Source of the DNA: Desulfobacterales bacterium | Lineage (GTDB): Bacteria; Desulfobacterota; Desulfobacteria; Desulfobacterales; SpSt-501 | DNA: 46,471 bases | Reading direction: 5' to 3' | NCBI GenBank assembly: GCA_030834695.1 | Contig: JAUQXK010000080.1 | Location: forward strand, 1 to 46,471 | In this document: in pieces, positions 1 to 46,471 of the stretch | How positions within the stretch are numbered: position 1 is the stretch's first letter | Layout of the letters: the number at the start of each line of letters is the position of its first letter | Made by a program: the position numbers and the translations under genes | The notes under the pieces: generated by a model | Database searches by the model: none | Told to the model about the DNA's origin: nothing | The model's input: the letters and a program-made list of their open reading frames with translations, nothing else

Positions 1-345
1 CGTGCCTCAGTCCAATCCTTGCTTGGATTGAAGGTGGGGTTGGTTTAGCAAGCCAAAGGTATCGATTCGGGGAATTGCAGATTCGTTGCTGTTTGCGGTG
101 AGTCCGGAGGCTGTTGGTTCCTGGGATTGGCTGAAACCATATCAGGAATGCCCGTTCGGTGGTTCGTCGGATGAAACCCATGTCTCGCAAATTCTGCAAT
201 ACATGGGATTAATCACAGCGAAATTACTATAGGGAATTCCAATTTATTGTGTTGCCGATCTGCTCCAGGGAAAGCGCGGGTAGGAGGCCTTGCAGGCGCC
301 ACACACCCTCAATGTGCAGGGAGGAGTTCAGAAAATCGGGGAACG
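1..345. other. No confident gene; window edge downstream of livF
   Basis: I see no supportable gene here. A plus-strand open frame runs from about 32 to 232 without a credible start or ribosome binding site, and its translation resembles no family I know. A short inverted repeat (CAATCC and GGATTG, near 13-30) lies at the window edge. The minus-strand operon ending at 346 has no obvious poly-U terminator in this stretch. Confidence 0.5.
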
Positions 346-1050
346 TTATCCGCCGAGATAGGCTTTCTGGATTTCGGGATTTTTTCGCAGATTGTCGGCG
401 CTGTCGTGAAGAACGATTCGGCCGGTCTTGAGCACATAAGCCCGGTCGGCCACGCCCAACGCTTTCTGGGCGTTCTGTTCGACCAGAAGGATCGTCATGC
501 CGTCCCGGTTCAGCTTTTTGACCAACTCAAAGACTTTATCCACAAAAATCGGCATCAACCCCATCGACATCTCATCGATCAGCAAGAGCTTGGGCTCACT
601 CATCACCGCCCGGCCGATAGCCAGCATCTGCTGCTCCCCGCCTGAAAGGTTCCCGCCCGGCTGATTCCGGCGCTGCTTCAAAATGGGAAACAGCTCGAAT
701 ACCCAATCCACGTTCCTGGCCAAGCGGGTCTGATCTTCAAGGGTGTAGGCACCCATGTGGAGGTTTTGGAGGACGGACAACTCCGGAAAAATCTTTCGGC
801 CTTCGGGTACGATGCTGATGCCGCTCTTGACCCGTTCATGCGCGGCCAGAGGAGTCACGTCGCGCCCATCGAGCCATATGCTGCCGGTGGTCTGTTGAAC
901 CAAGCCTAAAACGGCTCGGATCGTAGAGGTCTTGCCCGCACCGTTGGCTCCGATAAACGTCACCAGCTCGCCCTGGCCGACGTGGAAGGAGACTTCCGAT
1001 ACGGCGCGATATTCACCGTAAGACACCGAAAGGCGGTCGACTTTGAGCAT
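346..1050 (-). CDS. livF: Branched-chain amino acid-type ABC transporter ATPase LivF
   Basis: One of two cytoplasmic ATPases that power a Liv (HAAT family) importer. The 234-residue protein has a Walker A motif GANGAGKTS near residue 35, an ABC signature LSGGEQQ, and Walker B LLLIDE; length and order fit LivF. It is the last gene of the minus-strand run, 13 bases after livG. The module normally imports leucine, isoleucine or valine, but homologues import amides, urea and aromatic acids. Because it sits at the end of a hut-like operon, its solute may be related to that pathway; this is inference. Confidence 0.93.
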   Translation of the reverse strand: MLKVDRLSVSYGEYRAVSEVSFHVGQGELVTFIGANGAGKTSTIRAVLGLVQQTTGSIWLDGRDVTPLAAHERVKSGISIVPEGRKIFPELSVLQNLHMGAYTLEDQTRLARNVDWVFELFPILKQRRNQPGGNLSGGEQQMLAIGRAVMSEPKLLLIDEMSMGLMPIFVDKVFELVKKLNRDGMTILLVEQNAQKALGVADRAYVLKTGRIVLHDSADNLRKNPEIQKAYLGG

Positions 1051-1063
1051 CGCTGGGCCTCGT

Positions 1064-1807
1064 TCAGCTCCCCAGATAAGCCGTGATCACGCGCGGGTCT
1101 CTACGAATGATTTCAGGCGGTCCATCGCATAAATTCTCCCCGAAGTTCAAAACCGCCAGGCGGCTGCACAGTTCCATGACGTGCGGAATGTTGTGCTCGA
1201 TGAGCAGAATGCTCAGTCCTTCTCGCTGGAGGTTCTTGATGACGCCGGCCAGAGGCACGATATCCTCCTCGCTCAATCCGGCAAACGGCTCATCCAGCAT
1301 CAGGACCTTCGGCCGCAACGCCAGCGCCCGTGAAATCTCCATGCGCTTCTGATGACCGAGGGGAAGGGTGGTCGGCGTTTGATCGATGAATTCCTCAAGG
1401 CCCACCAGCCGCAGCAGACGGCGGACCTCGTCTCGATGGGCCTTGAGCCCGGTCCCCAGCATGGAAGGCCTCCATCCGCTGATGCGGTCATGGCCGAGGG
1501 CCACGAGCACATTCCGCTCCAGGCTGATGTTCCGAAAGGGCTTCACGATCTGAAAGGTCCGCCCGATCCCCATGCGGGCGATCCGGTGGGCCGGCCACCC
1601 GGTGACGTCCCGTTCTTCCAAGAACACGCGGCCCTCGTCCGGGCGGAAAACCCCGCAGACCGTGTTGAAAAAGGTTGTTTTCCCGGCGCCGTTCGGCCCG
1701 ATCAGGCCCAGGATTTCGTTGGGCATCAGCTGCAGGCTGACCTTTCGCAGGGCTTGGACCCCGCCGAAGGATTTCGCCACGTTCTCAACTCTTAGAATCG
1801 GAGGCAT
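1064..1807 (-). CDS. livG: Branched-chain amino acid-type ABC transporter ATPase LivG
   Basis: The second ATPase of the Liv-type importer, 247 residues. Walker A is GPNGAGKTT and Walker B is VLMLDEP. The signature region reads LPLGHQKRMEIS, the looser form usual in LivG rather than the strict LSGGQ of LivF. The C-terminal part keeps the LivG-like segment ending in a short extension after the H-loop (LLIEHN). It lies between livM (23 bases upstream) and livF, all on one strand, so the four cytoplasmic and membrane subunits are presumably co-transcribed. Confidence 0.93.
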   Translation of the reverse strand: MPPILRVENVAKSFGGVQALRKVSLQLMPNEILGLIGPNGAGKTTFFNTVCGVFRPDEGRVFLEERDVTGWPAHRIARMGIGRTFQIVKPFRNISLERNVLVALGHDRISGWRPSMLGTGLKAHRDEVRRLLRLVGLEEFIDQTPTTLPLGHQKRMEISRALALRPKVLMLDEPFAGLSEEDIVPLAGVIKNLQREGLSILLIEHNIPHVMELCSRLAVLNFGENLCDGPPEIIRRDPRVITAYLGS

Positions 1808-1830
1808 ACGGTTAAGGCTGTCGCTTCAAA

Positions 1831-2730
1831 TCAATCCCCGGAGTGCCTCATGGAACGAGGCCCCCTCCCCAAAAGCATCCGCAGTATGAAAGCCTTGTCG
1901 CCGAACAATCCCTGGGGCTGAAAGCGCGTCATGAGAACGATCAGCCCGCCGTAAAAAAGGAGCCGGTAGTTTGCCAGCGGCCGCAGCAGCTCAGGCAGCG
2001 CGGCCATCAGCAGGGCTCCAAGAATCGGCCCGCGAAGGGTTCCGATCCCTCCCACCACCATCATGGCGACAATCGTTATGGAAATGGGGAAAGCGAAATC
2101 ATTGGGCGTAATGAACCGCATGAAATGGGCGAAGAGTACGCCCGCCAGTCCCGCCCACGCGCAACCAAAGGCAAAGGCAATGATCTTGAACTTGGCGCAG
2201 TTGATTCCCGAAGCTTCAGCGGCCGCCTCGTTTTCACGGATGGCCTCCAGCGCAAGCCCCAGCCAGGACTTCGAAACCAGCAGGCTGAACAGGGCGCACA
2301 ACCCGACAAAGCCGAGGCACATCAGCAGGTAATAGCCCTTGCTGATCTTCACCCCGAAAAGCGTGGGGTACTGGATGCCCATGATGCCGTATGCGCCGCC
2401 GAAAAAATCGGAATACTCGAAAACGGTCACGATGACGAAGTTGATGCCGATCGTCGTAACGGCCAGAAAATCGCCCTTGATCCGCAGGGAAATCACTCCG
2501 ACCACCGCGCCGATGGCGCCGGCCGCCATCATCGCGAGGGGCGCGGCCACCCAGAAACCGATCCCCAGCTTCAGGGTCAACAGCGCGCTGGCATATGCGC
2601 CGATCCCGAAAAAAGCGGCGTGGCCGAGCGATGCCTGGCCGGCATAGCCGGAAATGATATTCAGGGAGATGGCCAGGATGGCGTAAATGCAGACCAGCGT
2701 CCCGATCGTGGTGAGATATCCCAAGCCCAT
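1831..2730 (-). CDS. livM: Liv-type ABC transporter permease LivM
   Basis: Inner-membrane permease subunit, 299 residues with about eight to ten hydrophobic segments. It carries family hallmarks: an early ISGYAGQASLGHAAFFGIGAY-like stretch near residue 27 and a C-terminal GGIGTLRGPILGA-like loop that contacts the ATPases. It partners LivH to form the channel. LivH ends six bases upstream, consistent with tight coupling. Substrate specificity cannot be read from this subunit. Confidence 0.92.
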   Translation of the reverse strand: MGLGYLTTIGTLVCIYAILAISLNIISGYAGQASLGHAAFFGIGAYASALLTLKLGIGFWVAAPLAMMAAGAIGAVVGVISLRIKGDFLAVTTIGINFVIVTVFEYSDFFGGAYGIMGIQYPTLFGVKISKGYYLLMCLGFVGLCALFSLLVSKSWLGLALEAIRENEAAAEASGINCAKFKIIAFAFGCAWAGLAGVLFAHFMRFITPNDFAFPISITIVAMMVVGGIGTLRGPILGALLMAALPELLRPLANYRLLFYGGLIVLMTRFQPQGLFGDKAFILRMLLGRGPRSMRHSGD

Positions 2731-2736
2731 GACCCT

Positions 2737-3594
2737 TTACCGTGCCCTTCCGAACAGGCCCTGGGGCCGTACGATCAGAATCAGGATCATGGCGGTGAAT
2801 GCGATGGCGTCGCGGGGCATGATGAACCCGAAATAGGCGGACATGAAGGTTTCGGACATTCCGATGATCAGGCTGGCGACGACGGTCCCCGGAATGGAGC
2901 CCATGCCCCCCAACACCACGATGGCGAACATTTTGTAGGAAATGACCGAGCCCATGGTGGGCAGAACCGAATTGTAGTTGATGGCCGTCATGACTCCGGC
3001 AATGGCGGCGATCGACGAAGCGATGATGAAATTGAATGTGACGACCTGCCGGATGTTGACTCCCATCGCTCTCGCGGTGTCCATATCCTGGGCCGTGGCC
3101 TGCCAGGCCAGGCCGAGCTTGGTTTTCGAGATGACCGCGTAGACCACCAGCAGGCAGACGGCCGTCGTGATCAAAATGAGAACCTGATGGGCGGTGACGA
3201 CCGCCTCCAGAAACGCTATTTTTTCAAACCAGAGGTCAACCTTGAACGCGCGGATATAGGGCCCGCCCAGCAGCCGGAATAAATCCTCGCATAAAATGAA
3301 CAGCCCGACCGATGCGATGAGCGGCACGATGCGTTCCTCGGTCAGCATGGGAGTGTACAGATAGCGCTGGATCAGATAGCCCAGCACCGAGCAGCCCGCA
3401 GCGGCGGCGATGAGGGCGAGCACCAGGCTGCCGGTGAACGTGTAGGCGACGAGCCCGATATAGGCACCGCCGACAAAAACAGCCGCGTGCGCGATGTGCA
3501 GGATGCGCAGGATGCCGTAAACCATGGTAAGGCCGACGGCAATGAGGGCATACAGGCTGCCGGTGATGATGCCGTTGAGAAATTGCTGAACCAT
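2737..3594 (-). CDS. livH: Liv-type ABC transporter permease LivH
   Basis: Inner-membrane permease of 285 residues, strongly hydrophobic throughout. It has the LivH opening (GIITGSLYALIAVGLTMVYG region, residues 9-28) and the conserved cytoplasmic coupling loop GGMGSIPGTVVAS. It is the first membrane component after the binding-protein gene and is separated from it by a 72-base gap holding a perfect GC-rich hairpin. The start fits the family N-terminus. Confidence 0.92.
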   Translation of the reverse strand: MVQQFLNGIITGSLYALIAVGLTMVYGILRILHIAHAAVFVGGAYIGLVAYTFTGSLVLALIAAAAGCSVLGYLIQRYLYTPMLTEERIVPLIASVGLFILCEDLFRLLGGPYIRAFKVDLWFEKIAFLEAVVTAHQVLILITTAVCLLVVYAVISKTKLGLAWQATAQDMDTARAMGVNIRQVVTFNFIIASSIAAIAGVMTAINYNSVLPTMGSVISYKMFAIVVLGGMGSIPGTVVASLIIGMSETFMSAYFGFIMPRDAIAFTAMILILIVRPQGLFGRAR

Positions 3595-3603
3595 TTTTCA
3601 GGG

Positions 3604-3628
3604 GCGGCCCCGAGGGTGTCGGGGCCGC
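3604..3628 (-). promoter_or_regulatory. GC-rich hairpin between binding protein and livH
   Basis: A perfect 10-base-pair stem (3604-3613 with 3619-3628) with a 5-base loop lies in the gap between the binding-protein stop and livH. There is no U tract, so it is unlikely to be a full terminator. Such hairpins after substrate-binding protein genes commonly stabilise the upstream message or partly limit read-through, giving more binding protein than membrane subunits. A second, weaker inverted repeat (ATAGAAT 3636-3642 with 3664-3670) overlaps the upstream stop codon. Confidence 0.6.
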
Positions 3629-3666
3629 TTAAGGGATAGAATTAAGAGGGATCACCCCCCCTGATT

Positions 3667-4836
3667 CTATGGGGTCAAAAGCTTCAGGTCGGAGACCACT
3701 CCAAAATGACGGAAGACATTGCTCCGCACGACCTGCAGTTCGACGTTCTTGATGACTTCTCCCTGGGGAGTAAAGGCTTGGATCTGTCCGGTGACCCCCT
3801 GCCACCCCTTCATAGCCCGGAAGGCGTCGACGATCTTGTCGGCGTCGGTGCCGACTTTCTTGATGGCGTCGATCACCATGAGAAGGGCGTCGTAGGTCGA
3901 TGCACCGGTCATGTCCGGGGCGAAGCCGTATTTCTTCTGGTATTCGTCCAGGTACTTCCGGGTGATTTCGGCCTTGGAGTCGCGGTCCAGATTGGTGGTG
4001 ATGATGATGCCCTCGGCGGCCTTTCCGGCCACATCGAGAAAGCCTTTGGTGCTGTCCAGACCCTCGGAGCCCATCTGCTGGGTCTTGATACCCAGGTCCG
4101 CCGCCTGCTTGAGAATCAGGGCGCCGTCGATCGGGTAAGCGGTGTTGTAAATCAAATCGGGATTGAGCTGCTTGATCTTGGTGAGAACCGGTGAAAACTC
4201 CTTCTCGCCCATTTTAAACTTGTCGGCGGACAGGACCTTGACTCCCAGGCCCTCCGCCTGTTCCCGGAACCCGCTGGCCAGCGATTGGCCGAAATCGTTG
4301 TCCTGGATCAGCATCGACACGGTCTTGACCTTCAGGAGGTTTCCGGCGGCGTAACCGCCGGCCCGGCCCTGGACGTGGCCCAGAACCGTCACCCGGAAAA
4401 CGTACTTGCCGCCTTCGGTGATGGCGGGATGCAGCGCGTAGCCGACCGAGAAGGGAATCTTCTCCTCCTGGAAGACCTGGGCCGCCGCCCGGGTGGTAAA
4501 AGAATAGGAACCGGACACGCCGGCGACCACCTTATCGCCCTCGATCATTTTCTGGGCCACGGTCACCGCCTGCTTCGAGTCGAACTGGTCGTCGTAGACG
4601 ATCAGCTCGATTTTCCGGCCGTTGATGCCCCCCGCCGCATTCACTTGCTCGACCAGCATCTCACAGGACTGCTTGGCGGAAAGACCATCCGCAGCGGCCG
4701 GGCCGGTCAAGGGCGCCATCAGTCCGATCTTGATCGGCTGCGCCGCTGCCGGCGAACTCGGCCCGCCGATTCCCGCAACCATCACGGCAGCTATCCAAAC
4801 CACTATCAATTCCTTGGTGCCAATGCCCTTCATCAT
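3667..4836 (-). CDS. Liv-type ABC transporter periplasmic substrate-binding protein
   Basis: Exported solute-binding protein (peripla_BP_6 / LivJ type), 389 residues from the chosen start. A signal peptide (MMKGIGTKELIVVW onward, ending near AAAQ) precedes the mature IKIGLMAPLTGPAA-like strand. The frame stays open 38 codons further upstream, but the ATG at 4836 has a good AGGAG seven bases ahead and puts the signal peptide at the N-terminus. It delivers substrate to LivHM. The ligand is unknown; hut-operon context makes an amino acid or imidazole-type acid possible, which is inference. Confidence 0.88.
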   Translation of the reverse strand: MMKGIGTKELIVVWIAAVMVAGIGGPSSPAAAQPIKIGLMAPLTGPAAADGLSAKQSCEMLVEQVNAAGGINGRKIELIVYDDQFDSKQAVTVAQKMIEGDKVVAGVSGSYSFTTRAAAQVFQEEKIPFSVGYALHPAITEGGKYVFRVTVLGHVQGRAGGYAAGNLLKVKTVSMLIQDNDFGQSLASGFREQAEGLGVKVLSADKFKMGEKEFSPVLTKIKQLNPDLIYNTAYPIDGALILKQAADLGIKTQQMGSEGLDSTKGFLDVAGKAAEGIIITTNLDRDSKAEITRKYLDEYQKKYGFAPDMTGASTYDALLMVIDAIKKVGTDADKIVDAFRAMKGWQGVTGQIQAFTPQGEVIKNVELQVVRSNVFRHFGVVSDLKLLTP

Positions 4837-4888
4837 GGCAGGTCTCCTTTCATCCATGACCGGTTGCCGCCGCTCCACTGCAACTAGA

Positions 4889-4917
4889 CTGGCTTCGTAA
4901 AAAGCCCAAACTCTGCG
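4889..4917. repeat. Partial copy of the 41793-41916 repeat end
   Basis: These 29 bases match the reverse complement of 41886-41914 at 25 of 29 positions by hand alignment, including the core CTTCGTAAA and the following CTCTGCG. It is apparently one end of the MITE-like element described at 41793-41916. It lies in the gap between the LarA-family gene and the binding-protein gene. Confidence 0.6.
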
Positions 4918-4973
4918 AGGAAAATAGACCAACTTACTTTGATTAGGCAAGCCTTAAGTGATGACGGCGATCT

Positions 4974-6275
4974 TCAAAGCCCTGGCCCCGCCGGCGCGAC
5001 GATGGGAAGGCAGTCCCCGCCGCGGGGCAACACCCCGATCGTTCCCGCGGGGAGCCTGCGAAGCGCCCGATCCACCGCGTCCTGGAGACTCGCGAGCTTT
5101 TGATAACCGAGGATGGCGCTGTCGGCCGGCGTCAACCCGTCGGAAACCAGCAAGATATCCGCTTTTTCACGAACGCGGGCATTCAGGATGGCCAGGTCCG
5201 CCGCAATCAAATCCGCCTGGGTGTCCTCGGGCGAGCAGTTCCTGGCCGCTGCACAGGCTTCCGTATAATTCAGCTTCAGCCAATCTCTCAGCCGGGGGTG
5301 ATTGTGCTCCAGCCCTTCCGGGCATGGCGCGACAAATATGATCACCCCTCCCCTTCGGACCGCGAAATAAGCGGAGATGATCCCCTTCTCCGCCTGCCAG
5401 TAGTCGATGTCGCAGGGATAGGAGCTGACGATGACAATGTCGGCCGGAGCCGGGACCGAAACGCCGAAGCTCCGGCGAGACGTTCGAACGCCCTGGCGGT
5501 GGGCCGCGATGAAGTCTCCGGCGACGACCTCGACGATCTCGTTCTGGAAATTCTTGACCACGTTGATGATGAAGCTCAGACCGACCCTCCGGGCGACCTC
5601 TTCCATGCCCTGACGACACGGGTTTTCAACGATGCCGAGCGGGATTTCATCCAGGAGGGCCGCGGCGACATGGGTCGCGGCCGTAGTCGCATAACCGCAG
5701 ATGCCCGGCTGCAGGATTTTGGCCCCGCCCGAGAACCCGGCGTCACAGTGCGGGATGATGTCTCCGATGCCGATGATAAAATCGGCCTCCAAGGCCTTGC
5801 GATTCACCTGGACCGGAATGACGCTTCCGCCGACCTGGACCGTTCCGAGGTCTTTCAGGTTCTCGAGGTCGCTGAAGTCGTGCTGCGAAACCCGCACGCG
5901 GTTCGCAGCGCCGGCGCCGATTTTCGCTTCCAGTTCGGGCGGTGTCATCACCCGATGGGTCCCCGGGGCGGTCAGGATCTCGATGCTTGAAAGGGCAACG
6001 CCGGCCTCCTGCAGATAGGACAGGAGCACCGGCAGGATCCGGTCCACCGGCGTGTTGCGCGTGTTGTCCTCGACCAGGATGAGGAGCTTCACCCGCGATT
6101 CGACGAGGTTCCGCAGCGGCTCGCACCCAACAGGGCGGTCCAGCGCCTTTCGCAGCGCTTCCTCGAAATTCGCCAGCGCCGGCAGCCGCTCCATTTCGCC
6201 CGCAAAGAGCAGGCGTTCGACCGGAAGTTGCGCTTTGAGAAAAGCGCGACCGTAAGGAATGGATATGTCCATCAT
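4974..6275 (-). CDS. LarA-family nickel-dependent hydroxyacid racemase/epimerase
   Basis: A 433-residue member of the LarA (DUF2088) family, whose enzymes racemise or epimerise 2-hydroxyacids by hydride transfer using a nickel-pincer cofactor. Visible motifs are DNTRNTP (71-77), GTHR (105-108) and PHCDAGFSGGAK (175-186). From memory of Lactobacillus LarA, His108, His174, Lys184 and His200 align with His107, His176, Lys186 and His202 here, so the active site looks intact. Its ATG overlaps the stop of the aconitase X small subunit (ATGA), implying translational coupling. The cofactor genes larB, larC and larE are not in the window. Substrate is unknown; lactate is only one of several possible hydroxyacids. 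Confidence 0.85.
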   Translation of the reverse strand: MMDISIPYGRAFLKAQLPVERLLFAGEMERLPALANFEEALRKALDRPVGCEPLRNLVESRVKLLILVEDNTRNTPVDRILPVLLSYLQEAGVALSSIEILTAPGTHRVMTPPELEAKIGAGAANRVRVSQHDFSDLENLKDLGTVQVGGSVIPVQVNRKALEADFIIGIGDIIPHCDAGFSGGAKILQPGICGYATTAATHVAAALLDEIPLGIVENPCRQGMEEVARRVGLSFIINVVKNFQNEIVEVVAGDFIAAHRQGVRTSRRSFGVSVPAPADIVIVSSYPCDIDYWQAEKGIISAYFAVRRGGVIIFVAPCPEGLEHNHPRLRDWLKLNYTEACAAARNCSPEDTQADLIAADLAILNARVREKADILLVSDGLTPADSAILGYQKLASLQDAVDRALRRLPAGTIGVLPRGGDCLPIVAPAGPGL

Positions 6276-6700
6276 GGCTGGGTTCCCCGTATCGAGACGA
6301 GCTGGTTGTCGGCGTCCACGGTGATATAAGATCCGGTGCGGACCCGCTCGTAGAATTCCTTGCCGACCCGCATCACCGTCGGGATCTCCATGACGATGGC
6401 GCTCGATACCAGAACCGGGTCGGGATACTCCACGATCATGCCCTTGGGGGCCTTGTCGTGTTTCATCAGCTTGTAGAGCCCGTCCGCCTGAACCACGGAG
6501 CTGCCCTTCCCGGAAGGCATCACCAGGATTTTGCCGGCAATGCTTTGGCCCTCCAGGGCGTGATGCTTCTCGATCACGATCCCGGTCTCGGGCTCGACCA
6601 GATAGAAACAGATGGCATCCGTCGAGACGATGGCTTCTCCTTCGGCTTTTCCTTCGGCGATCTTACGGCACGTTACATTCTGAAGCCCTTCCGCTCTCAT
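6272..6700 (-). CDS. Aconitase X small (swivel, DUF126) subunit
   Basis: A 142-residue swivel-domain subunit of the two-subunit aconitase X type. The conserved GKGSS segment with Ser67 and the downstream KAPKGMIV-like strand mark DUF126. The frame is open 85 codons further upstream, but that part is a shadow of the large subunit; the ATG at 6700 overlaps the large-subunit stop by four bases (ATGA), the usual arrangement. Known two-subunit relatives are bacterial cis-3-hydroxyproline dehydratase and archaeal phosphomevalonate dehydratase. The reaction here is presumably dehydration of a hydroxyacid. Confidence 0.88.
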   Translation of the reverse strand: MRAEGLQNVTCRKIAEGKAEGEAIVSTDAICFYLVEPETGIVIEKHHALEGQSIAGKILVMPSGKGSSVVQADGLYKLMKHDKAPKGMIVEYPDPVLVSSAIVMEIPTVMRVGKEFYERVRTGSYITVDADNQLVSIRGTQP

Positions 6701-7917
6701 CGCAGCACCTCCCCGCGGATGGCCGCCTCCACGCATTCTTTCAGCGGTCGGATGATGAATTTGATCTTGCGGATCTCGTTGTAGTAAGCGCATTTCGGCG
6801 AATCCGTGACGCCGGTCCTCCCGTAATAGGGCTGCCAGCAGGGGGGAACGTCGATGCAGGTATCGGCCACGATGTGGCCGCCCGCCCTCTGGATCGTCTG
6901 CAGGTAGCCCATGCGGCCGGCCAGTTCGCGGGTCAGTGAACTGGTCAGCACCCAAAAATCGATCTTGAGGCGCTTTCCTTCCAGGACTTCGGCGATCTCC
7001 GCCACCTGGCGGATGGAAAGGTGCGGGCAGCCGAACATGGCGAAATCGATCTTCCCGGGCTCCCCGCAGATTTGCTGCCGGACATGGTCCAAATCGCTTT
7101 CGGTTATCTCGACACGCTGCTTAAAGGGCCTCCCTCCGAGCGCCGCGTCCAGGCTGGGGGCCTCCGGGGTGATGCCGGCGATATGGTACATCGAAACCGC
7201 GCCGGAGGTGTTCAGCTGTGCGCCGAAGTTCATGAACCCTTCCGGAGTCGGCCTCTTGCGGATCCCCGTAAAGACCGGAACCTCAAGTCCCTTGTGCTTC
7301 AAGGGGTAGCACCAACCCAACAGCTGGTAATCGAAATCCGTTTCGATCCTGGCCGACACGTCCACCCGGATCTCGGCCCTGCGTTGCTCATCCAGCAGCA
7401 ACCCGTACTCCGCCACTCTCCCGGTGACGGCAGCGCACAGGGCGCTCTGGGAGGATTCCCGGTTCGACCGGGCTCCCAGGACCGAGTTCACGTACGGCGT
7501 GGCGCTCGATTCCGAGAAAGCCACTATCTCGCCGTACGCCGGGATATTTTGCTGCAGGTAAGGCGTGCAGTCGAACGTCAATGTGGCGCCGATCCGGCGG
7601 TAGGCCTCGTTCGTTGCCGAAACGATATCCACGCCTTCCTTCGGGATTTGAAATAAATGCTGATTCAGGTAGGCCAGATCGATGCTGGGGTTGACGGTGG
7701 GCGGGACCTTGCAGCGCGCCCCTTTGTTCAGAAGCTTTTCAACAAACCACAGGTCGGCATCCTGGGCGCTCAACGCCACGTGCGCCCGGGTGATCGCCAC
7801 CATGCGCCCGGCGTCGAACGCTTCACCGATTCCCACCTGGATTTTCATCGCAAGGGCCGTGCCTTCGCCGTATCTTCCCGCCAGCATGTCTTTTTCTTCT
7901 TGGGTCAGCTCCATCAT
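6697..7917 (-). CDS. Aconitase X large (DUF521) catalytic subunit
   Basis: A 406-residue hydro-lyase subunit of the aconitase X family. Family marks include an N-terminal LTQEEKDML, Cys117 (CTPYL), FGCPH with Cys297, and ADTC with Cys354; the three cysteines are the expected iron-sulfur ligands. The usual late motif near TNSAK appears as TDSPKCAYY. AAAGGAG precedes the two tandem ATG codons. Bacterial two-subunit relatives dehydrate cis-3-hydroxyproline, but no proline-pathway genes are nearby; instead it sits between a TRAP transporter and a LarA-family gene, suggesting a hydroxycarboxylate substrate (inference). Confidence 0.88.
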   Translation of the reverse strand: MMELTQEEKDMLAGRYGEGTALAMKIQVGIGEAFDAGRMVAITRAHVALSAQDADLWFVEKLLNKGARCKVPPTVNPSIDLAYLNQHLFQIPKEGVDIVSATNEAYRRIGATLTFDCTPYLQQNIPAYGEIVAFSESSATPYVNSVLGARSNRESSQSALCAAVTGRVAEYGLLLDEQRRAEIRVDVSARIETDFDYQLLGWCYPLKHKGLEVPVFTGIRKRPTPEGFMNFGAQLNTSGAVSMYHIAGITPEAPSLDAALGGRPFKQRVEITESDLDHVRQQICGEPGKIDFAMFGCPHLSIRQVAEIAEVLEGKRLKIDFWVLTSSLTRELAGRMGYLQTIQRAGGHIVADTCIDVPPCWQPYYGRTGVTDSPKCAYYNEIRKIKFIIRPLKECVEAAIRGEVLR

Positions 7918-7992
7918 CCCTCTCCTTTAATCAGTTGAAATCGAAACAGCGGTCGATCGCATCAGCGTTGAAATTCGCCCGCGCGGGATAGC

Positions 7993-9282
7993 CTACTGCA
8001 CGAGATGGAAGATCTGGGGCACGATCATGGAGATCCATGGGATGTAGCTGAAAACGACCAGCACCGCGATCAAAAGTAAAATGAAAGGCCATATGGCCTT
8101 GGACAAGGCTTCGATGGGCACCTCCGCGATGGTGCAGCCGACGAAAAGGCAGATGCCCAGGGGCGGCGTGATCATGCCGATGACCAGGTTGAACACGAAG
8201 ACAAACCCGATGTGCAGCGGATGGAATCCCGCGGCGGTGAGGATCGGAGCGAGGATCGGCGCAAATAGAATGATGGCCGCCCCGGTCTCCATGAAACAGC
8301 CCACGAACAGAAGAACGATGTTCACCATCAGCATCAGGACGTAAGGGTTGCTGGAAATGGACATGAAAAACTGGGAGACCTTGATCGGGATCTGCTGGGT
8401 GGCCAGAAACCAGAGCATGATGTTGGCCGTGCCGATGATCACCATGATGATGGAGGTCGTTATGGCGCAGTTCAGGATGATCTGCGGCAGGTCCTTCAGC
8501 GCAAGGGTCTTGAACAGGAAGAAGCCGAGCAGAAAGGCGCACAGCACGGCGATCGCCGCCGCCTCGGTCGCGGTGAAGACCCCGCTCATGATCCCGCCGA
8601 GGATGACCACCGGCAGGATCAAGGCCGGGATCGTCGCCCAGAAGCCCTTCAGGATCTCGACCACGGACGCCCGCTTGGGGTTGCGCGGGTAGTTGCGCTT
8701 GTAAGCGTAGTAATAGGACATCCCCATCATCGAGAGGCACATAATCACGCCCGGGAGCAGGCCGGCCAGAAACAGCCCGCCGATGGACACCCCCATCGTG
8801 ACCCCGTAAACCACCATGGTGATGCTGGGCGGAATGATCGGGCCGGCGGTCGCGGCCGTGGCCAGGAGGGCGGTCGCGAATTCCTTGTCGTAGCCCTCCT
8901 TCACCATGGAGGGGATCAGGACTTTGCCCAACGCCGAGGCATCGGCGACCGCCGAACCGGAAACGCCGGAGAGAAACATCTCCGCCACCACCAGGGTGTG
9001 GGCGAGGCCGCCGCGAATATGCCCCACCAGGAGGTTGGCAAACCGGATCAGGCAGTCCGTGACTCCCCCCAGGTTCATTAAATCACCCGCCAGGATAAAG
9101 AGGGGGATGGCCATGAGGGCGAAGAGGTCCATCCCCTGGAACATCTTCTGGGCGATGATCGTGATCGGGTACTGCCCCTGGTAGATGGCGGTCGCCAGAG
9201 AGCTCAACCCCAGGCAGAAAGCGATCGGGATTCCAATGACGAGCGTAACCGCGAAAGCAGCCAACAGCACGAACGTAATCAT
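7993..9282 (-). CDS. dctM: TRAP transporter large permease DctM
   Basis: The 12-helix inner-membrane carrier subunit of a tripartite ATP-independent periplasmic transporter, 429 residues, the usual length. It shows the DctM opening (GIPIAFCLGLSS region), the LFILAGDLMNLGGVT region, and FLSGVSGSAVADASALG near residue 100. It works with DctQ and the DctP binding protein to import organic acids using the sodium gradient. Its start overlaps the dctQ stop by four bases. A 75-base gap separates it from the aconitase X genes downstream. Confidence 0.93.
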   Translation of the reverse strand: MITFVLLAAFAVTLVIGIPIAFCLGLSSLATAIYQGQYPITIIAQKMFQGMDLFALMAIPLFILAGDLMNLGGVTDCLIRFANLLVGHIRGGLAHTLVVAEMFLSGVSGSAVADASALGKVLIPSMVKEGYDKEFATALLATAATAGPIIPPSITMVVYGVTMGVSIGGLFLAGLLPGVIMCLSMMGMSYYYAYKRNYPRNPKRASVVEILKGFWATIPALILPVVILGGIMSGVFTATEAAAIAVLCAFLLGFFLFKTLALKDLPQIILNCAITTSIIMVIIGTANIMLWFLATQQIPIKVSQFFMSISSNPYVLMLMVNIVLLFVGCFMETGAAIILFAPILAPILTAAGFHPLHIGFVFVFNLVIGMITPPLGICLFVGCTIAEVPIEALSKAIWPFILLLIAVLVVFSYIPWISMIVPQIFHLVQ

Positions 9283-9785
9283 TTCCGGTTGTCTCCCAGG
9301 CCCGCTGAAATGAACTCCGTCAGAAATGAATGAAACATTTGAATCGCCATGAAGAGCCCGCCGGCCGCCGAGGCGCCGTAGGCCCAGGACATGGAGAGAA
9401 ACAGGGCCGGAGAGCTTTGGTTACGCACGAACCAGGCGAGCTGAAAGCCGCCCACCGTCAGAACCACCAGAAATGCGAAAATGGCAGCCTTGGAGACGAG
9501 CGAGACCCGGCGCCGTTGACGAGGACCGAGGCGCGTGATCAGGGCTTCGACCCCGATATGCAGGTTTTTCTGCAGGGCGAGCCCGGCGGCCAGGAACGAC
9601 ACCCAGATCATCAGGTAGCGGGCGATCTCCTCGGACCAGGAAAGCGAACTGCTGAAAAGATAGCGAAGCAGGACCTGCACGATGACCAGGATCGTCATCA
9701 CCAGGACCATCGCGATCGTAATGATTTCGACCCATCGGGCGGAGACGCGGCTGAGCGTCTCCGCTATCGACATCAAGCGTTGCAT
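9279..9785 (-). CDS. dctQ: TRAP transporter small permease DctQ
   Basis: A 168-residue four-helix membrane protein with the DctQ signature WSEEIARYLMIWVSFLAA near residue 50, which places it beyond doubt in the family. It forms the membrane complex with DctM. Gene order dctP-dctQ-dctM is standard. Its 3' end overlaps the dctM start, and a perfect hairpin separates it from dctP. Confidence 0.92.
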   Translation of the reverse strand: MQRLMSIAETLSRVSARWVEIITIAMVLVMTILVIVQVLLRYLFSSSLSWSEEIARYLMIWVSFLAAGLALQKNLHIGVEALITRLGPRQRRRVSLVSKAAIFAFLVVLTVGGFQLAWFVRNQSSPALFLSMSWAYGASAAGGLFMAIQMFHSFLTEFISAGLGDNRK

Positions 9786-9791
9786 GTGGAT

Positions 9792-9814
9792 TCTCCCCGG
9801 CTAAACCGGGGAGA
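9792..9814 (-). promoter_or_regulatory. GC-rich hairpin between dctP and dctQ
   Basis: A perfect 9-base-pair stem (9792-9800 with 9806-9814) and 5-base loop (CTAAA) occupy the gap between dctP and dctQ. No U tract follows on the minus strand. The position, directly after a binding-protein gene, mirrors the hairpin at 3604-3628 and suggests control of the ratio of binding protein to membrane subunits. Confidence 0.6.
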
Positions 9815-9845
9815 CGGAGGATCCCCGCCCCCCCGGCCATATCTG

Positions 9846-10886
9846 CTAATTACCCTGTTCGGCTTCCTTGGCGGACTTGAGCGCCCAATCGACCCACTTC
9901 TTGTCGATCTTGGTCGAAATGAACTCGATGACCGGCTTCTGGGTCGCTTCCCGGAACAACTGAAGCTCTTTCTCGTTCGGCGTGTAAAGCTGCATGCCCT
10001 TATCCTGGAGAATCTTGACCCCGTTGAAAACGTGACGGATGTTCTGGCCGCGCGAAATGGTGGCCATCAGCTCGCCGCCGTCCCGCACGACCGTGCGGAT
10101 ATCCGCCGGCAGGGATGAGTAGAACTTGTCGTTGATCAGGATCGGCAGGACGCTGTAAACATGCCCGTCCAGCGTCAGGTATTTCTGCACCTCGTAAAAC
10201 TTGCCGATTTCGATAACCGACACGGGGTTTTCCTGCCCGTCGACCACGCCCTGCTGCAGGGCCATGTAGACCTCGCCCCAGGCGATGGGGGTGGGAGTGG
10301 CGCCCAGCGCCTTGACCATGGCCATATGGGCCGGATTTTCCATGGTCCGGATCTTCAGGCCCTTCATGTCCTCGGGGGACTTGACCTGACGCACCCGGTT
10401 GGTGAAGTTCCGGAACCCGTTCTCGCCCACGCCCAGCGTCCGGACGCCGGTCTTTTTGCGCATTTCTTCGAACAGGGCCTTTCCGAAATCGCTGTCCAGC
10501 GATTTGTGCGCCACCCGCTCATTGCCGTAGAGATACGGAATGCCGAGCACCATGATCTCCGGGAAGAAGCCGGCAATGGGACCTTCGGCGATCATGCACA
10601 TCTCGATCGTGCCCTGCTGCACCCCTTCGTACTGCTCCCTCTCCTTGCCGAGCTGGCTGGCCGGATAAACCTCGACCTGCACCGCCCCTCCGGTGCGCTG
10701 TTCGACGAAGCGCTTGAAGACGGTCACGCCGACATGAATGCTTTCTTCTTCCACGGGGGGCTGGCCGTGGGCGAACTTGATCACAATCGGGGCGGCGCCA
10801 GCCTGTGGGGCGCCGGCCAGCAAAAAAGTCAGAACAGAGAGGGTCATGAAAATGGTGACGATGGTTCGAAAACGTTTCGTGATCAT
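9846..10886 (-). CDS. dctP: TRAP transporter substrate-binding protein DctP
   Basis: A periplasmic extracytoplasmic solute receptor of 346 residues. A signal peptide covers about residues 1-31 (MITKRFRTIVTIFMTL, cleavage after AGAA), and the mature protein begins PIVIKFAHGQPP, typical of DctP. The conserved LKIRTMENPAH region holds the arginine that binds the ligand carboxylate in the family. The fit is to the classic C4-dicarboxylate/2-oxoacid branch, but the ligand cannot be named. Placement directly downstream of hutI makes a urocanate-pathway acid or a hydroxyacid for the LarA/aconitase X pair plausible. Confidence 0.92.
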   Translation of the reverse strand: MITKRFRTIVTIFMTLSVLTFLLAGAPQAGAAPIVIKFAHGQPPVEEESIHVGVTVFKRFVEQRTGGAVQVEVYPASQLGKEREQYEGVQQGTIEMCMIAEGPIAGFFPEIMVLGIPYLYGNERVAHKSLDSDFGKALFEEMRKKTGVRTLGVGENGFRNFTNRVRQVKSPEDMKGLKIRTMENPAHMAMVKALGATPTPIAWGEVYMALQQGVVDGQENPVSVIEIGKFYEVQKYLTLDGHVYSVLPILINDKFYSSLPADIRTVVRDGGELMATISRGQNIRHVFNGVKILQDKGMQLYTPNEKELQLFREATQKPVIEFISTKIDKKWVDWALKSAKEAEQGN

Positions 10887-10939
10887 AGGCGTCCTCCTTG
10901 TGCAGTTGATGGGATGGTTCTCTTCCGATCGAAAAGTGA

Positions 10940-12184
10940 TTAGGGCAAAGGCGCCCGGATCACCTTTCCACGCTTGATCAACCCCACGATGGGATTGCGA
11001 TCCAAACGGTAGACGAATTCCTCAAACACCGGAATGTCCCAGATCTGGATGTCGGCGAGCCCGCCCGTTTGGAGACATCCGATATCCGGAAAACGGTTCA
11101 ATGCCTTGGCGCCTCCCACGGTTGCCGCCAGCATGGCCTCCTCCGGGGACAGGCGATGGCGTCGGCAGGCCAGGACCATCACGAAATGCATCGTCTCAGT
11201 CCAATTGCCCGGGTTCAGGTTGGTTGCCAGGGCCAGGGTCATGCCGGAATCCAGCACGGCCCGGGCGTCGAAGGGCTTGGGGTGGTTCACGGCGAAATCC
11301 AGGGCGGGCAGGCCGACGCCGACGACGCCGGCTTGCGCCAGCCGGCGCATCTCGGCAGGCGTCGTGTAATTCAGATGATCCATCGATACCGCGCCCAGAT
11401 CGACGGCCAGGTCGGCAACGCCGGTTGCCGAATATGCATCCGCATGAATCTTGGGCCTCAAGCCATGGGACAGCCCGGCTTCAAGTACTCGCCTGGTCTG
11501 ATCAAGGGTATAGTACCCCTCGTCACAGTATACATCGCAAAATTCCGCCAGCCGCATCCCGGCCGCGCGCGGAATCATTTCGTTGACCAGGAGATCCACA
11601 TAGCGGTCCCGGGGAATGTCTTTGGGGAAGTCATGCGCGCCCAGGAACGTGGAAACGATATCCGCCGGGCAGGATTGACTCAGCCTTCGGGTGGTTTCGA
11701 GTTGTTTGAGCTCGTCGCTCCAACTGAGTCCGTATCCCGATTTCGATTCAATCGTCGTCGATCCCGAGGCGAACATCCGGTTCAACCGATCTGCCGACTC
11801 TGCGAAGAGACGTTCAGGATGGGCCTCCCGGGTCATGCTCACGGTGGCGGGGATGCCGGCCGGAATGCCCATTGCTGCGACCTGTGCGGCGGTGCGGGTC
11901 ATTTTAGCGGCGTATTCAATCGACCGGGAGCCGCCGAATACCAGGTGGGTGTGACCGTCGACAAAACCCGGGGCCACGAGCCCCCCGTGGGCGTCAACCA
12001 CCCGAGCGGCGGAAAGATCCAAGCGCGATGACACCTCGGCCGCCGAACCCACGACCATTATCCGCTCGCCGGCGACGGCCACGCAACCGTGCGCCACCCG
12101 GCCGAGCGGGTCACCATGGGTGGCGGCGCAGGTAACCACCTCGGAGGCGCCGGTAATGAACAGATCCGCCTTGGGTTTCTCCAT
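10940..12184 (-). CDS. hutI: HutI-like imidazolonepropionase with altered active site
   Basis: An amidohydrolase of 414 residues, closest in overall pattern to imidazolonepropionase, which opens imidazolone-propionate to formiminoglutamate. GHTH (His78, His80), ESKSGYGL, FLGAHDFP, His247 and His270 are all in place. Two positions differ: the usual HADE motif is HADA (Ala250), and the usual ATDLNPG metal-ligand Asp is Asn322 (codon AAC at 11219-11221). From memory, Bacillus HutI uses Glu252 and Asp324 here. The ATG at 12184 is preferred over an upstream in-frame start because AAGGA lies eight bases ahead and it leaves one base after the hutU stop. It may act on a modified substrate. Confidence 0.82.
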   Translation of the reverse strand: MEKPKADLFITGASEVVTCAATHGDPLGRVAHGCVAVAGERIMVVGSAAEVSSRLDLSAARVVDAHGGLVAPGFVDGHTHLVFGGSRSIEYAAKMTRTAAQVAAMGIPAGIPATVSMTREAHPERLFAESADRLNRMFASGSTTIESKSGYGLSWSDELKQLETTRRLSQSCPADIVSTFLGAHDFPKDIPRDRYVDLLVNEMIPRAAGMRLAEFCDVYCDEGYYTLDQTRRVLEAGLSHGLRPKIHADAYSATGVADLAVDLGAVSMDHLNYTTPAEMRRLAQAGVVGVGLPALDFAVNHPKPFDARAVLDSGMTLALATNLNPGNWTETMHFVMVLACRRHRLSPEEAMLAATVGGAKALNRFPDIGCLQTGGLADIQIWDIPVFEEFVYRLDRNPIVGLIKRGKVIRAPLP

Positions 12185-12185
12185 G

Positions 12186-13922
12186 CTATTTGTCCTTGGT
12201 GTGGGCACTTCTGCGGAGCTGACGGCCGCCCTCGGGTCCGAAGGTCGCCGTGGGGCTCCACCACAGCGGGATCTTGATGCTTTCTTTGGTCAGCTTTCCG
12301 CGGCCCTGGGCCACTTCCCGCGCCGTTTCATACCCGGCCTGAGCATGGCGAACCACTCCGATTCCGGAGTCCGTCGTCATGCAGGCACCCAAGCGCAGGT
12401 CGGCCTCCTCGGTGCCGTCCGCGATCATGGTCACACCGGTGTGCACCGCTTCGCCCATCGAGTAGTTGGCCTGCATGGCGATCAGATCGCACATGGCGGC
12501 GCAGTTCAGCAGACCGTTGAGCATGGGCCAATCGGATATCAGATCGCCGCCGTCCTTCATCTTCTCGGACTCGAAGGTCGGGTTGACGATCGAGCCGGAA
12601 TCCAGGTTGTCTCGCGAAAACGCCACCGGCCCTTTCACTTCGCCCTGCTTGATCAAGTCGTTCACCGCCAAGGCAAACGCTTTGCGTTCGCCGAAGCCCA
12701 GGTAGCAGACCCGTGCCGGCAGACCTTCGATGGGCAGGTGCTTGCGGGCCAGGTTGACCCACTTGACCGTCAGCTTGTCTTCCGGGAACATCTTCAACAC
12801 CAGATCATCCAGACGCGCGAGATCGCTCGCCTCGCCCGAGATGCAGGTCCAGCGGAAAGGCCCGCGGCCTTCGCAGAAAAGCGGGCGGATATACTCGGCC
12901 ACGAAGCCCGGAATCGTCATCGCCTCTTTCTCGGGCATGCCCGCATCGCGGCATTCCTTGCGGATGCTGGTGCCGTATTCGAAGACGTGCACGTTCTTCT
13001 TGGAGGCGAAGGCGTTCATGGCCCGCAGTTGCTTGACCATGGATTCCCGTGCCTTCTTGAAGCACAGGTCGCGGTCCTTCATGCGCAGGGCTTCGGCCTC
13101 CTGGGGGGAAAACCCCTCGGGGATATACGACAGCGGATCGTGACAGGGGCACATCTCGGTGACCACGTCCGGCTCGAATCCTTTTTCATAAGCTTCCCAG
13201 AACAGGGTGGCGGCATTGCCCACCACGCCGATGCCCAGGGCCCTTTTCTCGGAAGCGGCTTTCTTGGCCATCCGGATGGCCTCGTCCAGGTTCTTGGCCT
13301 TCACGTCGGAGAAACCGATCTGGATGCGCTTGTCGATGGTCTGTTCGTTCACGTCCACGGCGATGCACACCCCGCCGTGCATGCTCATCGCCCGCGGCTG
13401 GTTGGCGCCCATGCCGCCGTGGCCGGCGGTGAGCAGAATCCGGCCGGCCATGGTGCCGTCGAAATGACGGGCGGCGATGGCCCCCAGCGTCTCGAAGGTG
13501 CCCTGGATGACGCCCTGGGTCCCGATATACTCCCAGGGGGCGGCCGTGTACTGGGCGAAAATGGTCAAATTTTTATCCTGCAGATCGTAGAAAATGGGCC
13601 AGGTCGCCTTCATGATGTTGGTAGTGGCCATCACCACGCGCGGGGCCAGCTTATGCGTCTTGAAGATGGCCACGGGCATCCCGGACTGCACCACCAGGGT
13701 CTCGTCGTTTTCCAGGCTTTTCAGGGAGTCGACGATGGCGTGATAAGATTCCCAGTTGCGCGCGCATTTGCCGATGCCGCCGTAGACCACTAGATATTCC
13801 GGCGCCTCGGCGTTCTCCATATTGTTCTCCAGCATGCGCAGGAGGGTCTCTTGTTTCCAGCCCTTGCACCTCAATGTCGGTCCGCGCTGGGCTTTGACCG
13901 AATAAAGAATTTCCGGCTTCAT
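12186..13922 (-). CDS. hutU: Urocanate hydratase-like protein HutU (divergent)
   Basis: A 578-residue urocanase homologue; urocanase adds water to urocanate using tightly bound NAD. The glycine-rich GHGGMGANQP loop, the YIRPLFCEGRGPFRW catalytic-cysteine segment and LPARVCYLGFGER are recognisable. The usual glycine-rich HHGGGVGMG segment near the C-terminal third is replaced by a shorter MQANYSMGEA (about 483-492). The start at 13922 has AAGGAG six bases upstream; the frame stays open 17 codons further. Together with the changes in HutI this suggests a distinct sub-family. Confidence 0.83.
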   Translation of the reverse strand: MKPEILYSVKAQRGPTLRCKGWKQETLLRMLENNMENAEAPEYLVVYGGIGKCARNWESYHAIVDSLKSLENDETLVVQSGMPVAIFKTHKLAPRVVMATTNIMKATWPIFYDLQDKNLTIFAQYTAAPWEYIGTQGVIQGTFETLGAIAARHFDGTMAGRILLTAGHGGMGANQPRAMSMHGGVCIAVDVNEQTIDKRIQIGFSDVKAKNLDEAIRMAKKAASEKRALGIGVVGNAATLFWEAYEKGFEPDVVTEMCPCHDPLSYIPEGFSPQEAEALRMKDRDLCFKKARESMVKQLRAMNAFASKKNVHVFEYGTSIRKECRDAGMPEKEAMTIPGFVAEYIRPLFCEGRGPFRWTCISGEASDLARLDDLVLKMFPEDKLTVKWVNLARKHLPIEGLPARVCYLGFGERKAFALAVNDLIKQGEVKGPVAFSRDNLDSGSIVNPTFESEKMKDGGDLISDWPMLNGLLNCAAMCDLIAMQANYSMGEAVHTGVTMIADGTEEADLRLGACMTTDSGIGVVRHAQAGYETAREVAQGRGKLTKESIKIPLWWSPTATFGPEGGRQLRRSAHTKDK

Positions 13923-13965
13923 CCTTTTCTCCTTTGCGTTAGGTCGAAAGACACGCAGCGGTGTC

Positions 13966-14865
13966 CTATTCAATCATGTCCAAGAGGTTGTTTTCGATAA
14001 TCTGAGTCAGGGAGAAGCTGTGGAGTTGAAGGTAGTGTTTGAGCGGCTCCTCCAGGGCTCCCAAGGGAACCGGCCCGACGAGTTCCGCCCCGGCCACCGC
14101 AACGCCGTAGCGCGCCGCCTCCGAGCGGATCGTCTCCATGACGCGGGGGATGGGCGTCTTGGTGTAGTTGGTCAAGTTCATCGACACCTGCACCATGCCC
14201 TCGTTTTCAAGGGCCAGCCCGATGGCCCGCACGAAGCGATACCCCCCGTTGATGAACCGGACCCCCTTGGCGATGGTCTGGGCGATCACAAGATCGCTTG
14301 TCCGGAGGTTGACGTTCAAGGCGATCAATGGAAAGCGCGCCCCGGTCACCGTCGCCCCGGCCTTCGGATTGAACTGGGCCGGACCCTCATCGGGGAGCCA
14401 TTCCGGATGCTTCAGCTTTTCCGCCAGGGCCTCGTATTGGCCTTTGCGAATACTGGTCAGCAGGGTGCGCTCGGGCCGGGTCGCCGAGTCTTCATAATAG
14501 TAGACCGGAACGCCCAGCCCGCCCAGAAAGCGGCCGAACTCTCGCGAAATCTCGACCGCTTCGGCAGTGTCCACCCCGCGGACCGGTATAAACGGCACCA
14601 CGTCCACCGCCCCCTGGCGCGGATGGGACCCCTGATGCCGCGCCATGTCGATCAGCTCGACGGCCTTGGCGGCCATGGCCTGGGTGGCGGCGAGCACGGC
14701 TTCGGGCCGCCCCAGGTAGGTGATCACCGTGCGGTTGTGATCCGCGTCCGATGAACATTCGGTGATCTTCACCTCCTGGACCGAGCGGATCTGATCCAAC
14801 ACCTTTTCAACCAATCCGTGATCGCGGCCTTCACTGATATTGGGAACACACGAGAGGATCTTCAT
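13966..14865 (-). CDS. ftcD: Glutamate formimidoyltransferase
   Basis: The enzyme moves the formimino group of formiminoglutamate to tetrahydrofolate, releasing glutamate. The 299-residue protein matches the stand-alone transferase domain: MKILSCVPNISEGR at the start, DHNRTVITYLG near 47-57, and HPRQGAVDVVPFIPV near 84. The frame is open 68 codons upstream as a shadow of the next gene, but the ATG at 14865 with GGGAG ahead matches the family N-terminus. Its presence argues that the operon really does generate formiminoglutamate. Confidence 0.92.
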   Translation of the reverse strand: MKILSCVPNISEGRDHGLVEKVLDQIRSVQEVKITECSSDADHNRTVITYLGRPEAVLAATQAMAAKAVELIDMARHQGSHPRQGAVDVVPFIPVRGVDTAEAVEISREFGRFLGGLGVPVYYYEDSATRPERTLLTSIRKGQYEALAEKLKHPEWLPDEGPAQFNPKAGATVTGARFPLIALNVNLRTSDLVIAQTIAKGVRFINGGYRFVRAIGLALENEGMVQVSMNLTNYTKTPIPRVMETIRSEAARYGVAVAGAELVGPVPLGALEEPLKHYLQLHSFSLTQIIENNLLDMIE

Positions 14866-14882
14866 GGACGTCTCCCTTCTTC

Positions 14883-15452
14883 TCAATCCAGCCGCTTCAG
14901 ACGCTCGGCTTGTGATTGGATTCGCTGGGCCTGGTTCGCATCTTTGATTTTGGGAAGATTGATCGCCACGTTGGATAGGCACCCGTCGAGCCCCGCCCGC
15001 GCCAGATAAAGAGCGCACTCCAGATCCGATTGGGCATTTGGGTTGGACCGGCCCGTGAGCGTTCGGCACCGTTCGATGACGCGGCGGCAGCTTTCGGCGT
15101 TTTCAAGAGGGATGCGAGTGGCCTGCAGCATCGCTTCTGCAACCGCCTCCTGGCGGGCCGCCCGTTCCTTCTCGGAGGTCTTGGGCAAGCGGAATGCAGC
15201 CATCACGGCATCGAACGATTCCGAGTCCCGGCGGGCGCCTTGAAGCAGCCTGCGCGAAAGGTCCTCGGCTTCATCGATGATCGGTCGGTAGAAAGCGTCG
15301 GGCTCCATCCCGGGCTTTCCCATCGACAACCGGGCGACCATGGCCGCCAGCGCAGCCGCCATGCCTCCGGCGACCGCCGAGGCCGAGCCTCCCCCCGTTG
15401 AATTGTCGGCCGGGTCCAGGATACGAAGGAATGTTTTAATGGTTGGTTCCAC
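14883..15452 (-). CDS. fchA: Formimidoyltetrahydrofolate cyclodeaminase
   Basis: The enzyme converts formimino-tetrahydrofolate to methenyl-tetrahydrofolate and ammonia, completing one-carbon recovery after FtcD. The STGGGSASAVAGGMAAALA segment near residue 18 and the helical body are typical; 189 residues from the chosen GTG, against about 205 in the family. The frame extends to an ATG at 15563, but that codon lies between the predicted -35 and -10 elements and the extension runs through the operator, so a start at GTG 15452, matching the family N-terminus (EPTIKTFL), is preferred. The ribosome site is weak and the exact start is uncertain. Confidence 0.82.
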   Translation of the reverse strand: MEPTIKTFLRILDPADNSTGGGSASAVAGGMAAALAAMVARLSMGKPGMEPDAFYRPIIDEAEDLSRRLLQGARRDSESFDAVMAAFRLPKTSEKERAARQEAVAEAMLQATRIPLENAESCRRVIERCRTLTGRSNPNAQSDLECALYLARAGLDGCLSNVAINLPKIKDANQAQRIQSQAERLKRLD

Positions 15453-15525
15453 GATGAAATCGCTTTCAGCAATGACCGGTTCGTATAGCGTAACGCCAAA
15501 AAATGCTTGACGAGGGTGGCGCAAA

Positions 15526-15545
15526 TGTATATGGTTGCATATACA
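15526..15545. promoter_or_regulatory. Predicted HutC-type operator, perfect 8-4-8 inverted repeat
   Basis: TGTATATG at 15526-15533 and CATATACA at 15538-15545 are exact reverse complements around a 4-base spacer. Overlapping it, 15535-15546 reads TTGCATATACAA, a near-palindrome resembling the TGTATATACA-type sites that HutC/GntR-UTRA proteins bind (from memory). It lies where the minus-strand hut transcript should begin and 126 bases from the divergent GntR gene. The most economical reading is repression of the hut operon by the adjacent regulator. Confidence 0.7.
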
Positions 15546-15551
15546 AGCTTT

Positions 15552-15581
15552 CTTGTAGGCCATCTCCTAATGCCGTGTCAA
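15552..15581 (-). promoter_or_regulatory. Predicted sigma70 promoter of the hut-like operon
   Basis: On the minus strand a perfect -35 TTGACA (15576-15581) is followed after 18 bases by TACAAG (15552-15557, 4 of 6 to consensus). Transcription would start near 15545, at the edge of the inverted-repeat operator. No other promoter is evident for the fourteen genes down to 346. Confidence 0.55.
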
Positions 15582-15671
15582 GAAAAAAAATGGGGCGCTT
15601 CCGGTGGTCGATCGAATACAAAAAGCGATGTCTCATCTTGACGCAGCCCATCGCTGGAGGTTTCCCCGTCG

Positions 15672-16511
15672 GTGAAACTAAAGACCAGAAAGCCCCGCAC
15701 GTTATCCCCGGCCGAGCTTAAAGGACTGGACACGCTTGCCAGACATCGGAGCCCCTCTTTCCACCTGGCCGAGCATGCGTTGGCTTCCAAACCGCTTTTT
15801 CAGCAAGTCAAAGACCATATCGTCGGCCAGATCGAATCGGGTAAATGGCCGCCGGACACCCGCATCCCTTCTGAAAACGAACTGATCGACAAGCTTTCGA
15901 TTTCGCGAATGACGATTCACCGGGCGCTTCGGGAATTGACGTCGGAAGGCTATTTGACCCGTGCTCAGGGGCTGGGGACGTTCGTCGCCGCCCCGAAAGC
16001 GCAGTCCGCCTTGCTGACGATTCGCCCCATTTCCGACGAAATCTCCAAGCGGGGAGGTATCCACACGGCGGAGGTTTATTTGTTGGCCGAAGAAAAGGCA
16101 GACCTTGAAATTGCCGAAGCCTTGGGGCTTGAACCCGGCGCATTGGTATACCGGTCCGTCATCGTCCACCATGCCGACGGCTTGCCGGTTCAGCTCGCCG
16201 ATCGCTACGTCAATCCCCTCGTGGCTCCAGATTTCATCAAACAGGACTTCTCGAAGATCACTCCCAGCCACTACCTTTTCCAAGTCGGACCCCTGACCAG
16301 GGCCGAGCATATCTTCGAGGCGATCATACCCGATCTTCGCACACGCACCTTGCTGAAGATCGGTGCATCCGAACCCTGCCTGTTGCTGACGCGCAGAACC
16401 TGGATCCATGAAAAAGTGGCCTCGCGGGCGCGCCTGATCCATCCCGGATCACGGTTCAAGATAGGAGGGATCTTCACGCCGCCCTCCTCGCTCAGCCCTG
16501 TCGTAGGATGA
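15672..16511 (+). CDS. GntR-family UTRA-domain regulator, HutC-like
   Basis: A 279-residue regulator with an N-terminal winged helix-turn-helix (about residues 40-110, with PSENELIDKLSISRMTIHRALREL) and a C-terminal UTRA ligand-binding domain. This is the HutC layout, where urocanate or a related acid is the inducer. The N-terminal 38 residues before the DNA-binding domain are longer than usual. It starts at GTG with GGAGG eleven bases upstream. It diverges from the hut-like operon and faces a matching operator, so it is the likely repressor. A strong terminator follows its stop. Confidence 0.88.
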   Translation: MKLKTRKPRTLSPAELKGLDTLARHRSPSFHLAEHALASKPLFQQVKDHIVGQIESGKWPPDTRIPSENELIDKLSISRMTIHRALRELTSEGYLTRAQGLGTFVAAPKAQSALLTIRPISDEISKRGGIHTAEVYLLAEEKADLEIAEALGLEPGALVYRSVIVHHADGLPVQLADRYVNPLVAPDFIKQDFSKITPSHYLFQVGPLTRAEHIFEAIIPDLRTRTLLKIGASEPCLLLTRRTWIHEKVASRARLIHPGSRFKIGGIFTPPSSLSPVVG

Positions 16512-16523
16512 CATTTCAAAGCT

Positions 16524-16563
16524 CGGCCCCCTCCCGTTCGTGCGTGAGGGGGTCGCGCTTTTT
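16524..16563 (+). terminator. Rho-independent terminator after the GntR gene
   Basis: A 10-base-pair stem with one G-U pair (16524-16533 with 16546-16555) is followed by CGC and TTTTT at 16559-16563, starting 13 bases after the GntR stop. It ends the plus-strand transcript before the convergent cydB. Confidence 0.8.
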
Positions 16564-16664
16564 GGCATTCTCAAGGTTGGGTTGCAGGCGGAGGCTGCCG
16601 ACCCGATTCCATGGTTCGGCCGCCTCCGCGTCGGGGGGAGGAAGAGGAGCGAGCGTTATCGGCT

Positions 16665-17681
16665 TTAATAGACCAGATCTTCCTTGGTGATCTTGCCTTT
16701 AAACAGGTTGTACGCCCACGCCTGGTAGGCCAGCACGATCGGGACGAAGATGACGACCACGACCAGCATGATGGTGAGGGTGAGCTGCGTCGAGGACGCG
16801 TTGTGCGCCGTCAGGCTCCAGGCCGGGTTCAGGCTGGATGGAAACATGTTCGGGAAAAGGCCGATCACCCCGTAGAAAGTGGCGCCTACGATCGTGAGGG
16901 CGGACGCGAACCATGCTTTAAAAAAGGCTTTCTGGGCCAGAAACAGCCGGATCCCGAACAGCGCCGCCACCGTGAGCAGGATCACGGCGAAGAGCAGCGG
17001 CTTGGCCAGGTAATTGGCATAGAGGTTGGTCGTGACATAGCTCGCCGCCAGGAACGCCACGGCAACCGCCACCTCGGCCAGCCAGATCTTGCCCGCGACG
17101 GACGCCGCCCGCTCCTGAAGCTCGCCCTGGGTTTTGGCGGCCAGCCAGAGTGCGCCGTGCACCAGGAAGAGCAGCACGAACAGCACCCCTCCGATCAGCC
17201 CGTAGGGGTTGAGCAGGGTGAAGAGCGTCCCCTGGTAGACCCCCTTCTGGTCGATTGGGATCCCCTGGAAGATGTTGGCGAACGCCACGCCGAAAAGCAG
17301 TGCCGGGGCGAAACTGCCGATGACGATACAGGCATCCCAGAGCTTCCGCCAGCCGGGGCTCTCCACCTTGCCGCGGAACTCGAAGGCCACCCCGCGCAGG
17401 ATCAGAGCGAACAGAATGAGCATGAGCGCCGAGTAGAGCGACGAGAACATCACGGCGTAGACGCGCGGAAAAGCCGCAAAAGTGACGCCGCCGGCCGACA
17501 GCAGCCAGACCTGGTTGCCGTCCCACAGCGGTCCCATGGTGTTCACCATGACACGCTTGTCCTCTTCGGTCTTGCCCAGGACCGGCAGCAGCGACCCGAT
17601 TCCGAGATCGAAACCGTCGGTCATGAAATACACCGCCCACAAAAGACCCCAGAGAAAAAACCATATGGATTCGAGCACCAT
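16665..17681 (-). CDS. cydB: Cytochrome bd ubiquinol oxidase subunit II
   Basis: An integral membrane protein of 338 residues that pairs with CydA in the bd-type quinol oxidase, a high-affinity oxygen reductase. It opens with the CydB-like hydrophobic segment followed by TDGFDLGIGSLLP (21-33) and continues with GPLWDGNQVWLL near 50, both signature regions. A strong GGAGGG precedes the start. In an anaerobe the complex removes oxygen and relieves oxidative or nitrosative stress. Confidence 0.95.
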   Translation of the reverse strand: MVLESIWFFLWGLLWAVYFMTDGFDLGIGSLLPVLGKTEEDKRVMVNTMGPLWDGNQVWLLSAGGVTFAAFPRVYAVMFSSLYSALMLILFALILRGVAFEFRGKVESPGWRKLWDACIVIGSFAPALLFGVAFANIFQGIPIDQKGVYQGTLFTLLNPYGLIGGVLFVLLFLVHGALWLAAKTQGELQERAASVAGKIWLAEVAVAVAFLAASYVTTNLYANYLAKPLLFAVILLTVAALFGIRLFLAQKAFFKAWFASALTIVGATFYGVIGLFPNMFPSSLNPAWSLTAHNASSTQLTLTIMLVVVVIFVPIVLAYQAWAYNLFKGKITKEDLVY

Positions 17682-17763
17682 CTTAAATTCCCTCCTTCAC
17701 CTCAGGAATAATTGAGCGTTTGATCCAAGGCGTCTCATCATCAAGGCCTGCGCCGACCCCGTC

Positions 17764-17788
17764 ATTCCGGCAATTCTTAAGCCGGAAT
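17764..17788. repeat. REP-like inverted repeat between cydA and cydB
   Basis: ATTCCGGC (17764-17771) and GCCGGAAT (17781-17788) form a perfect 8-base-pair stem with a 9-base loop, preceded by GTC. Short repeats of this ATTCC...GGAAT type are scattered between genes in many deltaproteobacteria and resemble the dRS3 repeats of Neisseria. Here it lies in the 140-base gap inside the cyd operon and could alter message stability. Confidence 0.55.
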
Positions 17789-17821
17789 CCGGCCATCGAG
17801 CAGGAGTGATCGCTGCCGACA

Positions 17822-19174
17822 TCAGGCCTCGGACGGCCGCAGGCGCTTGGCGTGCGCCGGAGCTGGACCGGCGACGGCGTCAGGGCCCAGGCGCGCATAT
17901 TTGCCGATCAGGTAATAGCCCACTCCGCCCAGCAGGCCGTAGACCAGGATGAAGGCCACTAGGCTGACCGCCACCTGGGAGGCGGCGATGGGCGACACCG
18001 CGTCGGCGGTTTTCATCAGGCCATAGACGATCCAGGGCTGGCGGCCCACCTCGGCCAGCACCCAGCCGGCCGTGTGGGCCAGGAAGGGCAGCGGGATGGA
18101 GAACATCATCAGCTTGAGGTACCAGGGGTTTTCCATCAGGCGCTTACGGATGAAAATCCCGATGAGCATCATGACGACGAAATAAGTCCCCAGCGCGACC
18201 ATCACCCGAAAGGACAGAAAGGTCAGCAGCACCGGCGGTCGCTGGTCTTTGGGGAACTCCTTCAAACCGGTGACCTTGGCGCTGAAGTCGCCGTGGCCGA
18301 GGAAGCTCAAAACACCGGGGACGGCGCCGATCTCGACGCTGTTGCGCTCGTTCTGCTCGTCGGGTACGGCAAACAGGTAGATGGGCGCCCGCGAGGTGGT
18401 GTCCCAGAGCGACTCCATGGCAGCCAGCTTGGCGGGCTGGACCTTGGTCACATGCTTGGCATGCATGTCGCCCTCGAGGATGACCCAGAAGGCGGCGATC
18501 GTGCCCACCACCAGGCCGAGCCGGAAGGAGCGGGTGAAGAAGTCCACATGCTGCTTCCTGAGCAGGTGATAGGCGCTGATGCCCATGATGAAAAACGCCG
18601 CCAGCAGCAGGGCCGCCGGCACCACGTGCAGGATCTGCAGGATGCTGAAGGTGTTGAAGACCACGGCGGCAAAGTCGGTGAGCTCGGCCCGGCCGTTGCG
18701 GATGGCGTATCCGACCGGTTGCTGCATCCAGCCGTTGGCGGTAAGAATCCAGATCGCGGACAGGTTGCTCGCGCCGGCCACGAGCCACATCACCGCGGCG
18801 TGGGCCCTGCGCGAGAGCTTCTTCCAGCCGAAGACCCAGACGCCGATCAGCGTGGACTCCAGGAAAAAGGCCGCGGTCGCCTCGATGGCCAGCAGCGAGC
18901 CGAAGATGTCGCCCACATAAGCCGAATACCCCGACCAGTTGGTGCCGAACTGGAACTCCAACGTGATGCCGGTGACGACGCCCACGGCGAAGTTGATCAG
19001 GAAAAGCTTGCCCCAGAACTTGGTCATTTTCAGGTAGGTTTCATCGCCGGTACGCGCATACCGGGTCTCCATGATGGCGACCAACACCGACAATCCCAAT
19101 GTCAGGGGCACGAAGAAAAAGTGAAAAATGGTGGTCGCGGTGAACTGCAGCCGCGAAAGCAACAGAGTGTCCAT
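17822..19174 (-). CDS. cydA: Cytochrome bd ubiquinol oxidase subunit I
   Basis: The haem-carrying subunit of the bd oxidase, 450 residues with multiple membrane spans. His18 (IFHFFF), His183 (LQILHVVPA) and the methionine of SFRVMVALG fit the haem ligands known from E. coli CydA, and AIEATAAFFLEST near 97 and GRQPWIVYGLMKTADAVS are typical. The quinol-binding loop is the short type. It is one base downstream of the Rrf2 regulator gene and presumably co-transcribed with it. Confidence 0.95.
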   Translation of the reverse strand: MDTLLLSRLQFTATTIFHFFFVPLTLGLSVLVAIMETRYARTGDETYLKMTKFWGKLFLINFAVGVVTGITLEFQFGTNWSGYSAYVGDIFGSLLAIEATAAFFLESTLIGVWVFGWKKLSRRAHAAVMWLVAGASNLSAIWILTANGWMQQPVGYAIRNGRAELTDFAAVVFNTFSILQILHVVPAALLLAAFFIMGISAYHLLRKQHVDFFTRSFRLGLVVGTIAAFWVILEGDMHAKHVTKVQPAKLAAMESLWDTTSRAPIYLFAVPDEQNERNSVEIGAVPGVLSFLGHGDFSAKVTGLKEFPKDQRPPVLLTFLSFRVMVALGTYFVVMMLIGIFIRKRLMENPWYLKLMMFSIPLPFLAHTAGWVLAEVGRQPWIVYGLMKTADAVSPIAASQVAVSLVAFILVYGLLGGVGYYLIGKYARLGPDAVAGPAPAHAKRLRPSEA

Positions 19175-19175
19175 T

Positions 19176-19664
19176 TTAATTGGCTCCTTTCTTCAAACGG
19201 TTGACTCCGCGACGCGGCCGGCTGGGCGGCGGCGCCTCCAATATCAATGACGGCGTGCAGGTGGTTTCCCGGAGGATTCGGGCGAAGGTGGCCTCCTGAA
19301 GCGTCTGCCGCAGCTGGTCCTTGGCCTTGGCCCAGATGCAGTGCACGGCGCAGGCATGGCTGCGGTTGCAGGATTCCGGCCGCATGACGCAGTCGTTCAG
19401 GAAAATCTCGCCGATGACCGCCTCCACGACCTCCAGCAGCGTCAACTCCTCGGGGGCGACGACCAACCGGAACCCGCCCCGCGCGCCCTGGACGATCTCG
19501 ATGGCACCGGCCCGGGCCAGCTGCTGCGCGATTTTGCCCAGAAACTGGTCCGGGATGTCCATCTTGCGGGCGATCTCCTTGCGGGCGCAGAGCACGCCCA
19601 CCCCCTGGGAAGCCAGGTACAGCACACAGCGCACCGCGTATTCACCCGCCCGCGTCAACCGCAT
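19176..19664 (-). CDS. Rrf2-family Fe-S transcriptional regulator upstream of cydAB
   Basis: A 162-residue winged-helix regulator of the Rrf2 family (IscR, NsrR relatives). MRLTRAGEYAVRCVLYLA at the start and ARGGFRL near 61 are family features. Cys92, Cys99 and Cys105 match the usual cluster-binding cysteines, with Cys109 in addition, so a redox- or NO-sensitive Fe-S cluster is likely. The ATG at 19664 with GGGAG ahead is preferred over one six codons upstream. Being the first gene of the cyd operon suggests it autoregulates and controls cytochrome bd. Confidence 0.88.
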   Translation of the reverse strand: MRLTRAGEYAVRCVLYLASQGVGVLCARKEIARKMDIPDQFLGKIAQQLARAGAIEIVQGARGGFRLVVAPEELTLLEVVEAVIGEIFLNDCVMRPESCNRSHACAVHCIWAKAKDQLRQTLQEATFARILRETTCTPSLILEAPPPSRPRRGVNRLKKGAN

Positions 19665-19683
19665 GGACGCTCCCATAAACATG

Positions 19684-19734
19684 ATAAATAAGATCTTTTT
19701 TATCCTATTTATAGTTTCAACAAATCCCTGTCAA
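19684..19734 (-). promoter_or_regulatory. Promoter and inverted repeat for rrf2-cydAB
   Basis: On the minus strand TTGACA (19729-19734) is followed by an AT-rich stretch with TATAAA (19708-19713, spacing 15) or TAAATA (19706-19711, spacing 17). An inverted repeat ATAAATA (19684-19690) with TATTTAT (19706-19712) overlaps the -10 region and is a candidate Rrf2 operator. The exact -10 is uncertain. Confidence 0.5.
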
Positions 19735-19859
19735 GCCTTTTTTTGCCGTTCCCGGCAACTGGATATCCGCCGTTGTGGGCCTGCTTGAAAAAGGATAAAG
19801 AGGTTTGAAAAAACCGGACGAAGGATCTAGAATACGCATGGCCCAAACCAAGAGGCATC

Positions 19860-20837
19860 ATGCGATCACCCGCCTATACCTTTCTGAGAGACACCGACTG
19901 GGTTTACCGCATCCATGAACTGGACCGGATCGCCGTCCGTTGCGCGCTCTGCCCGCGGCGCTGCGGCGTGAACCGCTTCGCGGGCGAGCGCGGCTTCTGC
20001 GGGGCGCCGGGCGGGCTCGTCATCTCGAGCATCTTCCCCCACCACGGCGAGGAGCCGCCGCTCTCCGGCACCGGCGGCTCCGGCACGGTCTTCTTCACCC
20101 ACTGCACCTTGAAGTGCGTCTTCTGCCAGAACTACCAGATCTCCCACGAACAGGAGGGCCGGCCGTTTTCATCGGAGGAACTGGCGCAGAAGCTGCTGGG
20201 GCTTCAGGCAAAGGGGTGCCACAACATCAATCTGGTGACGGCCACCCACTTCCTGCCGTGGGTCCTGCGAGCGCTGCGGATGGCGGCCGAATCAGGGCTG
20301 GCGATTCCGATCGTTTACAACTGCGGCGGCTACGAGCTGGAGGAAACCATCGACCTGCTCCGGGACGTGGTGGACATCTGGCTGCCGGACATGAAATACG
20401 GCGAAAACGAACCCGCGCGCCTGTATTCCAAAGCCCCGGACTATGTCGAGGTCAACCGGGCCGCCGTCCGTCGCATGTTCCGCCAGGCCGGGCCGTTGCG
20501 CTGCGACGACGCCGGCATCGCCCACCGCGGTCTGTGCATCCGTCATCTGGTGCTGCCGAACGACCAATCCGCCAGCCGCGATGTGCTGGCCTTTCTGAAA
20601 CGGACCTTCGACCCCCAGGACATCTTCATCAGCCTGATGGCCCAGTACCGTCCCTTATACGGCGCCGATCGCCATGCCTTGATCGGCACGCGCGTCGATC
20701 CCTCGGAATATGAATTGATCAAGCAGGAATTCATCGCGGCGGGCTTCGAGGGCTTCTATCAGGAGCCGGAGCGGCTCGACACGGCCTTCGTCATCGATTT
20801 CAAGACGCGCAAGGAAGATCCCTTGACCGGTTCATGA
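19860..20837 (+). CDS. PflX-like radical SAM protein
   Basis: A 325-residue radical SAM protein of the pyruvate formate-lyase activating enzyme-related (PflX) type. An N-terminal cysteine cluster (CALCPRRCGVNR and GERGFCGA, about 28-48) precedes the radical SAM motif CTLKCVFCQN near residue 82. Its physiological target is not established. AGAGG lies five bases before the ATG. It heads a plus-strand group with a rhodanese-rubrerythrin fusion and a flavoprotein, hinting at sulfur or oxygen-stress chemistry rather than formate-lyase activation, as no glycyl-radical enzyme is nearby. Confidence 0.87.
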   Translation: MRSPAYTFLRDTDWVYRIHELDRIAVRCALCPRRCGVNRFAGERGFCGAPGGLVISSIFPHHGEEPPLSGTGGSGTVFFTHCTLKCVFCQNYQISHEQEGRPFSSEELAQKLLGLQAKGCHNINLVTATHFLPWVLRALRMAAESGLAIPIVYNCGGYELEETIDLLRDVVDIWLPDMKYGENEPARLYSKAPDYVEVNRAAVRRMFRQAGPLRCDDAGIAHRGLCIRHLVLPNDQSASRDVLAFLKRTFDPQDIFISLMAQYRPLYGADRHALIGTRVDPSEYELIKQEFIAAGFEGFYQEPERLDTAFVIDFKTRKEDPLTGS

Positions 20838-20868
20838 CACCCACTCCCCCAGCGAAAGGAGAACCCCG

Positions 20869-21699
20869 ATGCGTTGGAAGCAGTTTTTTACACCGGTGAA
20901 ATCCATCGATGCGGTCGAAGCCCGGCAGTATGTGCAGCGCATGGCCGGCGACGCCTTCACGCTCCTGGACGTACGCCAGCCCGGTGAATACGAAGCCGAA
21001 CACCTGCCGGGCGCGAAATTGATCCCGCTGGCGGAGCTGGGCAGCCGCTTGCCCGAGCTGGACGCCGGCAAACCGATCGTGGTCTATTGCGCCATCGGTG
21101 GCCGCAGCCGCGTGGCGGCTCAGGTGCTGGCGGCCAAAGGGTTCCGGGAGGTGCTGAACCTCTCCGGCGGCATCAAAGCCTGGAACAGTCAAAAGGCGGT
21201 CGGCCCGGAAGACCACGGCTTGGAGCTCTTCTCCGGGAACGAATCTCCGGAGAAAACGCTGATGACCGCCTATTCCCTCGAGGAGGGGCTGCGCGAATTT
21301 TATTTGTCCATGGTCGGGCAGGTCAAGGCCGAGAATGCGCGCCGGCTGTTCGTCGAGCTTTCCGCCATCGAAGTCAAGCATCAGGATCGCATTTTCAACG
21401 AGTACCTCAGGATATCGGGCGCCGTGCTGACCCGCGAAGAATTTGCCCAAAAGGTGGTGGCCCCGGGCATGGAGGGTGGCCTGACAACAGCCGAGTACAT
21501 CAGGCTTTACCAGCCGAACCTGGAGGTCGTCGAGGAAGTGATTTCGCTGGCCATGGCGATCGAGGCCCAGGCCCTCGACCTGTATCAGCGCGCCGCCGAT
21601 CGCGCCGGGCCCGCGGAAAGCAGGAACGTACTGATGCAAATCGCCAACGAAGAGCGCGCGCACCTGGGGCAGCTGGGCGCGCTTTTCGAGGAACGATAA
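20869..21699 (+). CDS. Rhodanese-rubrerythrin (ferritin-like) fusion protein
   Basis: A 276-residue two-domain protein. Residues about 10-110 are a rhodanese domain with LLDVRQPGEYEAEHLPGA and the active-site loop VVYCAIGGRS, whose cysteine can carry sulfane sulfur. Residues about 125-276 are a ferritin-like four-helix domain with metal-ligand patterns such as FVELSAIEVKHQD and IANEERAHLGQL (E, ExxH). A cytoplasmic role in persulfide or peroxide handling is likely. It is 31 bases after the radical SAM gene and has an AAAGGAG ahead of its ATG. Confidence 0.88.
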   Translation: MRWKQFFTPVKSIDAVEARQYVQRMAGDAFTLLDVRQPGEYEAEHLPGAKLIPLAELGSRLPELDAGKPIVVYCAIGGRSRVAAQVLAAKGFREVLNLSGGIKAWNSQKAVGPEDHGLELFSGNESPEKTLMTAYSLEEGLREFYLSMVGQVKAENARRLFVELSAIEVKHQDRIFNEYLRISGAVLTREEFAQKVVAPGMEGGLTTAEYIRLYQPNLEVVEEVISLAMAIEAQALDLYQRAADRAGPAESRNVLMQIANEERAHLGQLGALFEER

Positions 21700-21734
21700 G
21701 GCGCGCACCGCCTCGTCGGCTTGAGGAAGAAATC

Positions 21735-22850
21735 ATGAGCAAGCACCTGGTATTGGCCGGCGGCGGCCACGCTCACATGGTGACTTTGTCGAACCTGCGT
21801 CGATTCACCGAAAAAGGACACCGGGTCACGGTGATTCAGCCCTCCGAGCACCACTATTATTCCGGAATGGGCCCCGGCATGCTCGGGCAAACCTACACAC
21901 CCGGCGCGATCCGGTTCGCGACCCGGCATGTCGTTGAAAAAATGGGCGGCACGTTCGTGCTGGGCCGCATCGTCAAAATCGACGCGGCTGCCGGATCCGT
22001 GCAACTGGAATCGGGCGATGCCATCCCCTACGACGTGATGTCGTGCAACGTGGGCAGCCAGGTGCCGCAGAACATGATCAACGGCGCCTTGGACGACATC
22101 TACCTGGTCAAACCGATCGAGCGGCTACTGGATGCCCAACGACGGATTTTCGAACTCGCCTCACGCAAAAAACCATCCGTCGGTATCGTGGGCGGCGGCC
22201 CTTCGGCCGTGGAGATTGCGGGGAACGCCTGGAAATTGACCCGGAAGCCGGGCCTGCATCCGGCGGCCATCCGGATTTTGACCAAAACCACAATTATGCC
22301 GCACCACCCCGAGGGTGTGCGCACCAAGGCCCTGGCATCGTTGAAAAGGCGGGGGATCGAAATAGTAAAAAATTGCGACGTTCAGGACATCCGCACCGGC
22401 CGGGTGACCGAGGTCTCCGGACGATCTCAAGAGTTCGACATTGTTTTCGTAGCCGTCGGCGTGGTTCCCAGCCCGGTTTTCCGTGAATCCGGGATCCCGA
22501 CCGGGCCCGACGGAGGCCTGCTGGTCAACCGCTATCTGCAAAGCACGGCCTATTCCAATATATTCGGGGGAGGGGATTGCATCCACTTCCAGGAAAGTCC
22601 CCTGGACCGGGTGGGCGTCTATGCCGTCCGCCAGAATGCGGTCATCTGCCAGAACCTGATGGCAGCGTTGGAGGGCAAAGCGCTTCAGGCGTTCGATCCC
22701 GGGGGCGACTACCTGCTGATATTCAACCTGGGCGACGGTACGGGAATCTTCTACAAGCGTCCGATCCTGTTCGGCGGCCGCCTGGCTTTCATCATCAAGG
22801 ACTATATCGATCGCAGGTTCATGCGCCGGTTTCAGGCGCTGGAGTCATAA
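21735..22850 (+). CDS. FAD/NAD(P)-dependent oxidoreductase, SelD-N-terminal type
   Basis: A 371-residue two-dinucleotide-binding-domain flavoprotein. It begins LVLAGGGHAHMVTL, a motif typical of the pyridine nucleotide-disulfide oxidoreductase family that occurs alone or fused ahead of selenophosphate synthetase. A second nucleotide-binding motif, VGIVGGGPSAVEIAG, lies near 150, and GGGDC near 280 closes the FAD site. It resembles sulfide:quinone and NDH-2 enzymes in fold. The ATG at 21735 with GAGGAA ahead is clear, although the frame continues upstream as a shadow. The electron donor and acceptor are unknown. Confidence 0.86.
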   Translation: MSKHLVLAGGGHAHMVTLSNLRRFTEKGHRVTVIQPSEHHYYSGMGPGMLGQTYTPGAIRFATRHVVEKMGGTFVLGRIVKIDAAAGSVQLESGDAIPYDVMSCNVGSQVPQNMINGALDDIYLVKPIERLLDAQRRIFELASRKKPSVGIVGGGPSAVEIAGNAWKLTRKPGLHPAAIRILTKTTIMPHHPEGVRTKALASLKRRGIEIVKNCDVQDIRTGRVTEVSGRSQEFDIVFVAVGVVPSPVFRESGIPTGPDGGLLVNRYLQSTAYSNIFGGGDCIHFQESPLDRVGVYAVRQNAVICQNLMAALEGKALQAFDPGGDYLLIFNLGDGTGIFYKRPILFGGRLAFIIKDYIDRRFMRRFQALES

Positions 22851-22963
22851 AGGCACTCGTCCGGGATGGCGCCGATGGGAAAGCTTCGGGCGGTTTAGCT
22901 GCTGCTCAACCTGCCGTTGAAGCAACATGCAATGAGACGTTCTTGGCTCCACGCGGTTTGGCG

Positions 22964-24415
22964 TCATGCGTTTCCATCACGAAGATGGGCTGACCACTGG
23001 GTGTGAAAAAACGTCCCGCGCGGCTGATCCACACGCTCGTATGTGTGAGCCCCGAAGTAATCCCGCTGGGCCTGGATCAGGTTGGCGGGCAGCCGTGCGC
23101 TGCGATACCCGTCGTAGAACGACAGAGACGCCGAGAAGGCCGGTACGGGGATGCCCGCTTGAACCGCTGCCGCCACCACGCGGCGCCACGACGCCTGGCA
23201 GGTCCGGAGGATGTCCTTGAAATAATCGTCCAGCAGGAGATTGGCCAGGTTCGGGTTCCGGTCGTAGGCCGCCTTGATCCGCTCCAGAAAAACACTGCGG
23301 ATGATGCATCCGCTGCGCCACATCAGCGCGATGTTTCCGAAATCGAGGTGCCAGCGATATTCCCGGGACGCCTCGCGCATCAGCATGAACCCCTGGGCGT
23401 ACGACACGATCTTGGAAGCCACCAGCGCCTTGCGGATATGCTCCACGGTGGGTTGCGTGTCTTTTTTGAACGTTCCCTTCGGGCCCTTGAGGATCTTGGC
23501 GGCATCGACGCGCTCATCCTTGAGGGCGGACAACGCGCGTGCGTAAACGGCCTCGGTAATGAGCGTCACGGGGATCCCCAGGTCCAGGGAGTTGATTCCG
23601 GTCCATTTCCCGGTCCCTTTCTGACCGGCGGCATCGAGGACCTTTTCCACCAGAGGCCGCCCGTCGGCGTCTGGAACCGCCATGATGTCACGGGTAATCT
23701 CGATCAGGTAGCTCTCCAGCTCCCCCCGATTCCAGGCGGCAAACGTGCGCCGCATGGCGGCATGGTTCAACTCCAGGCCGTCGCGCATCAGCTGGTACGC
23801 TTCGGCGATCAGTTGCATGTCCCCGTATTCGATGCCGTTGTGGATCATCTTCACGTAGTGCCCGGCGCCGTTTTCCCCCACCCAGTCGCAGCAGGGCGCT
23901 CCCTCGGACGTCCTGGCCGCGATGCACTGAAACAGTTCCTTGACCAGGGGCCAGGCTTCCGGCGTCCCGCCCGGCATGATGGACGGCCCGCGGCGCGCGC
24001 CTTCCTCTCCGCCGGAGATGCCGGTGCCGATAAAAAGAAACCCCTTGTCCCGCAGCCGTTCGGTGCGCCGGAGGGTGTCGAGGAAATGGGAGTTGCCGCC
24101 GTCGATGATCAGGTCGCCCCGCTCCAGATGCGGCAGCAGCAGCTCGATGAATTCATCCACTGCCTTGCCGGCTTTGACCATAAGCATGATTTTCCGGGGC
24201 GGCTTCAAACCCGCCGCCAGCTCCTCCAGGCAACGGGCGGCCACCACCCGGGTGCCTCTGGCAGGACCGTTTAAAAATTCATCGATTTTTGAAACCGTGC
24301 GGTTGTAGACCGCCACCGTGTACCCGTGGTCGTTCATGTTCAGGACCAGGTTCTGGCCCATAACCGCCAGCCCGATCAGGCCGATGTCCGCACGATTTTC
24401 CGTAGTCACCCTCAT
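22964..24415 (-). CDS. gnd: 6-phosphogluconate dehydrogenase (decarboxylating)
   Basis: The enzyme oxidatively decarboxylates 6-phosphogluconate to ribulose 5-phosphate in the pentose phosphate pathway. At 483 residues it is the long dimeric form. The N-terminal GLAVMGQNLVLNMNDHGY binds NADP; IIDGGNSHF, GTGISGGEEGARRGPSIMPGG and YVKMIHNGIEYGDMQ, with the catalytic Lys and Glu, follow. It is convergent with the flavoprotein gene across a 113-base gap without an obvious terminator. Confidence 0.96.
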   Translation of the reverse strand: MRVTTENRADIGLIGLAVMGQNLVLNMNDHGYTVAVYNRTVSKIDEFLNGPARGTRVVAARCLEELAAGLKPPRKIMLMVKAGKAVDEFIELLLPHLERGDLIIDGGNSHFLDTLRRTERLRDKGFLFIGTGISGGEEGARRGPSIMPGGTPEAWPLVKELFQCIAARTSEGAPCCDWVGENGAGHYVKMIHNGIEYGDMQLIAEAYQLMRDGLELNHAAMRRTFAAWNRGELESYLIEITRDIMAVPDADGRPLVEKVLDAAGQKGTGKWTGINSLDLGIPVTLITEAVYARALSALKDERVDAAKILKGPKGTFKKDTQPTVEHIRKALVASKIVSYAQGFMLMREASREYRWHLDFGNIALMWRSGCIIRSVFLERIKAAYDRNPNLANLLLDDYFKDILRTCQASWRRVVAAAVQAGIPVPAFSASLSFYDGYRSARLPANLIQAQRDYFGAHTYERVDQPRGTFFHTQWSAHLRDGNA

Positions 24416-24455
24416 GGTCGGTTTCCTCGCCGTAAAAAGGTAAAAATGGTCGTCC

Positions 24456-25532
24456 TCAGACGTAGACCAACGCCGGCAGGCCCCTGCGCCGGCGCAGGGA
24501 CTCCAGCAGCCCGACGCAGCCGGTCATCATGTTGTCGCCGAGCGGCGCGCCGAAGACCATCGGGAGCCGGGACCCCTGCACGAGGCGGCGCTTGGGTCCG
24601 GTGGCGATGATGGTCCGCAGGGCATCGGGACCGACCGGCTTGCGGATGTAGGCGCCGTGCCCGCCCTCATCGAGAACCCGGCGGTGGTCCAGCCGGCCGG
24701 CCACCATTTCATGCAGCAACCGATCGAGCCGTTCCGGGGTGACGTCGACCGTGTGATACTCGACCAGCCCGGCCAGTTCGCCCGCCGCCACTGCGGCGCA
24801 GACGGTGTGAGAGGTCGCCACGTCCAACACCACAAAGGCATGATCTTCAGGGGCATGGGTGTCGAGCGCGGCTCCCACAACGGCGGCCATGCCGCTGTCC
24901 ATCACATAGACCTCGCCGGCCGGAAGCCGGCCGGCGCTCCGGGCCACGGACCTTAGGCGGTTCAGTTCGGTTGGGACTTCGCCGGCTGCGAAAAGCAGAT
25001 CATGCGGACAGGGCCGGGCGTCCAGCCGATCTCGGTAGACCCGATGCCGGAAATCCAGATGCGACATTCCCGGCGGCGGAACCCCGTGATCCTGCACGCA
25101 GACGGCCACCGCATCGAATTCGAAAGGCACGCCGAAGCCTTCAACCATGCGCTCCAGGCGGCCCGCTTCGATGTCCTGCAGCTCCAGGTGGGCATGGCGC
25201 CCGCGCCGGCGCAGTTTCTCCGCCTCCGCGTCTTCGACCACCGTGATGCCCCAGGTGCGCACTTTTTCCGCATCGTGATTCAGGGTGGCGGCGGCCGAAA
25301 GCGATACGATGACATCATGGGTCTCGGCCCGCTGGCGCAGGACCGCCGTCACCGGACCGCCGCCCATCTCGCACCCGGTAACCACCAGGTCTCCCGGCAA
25401 CCGGGCGGCCCGCTCCGCGATCGTCCGCACCGGAGAAACCACCACGGCCTTGTAATGGTGCACGGCCTCGGTATCGAACCAGAGCACGTCCATGGTCCCC
25501 GCGCCGATGTCCACGCATAAGAAACGACTCAT
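24456..25532 (-). CDS. DUF1786 protein with ASKHA-like nucleotide-binding motifs
   Basis: A 358-residue protein matching the DUF1786 family, often named putative pyruvate formate-lyase-activating enzyme without proof. CVDIGAGTMDVLWFD at residues 5-19 resembles the phosphate-1 loop of actin/Hsp70/sugar-kinase folds, and VVLDVATSHTVCAAV near 237 resembles phosphate-2, so ATP binding is likely. The start at 25532 is chosen over one 31 codons upstream because the upstream part lies in a repeat element. No function is established. Confidence 0.75.
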   Translation of the reverse strand: MSRFLCVDIGAGTMDVLWFDTEAVHHYKAVVVSPVRTIAERAARLPGDLVVTGCEMGGGPVTAVLRQRAETHDVIVSLSAAATLNHDAEKVRTWGITVVEDAEAEKLRRRGRHAHLELQDIEAGRLERMVEGFGVPFEFDAVAVCVQDHGVPPPGMSHLDFRHRVYRDRLDARPCPHDLLFAAGEVPTELNRLRSVARSAGRLPAGEVYVMDSGMAAVVGAALDTHAPEDHAFVVLDVATSHTVCAAVAAGELAGLVEYHTVDVTPERLDRLLHEMVAGRLDHRRVLDEGGHGAYIRKPVGPDALRTIIATGPKRRLVQGSRLPMVFGAPLGDNMMTGCVGLLESLRRRRGLPALVYV

Positions 25533-25563
25533 GCTTATGAACCTTCCAAGGAAATCGGCTGCA

Positions 25564-25677
25564 AAATCCCCCTGTCCCCCTTTGCTAAAGGGGGAAGACA
25601 AGAGGGCCCAGGCGCCCCTCCCCATTCGCCAAAGAGGGGAACTGCCCCCCTTTGAAAAGGGAGGTCGGGAGGGATTT
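25564..25677. repeat. Composite C/G-rich intergenic repeat
   Basis: The stretch starts AAATCCCCC and ends GGGAGGGATTT, and contains three stem-like pairs: CCCCCTTT with AAAGGGGG, CCCCTC with GAGGGG, and CCCCCCTTT with AAAAGGGAGG. This pattern is a widespread non-coding repeat in deltaproteobacteria and other phyla. It lies upstream of the DUF1786 gene and downstream of the DinB-family gene. Confidence 0.65.
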
Positions 25678-25776
25678 GCAGTTATCCATTCTGTTCAAAT
25701 TTAAGGCCGTTTATAATTCATGCCGCCGATCGGACGATGGCAAGTGGCCGTTCAAAGGCTTCCCATCGGGGGCATT

Positions 25777-26310
25777 TCACTTTTGCGAGAATTCGAACAA
25801 CGACCGGTCCGGATCGCAACGCTGGCCTTTTTTCTCAGCCATCCACGCCGCGTGGGTGGCCCGCATCTGCTGAATATGATCGGGCACGTGACTGGTGTAG
25901 ACGCCCAGCCAGTCATCCATGGTCATGAGGCCGTTTTCCGGGTGGTCCACCGTGTTCGACCAAGCGGCATCCGGCAAATCCTTGATCAGCCGGTGGCTCA
26001 GCCGCCGCAACAACCGGAACAATTCGAGGGCCTCCTCTGGATTCTGGCCATGGTAGTTGAGCAAATCGGCCCAACGATTCTCGTCATAGGCCATGACCGA
26101 GGCGCCGGGCTCTGCAATGAACCTCCGGCAGCGGATGTAGCTGTTGGCCTCGCTGTCGGCGAGGTGGACAATGATTTCATGAATGCTCCACCGGTTCGGT
26201 CCCGGCTTGAATTGCCACATCTCTTTCGGGAATTGCTTCAAGGCGCCGATGAGACGTTCATCGGCTTCCCCGTAGGCAACTATTTTCGAATGTCGTTCTG
26301 CAGGCGTCAT
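25777..26310 (-). CDS. DinB-family (DinB_2) putative metal-dependent protein
   Basis: A 177-residue four-helix-bundle protein of the DinB/YfiT superfamily. WSIHEIIVHLADSE near 41 and VPDHIQQM near 142 supply the histidine triad that binds a divalent metal. Family members include thiol-transferases that use bacillithiol, mycothiol or glutathione, but many are uncharacterised. GGAGG lies five bases before the ATG at 26310, so the longer upstream open frame is not coding. It follows the MFS gene on the same strand. Confidence 0.82.
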   Translation of the reverse strand: MTPAERHSKIVAYGEADERLIGALKQFPKEMWQFKPGPNRWSIHEIIVHLADSEANSYIRCRRFIAEPGASVMAYDENRWADLLNYHGQNPEEALELFRLLRRLSHRLIKDLPDAAWSNTVDHPENGLMTMDDWLGVYTSHVPDHIQQMRATHAAWMAEKKGQRCDPDRSLFEFSQK

Positions 26311-26357
26311 TGGAACCTCCTTCGCCCCTTCCGGCCAACCGTCGCAACCCGCCCAAC

Positions 26358-27617
26358 TTAACGCACATCCGGCGCCGATGCAATTTCTGAAAACTGTGGA
26401 AGCTTGGCCTTTACCAGGCTCATCAGGACTGCTGAGATTGCGGCCATAGCGGCACAGATGAGAAAGGCATGGTCGTAGACACCGGTCGTATCGCGCAGCC
26501 AGCCTGTGACCCAATGGGTCAGGATGGCGCCGGCGCCGTAAAACGGCGTCCAGGCGCCGGCCACGGTGCCCACGGCTTCTTTCGGGAAGTAATCCCCGGC
26601 GCAGGCTGCATAGATGGGAAAGGTCGAGCCGTAGAAGATCGCCATGACGCCGATCAGGGCGTAGGTCACGGTCCAGTCCCCCCCGCTGAGCAGGATGCCG
26701 GCAAGAGTCAAGGCGATAAGCGTGTTCGATATCCATATGGTTGTTTTGCGGGTGATGTAGTCCGACGCCGGCAGGACCGTCAGCATTCCAAGGACCTGCG
26801 CGAGCCCGTGGATGGTCGCGACCCTGCTGGCCACGGCAACCGGCATGCCCAGCTGATGCTTGGCGTAGTCAACCATGAACGTGGTGAATCCGTAGAGGCT
26901 GTAGGCGATCGCAAAATAAGAGAACCCGATCATCCAAAAACTGCGGTCTTTCCAGATTTGTTGCAAACGAATGGGGGCGCGCCGGTTCGCTGCCGGAGCG
27001 ACGGGATGCGGCTCCCCGCCCCAAGCCGATAAGCCTTTTTCGGCCGGATCGCTGACCAGCAGAAACGCGTTGGGAATCACCATGAGCAGTCCCATGGTCC
27101 CCAACGCGAACCAGGCGAAGCGCCAGTCGAAATTCGAGATGATCCAGGGGAAGGACACCCCCATGGCCGCGAAACCCACTCCAAACCCGGTCGACAAGAT
27201 CCCCAGCGCCAGCCCCTTGCGCGCGGGGGCGAACCAGCGCTGGACGAGCGTGATGATCGGAACCCAGATGCCCGTCGAACCCAAGCCGGCGATACCGAAG
27301 AACAGGCAGGCCTGCAGCAGATTCTGAACGGTGCCCATGAGGCCGGCACCCACGGCGACGATCAGAAGACAGGTGCTGATCACCCGCCTGGCCCCCACCC
27401 GATCGGTGAGATAGCCGGTCAGCGGCGCGATGCAGATATAGGTCAACAGGTAGGAGTTGTAGATCGATCCGCTGTCGGTACGGCTGAACCCCAGCGCCTG
27501 GATCATTTCGGGAAGGATCACCCCGTAGCCCAGCCGCACCGAGTAGTTGATGAACAAATCGATGAAGCAGATCCCGAGAATCATCCAGGCCAGGTGCAAA
27601 CGGCGTTGTTCGTTCAC
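26358..27617 (-). CDS. MFS transporter
   Basis: A 12-helix major facilitator carrier of 419 residues. The first half has LTGYLTDRVGARRV, the cytoplasmic loop 2-3 motif of the superfamily. Overall pattern resembles monocarboxylate/oxalate-formate-type carriers of the family, but the substrate cannot be deduced. Two GTG starts are possible; 27617 is chosen because GGAG lies eight bases upstream, while the one at 27650 has none. A plus-strand frame through it is a shadow. Confidence 0.87.
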   Translation of the reverse strand: MNEQRRLHLAWMILGICFIDLFINYSVRLGYGVILPEMIQALGFSRTDSGSIYNSYLLTYICIAPLTGYLTDRVGARRVISTCLLIVAVGAGLMGTVQNLLQACLFFGIAGLGSTGIWVPIITLVQRWFAPARKGLALGILSTGFGVGFAAMGVSFPWIISNFDWRFAWFALGTMGLLMVIPNAFLLVSDPAEKGLSAWGGEPHPVAPAANRRAPIRLQQIWKDRSFWMIGFSYFAIAYSLYGFTTFMVDYAKHQLGMPVAVASRVATIHGLAQVLGMLTVLPASDYITRKTTIWISNTLIALTLAGILLSGGDWTVTYALIGVMAIFYGSTFPIYAACAGDYFPKEAVGTVAGAWTPFYGAGAILTHWVTGWLRDTTGVYDHAFLICAAMAAISAVLMSLVKAKLPQFSEIASAPDVR

Positions 27618-27706
27618 GATGCGGTCTCCGATGGCGCCGGCTGGACGCACTCCCGCCCGGCATGGTTGCGGGCATGAAGGCCGATGCGACCGAACGGGCG
27701 TCCGGC

Positions 27707-29287
27707 TTATCCCACCGGCACCGTCTCGCCCCGGCGGGGCACGACCACCGCGTAGCCTTCGCCCTTAAGCGTATCTGCGAAATGCAGTGCCTGCGCTTCT
27801 TCACCGTGCACCAGCGCGATTTTCTTGATGCGCAGATTGCTCTGTTTGAGGAACCGCAGCATCTCGGCTTTGTCGGCATGGCCGCTGAAGCCGCCGATCT
27901 TGGTCACGTGGGCCTTGAGAGGATACTCTTTGTTGAAAAATTTGACGAGCGGCGCCTCTCCCCTTCTCCCCGATCTTTCGTAATCCAGGCCCAGTTCCTC
28001 GATGCGCCGCCCCAGGGTGTTCTGCGCCATGTAGCCGACGATCAGAATGGTGTTGCGCTCGTTGTGGATCTTGAACCGCAGGTGGTGGAGGATGCGCCCG
28101 GCTTCGCACATCCCCGAGGCGGCGATGATGATCTGCGGTTTGTCCTCCCGGTTGAGGGCCATGGATTCCTCCACCGAGCGCACGAACCGGATCTGTTCAA
28201 ACTGAAAGGGGTTCTGGCCCTTGGACAGGAAGGTCGTCTGCGTGTCCCGGTCGTAGACCTCGGGATGCTCGACGAAAACCTGGGTCAGGTTGACGGCCAG
28301 GGGGCTGTCCACATAGATGGGGACGCGCGGCAGACGTTTTTCGTTGTACAGCTCGTGCAGCACGTAAAGCAGGATCTGGGTGCGGCCGAAAGCGAAGGCC
28401 GGAATCAGGACCGTGCCGCCCCGCTGCAACGTTTCCTCCAGCACGGCCGCCAACTGGCCTTTCAGGTCGGCTACGGGTTCATGCAGCCGGTCGCCGTAAG
28501 TACTTTCCATGATGAGCAGGTCCACGTCGCGATCGGCTTCGGCAAATACGAGCTCGGGGTCGTTGAGGATGGGTTTGTCGAATCGCCCGATGTCGCCCGA
28601 AAAGCATATCTTCAATGCCCGCCCGTTCACACTGGCCGTAACCATGCTGATGGCCGAACCCAGGATATGCCCGGCGTCATAAAAGGTGCAGCTCATCTGG
28701 GTTCCGATGTCCACCTTCTGCCGGTAGGGATAGGGATCGAAATACGTCAGGGCTTTTGCAGCGTCCGGCGGAGTGTAAAGCGGTTTGACGGCTTCGAGCC
28801 GCAACTTGGCCATGAGGTCGCTGATGGTTTCGATGTTCAGTTCATGCCGGCCTTTTTTCAACAGCTTCTTGATTTCACCGAGATCCGGAACCGCTTCGCC
28901 TTTTCGTCGGGGAGCGGTGCTGTTCCGGGACAGGGCCGTGCGCAGGGTCTTGTAATTCAGGTAGTCCGCGTCCGATTGCTGAATGCTGGCCGAATCCGGC
29001 AGCAGGTAGTCGCAGGCCGATTTCGTGGCACGGGTGCAGACGATACGGCCGGCAAAGCCGTTTTTGGTGACGACCGGTATCCGGCCGGAGTGGTCGGTGT
29101 GGGCGTGGGAAAGCACGACGTTGGTGAGAAGGCCGGGATCAAAGGGCAGCACCCGGTTCTTTTCAGCTGCCTCCCGGCGGCGGCCCTGGAATAGCCCGCA
29201 GTCGAGCAAGACGCGGTCACGCTCGGTTGTGATGAGATGCATGGAGCCGGTGACTTCGCGCACCGCACCGTAAAAAGTCACGTGCAT
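27707..29287 (-). CDS. Beta-CASP metallo-beta-lactamase-fold RNA-processing exonuclease
   Basis: A 526-residue protein of the CPSF73/Ysh1-like prokaryotic family. The metal motif SHAHTDHSG near 61, the FSGDIGR region near 233, the beta-CASP insertion with the AFAFGRTQ and SGMCEAGRILHH stretches, and the C-terminal GGFSGHADK form a complete catalytic core. Such enzymes cleave or trim RNA. There is an extra insert of about 90 residues (about 105-195) between the metallo-beta-lactamase core motifs. It is divergent from the DUF192 gene. Confidence 0.9.
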   Translation of the reverse strand: MHVTFYGAVREVTGSMHLITTERDRVLLDCGLFQGRRREAAEKNRVLPFDPGLLTNVVLSHAHTDHSGRIPVVTKNGFAGRIVCTRATKSACDYLLPDSASIQQSDADYLNYKTLRTALSRNSTAPRRKGEAVPDLGEIKKLLKKGRHELNIETISDLMAKLRLEAVKPLYTPPDAAKALTYFDPYPYRQKVDIGTQMSCTFYDAGHILGSAISMVTASVNGRALKICFSGDIGRFDKPILNDPELVFAEADRDVDLLIMESTYGDRLHEPVADLKGQLAAVLEETLQRGGTVLIPAFAFGRTQILLYVLHELYNEKRLPRVPIYVDSPLAVNLTQVFVEHPEVYDRDTQTTFLSKGQNPFQFEQIRFVRSVEESMALNREDKPQIIIAASGMCEAGRILHHLRFKIHNERNTILIVGYMAQNTLGRRIEELGLDYERSGRRGEAPLVKFFNKEYPLKAHVTKIGGFSGHADKAEMLRFLKQSNLRIKKIALVHGEEAQALHFADTLKGEGYAVVVPRRGETVPVG

Positions 29288-29500
29288 ACCCTCTCCTCCA
29301 ATTCAGGTTGGAAATTGGCGGATCGACGTGGGCGGGCCATCATCGAACCTTTGAGCATTGCCTGAAAGCCTAAGACAATGCAGCGCGGCGTGTCAATGCA
29401 AAAACAGGTTGCCGGCACGGATTGCCATTCCACGCCAGATGCTATAGCCTCAATCGAACAATTCTTGGGAACCCGCCGGAACACCGGAAGGAATGCGAAA

Positions 29501-30004
29501 ATGACCAGAATGAAAAAGCACGGCGTGCGGAGCGGAATCGCCTGGGTCATGGGCGGCCTCATCGCATGGACGGCCGGCCCGGCATGCATCGGGCCGGCAC
29601 CGGTTGCGGCCGCCCCCGTTATCCGCGCCGATGGGATCGTGGAACTGCTGAGGCCGGACGGTTCGGTGGCGGCAACCGTGGCGGTTGAAATCGCTGAAAC
29701 TCCCGAGGCCCGCGCCAGGGGGCTCATGGGAAGGGTCCTCAGCGATTTCATGACCGGAATGCTGTTCATCTTCGAATCGGCTCAGCCGCAGACCTTCTGG
29801 ATGCGCAACACGCCCAGCTCGCTGGATATGATCTTTGTCGATGCCGGTGGGCGGGTCCTCAACGTTGCCGCCCATACCACCCCCGTGTCCGACCAGCTTT
29901 ATTCTTCTGCCGGGCCTGCAAAATACGTGGTCGAGGCCAAGGCCGGTTTCGCGGACCGTTTCGACATCCGGCCGGGGTGTTCGATGCGATGGAAGCGCCG
30001 GTGA
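29501..30004 (+). CDS. Exported DUF192 protein
   Basis: A 167-residue protein with an N-terminal signal sequence (MKKHGVRSGIAWVMGGLIAW, ending near VAAAP) and a DUF192 domain from about 50 on: TPEARARGLMGR, FIFESAQPQTFWMRNTP and SLDMIFVD. The family is small, widespread and of unknown function; it is likely periplasmic here. GAAGGA lies about eight bases before the ATG at 29501; the frame is open 41 codons upstream. Its stop lies within the start of the next gene. Confidence 0.83.
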   Translation: MTRMKKHGVRSGIAWVMGGLIAWTAGPACIGPAPVAAAPVIRADGIVELLRPDGSVAATVAVEIAETPEARARGLMGRVLSDFMTGMLFIFESAQPQTFWMRNTPSSLDMIFVDAGGRVLNVAAHTTPVSDQLYSSAGPAKYVVEAKAGFADRFDIRPGCSMRWKRR

Positions 30005-31005
30005 TACCCGCCGGCCGAAAAAAAAGCCGTCGGTTGTTCTGCACGGTCATCGGCGTTTGGCTGCTGGGGCTGTGGCCGGCGTGCGGCTTGACCGATGGCG
30101 CGCGCGCCGAACATTTCATCGGCGTCAACTACGGGCCGTTTCACCGGGACGGCCAGCGGCCGGACGATGCCTCCGAACTCCCGGAGCAGCAGATCGTGGA
30201 GGATCTCAAAACCATCGCCGCCGCCGGTTTTCGGCAAATCCGCACCTATGGCATGGACAATGGCCTCAGCCGCATCGTCCCGCTGGCGCAGCGCCATTTC
30301 CCGGACCTCCGCATCTTTCTCGGTGTTTACGTTTGCGGCCTGAACCACAACAAGCTCGACGACCTCCGCAGCACGCGCGCCCAAATGGATGCGGCCCTGC
30401 GGTTGGCCAATACCCATGGCAATGTGGCCGGCGTGGTGGTCGGCAACGAATGTCTTCCCGGAGAGCCCGAAGCCTGTCTGCAGCCGGTGTCCGTTGAACA
30501 GCTGATCGAAGACCTCATCTACGTCAGGAAGGGGCTGTCGCCGGAAGCCCGCCAGCGGGCGCGCGTCACATCGGCGATGTCGATGGTCGCCGCCGTAAGG
30601 GAGCATGCGGCCCAAGGCCGGCGGGTCGCCGAGCATTGCGACATCGTCATGGTGAACATCCATCCGTTCTTCGCGCCGGCACCGGTCGAAGAGGCGGTCC
30701 ATGCGAATTTGGACGGCTCGTACCGTCGGCTGACCGAACTCTACGCGCAGGCCGGAAAACCAATCGTCATCGGTGAGATCGGCTGGCCGAGCGCCGGCCC
30801 GCCGAACGGGCCTGCCGTGCCGAGTGCCGAAAATCAGCGCCGGTTCATACACGAACTGGTCGGCTATGGGCGAGCCCGAACCCTCGGCGTTTTCCTTTTT
30901 GAAATGTTCGACGAGCCCTGGAAGACCGAAGCCGGCGGCGTCGGACCGCACTGGGGACTATTTGACCGGAACGGCCGACCGAAGTTCGCGCTGCCCTGGA
31001 ATTGA
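29989..31005 (+). CDS. Glycoside hydrolase family 17-like exported protein
   Basis: A 338-residue protein related to GH17 beta-1,3-glucanases and their glucosyltransferase relatives. A signal anchor covers about residues 13-40. VVVGNECL near 152 and VIGEIGWPS near 260 supply the acid/base and nucleophile glutamates. Overlap with the DUF192 stop implies coupling. The start is ambiguous: ATG at 29989 is listed, with GTG at 30001, overlapping the stop as GTGA, a strong alternative. A role in cyclic or linear beta-glucan synthesis or cleavage is plausible. Confidence 0.8.
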   Translation: MEAPVIPAGRKKSRRLFCTVIGVWLLGLWPACGLTDGARAEHFIGVNYGPFHRDGQRPDDASELPEQQIVEDLKTIAAAGFRQIRTYGMDNGLSRIVPLAQRHFPDLRIFLGVYVCGLNHNKLDDLRSTRAQMDAALRLANTHGNVAGVVVGNECLPGEPEACLQPVSVEQLIEDLIYVRKGLSPEARQRARVTSAMSMVAAVREHAAQGRRVAEHCDIVMVNIHPFFAPAPVEEAVHANLDGSYRRLTELYAQAGKPIVIGEIGWPSAGPPNGPAVPSAENQRRFIHELVGYGRARTLGVFLFEMFDEPWKTEAGGVGPHWGLFDRNGRPKFALPWN

Positions 31006-31041
31006 ACCGGAGCGGGGTGGACGGGGGGCGATGGCATTCAT

Positions 31042-31067
31042 CGGCAGGGCGGGCTTTCGCCCCGCCG
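31042..31067. terminator. Hairpin between convergent GH17-like and ATP-grasp genes
   Basis: A 10-position stem with one A-C mismatch (31042-31051 with 31058-31067) lies between two convergent genes. No T tract follows on either strand, so it is a weak or bidirectional terminator candidate. Confidence 0.4.
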
Positions 31068-31117
31068 AGCATCAGCTTAAGTTGTACCCGTTTATTTGCC
31101 GGAGTAATAAGGCGGTT

Positions 31118-32152
31118 TCAGTGCACGTTCGATCGCATCTTCTTGCCGAAGACGGGATGGCGTTTGGCCGCCAGGCTGACCAGATAGGTGGCCATGTCGC
31201 CGTGGGATAAACCGGCATGCTCGGCGGCGCTCGCCATGCTGGCGTCTTCGCTGATGTCGGGGTTGGGGTTGATGTCGAGCACGTAGAATTCGCCGTCCCG
31301 CAGGCGGACGTCGATCCGGCCGTAATCGCGACAACCGATGGCCTTATAGGCGGCCATGCAGACCCGTTCCAGTTCGGCGAGTTCGCCATCCGTCAGCGTA
31401 GAAGGCAGAATGGTGTGGATGTTTTCGTAATGAACGGAGCCGGGGATGAATTTGGCGTCATAGGTGCACAGGCGGTCGTGGACGTCGCTGAAGGCTGAAA
31501 AATCCATTTCAGCCGGCGGCAGCATTTCGACCCGTCCGTTTCCCCACAGTGAAACATGGAATTCACGGCCGTCGATGAAATCCTCGACCAATGCCGGCAG
31601 TCCGACTTCGTCCACCAGATAGGCAATCCGATCGTGCAGCTCTTTTTCATTCATGGCCACCGACTCGGAGGTCAGCCACTCGCTGCAATGCCCGACAGCG
31701 GGTTTGACGATCGCCGGAAACTCGTGCCATCCGTTGGTTTTAGAAGACGTGTACAGCTTCCAGTGAGGAGTCGGCACGCTGTGTCGATCCAGGATTTGCT
31801 TGACGCGGTGCTTGTCATAACTGAGCGCCAGCGTGGCAGAGCCTGAACCGGTAAAAACGAACCCCAGCTGTTCGAGATGGCGGACGACCAGATACTCGCT
31901 GTGGTGAAGGCCGGGGATCCCGTCGCACCAATTGAACAGGACGCAATCCTGCGAATCGTATGAACTCAGTCGCTCGGGGAAATGCCGATCGACGACCGGG
32001 AGCAAATCAATGGAGAAGCCGGCTGATGAGAGCGCATCGCTGAGGCGGAAATGCGCCTGAGCCACTTCCTCCTTTTCGTGCGGCGTCCAAGCCGGATTCA
32101 AATCGTAAAGGAGCAATACGTTCATTTCCGCCGGGGGAAAGCTAACAGCCAC
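31118..32152 (-). CDS. ATP-grasp ligase, D-Ala-D-Ala ligase-like
   Basis: A 344-residue ATP-grasp protein resembling the D-alanine-D-alanine ligase group. The N-terminal NVLLLYDLN strand, HEFPAIVKPAVGHCSEWLTSES nucleotide-binding strand, and FYVLDINPNPDISED metal-binding motif fit the fold. It joins a carboxylate to an amine through an acyl phosphate, but the substrates are unknown; it is not next to cell-wall genes. GTG at 32152 is the start because GAGGAGG lies six bases upstream; an ATG nine codons in lacks such a site. A perfect-consensus promoter is found about 290 bases upstream. Confidence 0.83.
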   Translation of the reverse strand: MAVSFPPAEMNVLLLYDLNPAWTPHEKEEVAQAHFRLSDALSSAGFSIDLLPVVDRHFPERLSSYDSQDCVLFNWCDGIPGLHHSEYLVVRHLEQLGFVFTGSGSATLALSYDKHRVKQILDRHSVPTPHWKLYTSSKTNGWHEFPAIVKPAVGHCSEWLTSESVAMNEKELHDRIAYLVDEVGLPALVEDFIDGREFHVSLWGNGRVEMLPPAEMDFSAFSDVHDRLCTYDAKFIPGSVHYENIHTILPSTLTDGELAELERVCMAAYKAIGCRDYGRIDVRLRDGEFYVLDINPNPDISEDASMASAAEHAGLSHGDMATYLVSLAAKRHPVFGKKMRSNVH

Positions 32153-32437
32153 TCACAGCCTCCTCTCCGCACCGCCTCACGCCCAGGCGACGCAGAAAAA
32201 TGTCCATTGGAGCCATTCAATATGAAGAAAGTTGCAGAAGCAACTTGCTATGGACACGGAGCGGAGCTTAGGCCGTTTCCCGATACAGATCCGTATGGTG
32301 CACGGAATCAGTATCTTAAGTCTGGGGATATCCCTTCATGCTCCTTAGACCGAGCTACATTGTGGCAGCCGACCACTTCCATGTTGATTTGCTGTTTTTC
32401 GCCTGAATGTCAGATGGTTATAGCTACAGGCAATTGT
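32153..32437 (-). promoter_or_regulatory. Long structured 5' leader of the ATP-grasp gene
   Basis: About 285 bases separate the predicted start of transcription from the GTG. The leader has several potential hairpins, including a perfect 7-base-pair stem (32229-32235 with 32240-32246). No convincing coding frame is present on the minus strand, although short ATG-initiated frames occur. It could be a cis-acting RNA or simply a long untranslated region. Confidence 0.4.
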
Positions 32438-32443
32438 GGTGAA

Positions 32444-32489
32444 ATTATAGACAAATGGATATAGTGTGTCAAGCATAATTATCACACTA
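32444..32489 (-). promoter_or_regulatory. Perfect-consensus promoter with an inverted-repeat operator
   Basis: On the minus strand TTGACA (32467-32472) is followed by exactly 17 bases and TATAAT (32444-32449), a perfect sigma70 promoter. An inverted repeat, TAGTGTG (32462-32468) and CACACTA (32483-32489) with 14 bases between, overlaps the -35 element. The promoter at 36306-36351 has the same arrangement, suggesting a shared regulator. Confidence 0.7.
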
Positions 32490-33016
32490 CATTTGGTGTC
32501 CCGAAAAAGCACTCCCATTATGGCAATATTTTGGTTCAGACGCTGAACTTAATTGCATTTAGCTCGATTTTACTAGTTTTTTCAGACAAATAAACCGGAA
32601 TACTACTGTCAATCGCACAGCTGGGTAATTTTCTGCCCAGTGCGATGGCTGCAGCGTTTGGCAGGGGAGCCGCGCGGTTTTTACTTCTCTTCGGAATGCG
32701 GCGCAGAAGTGCTGTAAAATCAAATGGAAGGGAAAAATTAAAAAAGCGGCAAGCGTATATAGCAAGTTAACGATTATATACTTTTTGGGGAAAACCACGC
32801 CGCGAAAAAGCATGAACGGTTAACGCGGGTCACATCAGGAAGAAAGGAGGGAACGGGCGCTGGGAATTATAGCCGGATGGCCGGGTCTGTTCGATATTGC
32901 TTTTTACTACTGCTAAGATTGGCTGGAAAGTACTTCTAAAATCAATCGTCACACACCGCCGCACATGCCGGATTCAACATGTTCCTGCACGGGCCGGATG
33001 CGTTTGACCCCGGCTG
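32490..33016. other. AT-rich intergenic stretch without a gene
   Basis: No supportable gene was found. The stretch is clearly poorer in GC than its neighbours. It holds a bulged hairpin (32613-32645: TCGCA, three extra bases, CTGGG, paired with CCCAG and TGCGA). A small minus-strand frame at 32559-32813 lacks family similarity and a good ribosome site. The region may be a decayed insertion. Confidence 0.4.
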
Positions 33017-33496
33017 TCAATTACGAAAACGCTGGCGGATGGAGTCACGGTCCTGGGGGGAAAGATTTTCCCAGCGCCGGAGATTGTTTTCGAGCTGTCG
33101 GCGTTCGTCCGGGGAGAGCTGTTGCCATTGCTGGTAGCGCTGCTGATAGCGGTCCCGTTCGTTCGGGGGCATGCGGTTCCATTCGTCCATGCGGCGTCGC
33201 ATGGTGTCTTTCTGATCGGGCGGGAGAGACTGCCACTCCCGGAACTGCTGCTGCATGCGCGGCCGTTCTTCCGGCGGGAAGGTGTCGAAGCTATGCTTCT
33301 GCCGGCCCTTGCCCTGGGCGAGATAAACGCCAGCGTTCAACATGGGCCGGTCGACGGCCTCCAATAATTCCGAGGGTCTGTTTTTCCCTTCGATCTGAGC
33401 ATGGCCCCATGCGATTCCGCCGAGATTGGAAACCACCAGGATGGCCACCGCCGCAAGCGCCAGCCGTCGGACGGATGCGCCGCATGGCTTACGCAT
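33017..33496 (-). CDS. Exported DUF3106-type repeat protein
   Basis: A 159-residue exported protein. A signal or anchor (about residues 10-32) precedes repeats of the type LPPDQKDTMRRRMDEW, MPPNERDRYQQRYQQW and LSPDERRQLENNLRRW, which are the helical DUF3106 repeats rich in Arg, Gln and Trp. It probably lies in the periplasm. The start at 33496 overlaps the anti-sigma stop by eight bases and has GGAAG six bases upstream. Position directly after sigma and anti-sigma genes suggests a sensor or output of that system; inference only. Confidence 0.8.
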   Translation of the reverse strand: MRKPCGASVRRLALAAVAILVVSNLGGIAWGHAQIEGKNRPSELLEAVDRPMLNAGVYLAQGKGRQKHSFDTFPPEERPRMQQQFREWQSLPPDQKDTMRRRMDEWNRMPPNERDRYQQRYQQWQQLSPDERRQLENNLRRWENLSPQDRDSIRQRFRN

Positions 33497-34058
33497 ATTT
33501 CTTCCCGTTCTCATCTCCATGCATTCCTTGAGTCTCCCCCGGGGTGTCCTCCTCTGTTCCGGACCCATTGTCGGGAATATCGACGACGTGCATCAGCTTT
33601 TCGATCGTATCCATATCCTTTAACAGGTCAAAGTTTTTGATGATCTCCAAATCCTCCGGAAGCATCAGGTCGGCCGACATCTCCATTTCGTTTCCGGGAA
33701 CCGACAGGTACTGCTGCAGCCGGTACCCCCCCAGAACGAAGACGATGATCGCGCAGGCCGTGGCCAGCACCGGCATGAACCGAAACCGGCGGGGGCTCTC
33801 CTGGAAAGGTTTGATCCGCTCGTTCCTGAGCTTCCAGCTAATCGTCTTGGCCATGGCATCCGCCTGCTCCGCTGAAAGCTCGGGAGGCATGCCAGCATCC
33901 TTTATCCTGCCCAAAAGTGCCAGCATGCTGGCGCGCTCCCTGCGGCAGCCGTCGCAGGCTTTAAGATGGTTCTCCCAGTCGCGGCGCTTGCGAGGGTCGT
34001 TCAGTTCCCCCAGAGCGTCCAGCATCAGGATTTCATTCTGGTTGCGGCAGGCCTGCAT
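33489..34058 (-). CDS. Zinc-finger anti-sigma factor
   Basis: A 189-residue membrane anti-sigma factor. The N-terminal domain has the ZAS-type H-x3-C-x2-C motif, HLKACDGC near residue 31, and one membrane span follows at about residues 94-114 (FMPVLATACAIIVFVLGG). The C-terminal part, about 75 residues and acidic, would be periplasmic. It should hold the preceding ECF sigma factor inactive until a signal is sensed. AAGGAG lies seven bases before the ATG; it begins 18 bases after the sigma gene. Confidence 0.85.
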   Translation of the reverse strand: MQACRNQNEILMLDALGELNDPRKRRDWENHLKACDGCRRERASMLALLGRIKDAGMPPELSAEQADAMAKTISWKLRNERIKPFQESPRRFRFMPVLATACAIIVFVLGGYRLQQYLSVPGNEMEMSADLMLPEDLEIIKNFDLLKDMDTIEKLMHVVDIPDNGSGTEEDTPGETQGMHGDENGKKYA

Positions 34059-34076
34059 CGCCCATCTCCTTGTTGA

Positions 34077-34832
34077 TCAGTTTTCAGCCCAGTAGCGCAA
34101 TTGATCGCGCACGCTCTGGGTCGCCCGGAACAAATGGGATTTGACGGTACCTTCCGCCATTCCCGTCGCCGCGGCGATTTCCGGGATACTCATTTCCTGA
34201 AACACTTTGAGTTGAAAAACCGTCCGCTGTTTGTCAGATAATCGGTGCATGGCATCCGTGACATCGCGCTTGAGCTCTTCACCACTGACCTTTGATACCG
34301 GGTCCGTGCCGTCTTCGGGCGCCGGAAAATTGTCTAGAACCGGATCGGCATCGGCCGCATCCGGCTTTTCCGTCCGCCGGGTGAAAATCATTTGAAGCCA
34401 ACGCCGGCGCCGCCGGCGCGCATCCAGGCAGGTGTTGACCACGACCCGATAAAGCCACGTCGAAAACCGCGACCGCCCCTCAAAGCGAGCGAGGTTGCGA
34501 AACACCTGGATCAGAGCTTCCTGCGCGCAGTCGCGAGCGTCCTCCGGATCGGAGCCGCTCATCTGGTAGGCGATCGAATACACTTTTTTCTGGTAGCGCC
34601 GTATCAATTGGTCCACCGCCCCCGGGTCATTTTCACGAGCGCGGCGAACGAGTTCGTCTTCGTCCGCCAAAGAGAGTCTCGCCCCTCCAAGACCCGAAGC
34701 CGACGGCTCATGCTGAGGCCGGGAAACCGACGACTCCTTCAGGTTCGGTCTCGCACGGCCGCCGCCGTTCGTTTGAGCCGGGGCCGTGAAAGGCTCGGAT
34801 GGTTCGATGGGCATGGGTGTCTTTGACTTCAC
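34077..34832 (-). CDS. ECF-family RNA polymerase sigma factor
   Basis: A 251-residue extracytoplasmic-function sigma factor. Region 2 spans about residues 58-135 (DELVRRARENDPGAVDQLIRRY, SDPEDARDCAQEALIQVF, RFSTWLYRVVVNTCLD) and region 4 about 190-245 (LSDKQRTVFQLKVFQEMSIPEIAAATGMAEGTVKSHLFRA). The first 55 residues are not conserved, and the start (GTG 34832 or ATG 34814) is unsure. It sits 14 bases after the His/Tyr-rich gene and upstream of its anti-sigma factor. Confidence 0.9.
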   Translation of the reverse strand: MKSKTPMPIEPSEPFTAPAQTNGGGRARPNLKESSVSRPQHEPSASGLGGARLSLADEDELVRRARENDPGAVDQLIRRYQKKVYSIAYQMSGSDPEDARDCAQEALIQVFRNLARFEGRSRFSTWLYRVVVNTCLDARRRRRRWLQMIFTRRTEKPDAADADPVLDNFPAPEDGTDPVSKVSGEELKRDVTDAMHRLSDKQRTVFQLKVFQEMSIPEIAAATGMAEGTVKSHLFRATQSVRDQLRYWAEN

Positions 34833-34846
34833 AATCGGTGACTATA

Positions 34847-35215
34847 TCACCAATTTCCGCGCGTGCCAAAGACGAATCCAAAGCCGGGCTCGGAGTAACC
34901 GCCTGAAAAATAATAGGTGTCATCGTATCCGCCCCAGCCTCCCGGGTAATAGCGATTGTAATAACGGTAGTGCGGCGGCGGGCCATAGTATCGGTAGTTG
35001 TAATATCGCGGCCCGTAATCATAGCGATGTTGGTAATGTTGCTGCGGCCCGTGGTGCCTATACCTCCAACCGTTGCCGTTATGGTGATACCCCTTGTAGT
35101 AGGATGCATTGGGTTGGTGGGAGTAATGGCTGCGGCCGCCAGCCCAGGCAGACCCGATCCCGAACAAGCTCACTATTGTAAAAATTATAAAAAATTTCAA
35201 AAAGTTGCGTTTCAT
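34847..35215 (-). CDS. Small exported His/Tyr-rich protein
   Basis: A 122-residue protein. A clear signal peptide (MKRNFLKFFIIFTIVSLFGI, cleavage near AWA) leaves a mature part dominated by Tyr, His, Gly, Arg and Asn, e.g. YNYRYYGPPPHYRYYNRYY. No family is recognised. The composition suggests metal binding or a surface polymer. GGAG lies seven bases before the ATG at 35215. It appears to be the first gene of the sigma-factor operon and is followed by that gene after 14 bases. Confidence 0.75.
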   Translation of the reverse strand: MKRNFLKFFIIFTIVSLFGIGSAWAGGRSHYSHQPNASYYKGYHHNGNGWRYRHHGPQQHYQHRYDYGPRYYNYRYYGPPPHYRYYNRYYPGGWGGYDDTYYFSGGYSEPGFGFVFGTRGNW

Positions 35216-35253
35216 GGTCGTTCTCCAGCCCAAACAAGGTCTGTTTGTTCAAA

Positions 35254-35280
35254 TTAGACGGCGCGGGGATGAAAAAGGTT
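35254..35280 (-). promoter_or_regulatory. Candidate ECF-type promoter for the sigma-factor operon
   Basis: On the minus strand AACCTT (35275-35280) and TCTAA (35254-35258) are separated by 16 bases, close to the GAACTT-N16-TCTGA form used by sigmaE-like ECF factors. The predicted start lies about 30 bases before the His/Tyr-rich gene. Positive autoregulation of this operon would be typical. Confidence 0.5.
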
Positions 35281-35374
35281 TACTTGCGCTTGATGCGGTG
35301 ATCATGCGCCCAGCGAGCCATGCGAAGGGGACGGGGTCATTTGGGGGGAATAAGGGACGATAACTTCTTCTTAT

Positions 35375-35415
35375 GAAAACAAAAAGATAGGGCCATGAGC
35401 GATATCTCACGGCCC
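35375..35415 (-). terminator. Terminator after the cyclophilin-like gene
   Basis: On the minus strand a 10-base-pair stem including one G-U pair (35390-35399 with 35406-35415) with a 6-base loop is followed by TATCTTTTTGTTTTC. It lies 84 bases after the stop at 35499 and separates this transcript from the sigma-factor operon. Confidence 0.75.
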
Positions 35416-35498
35416 CTCCATTTTCTTTTTGCAGACGTACGTGGAACCGGCCCCTCGTCAGAATGCTCAACCTGCAGCCGGGATCGACCCCGGTCGAA

Positions 35499-35876
35499 TC
35501 AAGCGGATTCCACCGTGGCCTTGATCGATTCGCCTAATGCTTTCACCGCTGACCAGTCTCCCTGCACTTTTCCGACTTTCAGAACGGGTACCGCAGCACG
35601 CGGTTCCTTGCCGCGGCTGGCCGGGGTGGGTCCGAAGAACAGGCAGAACCAGCCGCTCTGTGCGTGGTAAGCCAAATCCCCCACTTCCATCTGATCGGTG
35701 GTCGTGCCAGGATAGCTGCCGAAGCCGGGCTGGGTGGTGCCGTAATATTCCTCACCCCAGCGCGACCACCGGCATTCGATCGGCAGGGCTTCGGCCATGG
35801 CCTTGCCTGCATCGGTATCGAAAAGCTCTCCCTTCAATTCCACTTTGCCGATTCGGATACGGATGGATTTTGGCAT
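35499..35876 (-). CDS. Cyclophilin-like (TM1367-type) protein
   Basis: A 125-residue protein of the Cyclophil_like family, defined by TM1367. The opening strand SIRIRIGKVELKGELFDT, the ALPIECRWSRWGEEYYG motif and the VGDLAYHAQSGWFCLFFGPTPAS core match. It has a cyclophilin-like beta-barrel but lacks evidence of prolyl isomerase activity. It is preceded by an AAAGGGA site and two tandem copies of a 20-base sequence holding promoter-like TATAA elements. Confidence 0.8.
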   Translation of the reverse strand: MPKSIRIRIGKVELKGELFDTDAGKAMAEALPIECRWSRWGEEYYGTTQPGFGSYPGTTTDQMEVGDLAYHAQSGWFCLFFGPTPASRGKEPRAAVPVLKVGKVQGDWSAVKALGESIKATVESA

Positions 35877-35887
35877 TGCGCGTCCCT

Positions 35888-35927
35888 TTATAATTGAGAT
35901 GAACCGATTATAATTGAGATGAACCGA
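35888..35927. repeat. Perfect 20-base tandem duplication upstream of the cyclophilin-like gene
   Basis: 35888-35907 and 35908-35927 are identical 20-base units. On the minus strand each ends with ATTATAA, so the duplication creates two promoter-like -10 elements immediately before the cyclophilin-like start. Confidence 0.75.
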
Positions 35928-35929
35928 AT

Positions 35930-36253
35930 TTAGATGTCGTTCAAGGCGATGGGGGCGATTTCGACGTCCTGCAACCGCACGGCTTGGGGCCTGCGGTCAT
36001 GCCCGTCGATGAGGCTGCGACGGTGGTGTCCGTCTTCCATTTCAAAGCATGCTAGGGCGAGCTGAAGGATATGATAGTCCACCTCTACCTCGTGCCACCC
36101 CAGGTAGTGCAACCGCTCGTTGGCTGCAGCCGGATCAATGTCCGGGTTCGAGGAAAGGAGCTTTGAAAGCGCCTTCAGGATACTGCTCAAGCTGGACGGA
36201 TCGGCGCCCCCCTTGACCAGTCGATCCAGAAGAATTTGCTTAAATTCATCCAT
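35930..36253 (-). CDS. Hypothetical protein, 107 residues
   Basis: Not recognised. The first 70 residues look helical (DEFKQILLDRLV, SLSSILKALSKLL, VEVDYHILQLALACFEMED), and the C-terminal third is rich in Asp, Arg and His. There is no signal peptide. GAGGAG sits seven bases before the ATG, and a perfect-consensus promoter with an operator-like inverted repeat lies 53 bases upstream, so it is very likely a real expressed gene. It may share its transcript with the cyclophilin-like gene 53 bases downstream. Confidence 0.7.
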   Translation of the reverse strand: MDEFKQILLDRLVKGGADPSSLSSILKALSKLLSSNPDIDPAAANERLHYLGWHEVEVDYHILQLALACFEMEDGHHRRSLIDGHDRRPQAVRLQDVEIAPIALNDI

Positions 36254-36305
36254 CTGTCGCTCCTCGATTCAGGACATGCCAAAGGTCACTGCTAAATTGA
36301 AAACG

Positions 36306-36351
36306 ATTATAGACCGTAACATATTGTGTGTCAACGCCGCCCGGCACACAA
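36306..36351 (-). promoter_or_regulatory. Perfect-consensus promoter with the same operator design
   Basis: On the minus strand TTGACA (36329-36334), 17 bases, then TATAAT (36306-36311). The inverted repeat TTGTGTG (36324-36330) and CACACAA (36345-36351) with 14 bases between overlaps the -35 element exactly as at 32444-32489. It drives the 107-residue hypothetical gene. Confidence 0.72.
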
Positions 36352-36435
36352 CAAATTGAAACCAAATACGGCTTAACCATTCCGCTGCGCATGAGAAACC
36401 GCCCCAAAGGCAAAACGATTGTGTAAAACTATTGT

Positions 36436-36465
36436 TGACAGAGCCTGCTGTTTTCACTGAAAATA
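36436..36465 (+). promoter_or_regulatory. Possible promoter ahead of lnt
   Basis: A perfect -35 TTGACA (36436-36441) is followed after 17-18 bases by TGAAAAT (36459-36465), a poor -10. Transcription would begin near 36472 and run into the terminator at 36504-36527 before lnt. Confidence 0.4.
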
Positions 36466-36503
36466 GCACGAATACCCACGATCGGATCTCATGTTGCCTA
36501 TTG

Positions 36504-36527
36504 CCCCGTGGAAGCGGGGTTTTTTTC
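36504..36527 (+). terminator. Intrinsic terminator just upstream of lnt
   Basis: CCCCG (36505-36509) and CGGGG (36516-36520) form a stem with a 6-base loop, followed by seven T. It lies only 15 bases before the lnt start. With the promoter-like -35 at 36436 it could end a very short RNA or act as an attenuator; no plus-strand gene precedes it that would need a terminator. Confidence 0.8.
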
Positions 36528-36541
36528 ATTGCTGGTGAGTT

Positions 36542-38110
36542 GTGAAAATCGAATTAAAGCCTCTATTGACGGCCATTGTCAGCGGTCTTCTGCTGACCGC
36601 CGCCTTCCCTAAAATCGGACTGGACTTACTGGCATGGGTGGCGCTGGTGCCTCTGCTGTGGGCGCTGAATGGTGTCGGGCCAGGGGAAGCCTTTCGACGC
36701 GGCGCCATTTTCGGGATCGCTCATTTTCTCTCGCTGCTCTACTGGTTGGTCCCGACCATGGTCATCTATGGACACCTGCCGGCCTATCTCAGCGTCGCCA
36801 TTCTATTCCTGTTCGCCGCCATTCTCAGTTTGGTGTTTGTCGCCCCGTTGGCTTATGGGTTCACGCTGGCCGGTCGTTCGCCGGCGCGGGCGCTGCTTCT
36901 TTTCCCGGTGTTCTGGGTGGCCGCCGATTTCTTGCGATCGTTTTTGTTCACCGGCTTTCCATGGGAGCTGTTGGGTTACTCCCAGTACCGGCAGTTGCAT
37001 CTGATCCAAATATTGGATATATTCGGTGTGTACGGACTTTCGGGATTGATCGCATTCACCAACGCCGCTCTCTTGCTGGGATGCCTCGCCGTCACCGGAA
37101 AGCCATGGTGCGGGAAACCGGTTAGAGGGCGGTTTGCATTTGCCGGGCTGGCGACGGCCGTTTCACTGGTCGGACTGACGTGGGTTTACGGCGAGATACG
37201 CATCGCGCAGATCGACCAACTGGCGGCGGATGCCCCCCGCGCGCGGGTGGCCGTTATCCAGGGCAACATCGAGCAGTCCCAGAAATGGGAGCCGGCCTTT
37301 CAAAAAGCCGCGATCGAAAAGTACCTGCGGCTGTCCCTGTCCATACGGGCAAATCTGCCCGACTTGATTGTCTGGCCGGAATCCGCGGCGCCGTTTTACT
37401 TTTTGGCCGAAGTGCCGCCGACCCGGATGGTGATGCAGGGAATCGCTGAAGCCGCCACCCATTTCCTGATCGGAGCCCCGGCCTTCGAGGTGCGGGGGCA
37501 AAAGGCGGATTATTATAACAGCGCTTACCTGGTCGGACCGCGGACCGAGGTGCTCGGAAGATACGACAAGGCCCATTTGGTGCCGTATGGCGAATACACG
37601 CCGTTTAAGGAATATCTCCCGTTTATCGGGAAAATCGTTGAGCATGTCGGCGACTTCAAGGCCGGCGAAACCGGTAAGACACTGGAATGGCTGGGCCGCA
37701 AGCTCGGAATCCAGATCTGCTACGAGATCATCTTCCCCGAGCTGGCGCGGGAGCAGGTCCGCAACGGTGCTTGCCTGCTGGTCACCATTACCAACGATGC
37801 CTGGTACGGAAAAACTGCCGGCCCGTATCAGCATTTTTCCCTGGCGGTGCTGCGGGCGGTGGAGAACCGGCGAGTCCTGGCCCGGTCGGCCAACACGGGC
37901 ATCAGCGGGTTTATCGATCCGGTCGGCCGTCTGCTCGACCTGACGCCCTTGATGGAAGAGGCGGCGGTCGTGCGCGAACTGCCGCTGCTCGACAGCCGCA
38001 CGTTTTACACCCGCTTCGGCGATGTTTTTGCCGGCGCCTGCCTGGTCGTTTCGGCGGCGGCGGTCATTTGGGCACAAATCGGACTGCGGCGAAGAAAAAG
38101 GCCGTGGTAA
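36542..38110 (+). CDS. lnt: Apolipoprotein N-acyltransferase
   Basis: An inner-membrane enzyme that adds the third acyl chain to lipoproteins, found in Gram-negative bacteria. The 522-residue protein has about six to eight N-terminal membrane spans, a periplasmic nitrilase-like domain from about 233, and a final C-terminal span. The catalytic triad is visible: Glu280 (WPESA), Lys343 (YDKAHLVPYGE) and Cys393 (QICYE). It starts at GTG with a modest GGTGAG site. prfB follows after ten bases. Confidence 0.94.
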   Translation: MKIELKPLLTAIVSGLLLTAAFPKIGLDLLAWVALVPLLWALNGVGPGEAFRRGAIFGIAHFLSLLYWLVPTMVIYGHLPAYLSVAILFLFAAILSLVFVAPLAYGFTLAGRSPARALLLFPVFWVAADFLRSFLFTGFPWELLGYSQYRQLHLIQILDIFGVYGLSGLIAFTNAALLLGCLAVTGKPWCGKPVRGRFAFAGLATAVSLVGLTWVYGEIRIAQIDQLAADAPRARVAVIQGNIEQSQKWEPAFQKAAIEKYLRLSLSIRANLPDLIVWPESAAPFYFLAEVPPTRMVMQGIAEAATHFLIGAPAFEVRGQKADYYNSAYLVGPRTEVLGRYDKAHLVPYGEYTPFKEYLPFIGKIVEHVGDFKAGETGKTLEWLGRKLGIQICYEIIFPELAREQVRNGACLLVTITNDAWYGKTAGPYQHFSLAVLRAVENRRVLARSANTGISGFIDPVGRLLDLTPLMEEAAVVRELPLLDSRTFYTRFGDVFAGACLVVSAAAVIWAQIGLRRRKRPW

Positions 38111-38120
38111 AGGAGGAAAA

Positions 38121-39237
38121 ATGTCTTATGAAATCAAACAGACGTTGAAGGATGTTGCTGCCAAACTCATGAAGGTTCGAGGTTGTCTTTGACCTGGAGG
38201 GCATGCAAAAACGGCTGTCCGAAATCGAGACGTTTGTCTCCCGCGAGGGCTTCTGGAACAAGCCCGACGAGGCGAAAGTCATATTGAAGGAGCGCACGGC
38301 CTTGAGCAACCGACTGGATCGGTTCAAGCGCCTTGCGGCCGAATTCGAAGACCATCAAGGGCTGTACGACATGGCGGTGGAGGAAGCGGACGAGGACACT
38401 CTGAAGGATCTCGCCGGTCAGGTCGCCGAACTGCAGCAACGGGTGGATCGGTACGCGCTTGAATTGATGCTCGACGGCGAGGACGACGATAAAAACGCCA
38501 TCGTTTCCATCAACGCCGGCGCCGGCGGCACCGAGGCCCAGGACTGGGCGGACATGCTCTTTCGCATGTACTCCCGCTGGGTGGAGCGCAAAGGCTACAA
38601 GCTGGAGTTGATCGACTACCAACCCGGGGAAGAAGCCGGCATCAAGAGCGCCACCTTCACCGCTTCCGGGGAAAACGCCTACGGCTATCTCAAGTCCGAA
38701 GTCGGCGTCCACCGGCTGGTGCGGATTTCGCCCTTCAATGCCAGCGGCAAGCGGCACACGTCCTTTGCGTCGGTGTTCGTTTACCCCGAACTCGACAACG
38801 AGATCGTGGTGGACGTCGAGGAGAAGGACCTGCGCATCGATGTGTTTCGCGCCAGCGGCTCGGGCGGGCAGCACGTCAACAAAACCAGCAGCGCGGTGCG
38901 CATCACCCATATGCCGACCGGTATCGTGGTTCAGTGCCAGCAGGAAAAATCCCAGCACCGCAACAAGGACCTGGCGATGAAGGTTCTGCGGGCGCGGCTC
39001 CACCAGCGCGAGAAGCAGAAACAGGACGAGAAGCTGCAGGAGATGCACGACAGCAAAGAGGAGATCGCTTGGGGCAGCCAGATCCGCTCCTACGTGCTCC
39101 AGCCTTACCAGATGGTGAAGGACCACCGCATCGGAATGGACATCGGCAACGTGAACGAGGTGCTGGACGGCGGCATCGATCCTTTCATCGAAGGGGTGCT
39201 GCTGGCCAAGGAATCCAAGGGCTCCCGGGCCGCATGA
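38121..39237 (+). CDS. prfB: Peptide chain release factor 2, with programmed +1 frameshift
   Basis: RF2 recognises UAA and UGA stop codons. Translation starts at ATG 38121 (AGGAGG at 38111-38116), runs 23 codons, reaches an in-frame TGA at 38190-38192, and continues by +1 shift at CTT TGA C, reading from 38191 to 39237 for 371 residues in all. A Shine-Dalgarno-like GAGGT (38179-38183) sits three bases before the CTT, as in E. coli. The SPF stop-codon-reading tripeptide and the GGQ catalytic motif ([17 protein letters not shown]) are intact. The in-frame TGA gives feedback control by RF2 level. Confidence 0.96.
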
Positions 39238-39785
39238 GCGCCGTGAACCCCGTTGAGTTGGTCGGCCGGTATTACGCTCCGGATTCGAAATCCTACCGAA
39301 TTCTCCTGGAACACGGGCGGCTGGTGGCCGACAAGGCGCTGGCCGCCGCCGCTCGGGCCGCGCGTCTCGGCCCCGATCTGGACTTTATTCAAAGCGCCGC
39401 CATCCTCCACGACATCGGGATTTTCCTCACCGACAGCCCCGGCCTGGACTGCCATGGCACCGAGCCTTACATCCGGCACGGCATTCTCGGCCGCGCAATC
39501 CTGGATGCGCTCGGCCATCCCCGGCACGGGCTGGTCTGCGAGCGGCACGTCGGAGTCGGGATCAGCGCCGCAGACATCCGACGGTTCAACCTGCCGCTGC
39601 CGGAGCGCGACATGCTCCCCATAAGCATCGAGGAGGAGATCATCTGCTACGCTGACAAATTTTTCTCGAAAAACGGCGGCGGGGAGTCCCGCGAGAAGTC
39701 CGTTGCCGAAATCGTCGAAAGCCTCGGCCGTTACGGGGCGGACAAAGTGGAGCGATTCATGCGGTGGGTGGAACGCTTCGAATAG
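39234..39785 (+). CDS. HD-domain phosphohydrolase
   Basis: A 183-residue HD-superfamily protein. His27, the HD pair His59-Asp60 (AAILHDIG) and Asp141 (CYADKFF) give the metal-binding set of a small phosphohydrolase. The substrate is unknown; relatives act on nucleotides. The ATG overlaps the prfB stop (ATGA), so translation is coupled to it. It is convergent with the phosphate permease gene across nine bases. Confidence 0.87.
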   Translation: MSAVNPVELVGRYYAPDSKSYRILLEHGRLVADKALAAAARAARLGPDLDFIQSAAILHDIGIFLTDSPGLDCHGTEPYIRHGILGRAILDALGHPRHGLVCERHVGVGISAADIRRFNLPLPERDMLPISIEEEIICYADKFFSKNGGGESREKSVAEIVESLGRYGADKVERFMRWVERFE

Positions 39786-39794
39786 AATGGCCCT

Positions 39795-40823
39795 TCATCT
39801 CAGGGCGGCGATGGCGAAGAAGGTCAGCGCCGCGATGATCGCCGAGCAGGGGATGGTGACCACCCATGCCACGACGATACGGATGGCAATGTCCCACTTG
39901 ATGCCGGTCAGCCGGCGCGTTGCGCCGACGCCGATAATGCCGCCGGCAATGGTGTGGGTGGTGGACACCGGTATGCCCAGATAGGTGGCCATGAACAGAG
40001 TGGCCGCACCGGCCGTCTCGGCACAGCACCCGCCCACGGGCTGAAGCTTGGTAACCTTGATCCCCATGGTCTTGACGATGCGCCAGCCGCCCAGCGCCGT
40101 CCCGACCGCCATGGCCAAATGGCAGGATAGGATGATCCAGGCCGTGCTGAAATCAGTCAGTGAAAGCTGGGTATCCGGGGTGAAGGTGCCATGGGCCACC
40201 AGCAAGGCCACGATGATGCCCATGGTTTTCTGGGCGTCGTTGCCCCCATGGCCGAGCGAATAGAGGGATGCGGAAAGCAGCTGCCCTTTGCGGAAAAACC
40301 GGTCGATCGCCACAGGTCGCCATTGGCGGAAAATCCAGTAGACGGCGACCATGAGCCCGAACCCGAAGATAAATCCGATCAACGGTGCAATGGGGATGAA
40401 CGCCATTACCGTCCACAGCTTGTCCCAGTGCACTGCGCCCCAACCCTTGAAAGCAATGCCGGCGCCGGCAAACCCACCGATGAGAGCGTGTGAGGAACTG
40501 GTCGGCAGGCTCCACCACCACGTCAGCAGGTCCCAGGCGATGGCCCCCACCAACCCCGCCAGCACGACCTCCACATAAACCGGATCCCCCTGCTGGATGT
40601 GAACGATTTTGGATATCGTGTCCGCCACCTTGGGCGCAAACACGAACATGGCCACGAAGTTGAAAAAAGCTGCCCACAGGACGGCGGTTCGGGGCGAAAG
40701 CACCCGTGTCGAAACCACCGTGGCAATCGAGTTGGCGGCGTCGTGAAACCCGTTGATGGCATCAAACACCAACGCCGCCGCCACCGTACCGATCACCAGT
40801 ATCCAGAGTCCCGTCAGCTCCAA
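39795..40823 (-). CDS. PiT-family inorganic phosphate permease
   Basis: A 342-residue membrane protein with the duplicated PiT signature: GFHDAANSIATVVSTR near residue 26 and GHGGNDAQKTMG near 193. It is a low-affinity phosphate (or sulfate, in relatives) symporter. It is the second gene of a typical DUF47-PiT pair, 57 bases after the DUF47 gene. Confidence 0.93.
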   Translation of the reverse strand: MELTGLWILVIGTVAAALVFDAINGFHDAANSIATVVSTRVLSPRTAVLWAAFFNFVAMFVFAPKVADTISKIVHIQQGDPVYVEVVLAGLVGAIAWDLLTWWWSLPTSSSHALIGGFAGAGIAFKGWGAVHWDKLWTVMAFIPIAPLIGFIFGFGLMVAVYWIFRQWRPVAIDRFFRKGQLLSASLYSLGHGGNDAQKTMGIIVALLVAHGTFTPDTQLSLTDFSTAWIILSCHLAMAVGTALGGWRIVKTMGIKVTKLQPVGGCCAETAGAATLFMATYLGIPVSTTHTIAGGIIGVGATRRLTGIKWDIAIRIVVAWVVTIPCSAIIAALTFFAIAALR

Positions 40824-40880
40824 TTGGGCTGGCCTCCCCTGCCAGCAGCCGATGACCGTAGTTGAGTCGAGCCCCGCCGG

Positions 40881-41510
40881 TCAGGCATTTTTCAACACGA
40901 CCCCCTCGATAGCCTTGGCCAGTTGCCAGGCGCGGTTGAAGGCTTTGTCGATGCGATCGTAGACGTGGGTCCACTTGATGATTTCCATCATCTCGGCCGG
41001 CGACGGGTTGGGGTTGTCGTAAAGTTCGCCCAAACCGCTCAGCAGCAGCATCTCGCATTCCTTCTTTTGATGTTTGACCTGCCCCACGTAGTCGGCCACC
41101 TCTCCCTTGTTTTCCAGCATTCCGAGCAGGACACCGATGGCCGTGACCATGTCTTTCACGTTGGACACCATCCGTTGCGCGGGGAACCGCATCCGGGTGA
41201 ACTCGTAGACCCCGATGCGGTTCGAAATGGCCTGGATATGATTGAGGATGGTTTCCTGTGATGAATTGATCAGGTGAATGTCCTCGCGGTCGATGGGAGT
41301 GATGAAAGTGGTCGAGAGCAGCTGGGAAATCGTCCGGTTCAAAGTATCACCATCGGCCTCGAGCCGGTTGATGATCTGGCAGCGCACGTCGCAGTCCCCG
41401 TAGTCAAGAACAATGGTGTTGAGCACCGTGGCGGCTTCGACGATGATTCGGTTTTGCTCGCGGAAAAATTCGAAAAACTTGGGCGCTTTCGGAAAAAGTC
41501 GGAATGACAT
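40881..41510 (-). CDS. DUF47 PhoU-like accessory protein
   Basis: A 209-residue helical protein of the DUF47 family, related to PhoU. LFPKAPKFFEFFREQ at the start, EADGDTLNRTISQLLSTTFITPIDREDI near 53 and HVYDRIDKAFNRAWQLA near the C-terminus are typical. It is found next to PiT phosphate permeases and probably regulates them or associates with them at the membrane. The start is at 41510 with AGGAGGGG upstream. Confidence 0.92.
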   Translation of the reverse strand: MSFRLFPKAPKFFEFFREQNRIIVEAATVLNTIVLDYGDCDVRCQIINRLEADGDTLNRTISQLLSTTFITPIDREDIHLINSSQETILNHIQAISNRIGVYEFTRMRFPAQRMVSNVKDMVTAIGVLLGMLENKGEVADYVGQVKHQKKECEMLLLSGLGELYDNPNPSPAEMMEIIKWTHVYDRIDKAFNRAWQLAKAIEGVVLKNA

Positions 41511-41726
41511 GGCCCCTCCTTGGCGTCGTCTGGTTGGGGGATCCGGGGCAATTCTTGCTGCAACGCACGCCGCACCCTCGGAATGAAAACGAGATAGGCT
41601 TTATATGAAAAAAACCGACTTAACAATCAAATATTTTGGTTTTTTCAGTCTGCAAAAATTAATTCTAAAAACATAGGCTTAAGAAATGAGTTGGCAGAAA
41701 AAACCGGCATGTATCATCGCGGAGGC
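41511..41726. other. Upstream region of the DUF47-PiT operon, no gene
   Basis: This AT-rich stretch has no supportable coding frame. On the minus strand TATAAA (41600-41605) is a possible -10, with weak -35 choices (41625-41630 or 41621-41626) at imperfect spacing. A Pho box was not recognised. Confidence 0.35.
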
Positions 41727-41765
41727 AAAAAAAAGCAAGCGCCGGGAGAAACCCCCGACGCTTGC
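41727..41765 (-). terminator. Intrinsic terminator of the nfnA-nfnB transcript
   Basis: On the minus strand a stem of GCAAGCG with CGCTTGC (41759-41765 with 41735-41741), extended inward by a CGGG/CCCG pair, is followed by eight T. It lies about 155 bases past the nfnB stop, beyond the inserted repeat. Confidence 0.85.
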
Positions 41766-41792
41766 TGATGTGGGCTTACCAATTTTGGATCT

Positions 41793-41916
41793 ATGGCTTC
41801 GTAAAGAGGCCAAGGTCCAGGCGCGCGAGTCCCGCGGAACGAGGCGTACGCCGATACGCCGTAGTGACGGCGGGGTGAAGTGCAACGCAGAGATTGGGCT
41901 GTTTACGAAACCATCA
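41793..41916. repeat. MITE-like repeat with terminal inverted repeats
   Basis: A 124-base element bounded by imperfect inverted ends: ATGGCTTCGTAAAGAGGCC at 41793-41811 and its near reverse complement at about 41896-41914, with 16 of 19 matching. It holds GGCGTA/TACGCC and other inverted pairs. It has no coding frame. A partial copy of its right end occurs at 4889-4917. It sits four bases from the nfnB stop. I believe related repeats occur in other Desulfobacterales, from memory. Confidence 0.65.
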
Positions 41917-41920
41917 CATG

Positions 41921-43342
41921 CTACCAGCCGCGCACCAGAAAGTCATGAATCGAATTGGCGGCGTTGCGGCCCGCGCCCATGGCGAGAATCACGGTGGCCG
42001 AGCCGGTCACGATGTCGCCCCCGGCCCAGACGCCTTTCTTCAAGGTCTTCCCGGTCTTGGGATCCGCCTCGATGTAGCCCCACTTGTTGATCTGGAGGTC
42101 GGGCGTGGAGCTCGTCAGCAATGGGTTCGCGCCGGTGCCCACGGCCACGATGCACAGGTCGCAGGCCAGCTCGAACTCGGAGCCTTTGACGGGAACCGGC
42201 CGCCGCCGGCCGGAGGCGTCCGGCTCGCCCAGTTCCATCTTGATGCACTCCATGCCGGTCAGACGCCCTTTATCGTTGCCGATGTAGCGGGTCGGGTTGG
42301 TGAGCAGGAAGAACTCGATGCCCTCCTCTTCGGCATGGTGAGCTTCCGCGGCCCGCGCGGGCATCTCGTCGCGCGAGCGCCGGTAGACGAGACGCACCCG
42401 GTCCGCCCCCAGGCGCAGGGCCGTACGCGCGGAATCCATCGCCACGTTCCCGCCGCCCAGCACCACGACATCCTTGCCGCGCGGGATCGGGGTGTCCACC
42501 TTCGGGAAAAGATAGGCTTTCATCAGGTTCGCCCGGGTGAGGTATTCGTTGGCGGAGAGAATGCCCACCAGGTTTTCCCCCGGGATGTTCATGAACTTGG
42601 GCAGCCCGGCCCCCAGCCCCAGGAAGATGGCCTGGTAGCCTTCGTCGAAAAGTTCATCGAGGGTCACGGTCCGGCCGACCACGGCGTTGCAGTCCACCCT
42701 CACCCCCAGGCGTTCCAGGAAGTTGACCTCCTGAGCCACGATCTCCTTGGGCAGGCGGAACTCGGGAATGCCGTAGAGCAGCACCCCGCCCGGCTTATGG
42801 AACGCCTCGTACACGGTCACCTCGTGACCCTTCTGGATCAGGTCGCCGGCCACGGTCAAACCGGCAGGGCCGGCGCCGACCACGGCGATTCTCTTGCCGG
42901 TGGGCGCCGCCTTGGAGGGCAGGGCCCCGGTGCCGTGCGCCCGCTCCCAATCCGCCGCAAACCGTTCCAGGTTGCCGATCGCCACCGGCTCGCCTTTCTT
43001 GGCCAGAATGCACTTGCCTTCGCACTGGCTCTCCTGGGGGCAGACCCGGCCGCAGACCGCCGGCAGGCTGTTCATGGTCCAAATGTGGCGAATGGACTGG
43101 GTGAACTCGCCCTCCTTGAGGAGCTTGATGAAACCGGGAATGTCGATACCGACCGGGCAACCGTCGACACAGCCGGGGTTCTTGCACTGCAGGCAACGCG
43201 CCGCCTCCTCCTTGGCCATTTCCGGCGTGTACCCGGTGGGCACTTCGAGGAAATTCCGGGCGCGCACTTTGGCCTCCTGCTCCGGCATCCGCACTCTGCT
43301 TTTTTTCTCTTTCTTTTCCTTCGGGGCGGTTCCTTCCGACAT
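41921..43342 (-). CDS. NADPH-dependent glutamate synthase small-subunit-like protein / NfnB
   Basis: A 473-residue Fe-S flavoprotein related to the glutamate synthase small subunit and the large subunit of NAD-dependent ferredoxin:NADP oxidoreductase (NfnB/SudA). Two N-terminal Cys clusters (CLQCKNPGCVDGCPVGIDI and CGRVCPQESQCEGKC) bind [4Fe-4S]; AVVGAGPAGLTVAGDL binds FAD and VLGGGNVAMDSART binds NADP(H). Adjacent NfnA makes the electron-bifurcating role likely rather than glutamate synthesis, since no large glutamate synthase gene is present. GGAGGAA precedes the ATG at 43342. Confidence 0.9.
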   Translation of the reverse strand: MSEGTAPKEKKEKKSRVRMPEQEAKVRARNFLEVPTGYTPEMAKEEAARCLQCKNPGCVDGCPVGIDIPGFIKLLKEGEFTQSIRHIWTMNSLPAVCGRVCPQESQCEGKCILAKKGEPVAIGNLERFAADWERAHGTGALPSKAAPTGKRIAVVGAGPAGLTVAGDLIQKGHEVTVYEAFHKPGGVLLYGIPEFRLPKEIVAQEVNFLERLGVRVDCNAVVGRTVTLDELFDEGYQAIFLGLGAGLPKFMNIPGENLVGILSANEYLTRANLMKAYLFPKVDTPIPRGKDVVVLGGGNVAMDSARTALRLGADRVRLVYRRSRDEMPARAAEAHHAEEEGIEFFLLTNPTRYIGNDKGRLTGMECIKMELGEPDASGRRRPVPVKGSEFELACDLCIVAVGTGANPLLTSSTPDLQINKWGYIEADPKTGKTLKKGVWAGGDIVTGSATVILAMGAGRNAANSIHDFLVRGW

Positions 43343-43398
43343 GGCCTTCCTCCGGTGTAACAATCTGAGATTTTTTATATTGTAATTTTTTCAAGGAT

Positions 43399-43440
43399 AT
43401 AAATAACGGCTGTCAGGCATTATCGACAGCCGTTATTTAT
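43399..43440. promoter_or_regulatory. 16-base-pair perfect hairpin spanning the nfnA stop codon
   Basis: 43399-43414 is the exact reverse complement of 43425-43440, giving a 16-base-pair stem with a 10-base loop. The nfnA stop (43433-43435) lies inside the stem. No U tract follows, so it is more likely a message-processing or stabilising hairpin than a complete terminator. Confidence 0.6.
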
Positions 43441-44275
43441 GCCATGATTCCTCCAGCATGCAAAACTCGTTGTGGCACATTTTCTCGTCTTCGCAGTAAG
43501 CCTGCAGACGAAGCATCAACTCATCGAAATCCACTTTGTGGCCGTCGAACTCGGGGCCGTCCACGCAGGCGAACTGGGTCTTGCCGCCCACCGACACCCG
43601 GCAGCCGCCGCACATCCCGGTGCCGTCCACCATGATGGGGTTCAGGCTGACCATGGTGGGGGCGTTATATTCCTTGGTCAGCTTGGAGACGAACTTCATC
43701 ATGGGGACCGGGCCGATCGCCACCACCAGGTCGATCTTTTCCTTGTCCAGGATGTCTTTGAGGGCGTTCGTCACAAACCCGTGGCGGCCATAGGAGCCGT
43801 CGTCGGTACAGACGTGCAGTTCATGCGAAGCGGTCTTCATGAAGTCTTCGAGGATGAGAAGGTCTTTGGTCCGGGCGCCGATGATGGCGATGACATGGTT
43901 CCCGGCCTGCTTCATCGCCCGGGTGATGGGATGCAGCACGGCCACCCCGGTGCCGCCGCCGACGCAGACCACCTTGCCGAGCTTTTCCACGTGCGTGGGT
44001 TTGCCCAGCGGGCCGATGACATCCTGATAGCCCTCGCCCACTTTCAGGGTCTTGAAAAGGGCCGTGGATTTGCCGACGACCTGATAAATGACGGCGATGA
44101 TGCCTTTTTCAGGATCGGTGTAGGCCATCGTCAGCGGGATGCGCTCGCCGTTTTCATTGGCCTTGAGGATCACGAACTGGCCGGGCTTGGCTTTTCTGGC
44201 GATCAGCGGTGCCGCGATTTCATTGAGCACCACGGTGCCCTGGGACATTTCCTCACGTTTGACGATTTTAAACAT
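43433..44275 (-). CDS. Ferredoxin-NADP reductase-type subunit, NfnA-like
   Basis: A 280-residue protein of the dihydroorotate dehydrogenase electron-transfer (PyrK)-like family, matching NfnA/SudB. A FAD domain (GQFVILKANENGERIPLTMA, about 32-51), an NAD(H) domain (GGGTGVAVLHPI) and the [2Fe-2S] cysteines GMCGGCR...FAC near 220 are evident. With NfnB it bifurcates electrons between NADH, NADPH and ferredoxin in anaerobes. It is upstream of nfnB with a hairpin between. Confidence 0.9.
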   Translation of the reverse strand: MFKIVKREEMSQGTVVLNEIAAPLIARKAKPGQFVILKANENGERIPLTMAYTDPEKGIIAVIYQVVGKSTALFKTLKVGEGYQDVIGPLGKPTHVEKLGKVVCVGGGTGVAVLHPITRAMKQAGNHVIAIIGARTKDLLILEDFMKTASHELHVCTDDGSYGRHGFVTNALKDILDKEKIDLVVAIGPVPMMKFVSKLTKEYNAPTMVSLNPIMVDGTGMCGGCRVSVGGKTQFACVDGPEFDGHKVDFDELMLRLQAYCEDEKMCHNEFCMLEESWHK

Positions 44276-44447
44276 GTCGCGCCTCCACTTCGGACTATGT
44301 ATCCGGGTATGCGGAATGGATTTTCAGCAAACGGTCAAGGAGGTCATATTCTCAAAACACACCAGCGAAATCAAGGCAAAAAGATTGATCTCCGGCAAGC
44401 CGGGTGTTAAAAAATCCGGATCGAAAGCCCGACCGCGACCAATCCGG

Positions 44448-45239
44448 ATGAACCGCATGAACTTGTTCGACAGCCATTGCCATCTCGACGACCCCTCCTA
44501 CCAAAGCGACTTCGACGCCGTGTTGGATCGCGCTCAAGCGGCAGGCGTTTCACGCATGATGACCATCGGCGTCACCCTCAGGACCTCCCGCATGGCGGTC
44601 AACCTGGCGGAAACTCGGCCGGGTGTTTACGCTTCCGTGGGCATACACCCCCACGATGCCCACGAATGCAGCGACGATATCCTGGACCGGCTGATCGTGC
44701 TGGCCCGCAGCCCGGCGGTTCGCGCCTGGGGCGAAGCCGGCCTGGACTTCAATCGCATGCACTCGCCCCGGGATGAGCAGGAAAAATGGTTTGTGCACCA
44801 GCTTGAGGCGGCGGCGGAACTCGGCCTGCCGATGATTTTCCACGAACGCGACAGCCAGGGCCGCTTTCTGGAGCTGCTCCAGACCTGCCCCCCGCCCGCC
44901 GGAGGCGCGGTGATCCACTGCTTCAGCGGCACCCGGGCCGAGCTGACGCGTTATCTGGACATGGGCTACTACATCGGCATCACCGGCATCGTCACCCTGA
45001 AAGAACGCGGTGAGCCCCTGCGGCGGCTGATCTCCCTGATCCCGTCGGACCAGCTCCTAGTGGAGACCGACGCGCCCTACCTGACCCCGCAGCCGGAGCG
45101 CCGCCGCTCCCGCCGCAACGAGCCCGCCTTTGTGCGCTCGGTCCTGCTCAAGCTGGCGGAGGTGCGCCGGGAGGACCCGGCGGAACTGGCCCGGATCGTG
45201 TTCGCGAACACCTGCCGCCTTTACCGGATTGAGGGTTGA
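44448..45239 (+). CDS. tatD: TatD-family metal-dependent hydrolase
   Basis: A 263-residue TIM-barrel DNase-type hydrolase. SHCHLD near residue 8 supplies the HxH metal motif; GIHPHDA, GEAGLDF, HCFSG and ETDAPYLTP give the remaining ligands and catalytic residues. TatD proteins cut or trim DNA or act in nucleotide repair. The start is ATG 44448 or 44457; the frame is open far upstream but not conserved. It diverges from the nfn genes. Confidence 0.93.
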   Translation: MNRMNLFDSHCHLDDPSYQSDFDAVLDRAQAAGVSRMMTIGVTLRTSRMAVNLAETRPGVYASVGIHPHDAHECSDDILDRLIVLARSPAVRAWGEAGLDFNRMHSPRDEQEKWFVHQLEAAAELGLPMIFHERDSQGRFLELLQTCPPPAGGAVIHCFSGTRAELTRYLDMGYYIGITGIVTLKERGEPLRRLISLIPSDQLLVETDAPYLTPQPERRRSRRNEPAFVRSVLLKLAEVRREDPAELARIVFANTCRLYRIEG

Positions 45240-45244
45240 AAACC

Positions 45245-45691
45245 ATGATACTCGCTGAAGGATACTGGATGCAGGCTAAATGCAGGGCACTCAACCGGCC
45301 GATAACCCGCTTCGGGTTTTTTATGATCGTCATGATCCTTTCCCATACCCTCGGAAATCCTCCGCTGGCGGCTTCGGGGTTCGCAATGTCTGATTCGCTG
45401 ACCTGTACCATCGAGACATCGTCCACTCCGGCTGAAATCGGGAAGAAGATCTCGCTTAGCGGCCTGACGACCGCCGCCCCCCAGGTCGTTTTTGAAAACC
45501 ACGTGCGATCCTCCATGGTCAAACTTTTCGAATCCGAGCAAACGCTCGTCATCCAGCTGGTCGCGGCCATCAGCGGCAGCATCGACACCCTCGTGATCGA
45601 CAAGCGCACGGGCAGGTTCGCGCACGCCGCCGCCGGTTCTTTTCTGGAGGTCCACGCCGTCGCCGAAACCGGCAGCTGCCGCCCGGAATGA
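45245..45691 (+). CDS. Hypothetical exported protein
   Basis: Not recognised. A protein of about 148 residues with a signal-like hydrophobic stretch (RFGFFMIVMILSHTLG) cleaved near PLAASG, followed by a beta-rich domain with a hydrophobic repeat of Ser and Thr. It begins just after tatD. Two starts are possible (45245 and 45269); the second has AAGG seven bases upstream. No pathway can be suggested. Confidence 0.6.
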   Translation: MILAEGYWMQAKCRALNRPITRFGFFMIVMILSHTLGNPPLAASGFAMSDSLTCTIETSSTPAEIGKKISLSGLTTAAPQVVFENHVRSSMVKLFESEQTLVIQLVAAISGSIDTLVIDKRTGRFAHAAAGSFLEVHAVAETGSCRPE

Positions 45692-45734
45692 CATAGGCTG
45701 TAACCTGTTAACCGATAACAAGGCAGAGCAGAGA

Positions 45735-46214
45735 ATGGACAGGACTGCGGAATTGCACCGGTTGCTGGCGGAATACCGCAAGATGGAAAGAGCGATGACC
45801 CGTCTCGAAGACACCAAGAAAACGTTGAGAGCCGCGCTTCAAAGGATCCTCGAGGAAGAAGGCGAAAGCATCTTCCTTGCGAATGTCGATGACGAGCCAA
45901 TCATTCTCGAGCTGAAGCCCCGCGTGGAAATCCGTTACAACGAGGATCTGCTGCGGTCACGACTGGGCCAGGACTACCACCGCATCCTGCAGCCGGACCT
46001 CGCTAAAATCAGACAGCACCTGGCTGAGCTGGAATCGGACCTGGCGCCTCACCTGGATAAAATCGGCTCCCCGTCCCGCGAAAAAATCCAGCAGCTGGTC
46101 TCGAGCGGTGAAATCCCCATGGACGCATTTCGGGGCGCATTCCAAAAAATCCACAAACCCATCCTGTTCGTGAAAAAACCGCCGCCGGGCGGATGGGGCA
46201 GCCAAACCCAGTGA
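45735..46214 (+). CDS. Hypothetical coiled-coil protein, 159 residues
   Basis: Not recognised. The first 45 residues (LLAEYRKMERAMTRLEDTKKTLRAALQRILEEE) form a likely coiled coil. The middle is a mixed alpha/beta stretch and the C-terminus is basic and proline-rich (VKKPPPGGWGS). No signal peptide or membrane segment is seen. The ribosome site is poor (GCAGAGA). The start is 43 bases after the previous gene, so the two may be co-transcribed with tatD. Confidence 0.6.
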   Translation: MDRTAELHRLLAEYRKMERAMTRLEDTKKTLRAALQRILEEEGESIFLANVDDEPIILELKPRVEIRYNEDLLRSRLGQDYHRILQPDLAKIRQHLAELESDLAPHLDKIGSPSREKIQQLVSSGEIPMDAFRGAFQKIHKPILFVKKPPPGGWGSQTQ

Positions 46215-46471
46215 CGCGGGGCACCTGGCGTTTGGCTCGATTCGGCCAACAGCCTGAAATGAGGCCGCAAACGTTCCATCCCGAGCAATGAGGCTGCTAT
46301 TTTTTGCTTGTTCTTCAAAGGCAAGCAGATGATATTGAACCGGCAACAAAATATATTCAATTGCGGCCATATCGCTCATCGGCGGGGCGGGTTTTCGGCC
46401 GCAGCGCGCCGCAACCATCCGTTCAACGAACTAGCGTACGGCAGCAAGCCCGCTTCATATGGTTCCGGACA
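46215..46471. other. No gene seen at the window end
   Basis: The last 257 bases hold no supportable coding frame. A minus-strand frame at 45957-46418 overlaps the hypothetical gene and has no recognisable features. A weak 6-base-pair stem (TGCTTG with CAAGCA, about 46306-46328) is preceded rather than followed by a T run. Confidence 0.4.

Follow-up and report, generated by a model that had tools for sequence, protein, structure and literature searches.

Pairing of a two-subunit aconitase X (AcnX) with genes of histidine utilisation (hut) is found in Thermodesulfobacteriota, Synergistota and Bacillota, and these comparisons of sequences and gene neighbourhoods point to an unrecognised route by which histidine breakdown would be fed with a hydroxyacid, imidazole-lactate being the likeliest. 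The association exceeds chance. The case described here is a hut operon without HutH in a window of 46,471 nucleotides (the whole stretch of DNA analysed) from a Desulfobacterales bacterium, and we see an about even chance that its products import D/L-imidazolelactate, racemise it by LarA and dehydrate it to urocanate by AcnX. The operon runs on the minus strand, in the order fchA-ftcD-hutU-hutI-dctPQM-acnX(L,S)-larA-livKHMGF, and with the divergent HutC regulator occupies positions 346-16511. A first-pass annotation had named these genes in this order, with a divergent HutC-like regulator and no HutH, and reading frames and profile matches bear it out; its fourteen minus-strand genes are 15 when counted one by one from FchA to LivF. 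NCBIfam models were judged by their own cut-offs, and Pfam domain matches are given as well. The features are as follows.

346..1050, minus: LivF, ABC ATPase (NF008626, 261 bits, under the cut-off of 441; ABC_tran)
1064..1807, minus: LivG, ABC ATPase (NF008449, 211 bits, under the cut-off of 362; ABC_tran, BCA_ABC_TP_C)
1831..2730, minus: LivM, ABC permease (PF02653)
2737..3594, minus: LivH, ABC permease (PF02653)
3667..4950, minus: LivK, periplasmic binding protein (PF13458, 234 bits; start supported by a Shine-Dalgarno site at 4836)
4974..6275, minus: LarA-family nickel-pincer racemase (Lar_N, 164 bits, cut-off 23)
6272..6700, minus: AcnX small subunit, swivel (PF01989, 96 bits, scored on the longer frame 6272-6955)
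6697..7917, minus: AcnX large subunit (PF04412, 417 bits; aligned to 7cnr)
7993..9282, minus: DctM, TRAP large permease (TIGR00786, 429 bits, cut-off 268)
9279..9785, minus: DctQ, TRAP small permease (PF04290)
9846..10886, minus: DctP, TRAP binding protein (TIGR00787, 250 bits, cut-off 175)
10940..12208, minus: HutI, imidazolonepropionase (TIGR01224, 345 bits, cut-off 298; likely start 12184)
12186..13973, minus: HutU, urocanase of a distinct clade (TIGR01228, 628 bits, cut-off 375; likely start 13922)
13966..15069, minus: FtcD, glutamate formimidoyltransferase (TIGR02024, 410 bits, cut-off 221; likely start 14865)
14883..15563, minus: FchA, methenyl-THF cyclohydrolase (PF04961, FTCD_C, 178 bits, full match)
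15526..15545, no strand: palindrome with 8-bp arms and a 4-bp loop, in the divergent FchA/HutC region
15672..16511, plus: HutC repressor, divergent (TIGR02018, 283 bits, cut-off 220)

The overlaps and short gaps noted earlier are present: with starts as assigned here, a 4-bp overlap joins each of the pairs DctQ/DctM, AcnXL/AcnXs and AcnXs/LarA, and the largest gap is one of 137 bp between LarA and LivK, taking the LivK start at 4836, or 23 bp if the longer LivK frame is used. The small AcnX subunit has an ATG at 6700, supported by a Shine-Dalgarno site, that overlaps the AcnXL stop; no such site was found upstream of LarA. FchA falls under the NCBIfam FchA cut-off (144 against 275 bits), and since its domain match begins at residue 39-41 the true start probably lies further in. 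A scan for promoters and terminators gave matches no more numerous than in shuffles. The palindrome is a possible HutC operator.

The pathway that we infer would begin with the import, probably by the TRAP transporter, of an imidazole-bearing 2-hydroxy acid. The likeliest candidate is D/L-imidazolelactate, histidine's hydroxy analogue. LarA would interconvert the enantiomers and AcnX would dehydrate one of them to urocanate, standing in for the ammonia-lyase HutH; HutU, HutI, FtcD and FchA would then lead from urocanate to glutamate and one-carbon-loaded tetrahydrofolate. HutC, as a putative sensor of a urocanate-type inducer, would control the operon. HutU, HutI, FtcD and HutC each score above their cut-offs, and HutH has no match anywhere in the 46,471 nucleotides. 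Elsewhere the genome does hold HutH (copies on C111 and C46; its two aromatic-lyase genes lie on contigs other than the operon's), together with a second urocanase, of the long type and above the hutU cut-off, on another contig. What is duplicated is thus the lower hut route without its first step, and this favours imidazolelactate as the feed. Replacement of HutH by AcnX would be within the operon only: a genome-wide replacement was rejected because all 24 genomes scanned have an aromatic-lyase match. This count, and the presence of HutH near HutU in several loci of the AcnX clade, weaken the case for imidazolelactate.

Each of the 13 other genomes found to carry the operon's AcnX clade also has the operon's HutU clade (70-80%), versus 1 of 10 comparison genomes, and this co-occurrence, which favours imidazolelactate, persists where the genes are unlinked; the statistics ignore relatedness, and Fisher values assume independence. 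Hut genes lie near AcnX in 10 of 18 loci of the operon's clade, whereas none of the 13 loci of a second large clade has them nearby, so a block independent of hut, with no linkage elsewhere, is not what we find. Among 149 Synergistota genomes, including G401 and G407, already seeds of the earlier search, the HutU clade is present in 5 of the 6 with an AcnX of at least 60% versus 6 of 143 others, and AcnX and HutU are at most 9 kb apart in all five genomes holding both. Desulforhopalus singaporensis (L072) repeats the gene set, HutC included, in a different order on one contig; no HutH match was found in its 20 kb, and the two lyase genes of that genome are both on other contigs. L115 has the run AcnX-LarA-DctP-two arginase-family genes-HutI-HutU-DctQM, and the 17 kb that remain before its contig ends give no match to HutH, FtcD or FchA. 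Both loci, carrying such genes without HutH, favour the imidazolelactate route. Loci of the genome itself (L003, L004) were handled apart, and the archaeal L028 (35%) was left out of the co-occurrence, LarA and lyase counts and kept in the AcnX tree, for which the program flagged long branches coming together at L028 and the Synergistota AcnX clade, and long branches for L115 and L116.

Other observations weaken the route. Under the neighbourhood rule used, 8 of the 18 clade loci have no hut gene, and a search of 14 clade genomes, our own included, found LarA of the operon's type (at least 54%) in no more than 6. No LarA-type gene lies beside AcnX in 5 of the 18 loci, and in six loci the partner of AcnX is another NPN isomerase (group 22). 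L029 too counts against the proposal: it has only a broken fragment of AcnX (69% and 59% in its two segments), next to HutH, HutI, FtcD, FchA and Liv genes, and its genome lacks the HutU clade. Too short for the AcnX tree, L029 serves as one of the 10 comparison genomes.

The operon's AcnX has the residues of a type II enzyme: Cys110, Cys283, Cys342, Glu129, Lys361 and, in the small subunit, Ser62 of TkAcnX are kept (roles as given in PMC8184944), and alignment shows the carboxylate-binding residues of known AcnX to be conserved. Matches to solved AcnX, HutU and LarA chains are strong. The phosphate-binding residues at Gly48, Val49, Ser50 and Asn53 are missing from the window's copy and from 31 of 31 other bacterial copies aligned and are present in L028, a Lokiarchaeota copy; mevalonate-5-phosphate was rejected as the substrate because this loop is missing. 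Cis-3-hydroxyproline is likewise a poor candidate on sequence grounds and was rejected. Two residues, Arg44 and His46, are the same in every one of the 21 aligned large subunits but not in archaeal L028, and were considered as a candidate second-carboxylate site.

For the AcnX enzymes characterised so far, PMC8184944 describes removal of the proton adjacent to a carboxylate and loss of the beta-hydroxyl, their substrates being beta-hydroxy acids. This, with the conserved carboxylate-binding residues, speaks against imidazolelactate, which would lose its alpha-hydroxyl with the imidazole acidifying. We hold with somewhat less than even confidence that AcnX dehydrates alpha-hydroxy imidazolelactate, the imidazole serving as electron sink and LarA recovering both enantiomers, in an entry free of HutH and of MIO. 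It is possible, if unlikely, that AcnX instead acts on an imidazole acid with a beta-hydroxyl, for example 3-hydroxy-3-(imidazol-4-yl)propanoate, and makes urocanate from it, with LarA inverting the carbinol or acting on a precursor; this would match the substrates in PMC8184944, and the residues for beta-hydroxyl chemistry are conserved. However, LarA enzymes of known activity use 2-hydroxy acids (PMC7583248, PMC11770544). A 2-hydroxy acid is also indicated by 2-hydroxyacid dehydrogenases beside LarA in L005 and between HutU and HutI in L011, L113 (near copies of each other) and L114; these, with an aminotransferase scoring as hisC after LarA in L006 (orthologue in L024), favour imidazolelactate. 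We know of no abundant source of 3-hydroxy-3-(imidazol-4-yl)propanoate.

LarA has Lar_N, the NPN-binding R/K/H, two catalytic His and the equivalents of D72 and K298, and passes no function-level NCBIfam model, the best being malate racemase LarAH6 (305 bits, cut-off 500). The genome also has LarC, a gene for nickel insertion. Its pocket residues are C/D/E/D/L, with D and L at LarA1 positions 358/359 versus H/Q and K in malate racemase (numbering and pocket assignments from PMC7583248 and PMC11770544), and malate racemase was rejected on these residues and the score. In all nine LarA sequences, the window's included, Asp stands at position 176, by the substrate side chain, and the MAR lysine is missing, which favours imidazolelactate. 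This Asp is not specific to the operon's AcnX clade, since it also occurs in LarA beside a non-hut-clade AcnX (L121) and a Synergistota-clade AcnX (L117).

In the second AcnX clade, AcnX, LarA-type genes and TRAP genes are found without hut, suggesting that the block is a hydroxyacid module of general use, with one of its clades tied to hut. Such loci, the malate racemase score, the nearest solved chain (6d6z) and the presence of Liv genes with HutU in L062, L068 and L072 would suit two modules on one promoter, TRAP/LarA/AcnX for a hydroxyacid such as malate or tartrate and hut fed by Liv-imported urocanate. We give this a low probability, as the MAR lysine and His/Gln are missing from LarA, the linkage is clade-specific and the genome-level association holds even without linkage. 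The idea in the first-pass annotation of inversion by LarA and then dehydration by AcnX into the hut route thus remains the best-supported reading, given the co-occurrence in three phyla, although not as a hut-specific module, and its "by way of a hydroxyacid" narrows to a feeder branch most likely ending at urocanate.

Of the NCBIfam models, S-methyl thiourocanate hydratase scores highest on HutU (653 bits), though under its cut-off of 880, and this weakens the imidazolelactate proposal; a second thiourocanate hydratase model gives 603 against 930. Among the changes from aligned solved urocanases is TDQTSAHD to TEMCPCHD. These features would fit a HutU clade acting on a methylated or sulfur-bearing urocanate analogue made by AcnX and LarA, which we regard as improbable. 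The urocanase Cys, which has a catalytic role, is kept, with Gly in its place in 7ned and 8q9u, which we take to be (S-methyl)thiourocanate hydratases; this Cys and the two scores led us to reject a thiourocanate hydratase role for HutU. The clade also occurs in HutH operons (L059, L060) and near HutH (L064), and this, with the Cys, favours urocanate made from imidazolelactate. AcnX relatives adjoin three types of urocanase. One is the HutU clade and another a canonical HutU of 47% in L016, where the AcnX (62%) is not part of the 18-row clade; the third is a long type of 31% in L116, whose AcnX belongs to that clade. The shared intermediate is therefore probably plain urocanate. A search of viral contigs for HutU found nothing.

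The available parts of PMC5144071 and PMC8184944 assign no function to bacterial type IIa AcnX, and PMC8184944, in that part, assumes a mevalonate role common to type II enzymes. Among the open-access matches listed, none reports AcnX with LarA or imidazolelactate dehydration and none is a usable source for urocanase active-site residues; no open-access paper was found for S-methyl thiourocanate hydratase by name, and the LarA superfamily papers compared here do not contain "imidazol", "aconitase" or "dehydratase". If true, our proposal would add a new reaction and substrate class to the aconitase superfamily, assign a first function to bacterial type IIa AcnX and a role to a group of LarA proteins for which no function-level model reaches its cut-off, and bring imidazolelactate into bacterial amino-acid catabolism.

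Compared with known systems, LarA is closest among solved chains to malate racemase Mar2 (LarAH6, 6d6z), with all NPN and catalytic residues kept, but has Asp/Leu for the pocket His/Lys of Mar2, an Asp two places after the catalytic His and a score under the equivalog cut-off. AcnX resembles TkAcnX, the type II mevalonate-5-phosphate dehydratase (7cnr/7cns), in its separate subunits and in Ser, Glu, Lys, Tyr and three cluster Cys; it differs in its hut context, in a four-residue deletion that removes the first three phosphate contacts and in Ser for Asn53. The fused-chain AcnX relative is homologous over its whole length and shares the base Ser, whereas the subunits are separate here, its amine-binding Asp203 aligns to a gap and its model gives 241 bits, under the cut-off of 700. 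The canonical, HutC-regulated pathway (HutH-HutU-HutI-FtcD/FchA or HutG) shares the trunk from urocanate to glutamate, with AcnX, LarA and TRAP here in place of the HutH entry step. Pseudomonas, reportedly (Coote and Hassall), degrades imidazolyl-lactate, the same proposed starting compound, by oxidation and transamination to histidine and then by HutH, whereas direct dehydration is proposed here.

The window is contig C12 of a draft genome totalling 5.65 Mb, and its operon has the following features:
15563 down to 346: fifteen co-directional genes for FchA, FtcD, HutU, HutI, the TRAP transporter proteins DctP, DctQ and DctM, the large and small subunits of aconitase X (AcnXL, AcnXs), the nickel-pincer (NPN) racemase-family protein LarA, and the ABC importer proteins LivK, LivH, LivM, LivG and LivF
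15672-16511: HutC, divergent from this run
15526-15545: palindrome with two 8-bp arms in the divergent FchA/HutC region, a putative HutC operator
With start codons as assigned, there are 4-bp overlaps at DctQ/DctM, AcnXL/AcnXs and AcnXs/LarA, and all intergenic gaps are ≤137 bp. Adjoining the operon beyond HutC are genes for cytochrome bd subunits II and I and an Rrf2-family regulator (16665-19682). HutH, the usual hut entry enzyme, had no match anywhere in the window. Contig C111 of the same genome encodes an aromatic lyase of 700 bits (hutH cut-off, 539), together with FchA, HutI and a long-type HutU (~31% identity to window HutU; 420 bits, hutU cut-off 375); another lyase, on C46, scores below the hutH cut-off (384 bits). 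An ordinary histidine route is therefore present outside the window, which thus duplicates the lower half of that route without its entry enzyme.

Scanning of GTDB genomes with the AcnX large subunit gave 25 loci, 13 with 71-77% identity to the window protein, 11 with 51-69% (including a broken piece, L029) and one, archaeal, with 35%. A single contig of Desulforhopalus singaporensis (L007, L072) carries LarA-AcnX-TRAP, HutC and HutU-FchA-FtcD-HutI-LivKHMGF, the window's gene set in a changed order. In Dethiosulfatibacter aminovorans, one contig terminates with AcnX-LarA-2-hydroxyacid dehydrogenase-LivKH (L005) and a different one opens with LivMGF-HutU-HutI-FchA-FtcD (L062). The Synergistota loci L011/L073, L017/L071, L113 and L114 combine AcnX, TRAP and HutU with HutI, FchA, FtcD and HutH. 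Locus L115 reads GntR-AcnXL-AcnXs-LarA-DctP-two arginase-family genes-HutI-HutU-DctQM, with no match to HutH, FtcD or FchA over a 17-kb stretch that runs to the end of the contig; calling its arginase-family genes HutG-like is only a guess, because neither reaches the cut-off for agmatinase (167 and 155 bits against 174) or for hutG (135 and 122 against 229). A Dethiosulfatibacter locus (L121:1554-9688) has a BCCT transporter, an ornithine-cyclodeaminase-family gene, a GntR regulator, AcnX (54%) and LarA (55%). In L019 (gene content read directly) and L020 (assigned through ORF clusters common to both), a 55%-identity AcnX is clustered with MTTB-family methyltransferases and an ABC importer of the glycine-betaine type; this AcnX may dehydrate a quaternary-amine beta-hydroxy acid, e.g., carnitine.

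The AcnX tree grouped 18 rows, including the window, with support of 97/98. Counting a row as hut-linked if HutU matched within 13 kb or HutI matched in the locus, we found linkage in 10/18 rows of this clade, 0/13 of the other large clade and 5/5 of a Synergistota clade, kinship being ignored and the near copies L011 and L113 (98% in one gene) both being counted. When window HutU was searched in the 23 genomes behind 24 of the 25 loci (L028 left out), its distinct clade was present at 70-80% identity in all 13 AcnX-clade genomes, linked or unlinked, one copy being partial and one having an in-frame stop; nine of these 13 additionally have the long type. The other 10 comprise one with a 60% relative, one with a 48% canonical HutU, five with only the long type (31-33%) and three with none (Fisher 1.2e-5 for co-occurrence of the two clades in 23 genomes, kinship ignored). 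Among 149 Synergistota genomes, AcnX at ≥60% occurs in 6 and the HutU clade in 11; five have both, at ≤9 kb in every case (Fisher 4.7e-6, kinship ignored), and two of the five (G401, G407) were earlier seed genomes. The AcnX of the sixth, G516, adjoins a long-type HutU (L116). The HutU clade occurs without this AcnX clade in 6 of the 11, of which G443, G490 and G493 have a 47-50% AcnX, and this is the pattern expected of a trunk enzyme plus an optional feeder. The AcnX clade was confined to the window genome in a sample of 395 genomes of its phylum and to G396, itself a seed, in a sample of 398 genomes of the phylum to which G396 belongs; the module is therefore rare. We consider it likely that this module, conserved and rare, feeds a hydroxyacid into the hut trunk.

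The HutU clade adjoins AcnX in 9 of the 10 hut-linked rows of the AcnX clade. The AcnX of L116, inside the 18-row clade, lies beside a long-type HutU, and that of L016 (62%), outside it, beside a 47% canonical HutU and HutH. The HutU clade is also found in the HutH operons L059 (lyase, 680 bits; cut-off 539) and L060 and near HutH in L064. As AcnX relatives adjoin three HutU types and the HutU clade serves HutH operons, the simplest reading of the common intermediate is urocanate itself. The L059 operon, from Acidaminobacter, has two HutU-clade genes in tandem (9110-12854). In L061 (3235-6416) and L063 (2292-5414), HutU-clade genes lie near a lyase of 445 and 451 bits, respectively (below the hutH cut-off of 539), preceded in L061 by a BCCT-like betaine transporter (which at 353 and 317 bits falls short of the NCBIfam cut-offs) and in L063 by a 520-aa ORF; our guess is that histidine betaine could be broken down to urocanate there.

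DctPQM shares the locus with AcnX in 16/18 clade rows, with or without hut (the exceptions being L005, with a sodium symporter, and L116, with weak matches only), and Liv genes accompany HutU in L062, L068 and L072; hence, of the two importers, TRAP is the one more likely to take up the hydroxyacid. In four loci (L005, L011, L113, L114), 2-hydroxyacid dehydrogenases adjoin LarA or stand between HutU and HutI, and in L006 a hisC-scoring aminotransferase (312 bits; cut-off 277), with an orthologue in L024, follows LarA. These enzymes are consistent with interconversion of histidine, imidazolepyruvate and imidazolelactate.

Window LarA retains all NPN-binding and catalytic positions, and LarC, required for the LarA cofactor, is present in the genome. 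At the LarA1 side-chain positions 175, 176, 297, 358 and 359, as described in passages of PMC7583248 and PMC11770544, it has Cys, Asp, Glu, Asp and Leu. In eight relatives, 175/176 is Ser-Asp, 297 is Glu, Leu, Gly or Ile, 358 is Asp or Val, and 359 is Leu, Ile or Val; malate racemases have His/Gln at 358 and Lys at 359. Asp176 is present in 9/9 of these LarA sequences, including the window's, and in none of the aligned homologues at ≤40% identity. An acid near the side chain would fit imidazole better than malate, an argument that is only moderate because Asp176 also occurs in LarA adjoining AcnX of other clades (L121, L117). This LarA type is found in 6 of 14 AcnX-clade genomes; six other AcnX-clade loci have an NPN group 22 isomerase next to AcnX, assigned by clustering in L008, L009, L013 and L015 (one of which was scored, at 498 bits against a cut-off of 400) and by position in L010 and L012. 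Group 22 isomerases cluster with AcnX in nine loci (L008, L009, L013, L015, L022, L023, L025, L026, L027), and in five of these the AcnX partner comes solely from the clade without hut linkage.

Judged from sequence, the chances are about even that imidazolelactate is the substrate and is dehydrated directly to urocanate. Among the open-access papers listed in literature searches, none linked AcnX to LarA or reported imidazolelactate dehydration. Elimination from ergothioneine by ergothionase is a loose precedent for the latter. The AcnX enzymes covered in the consulted portions of PMC8184944 abstract a proton next to a carboxylate and expel a beta-hydroxyl, and the carboxylate-binding residues, with roles as given there, are retained in the window. 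With imidazolelactate, the imidazole would replace the carboxylate at its site and the alpha-hydroxyl would be the leaving group, which is the weakest step of this reading. Compared with archaeal TkAcnX (7cnr; large and small subunits aligned separately, residue roles from the same portions of PMC8184944), window AcnX retains Ser62(S), Cys110, Glu129, Ser130, Ser131, Cys283, Cys342, Lys361 and Tyr365 but has Ser in place of Thr63(S) and a deletion of the phosphate contacts Gly48, Val49 and Ser50.
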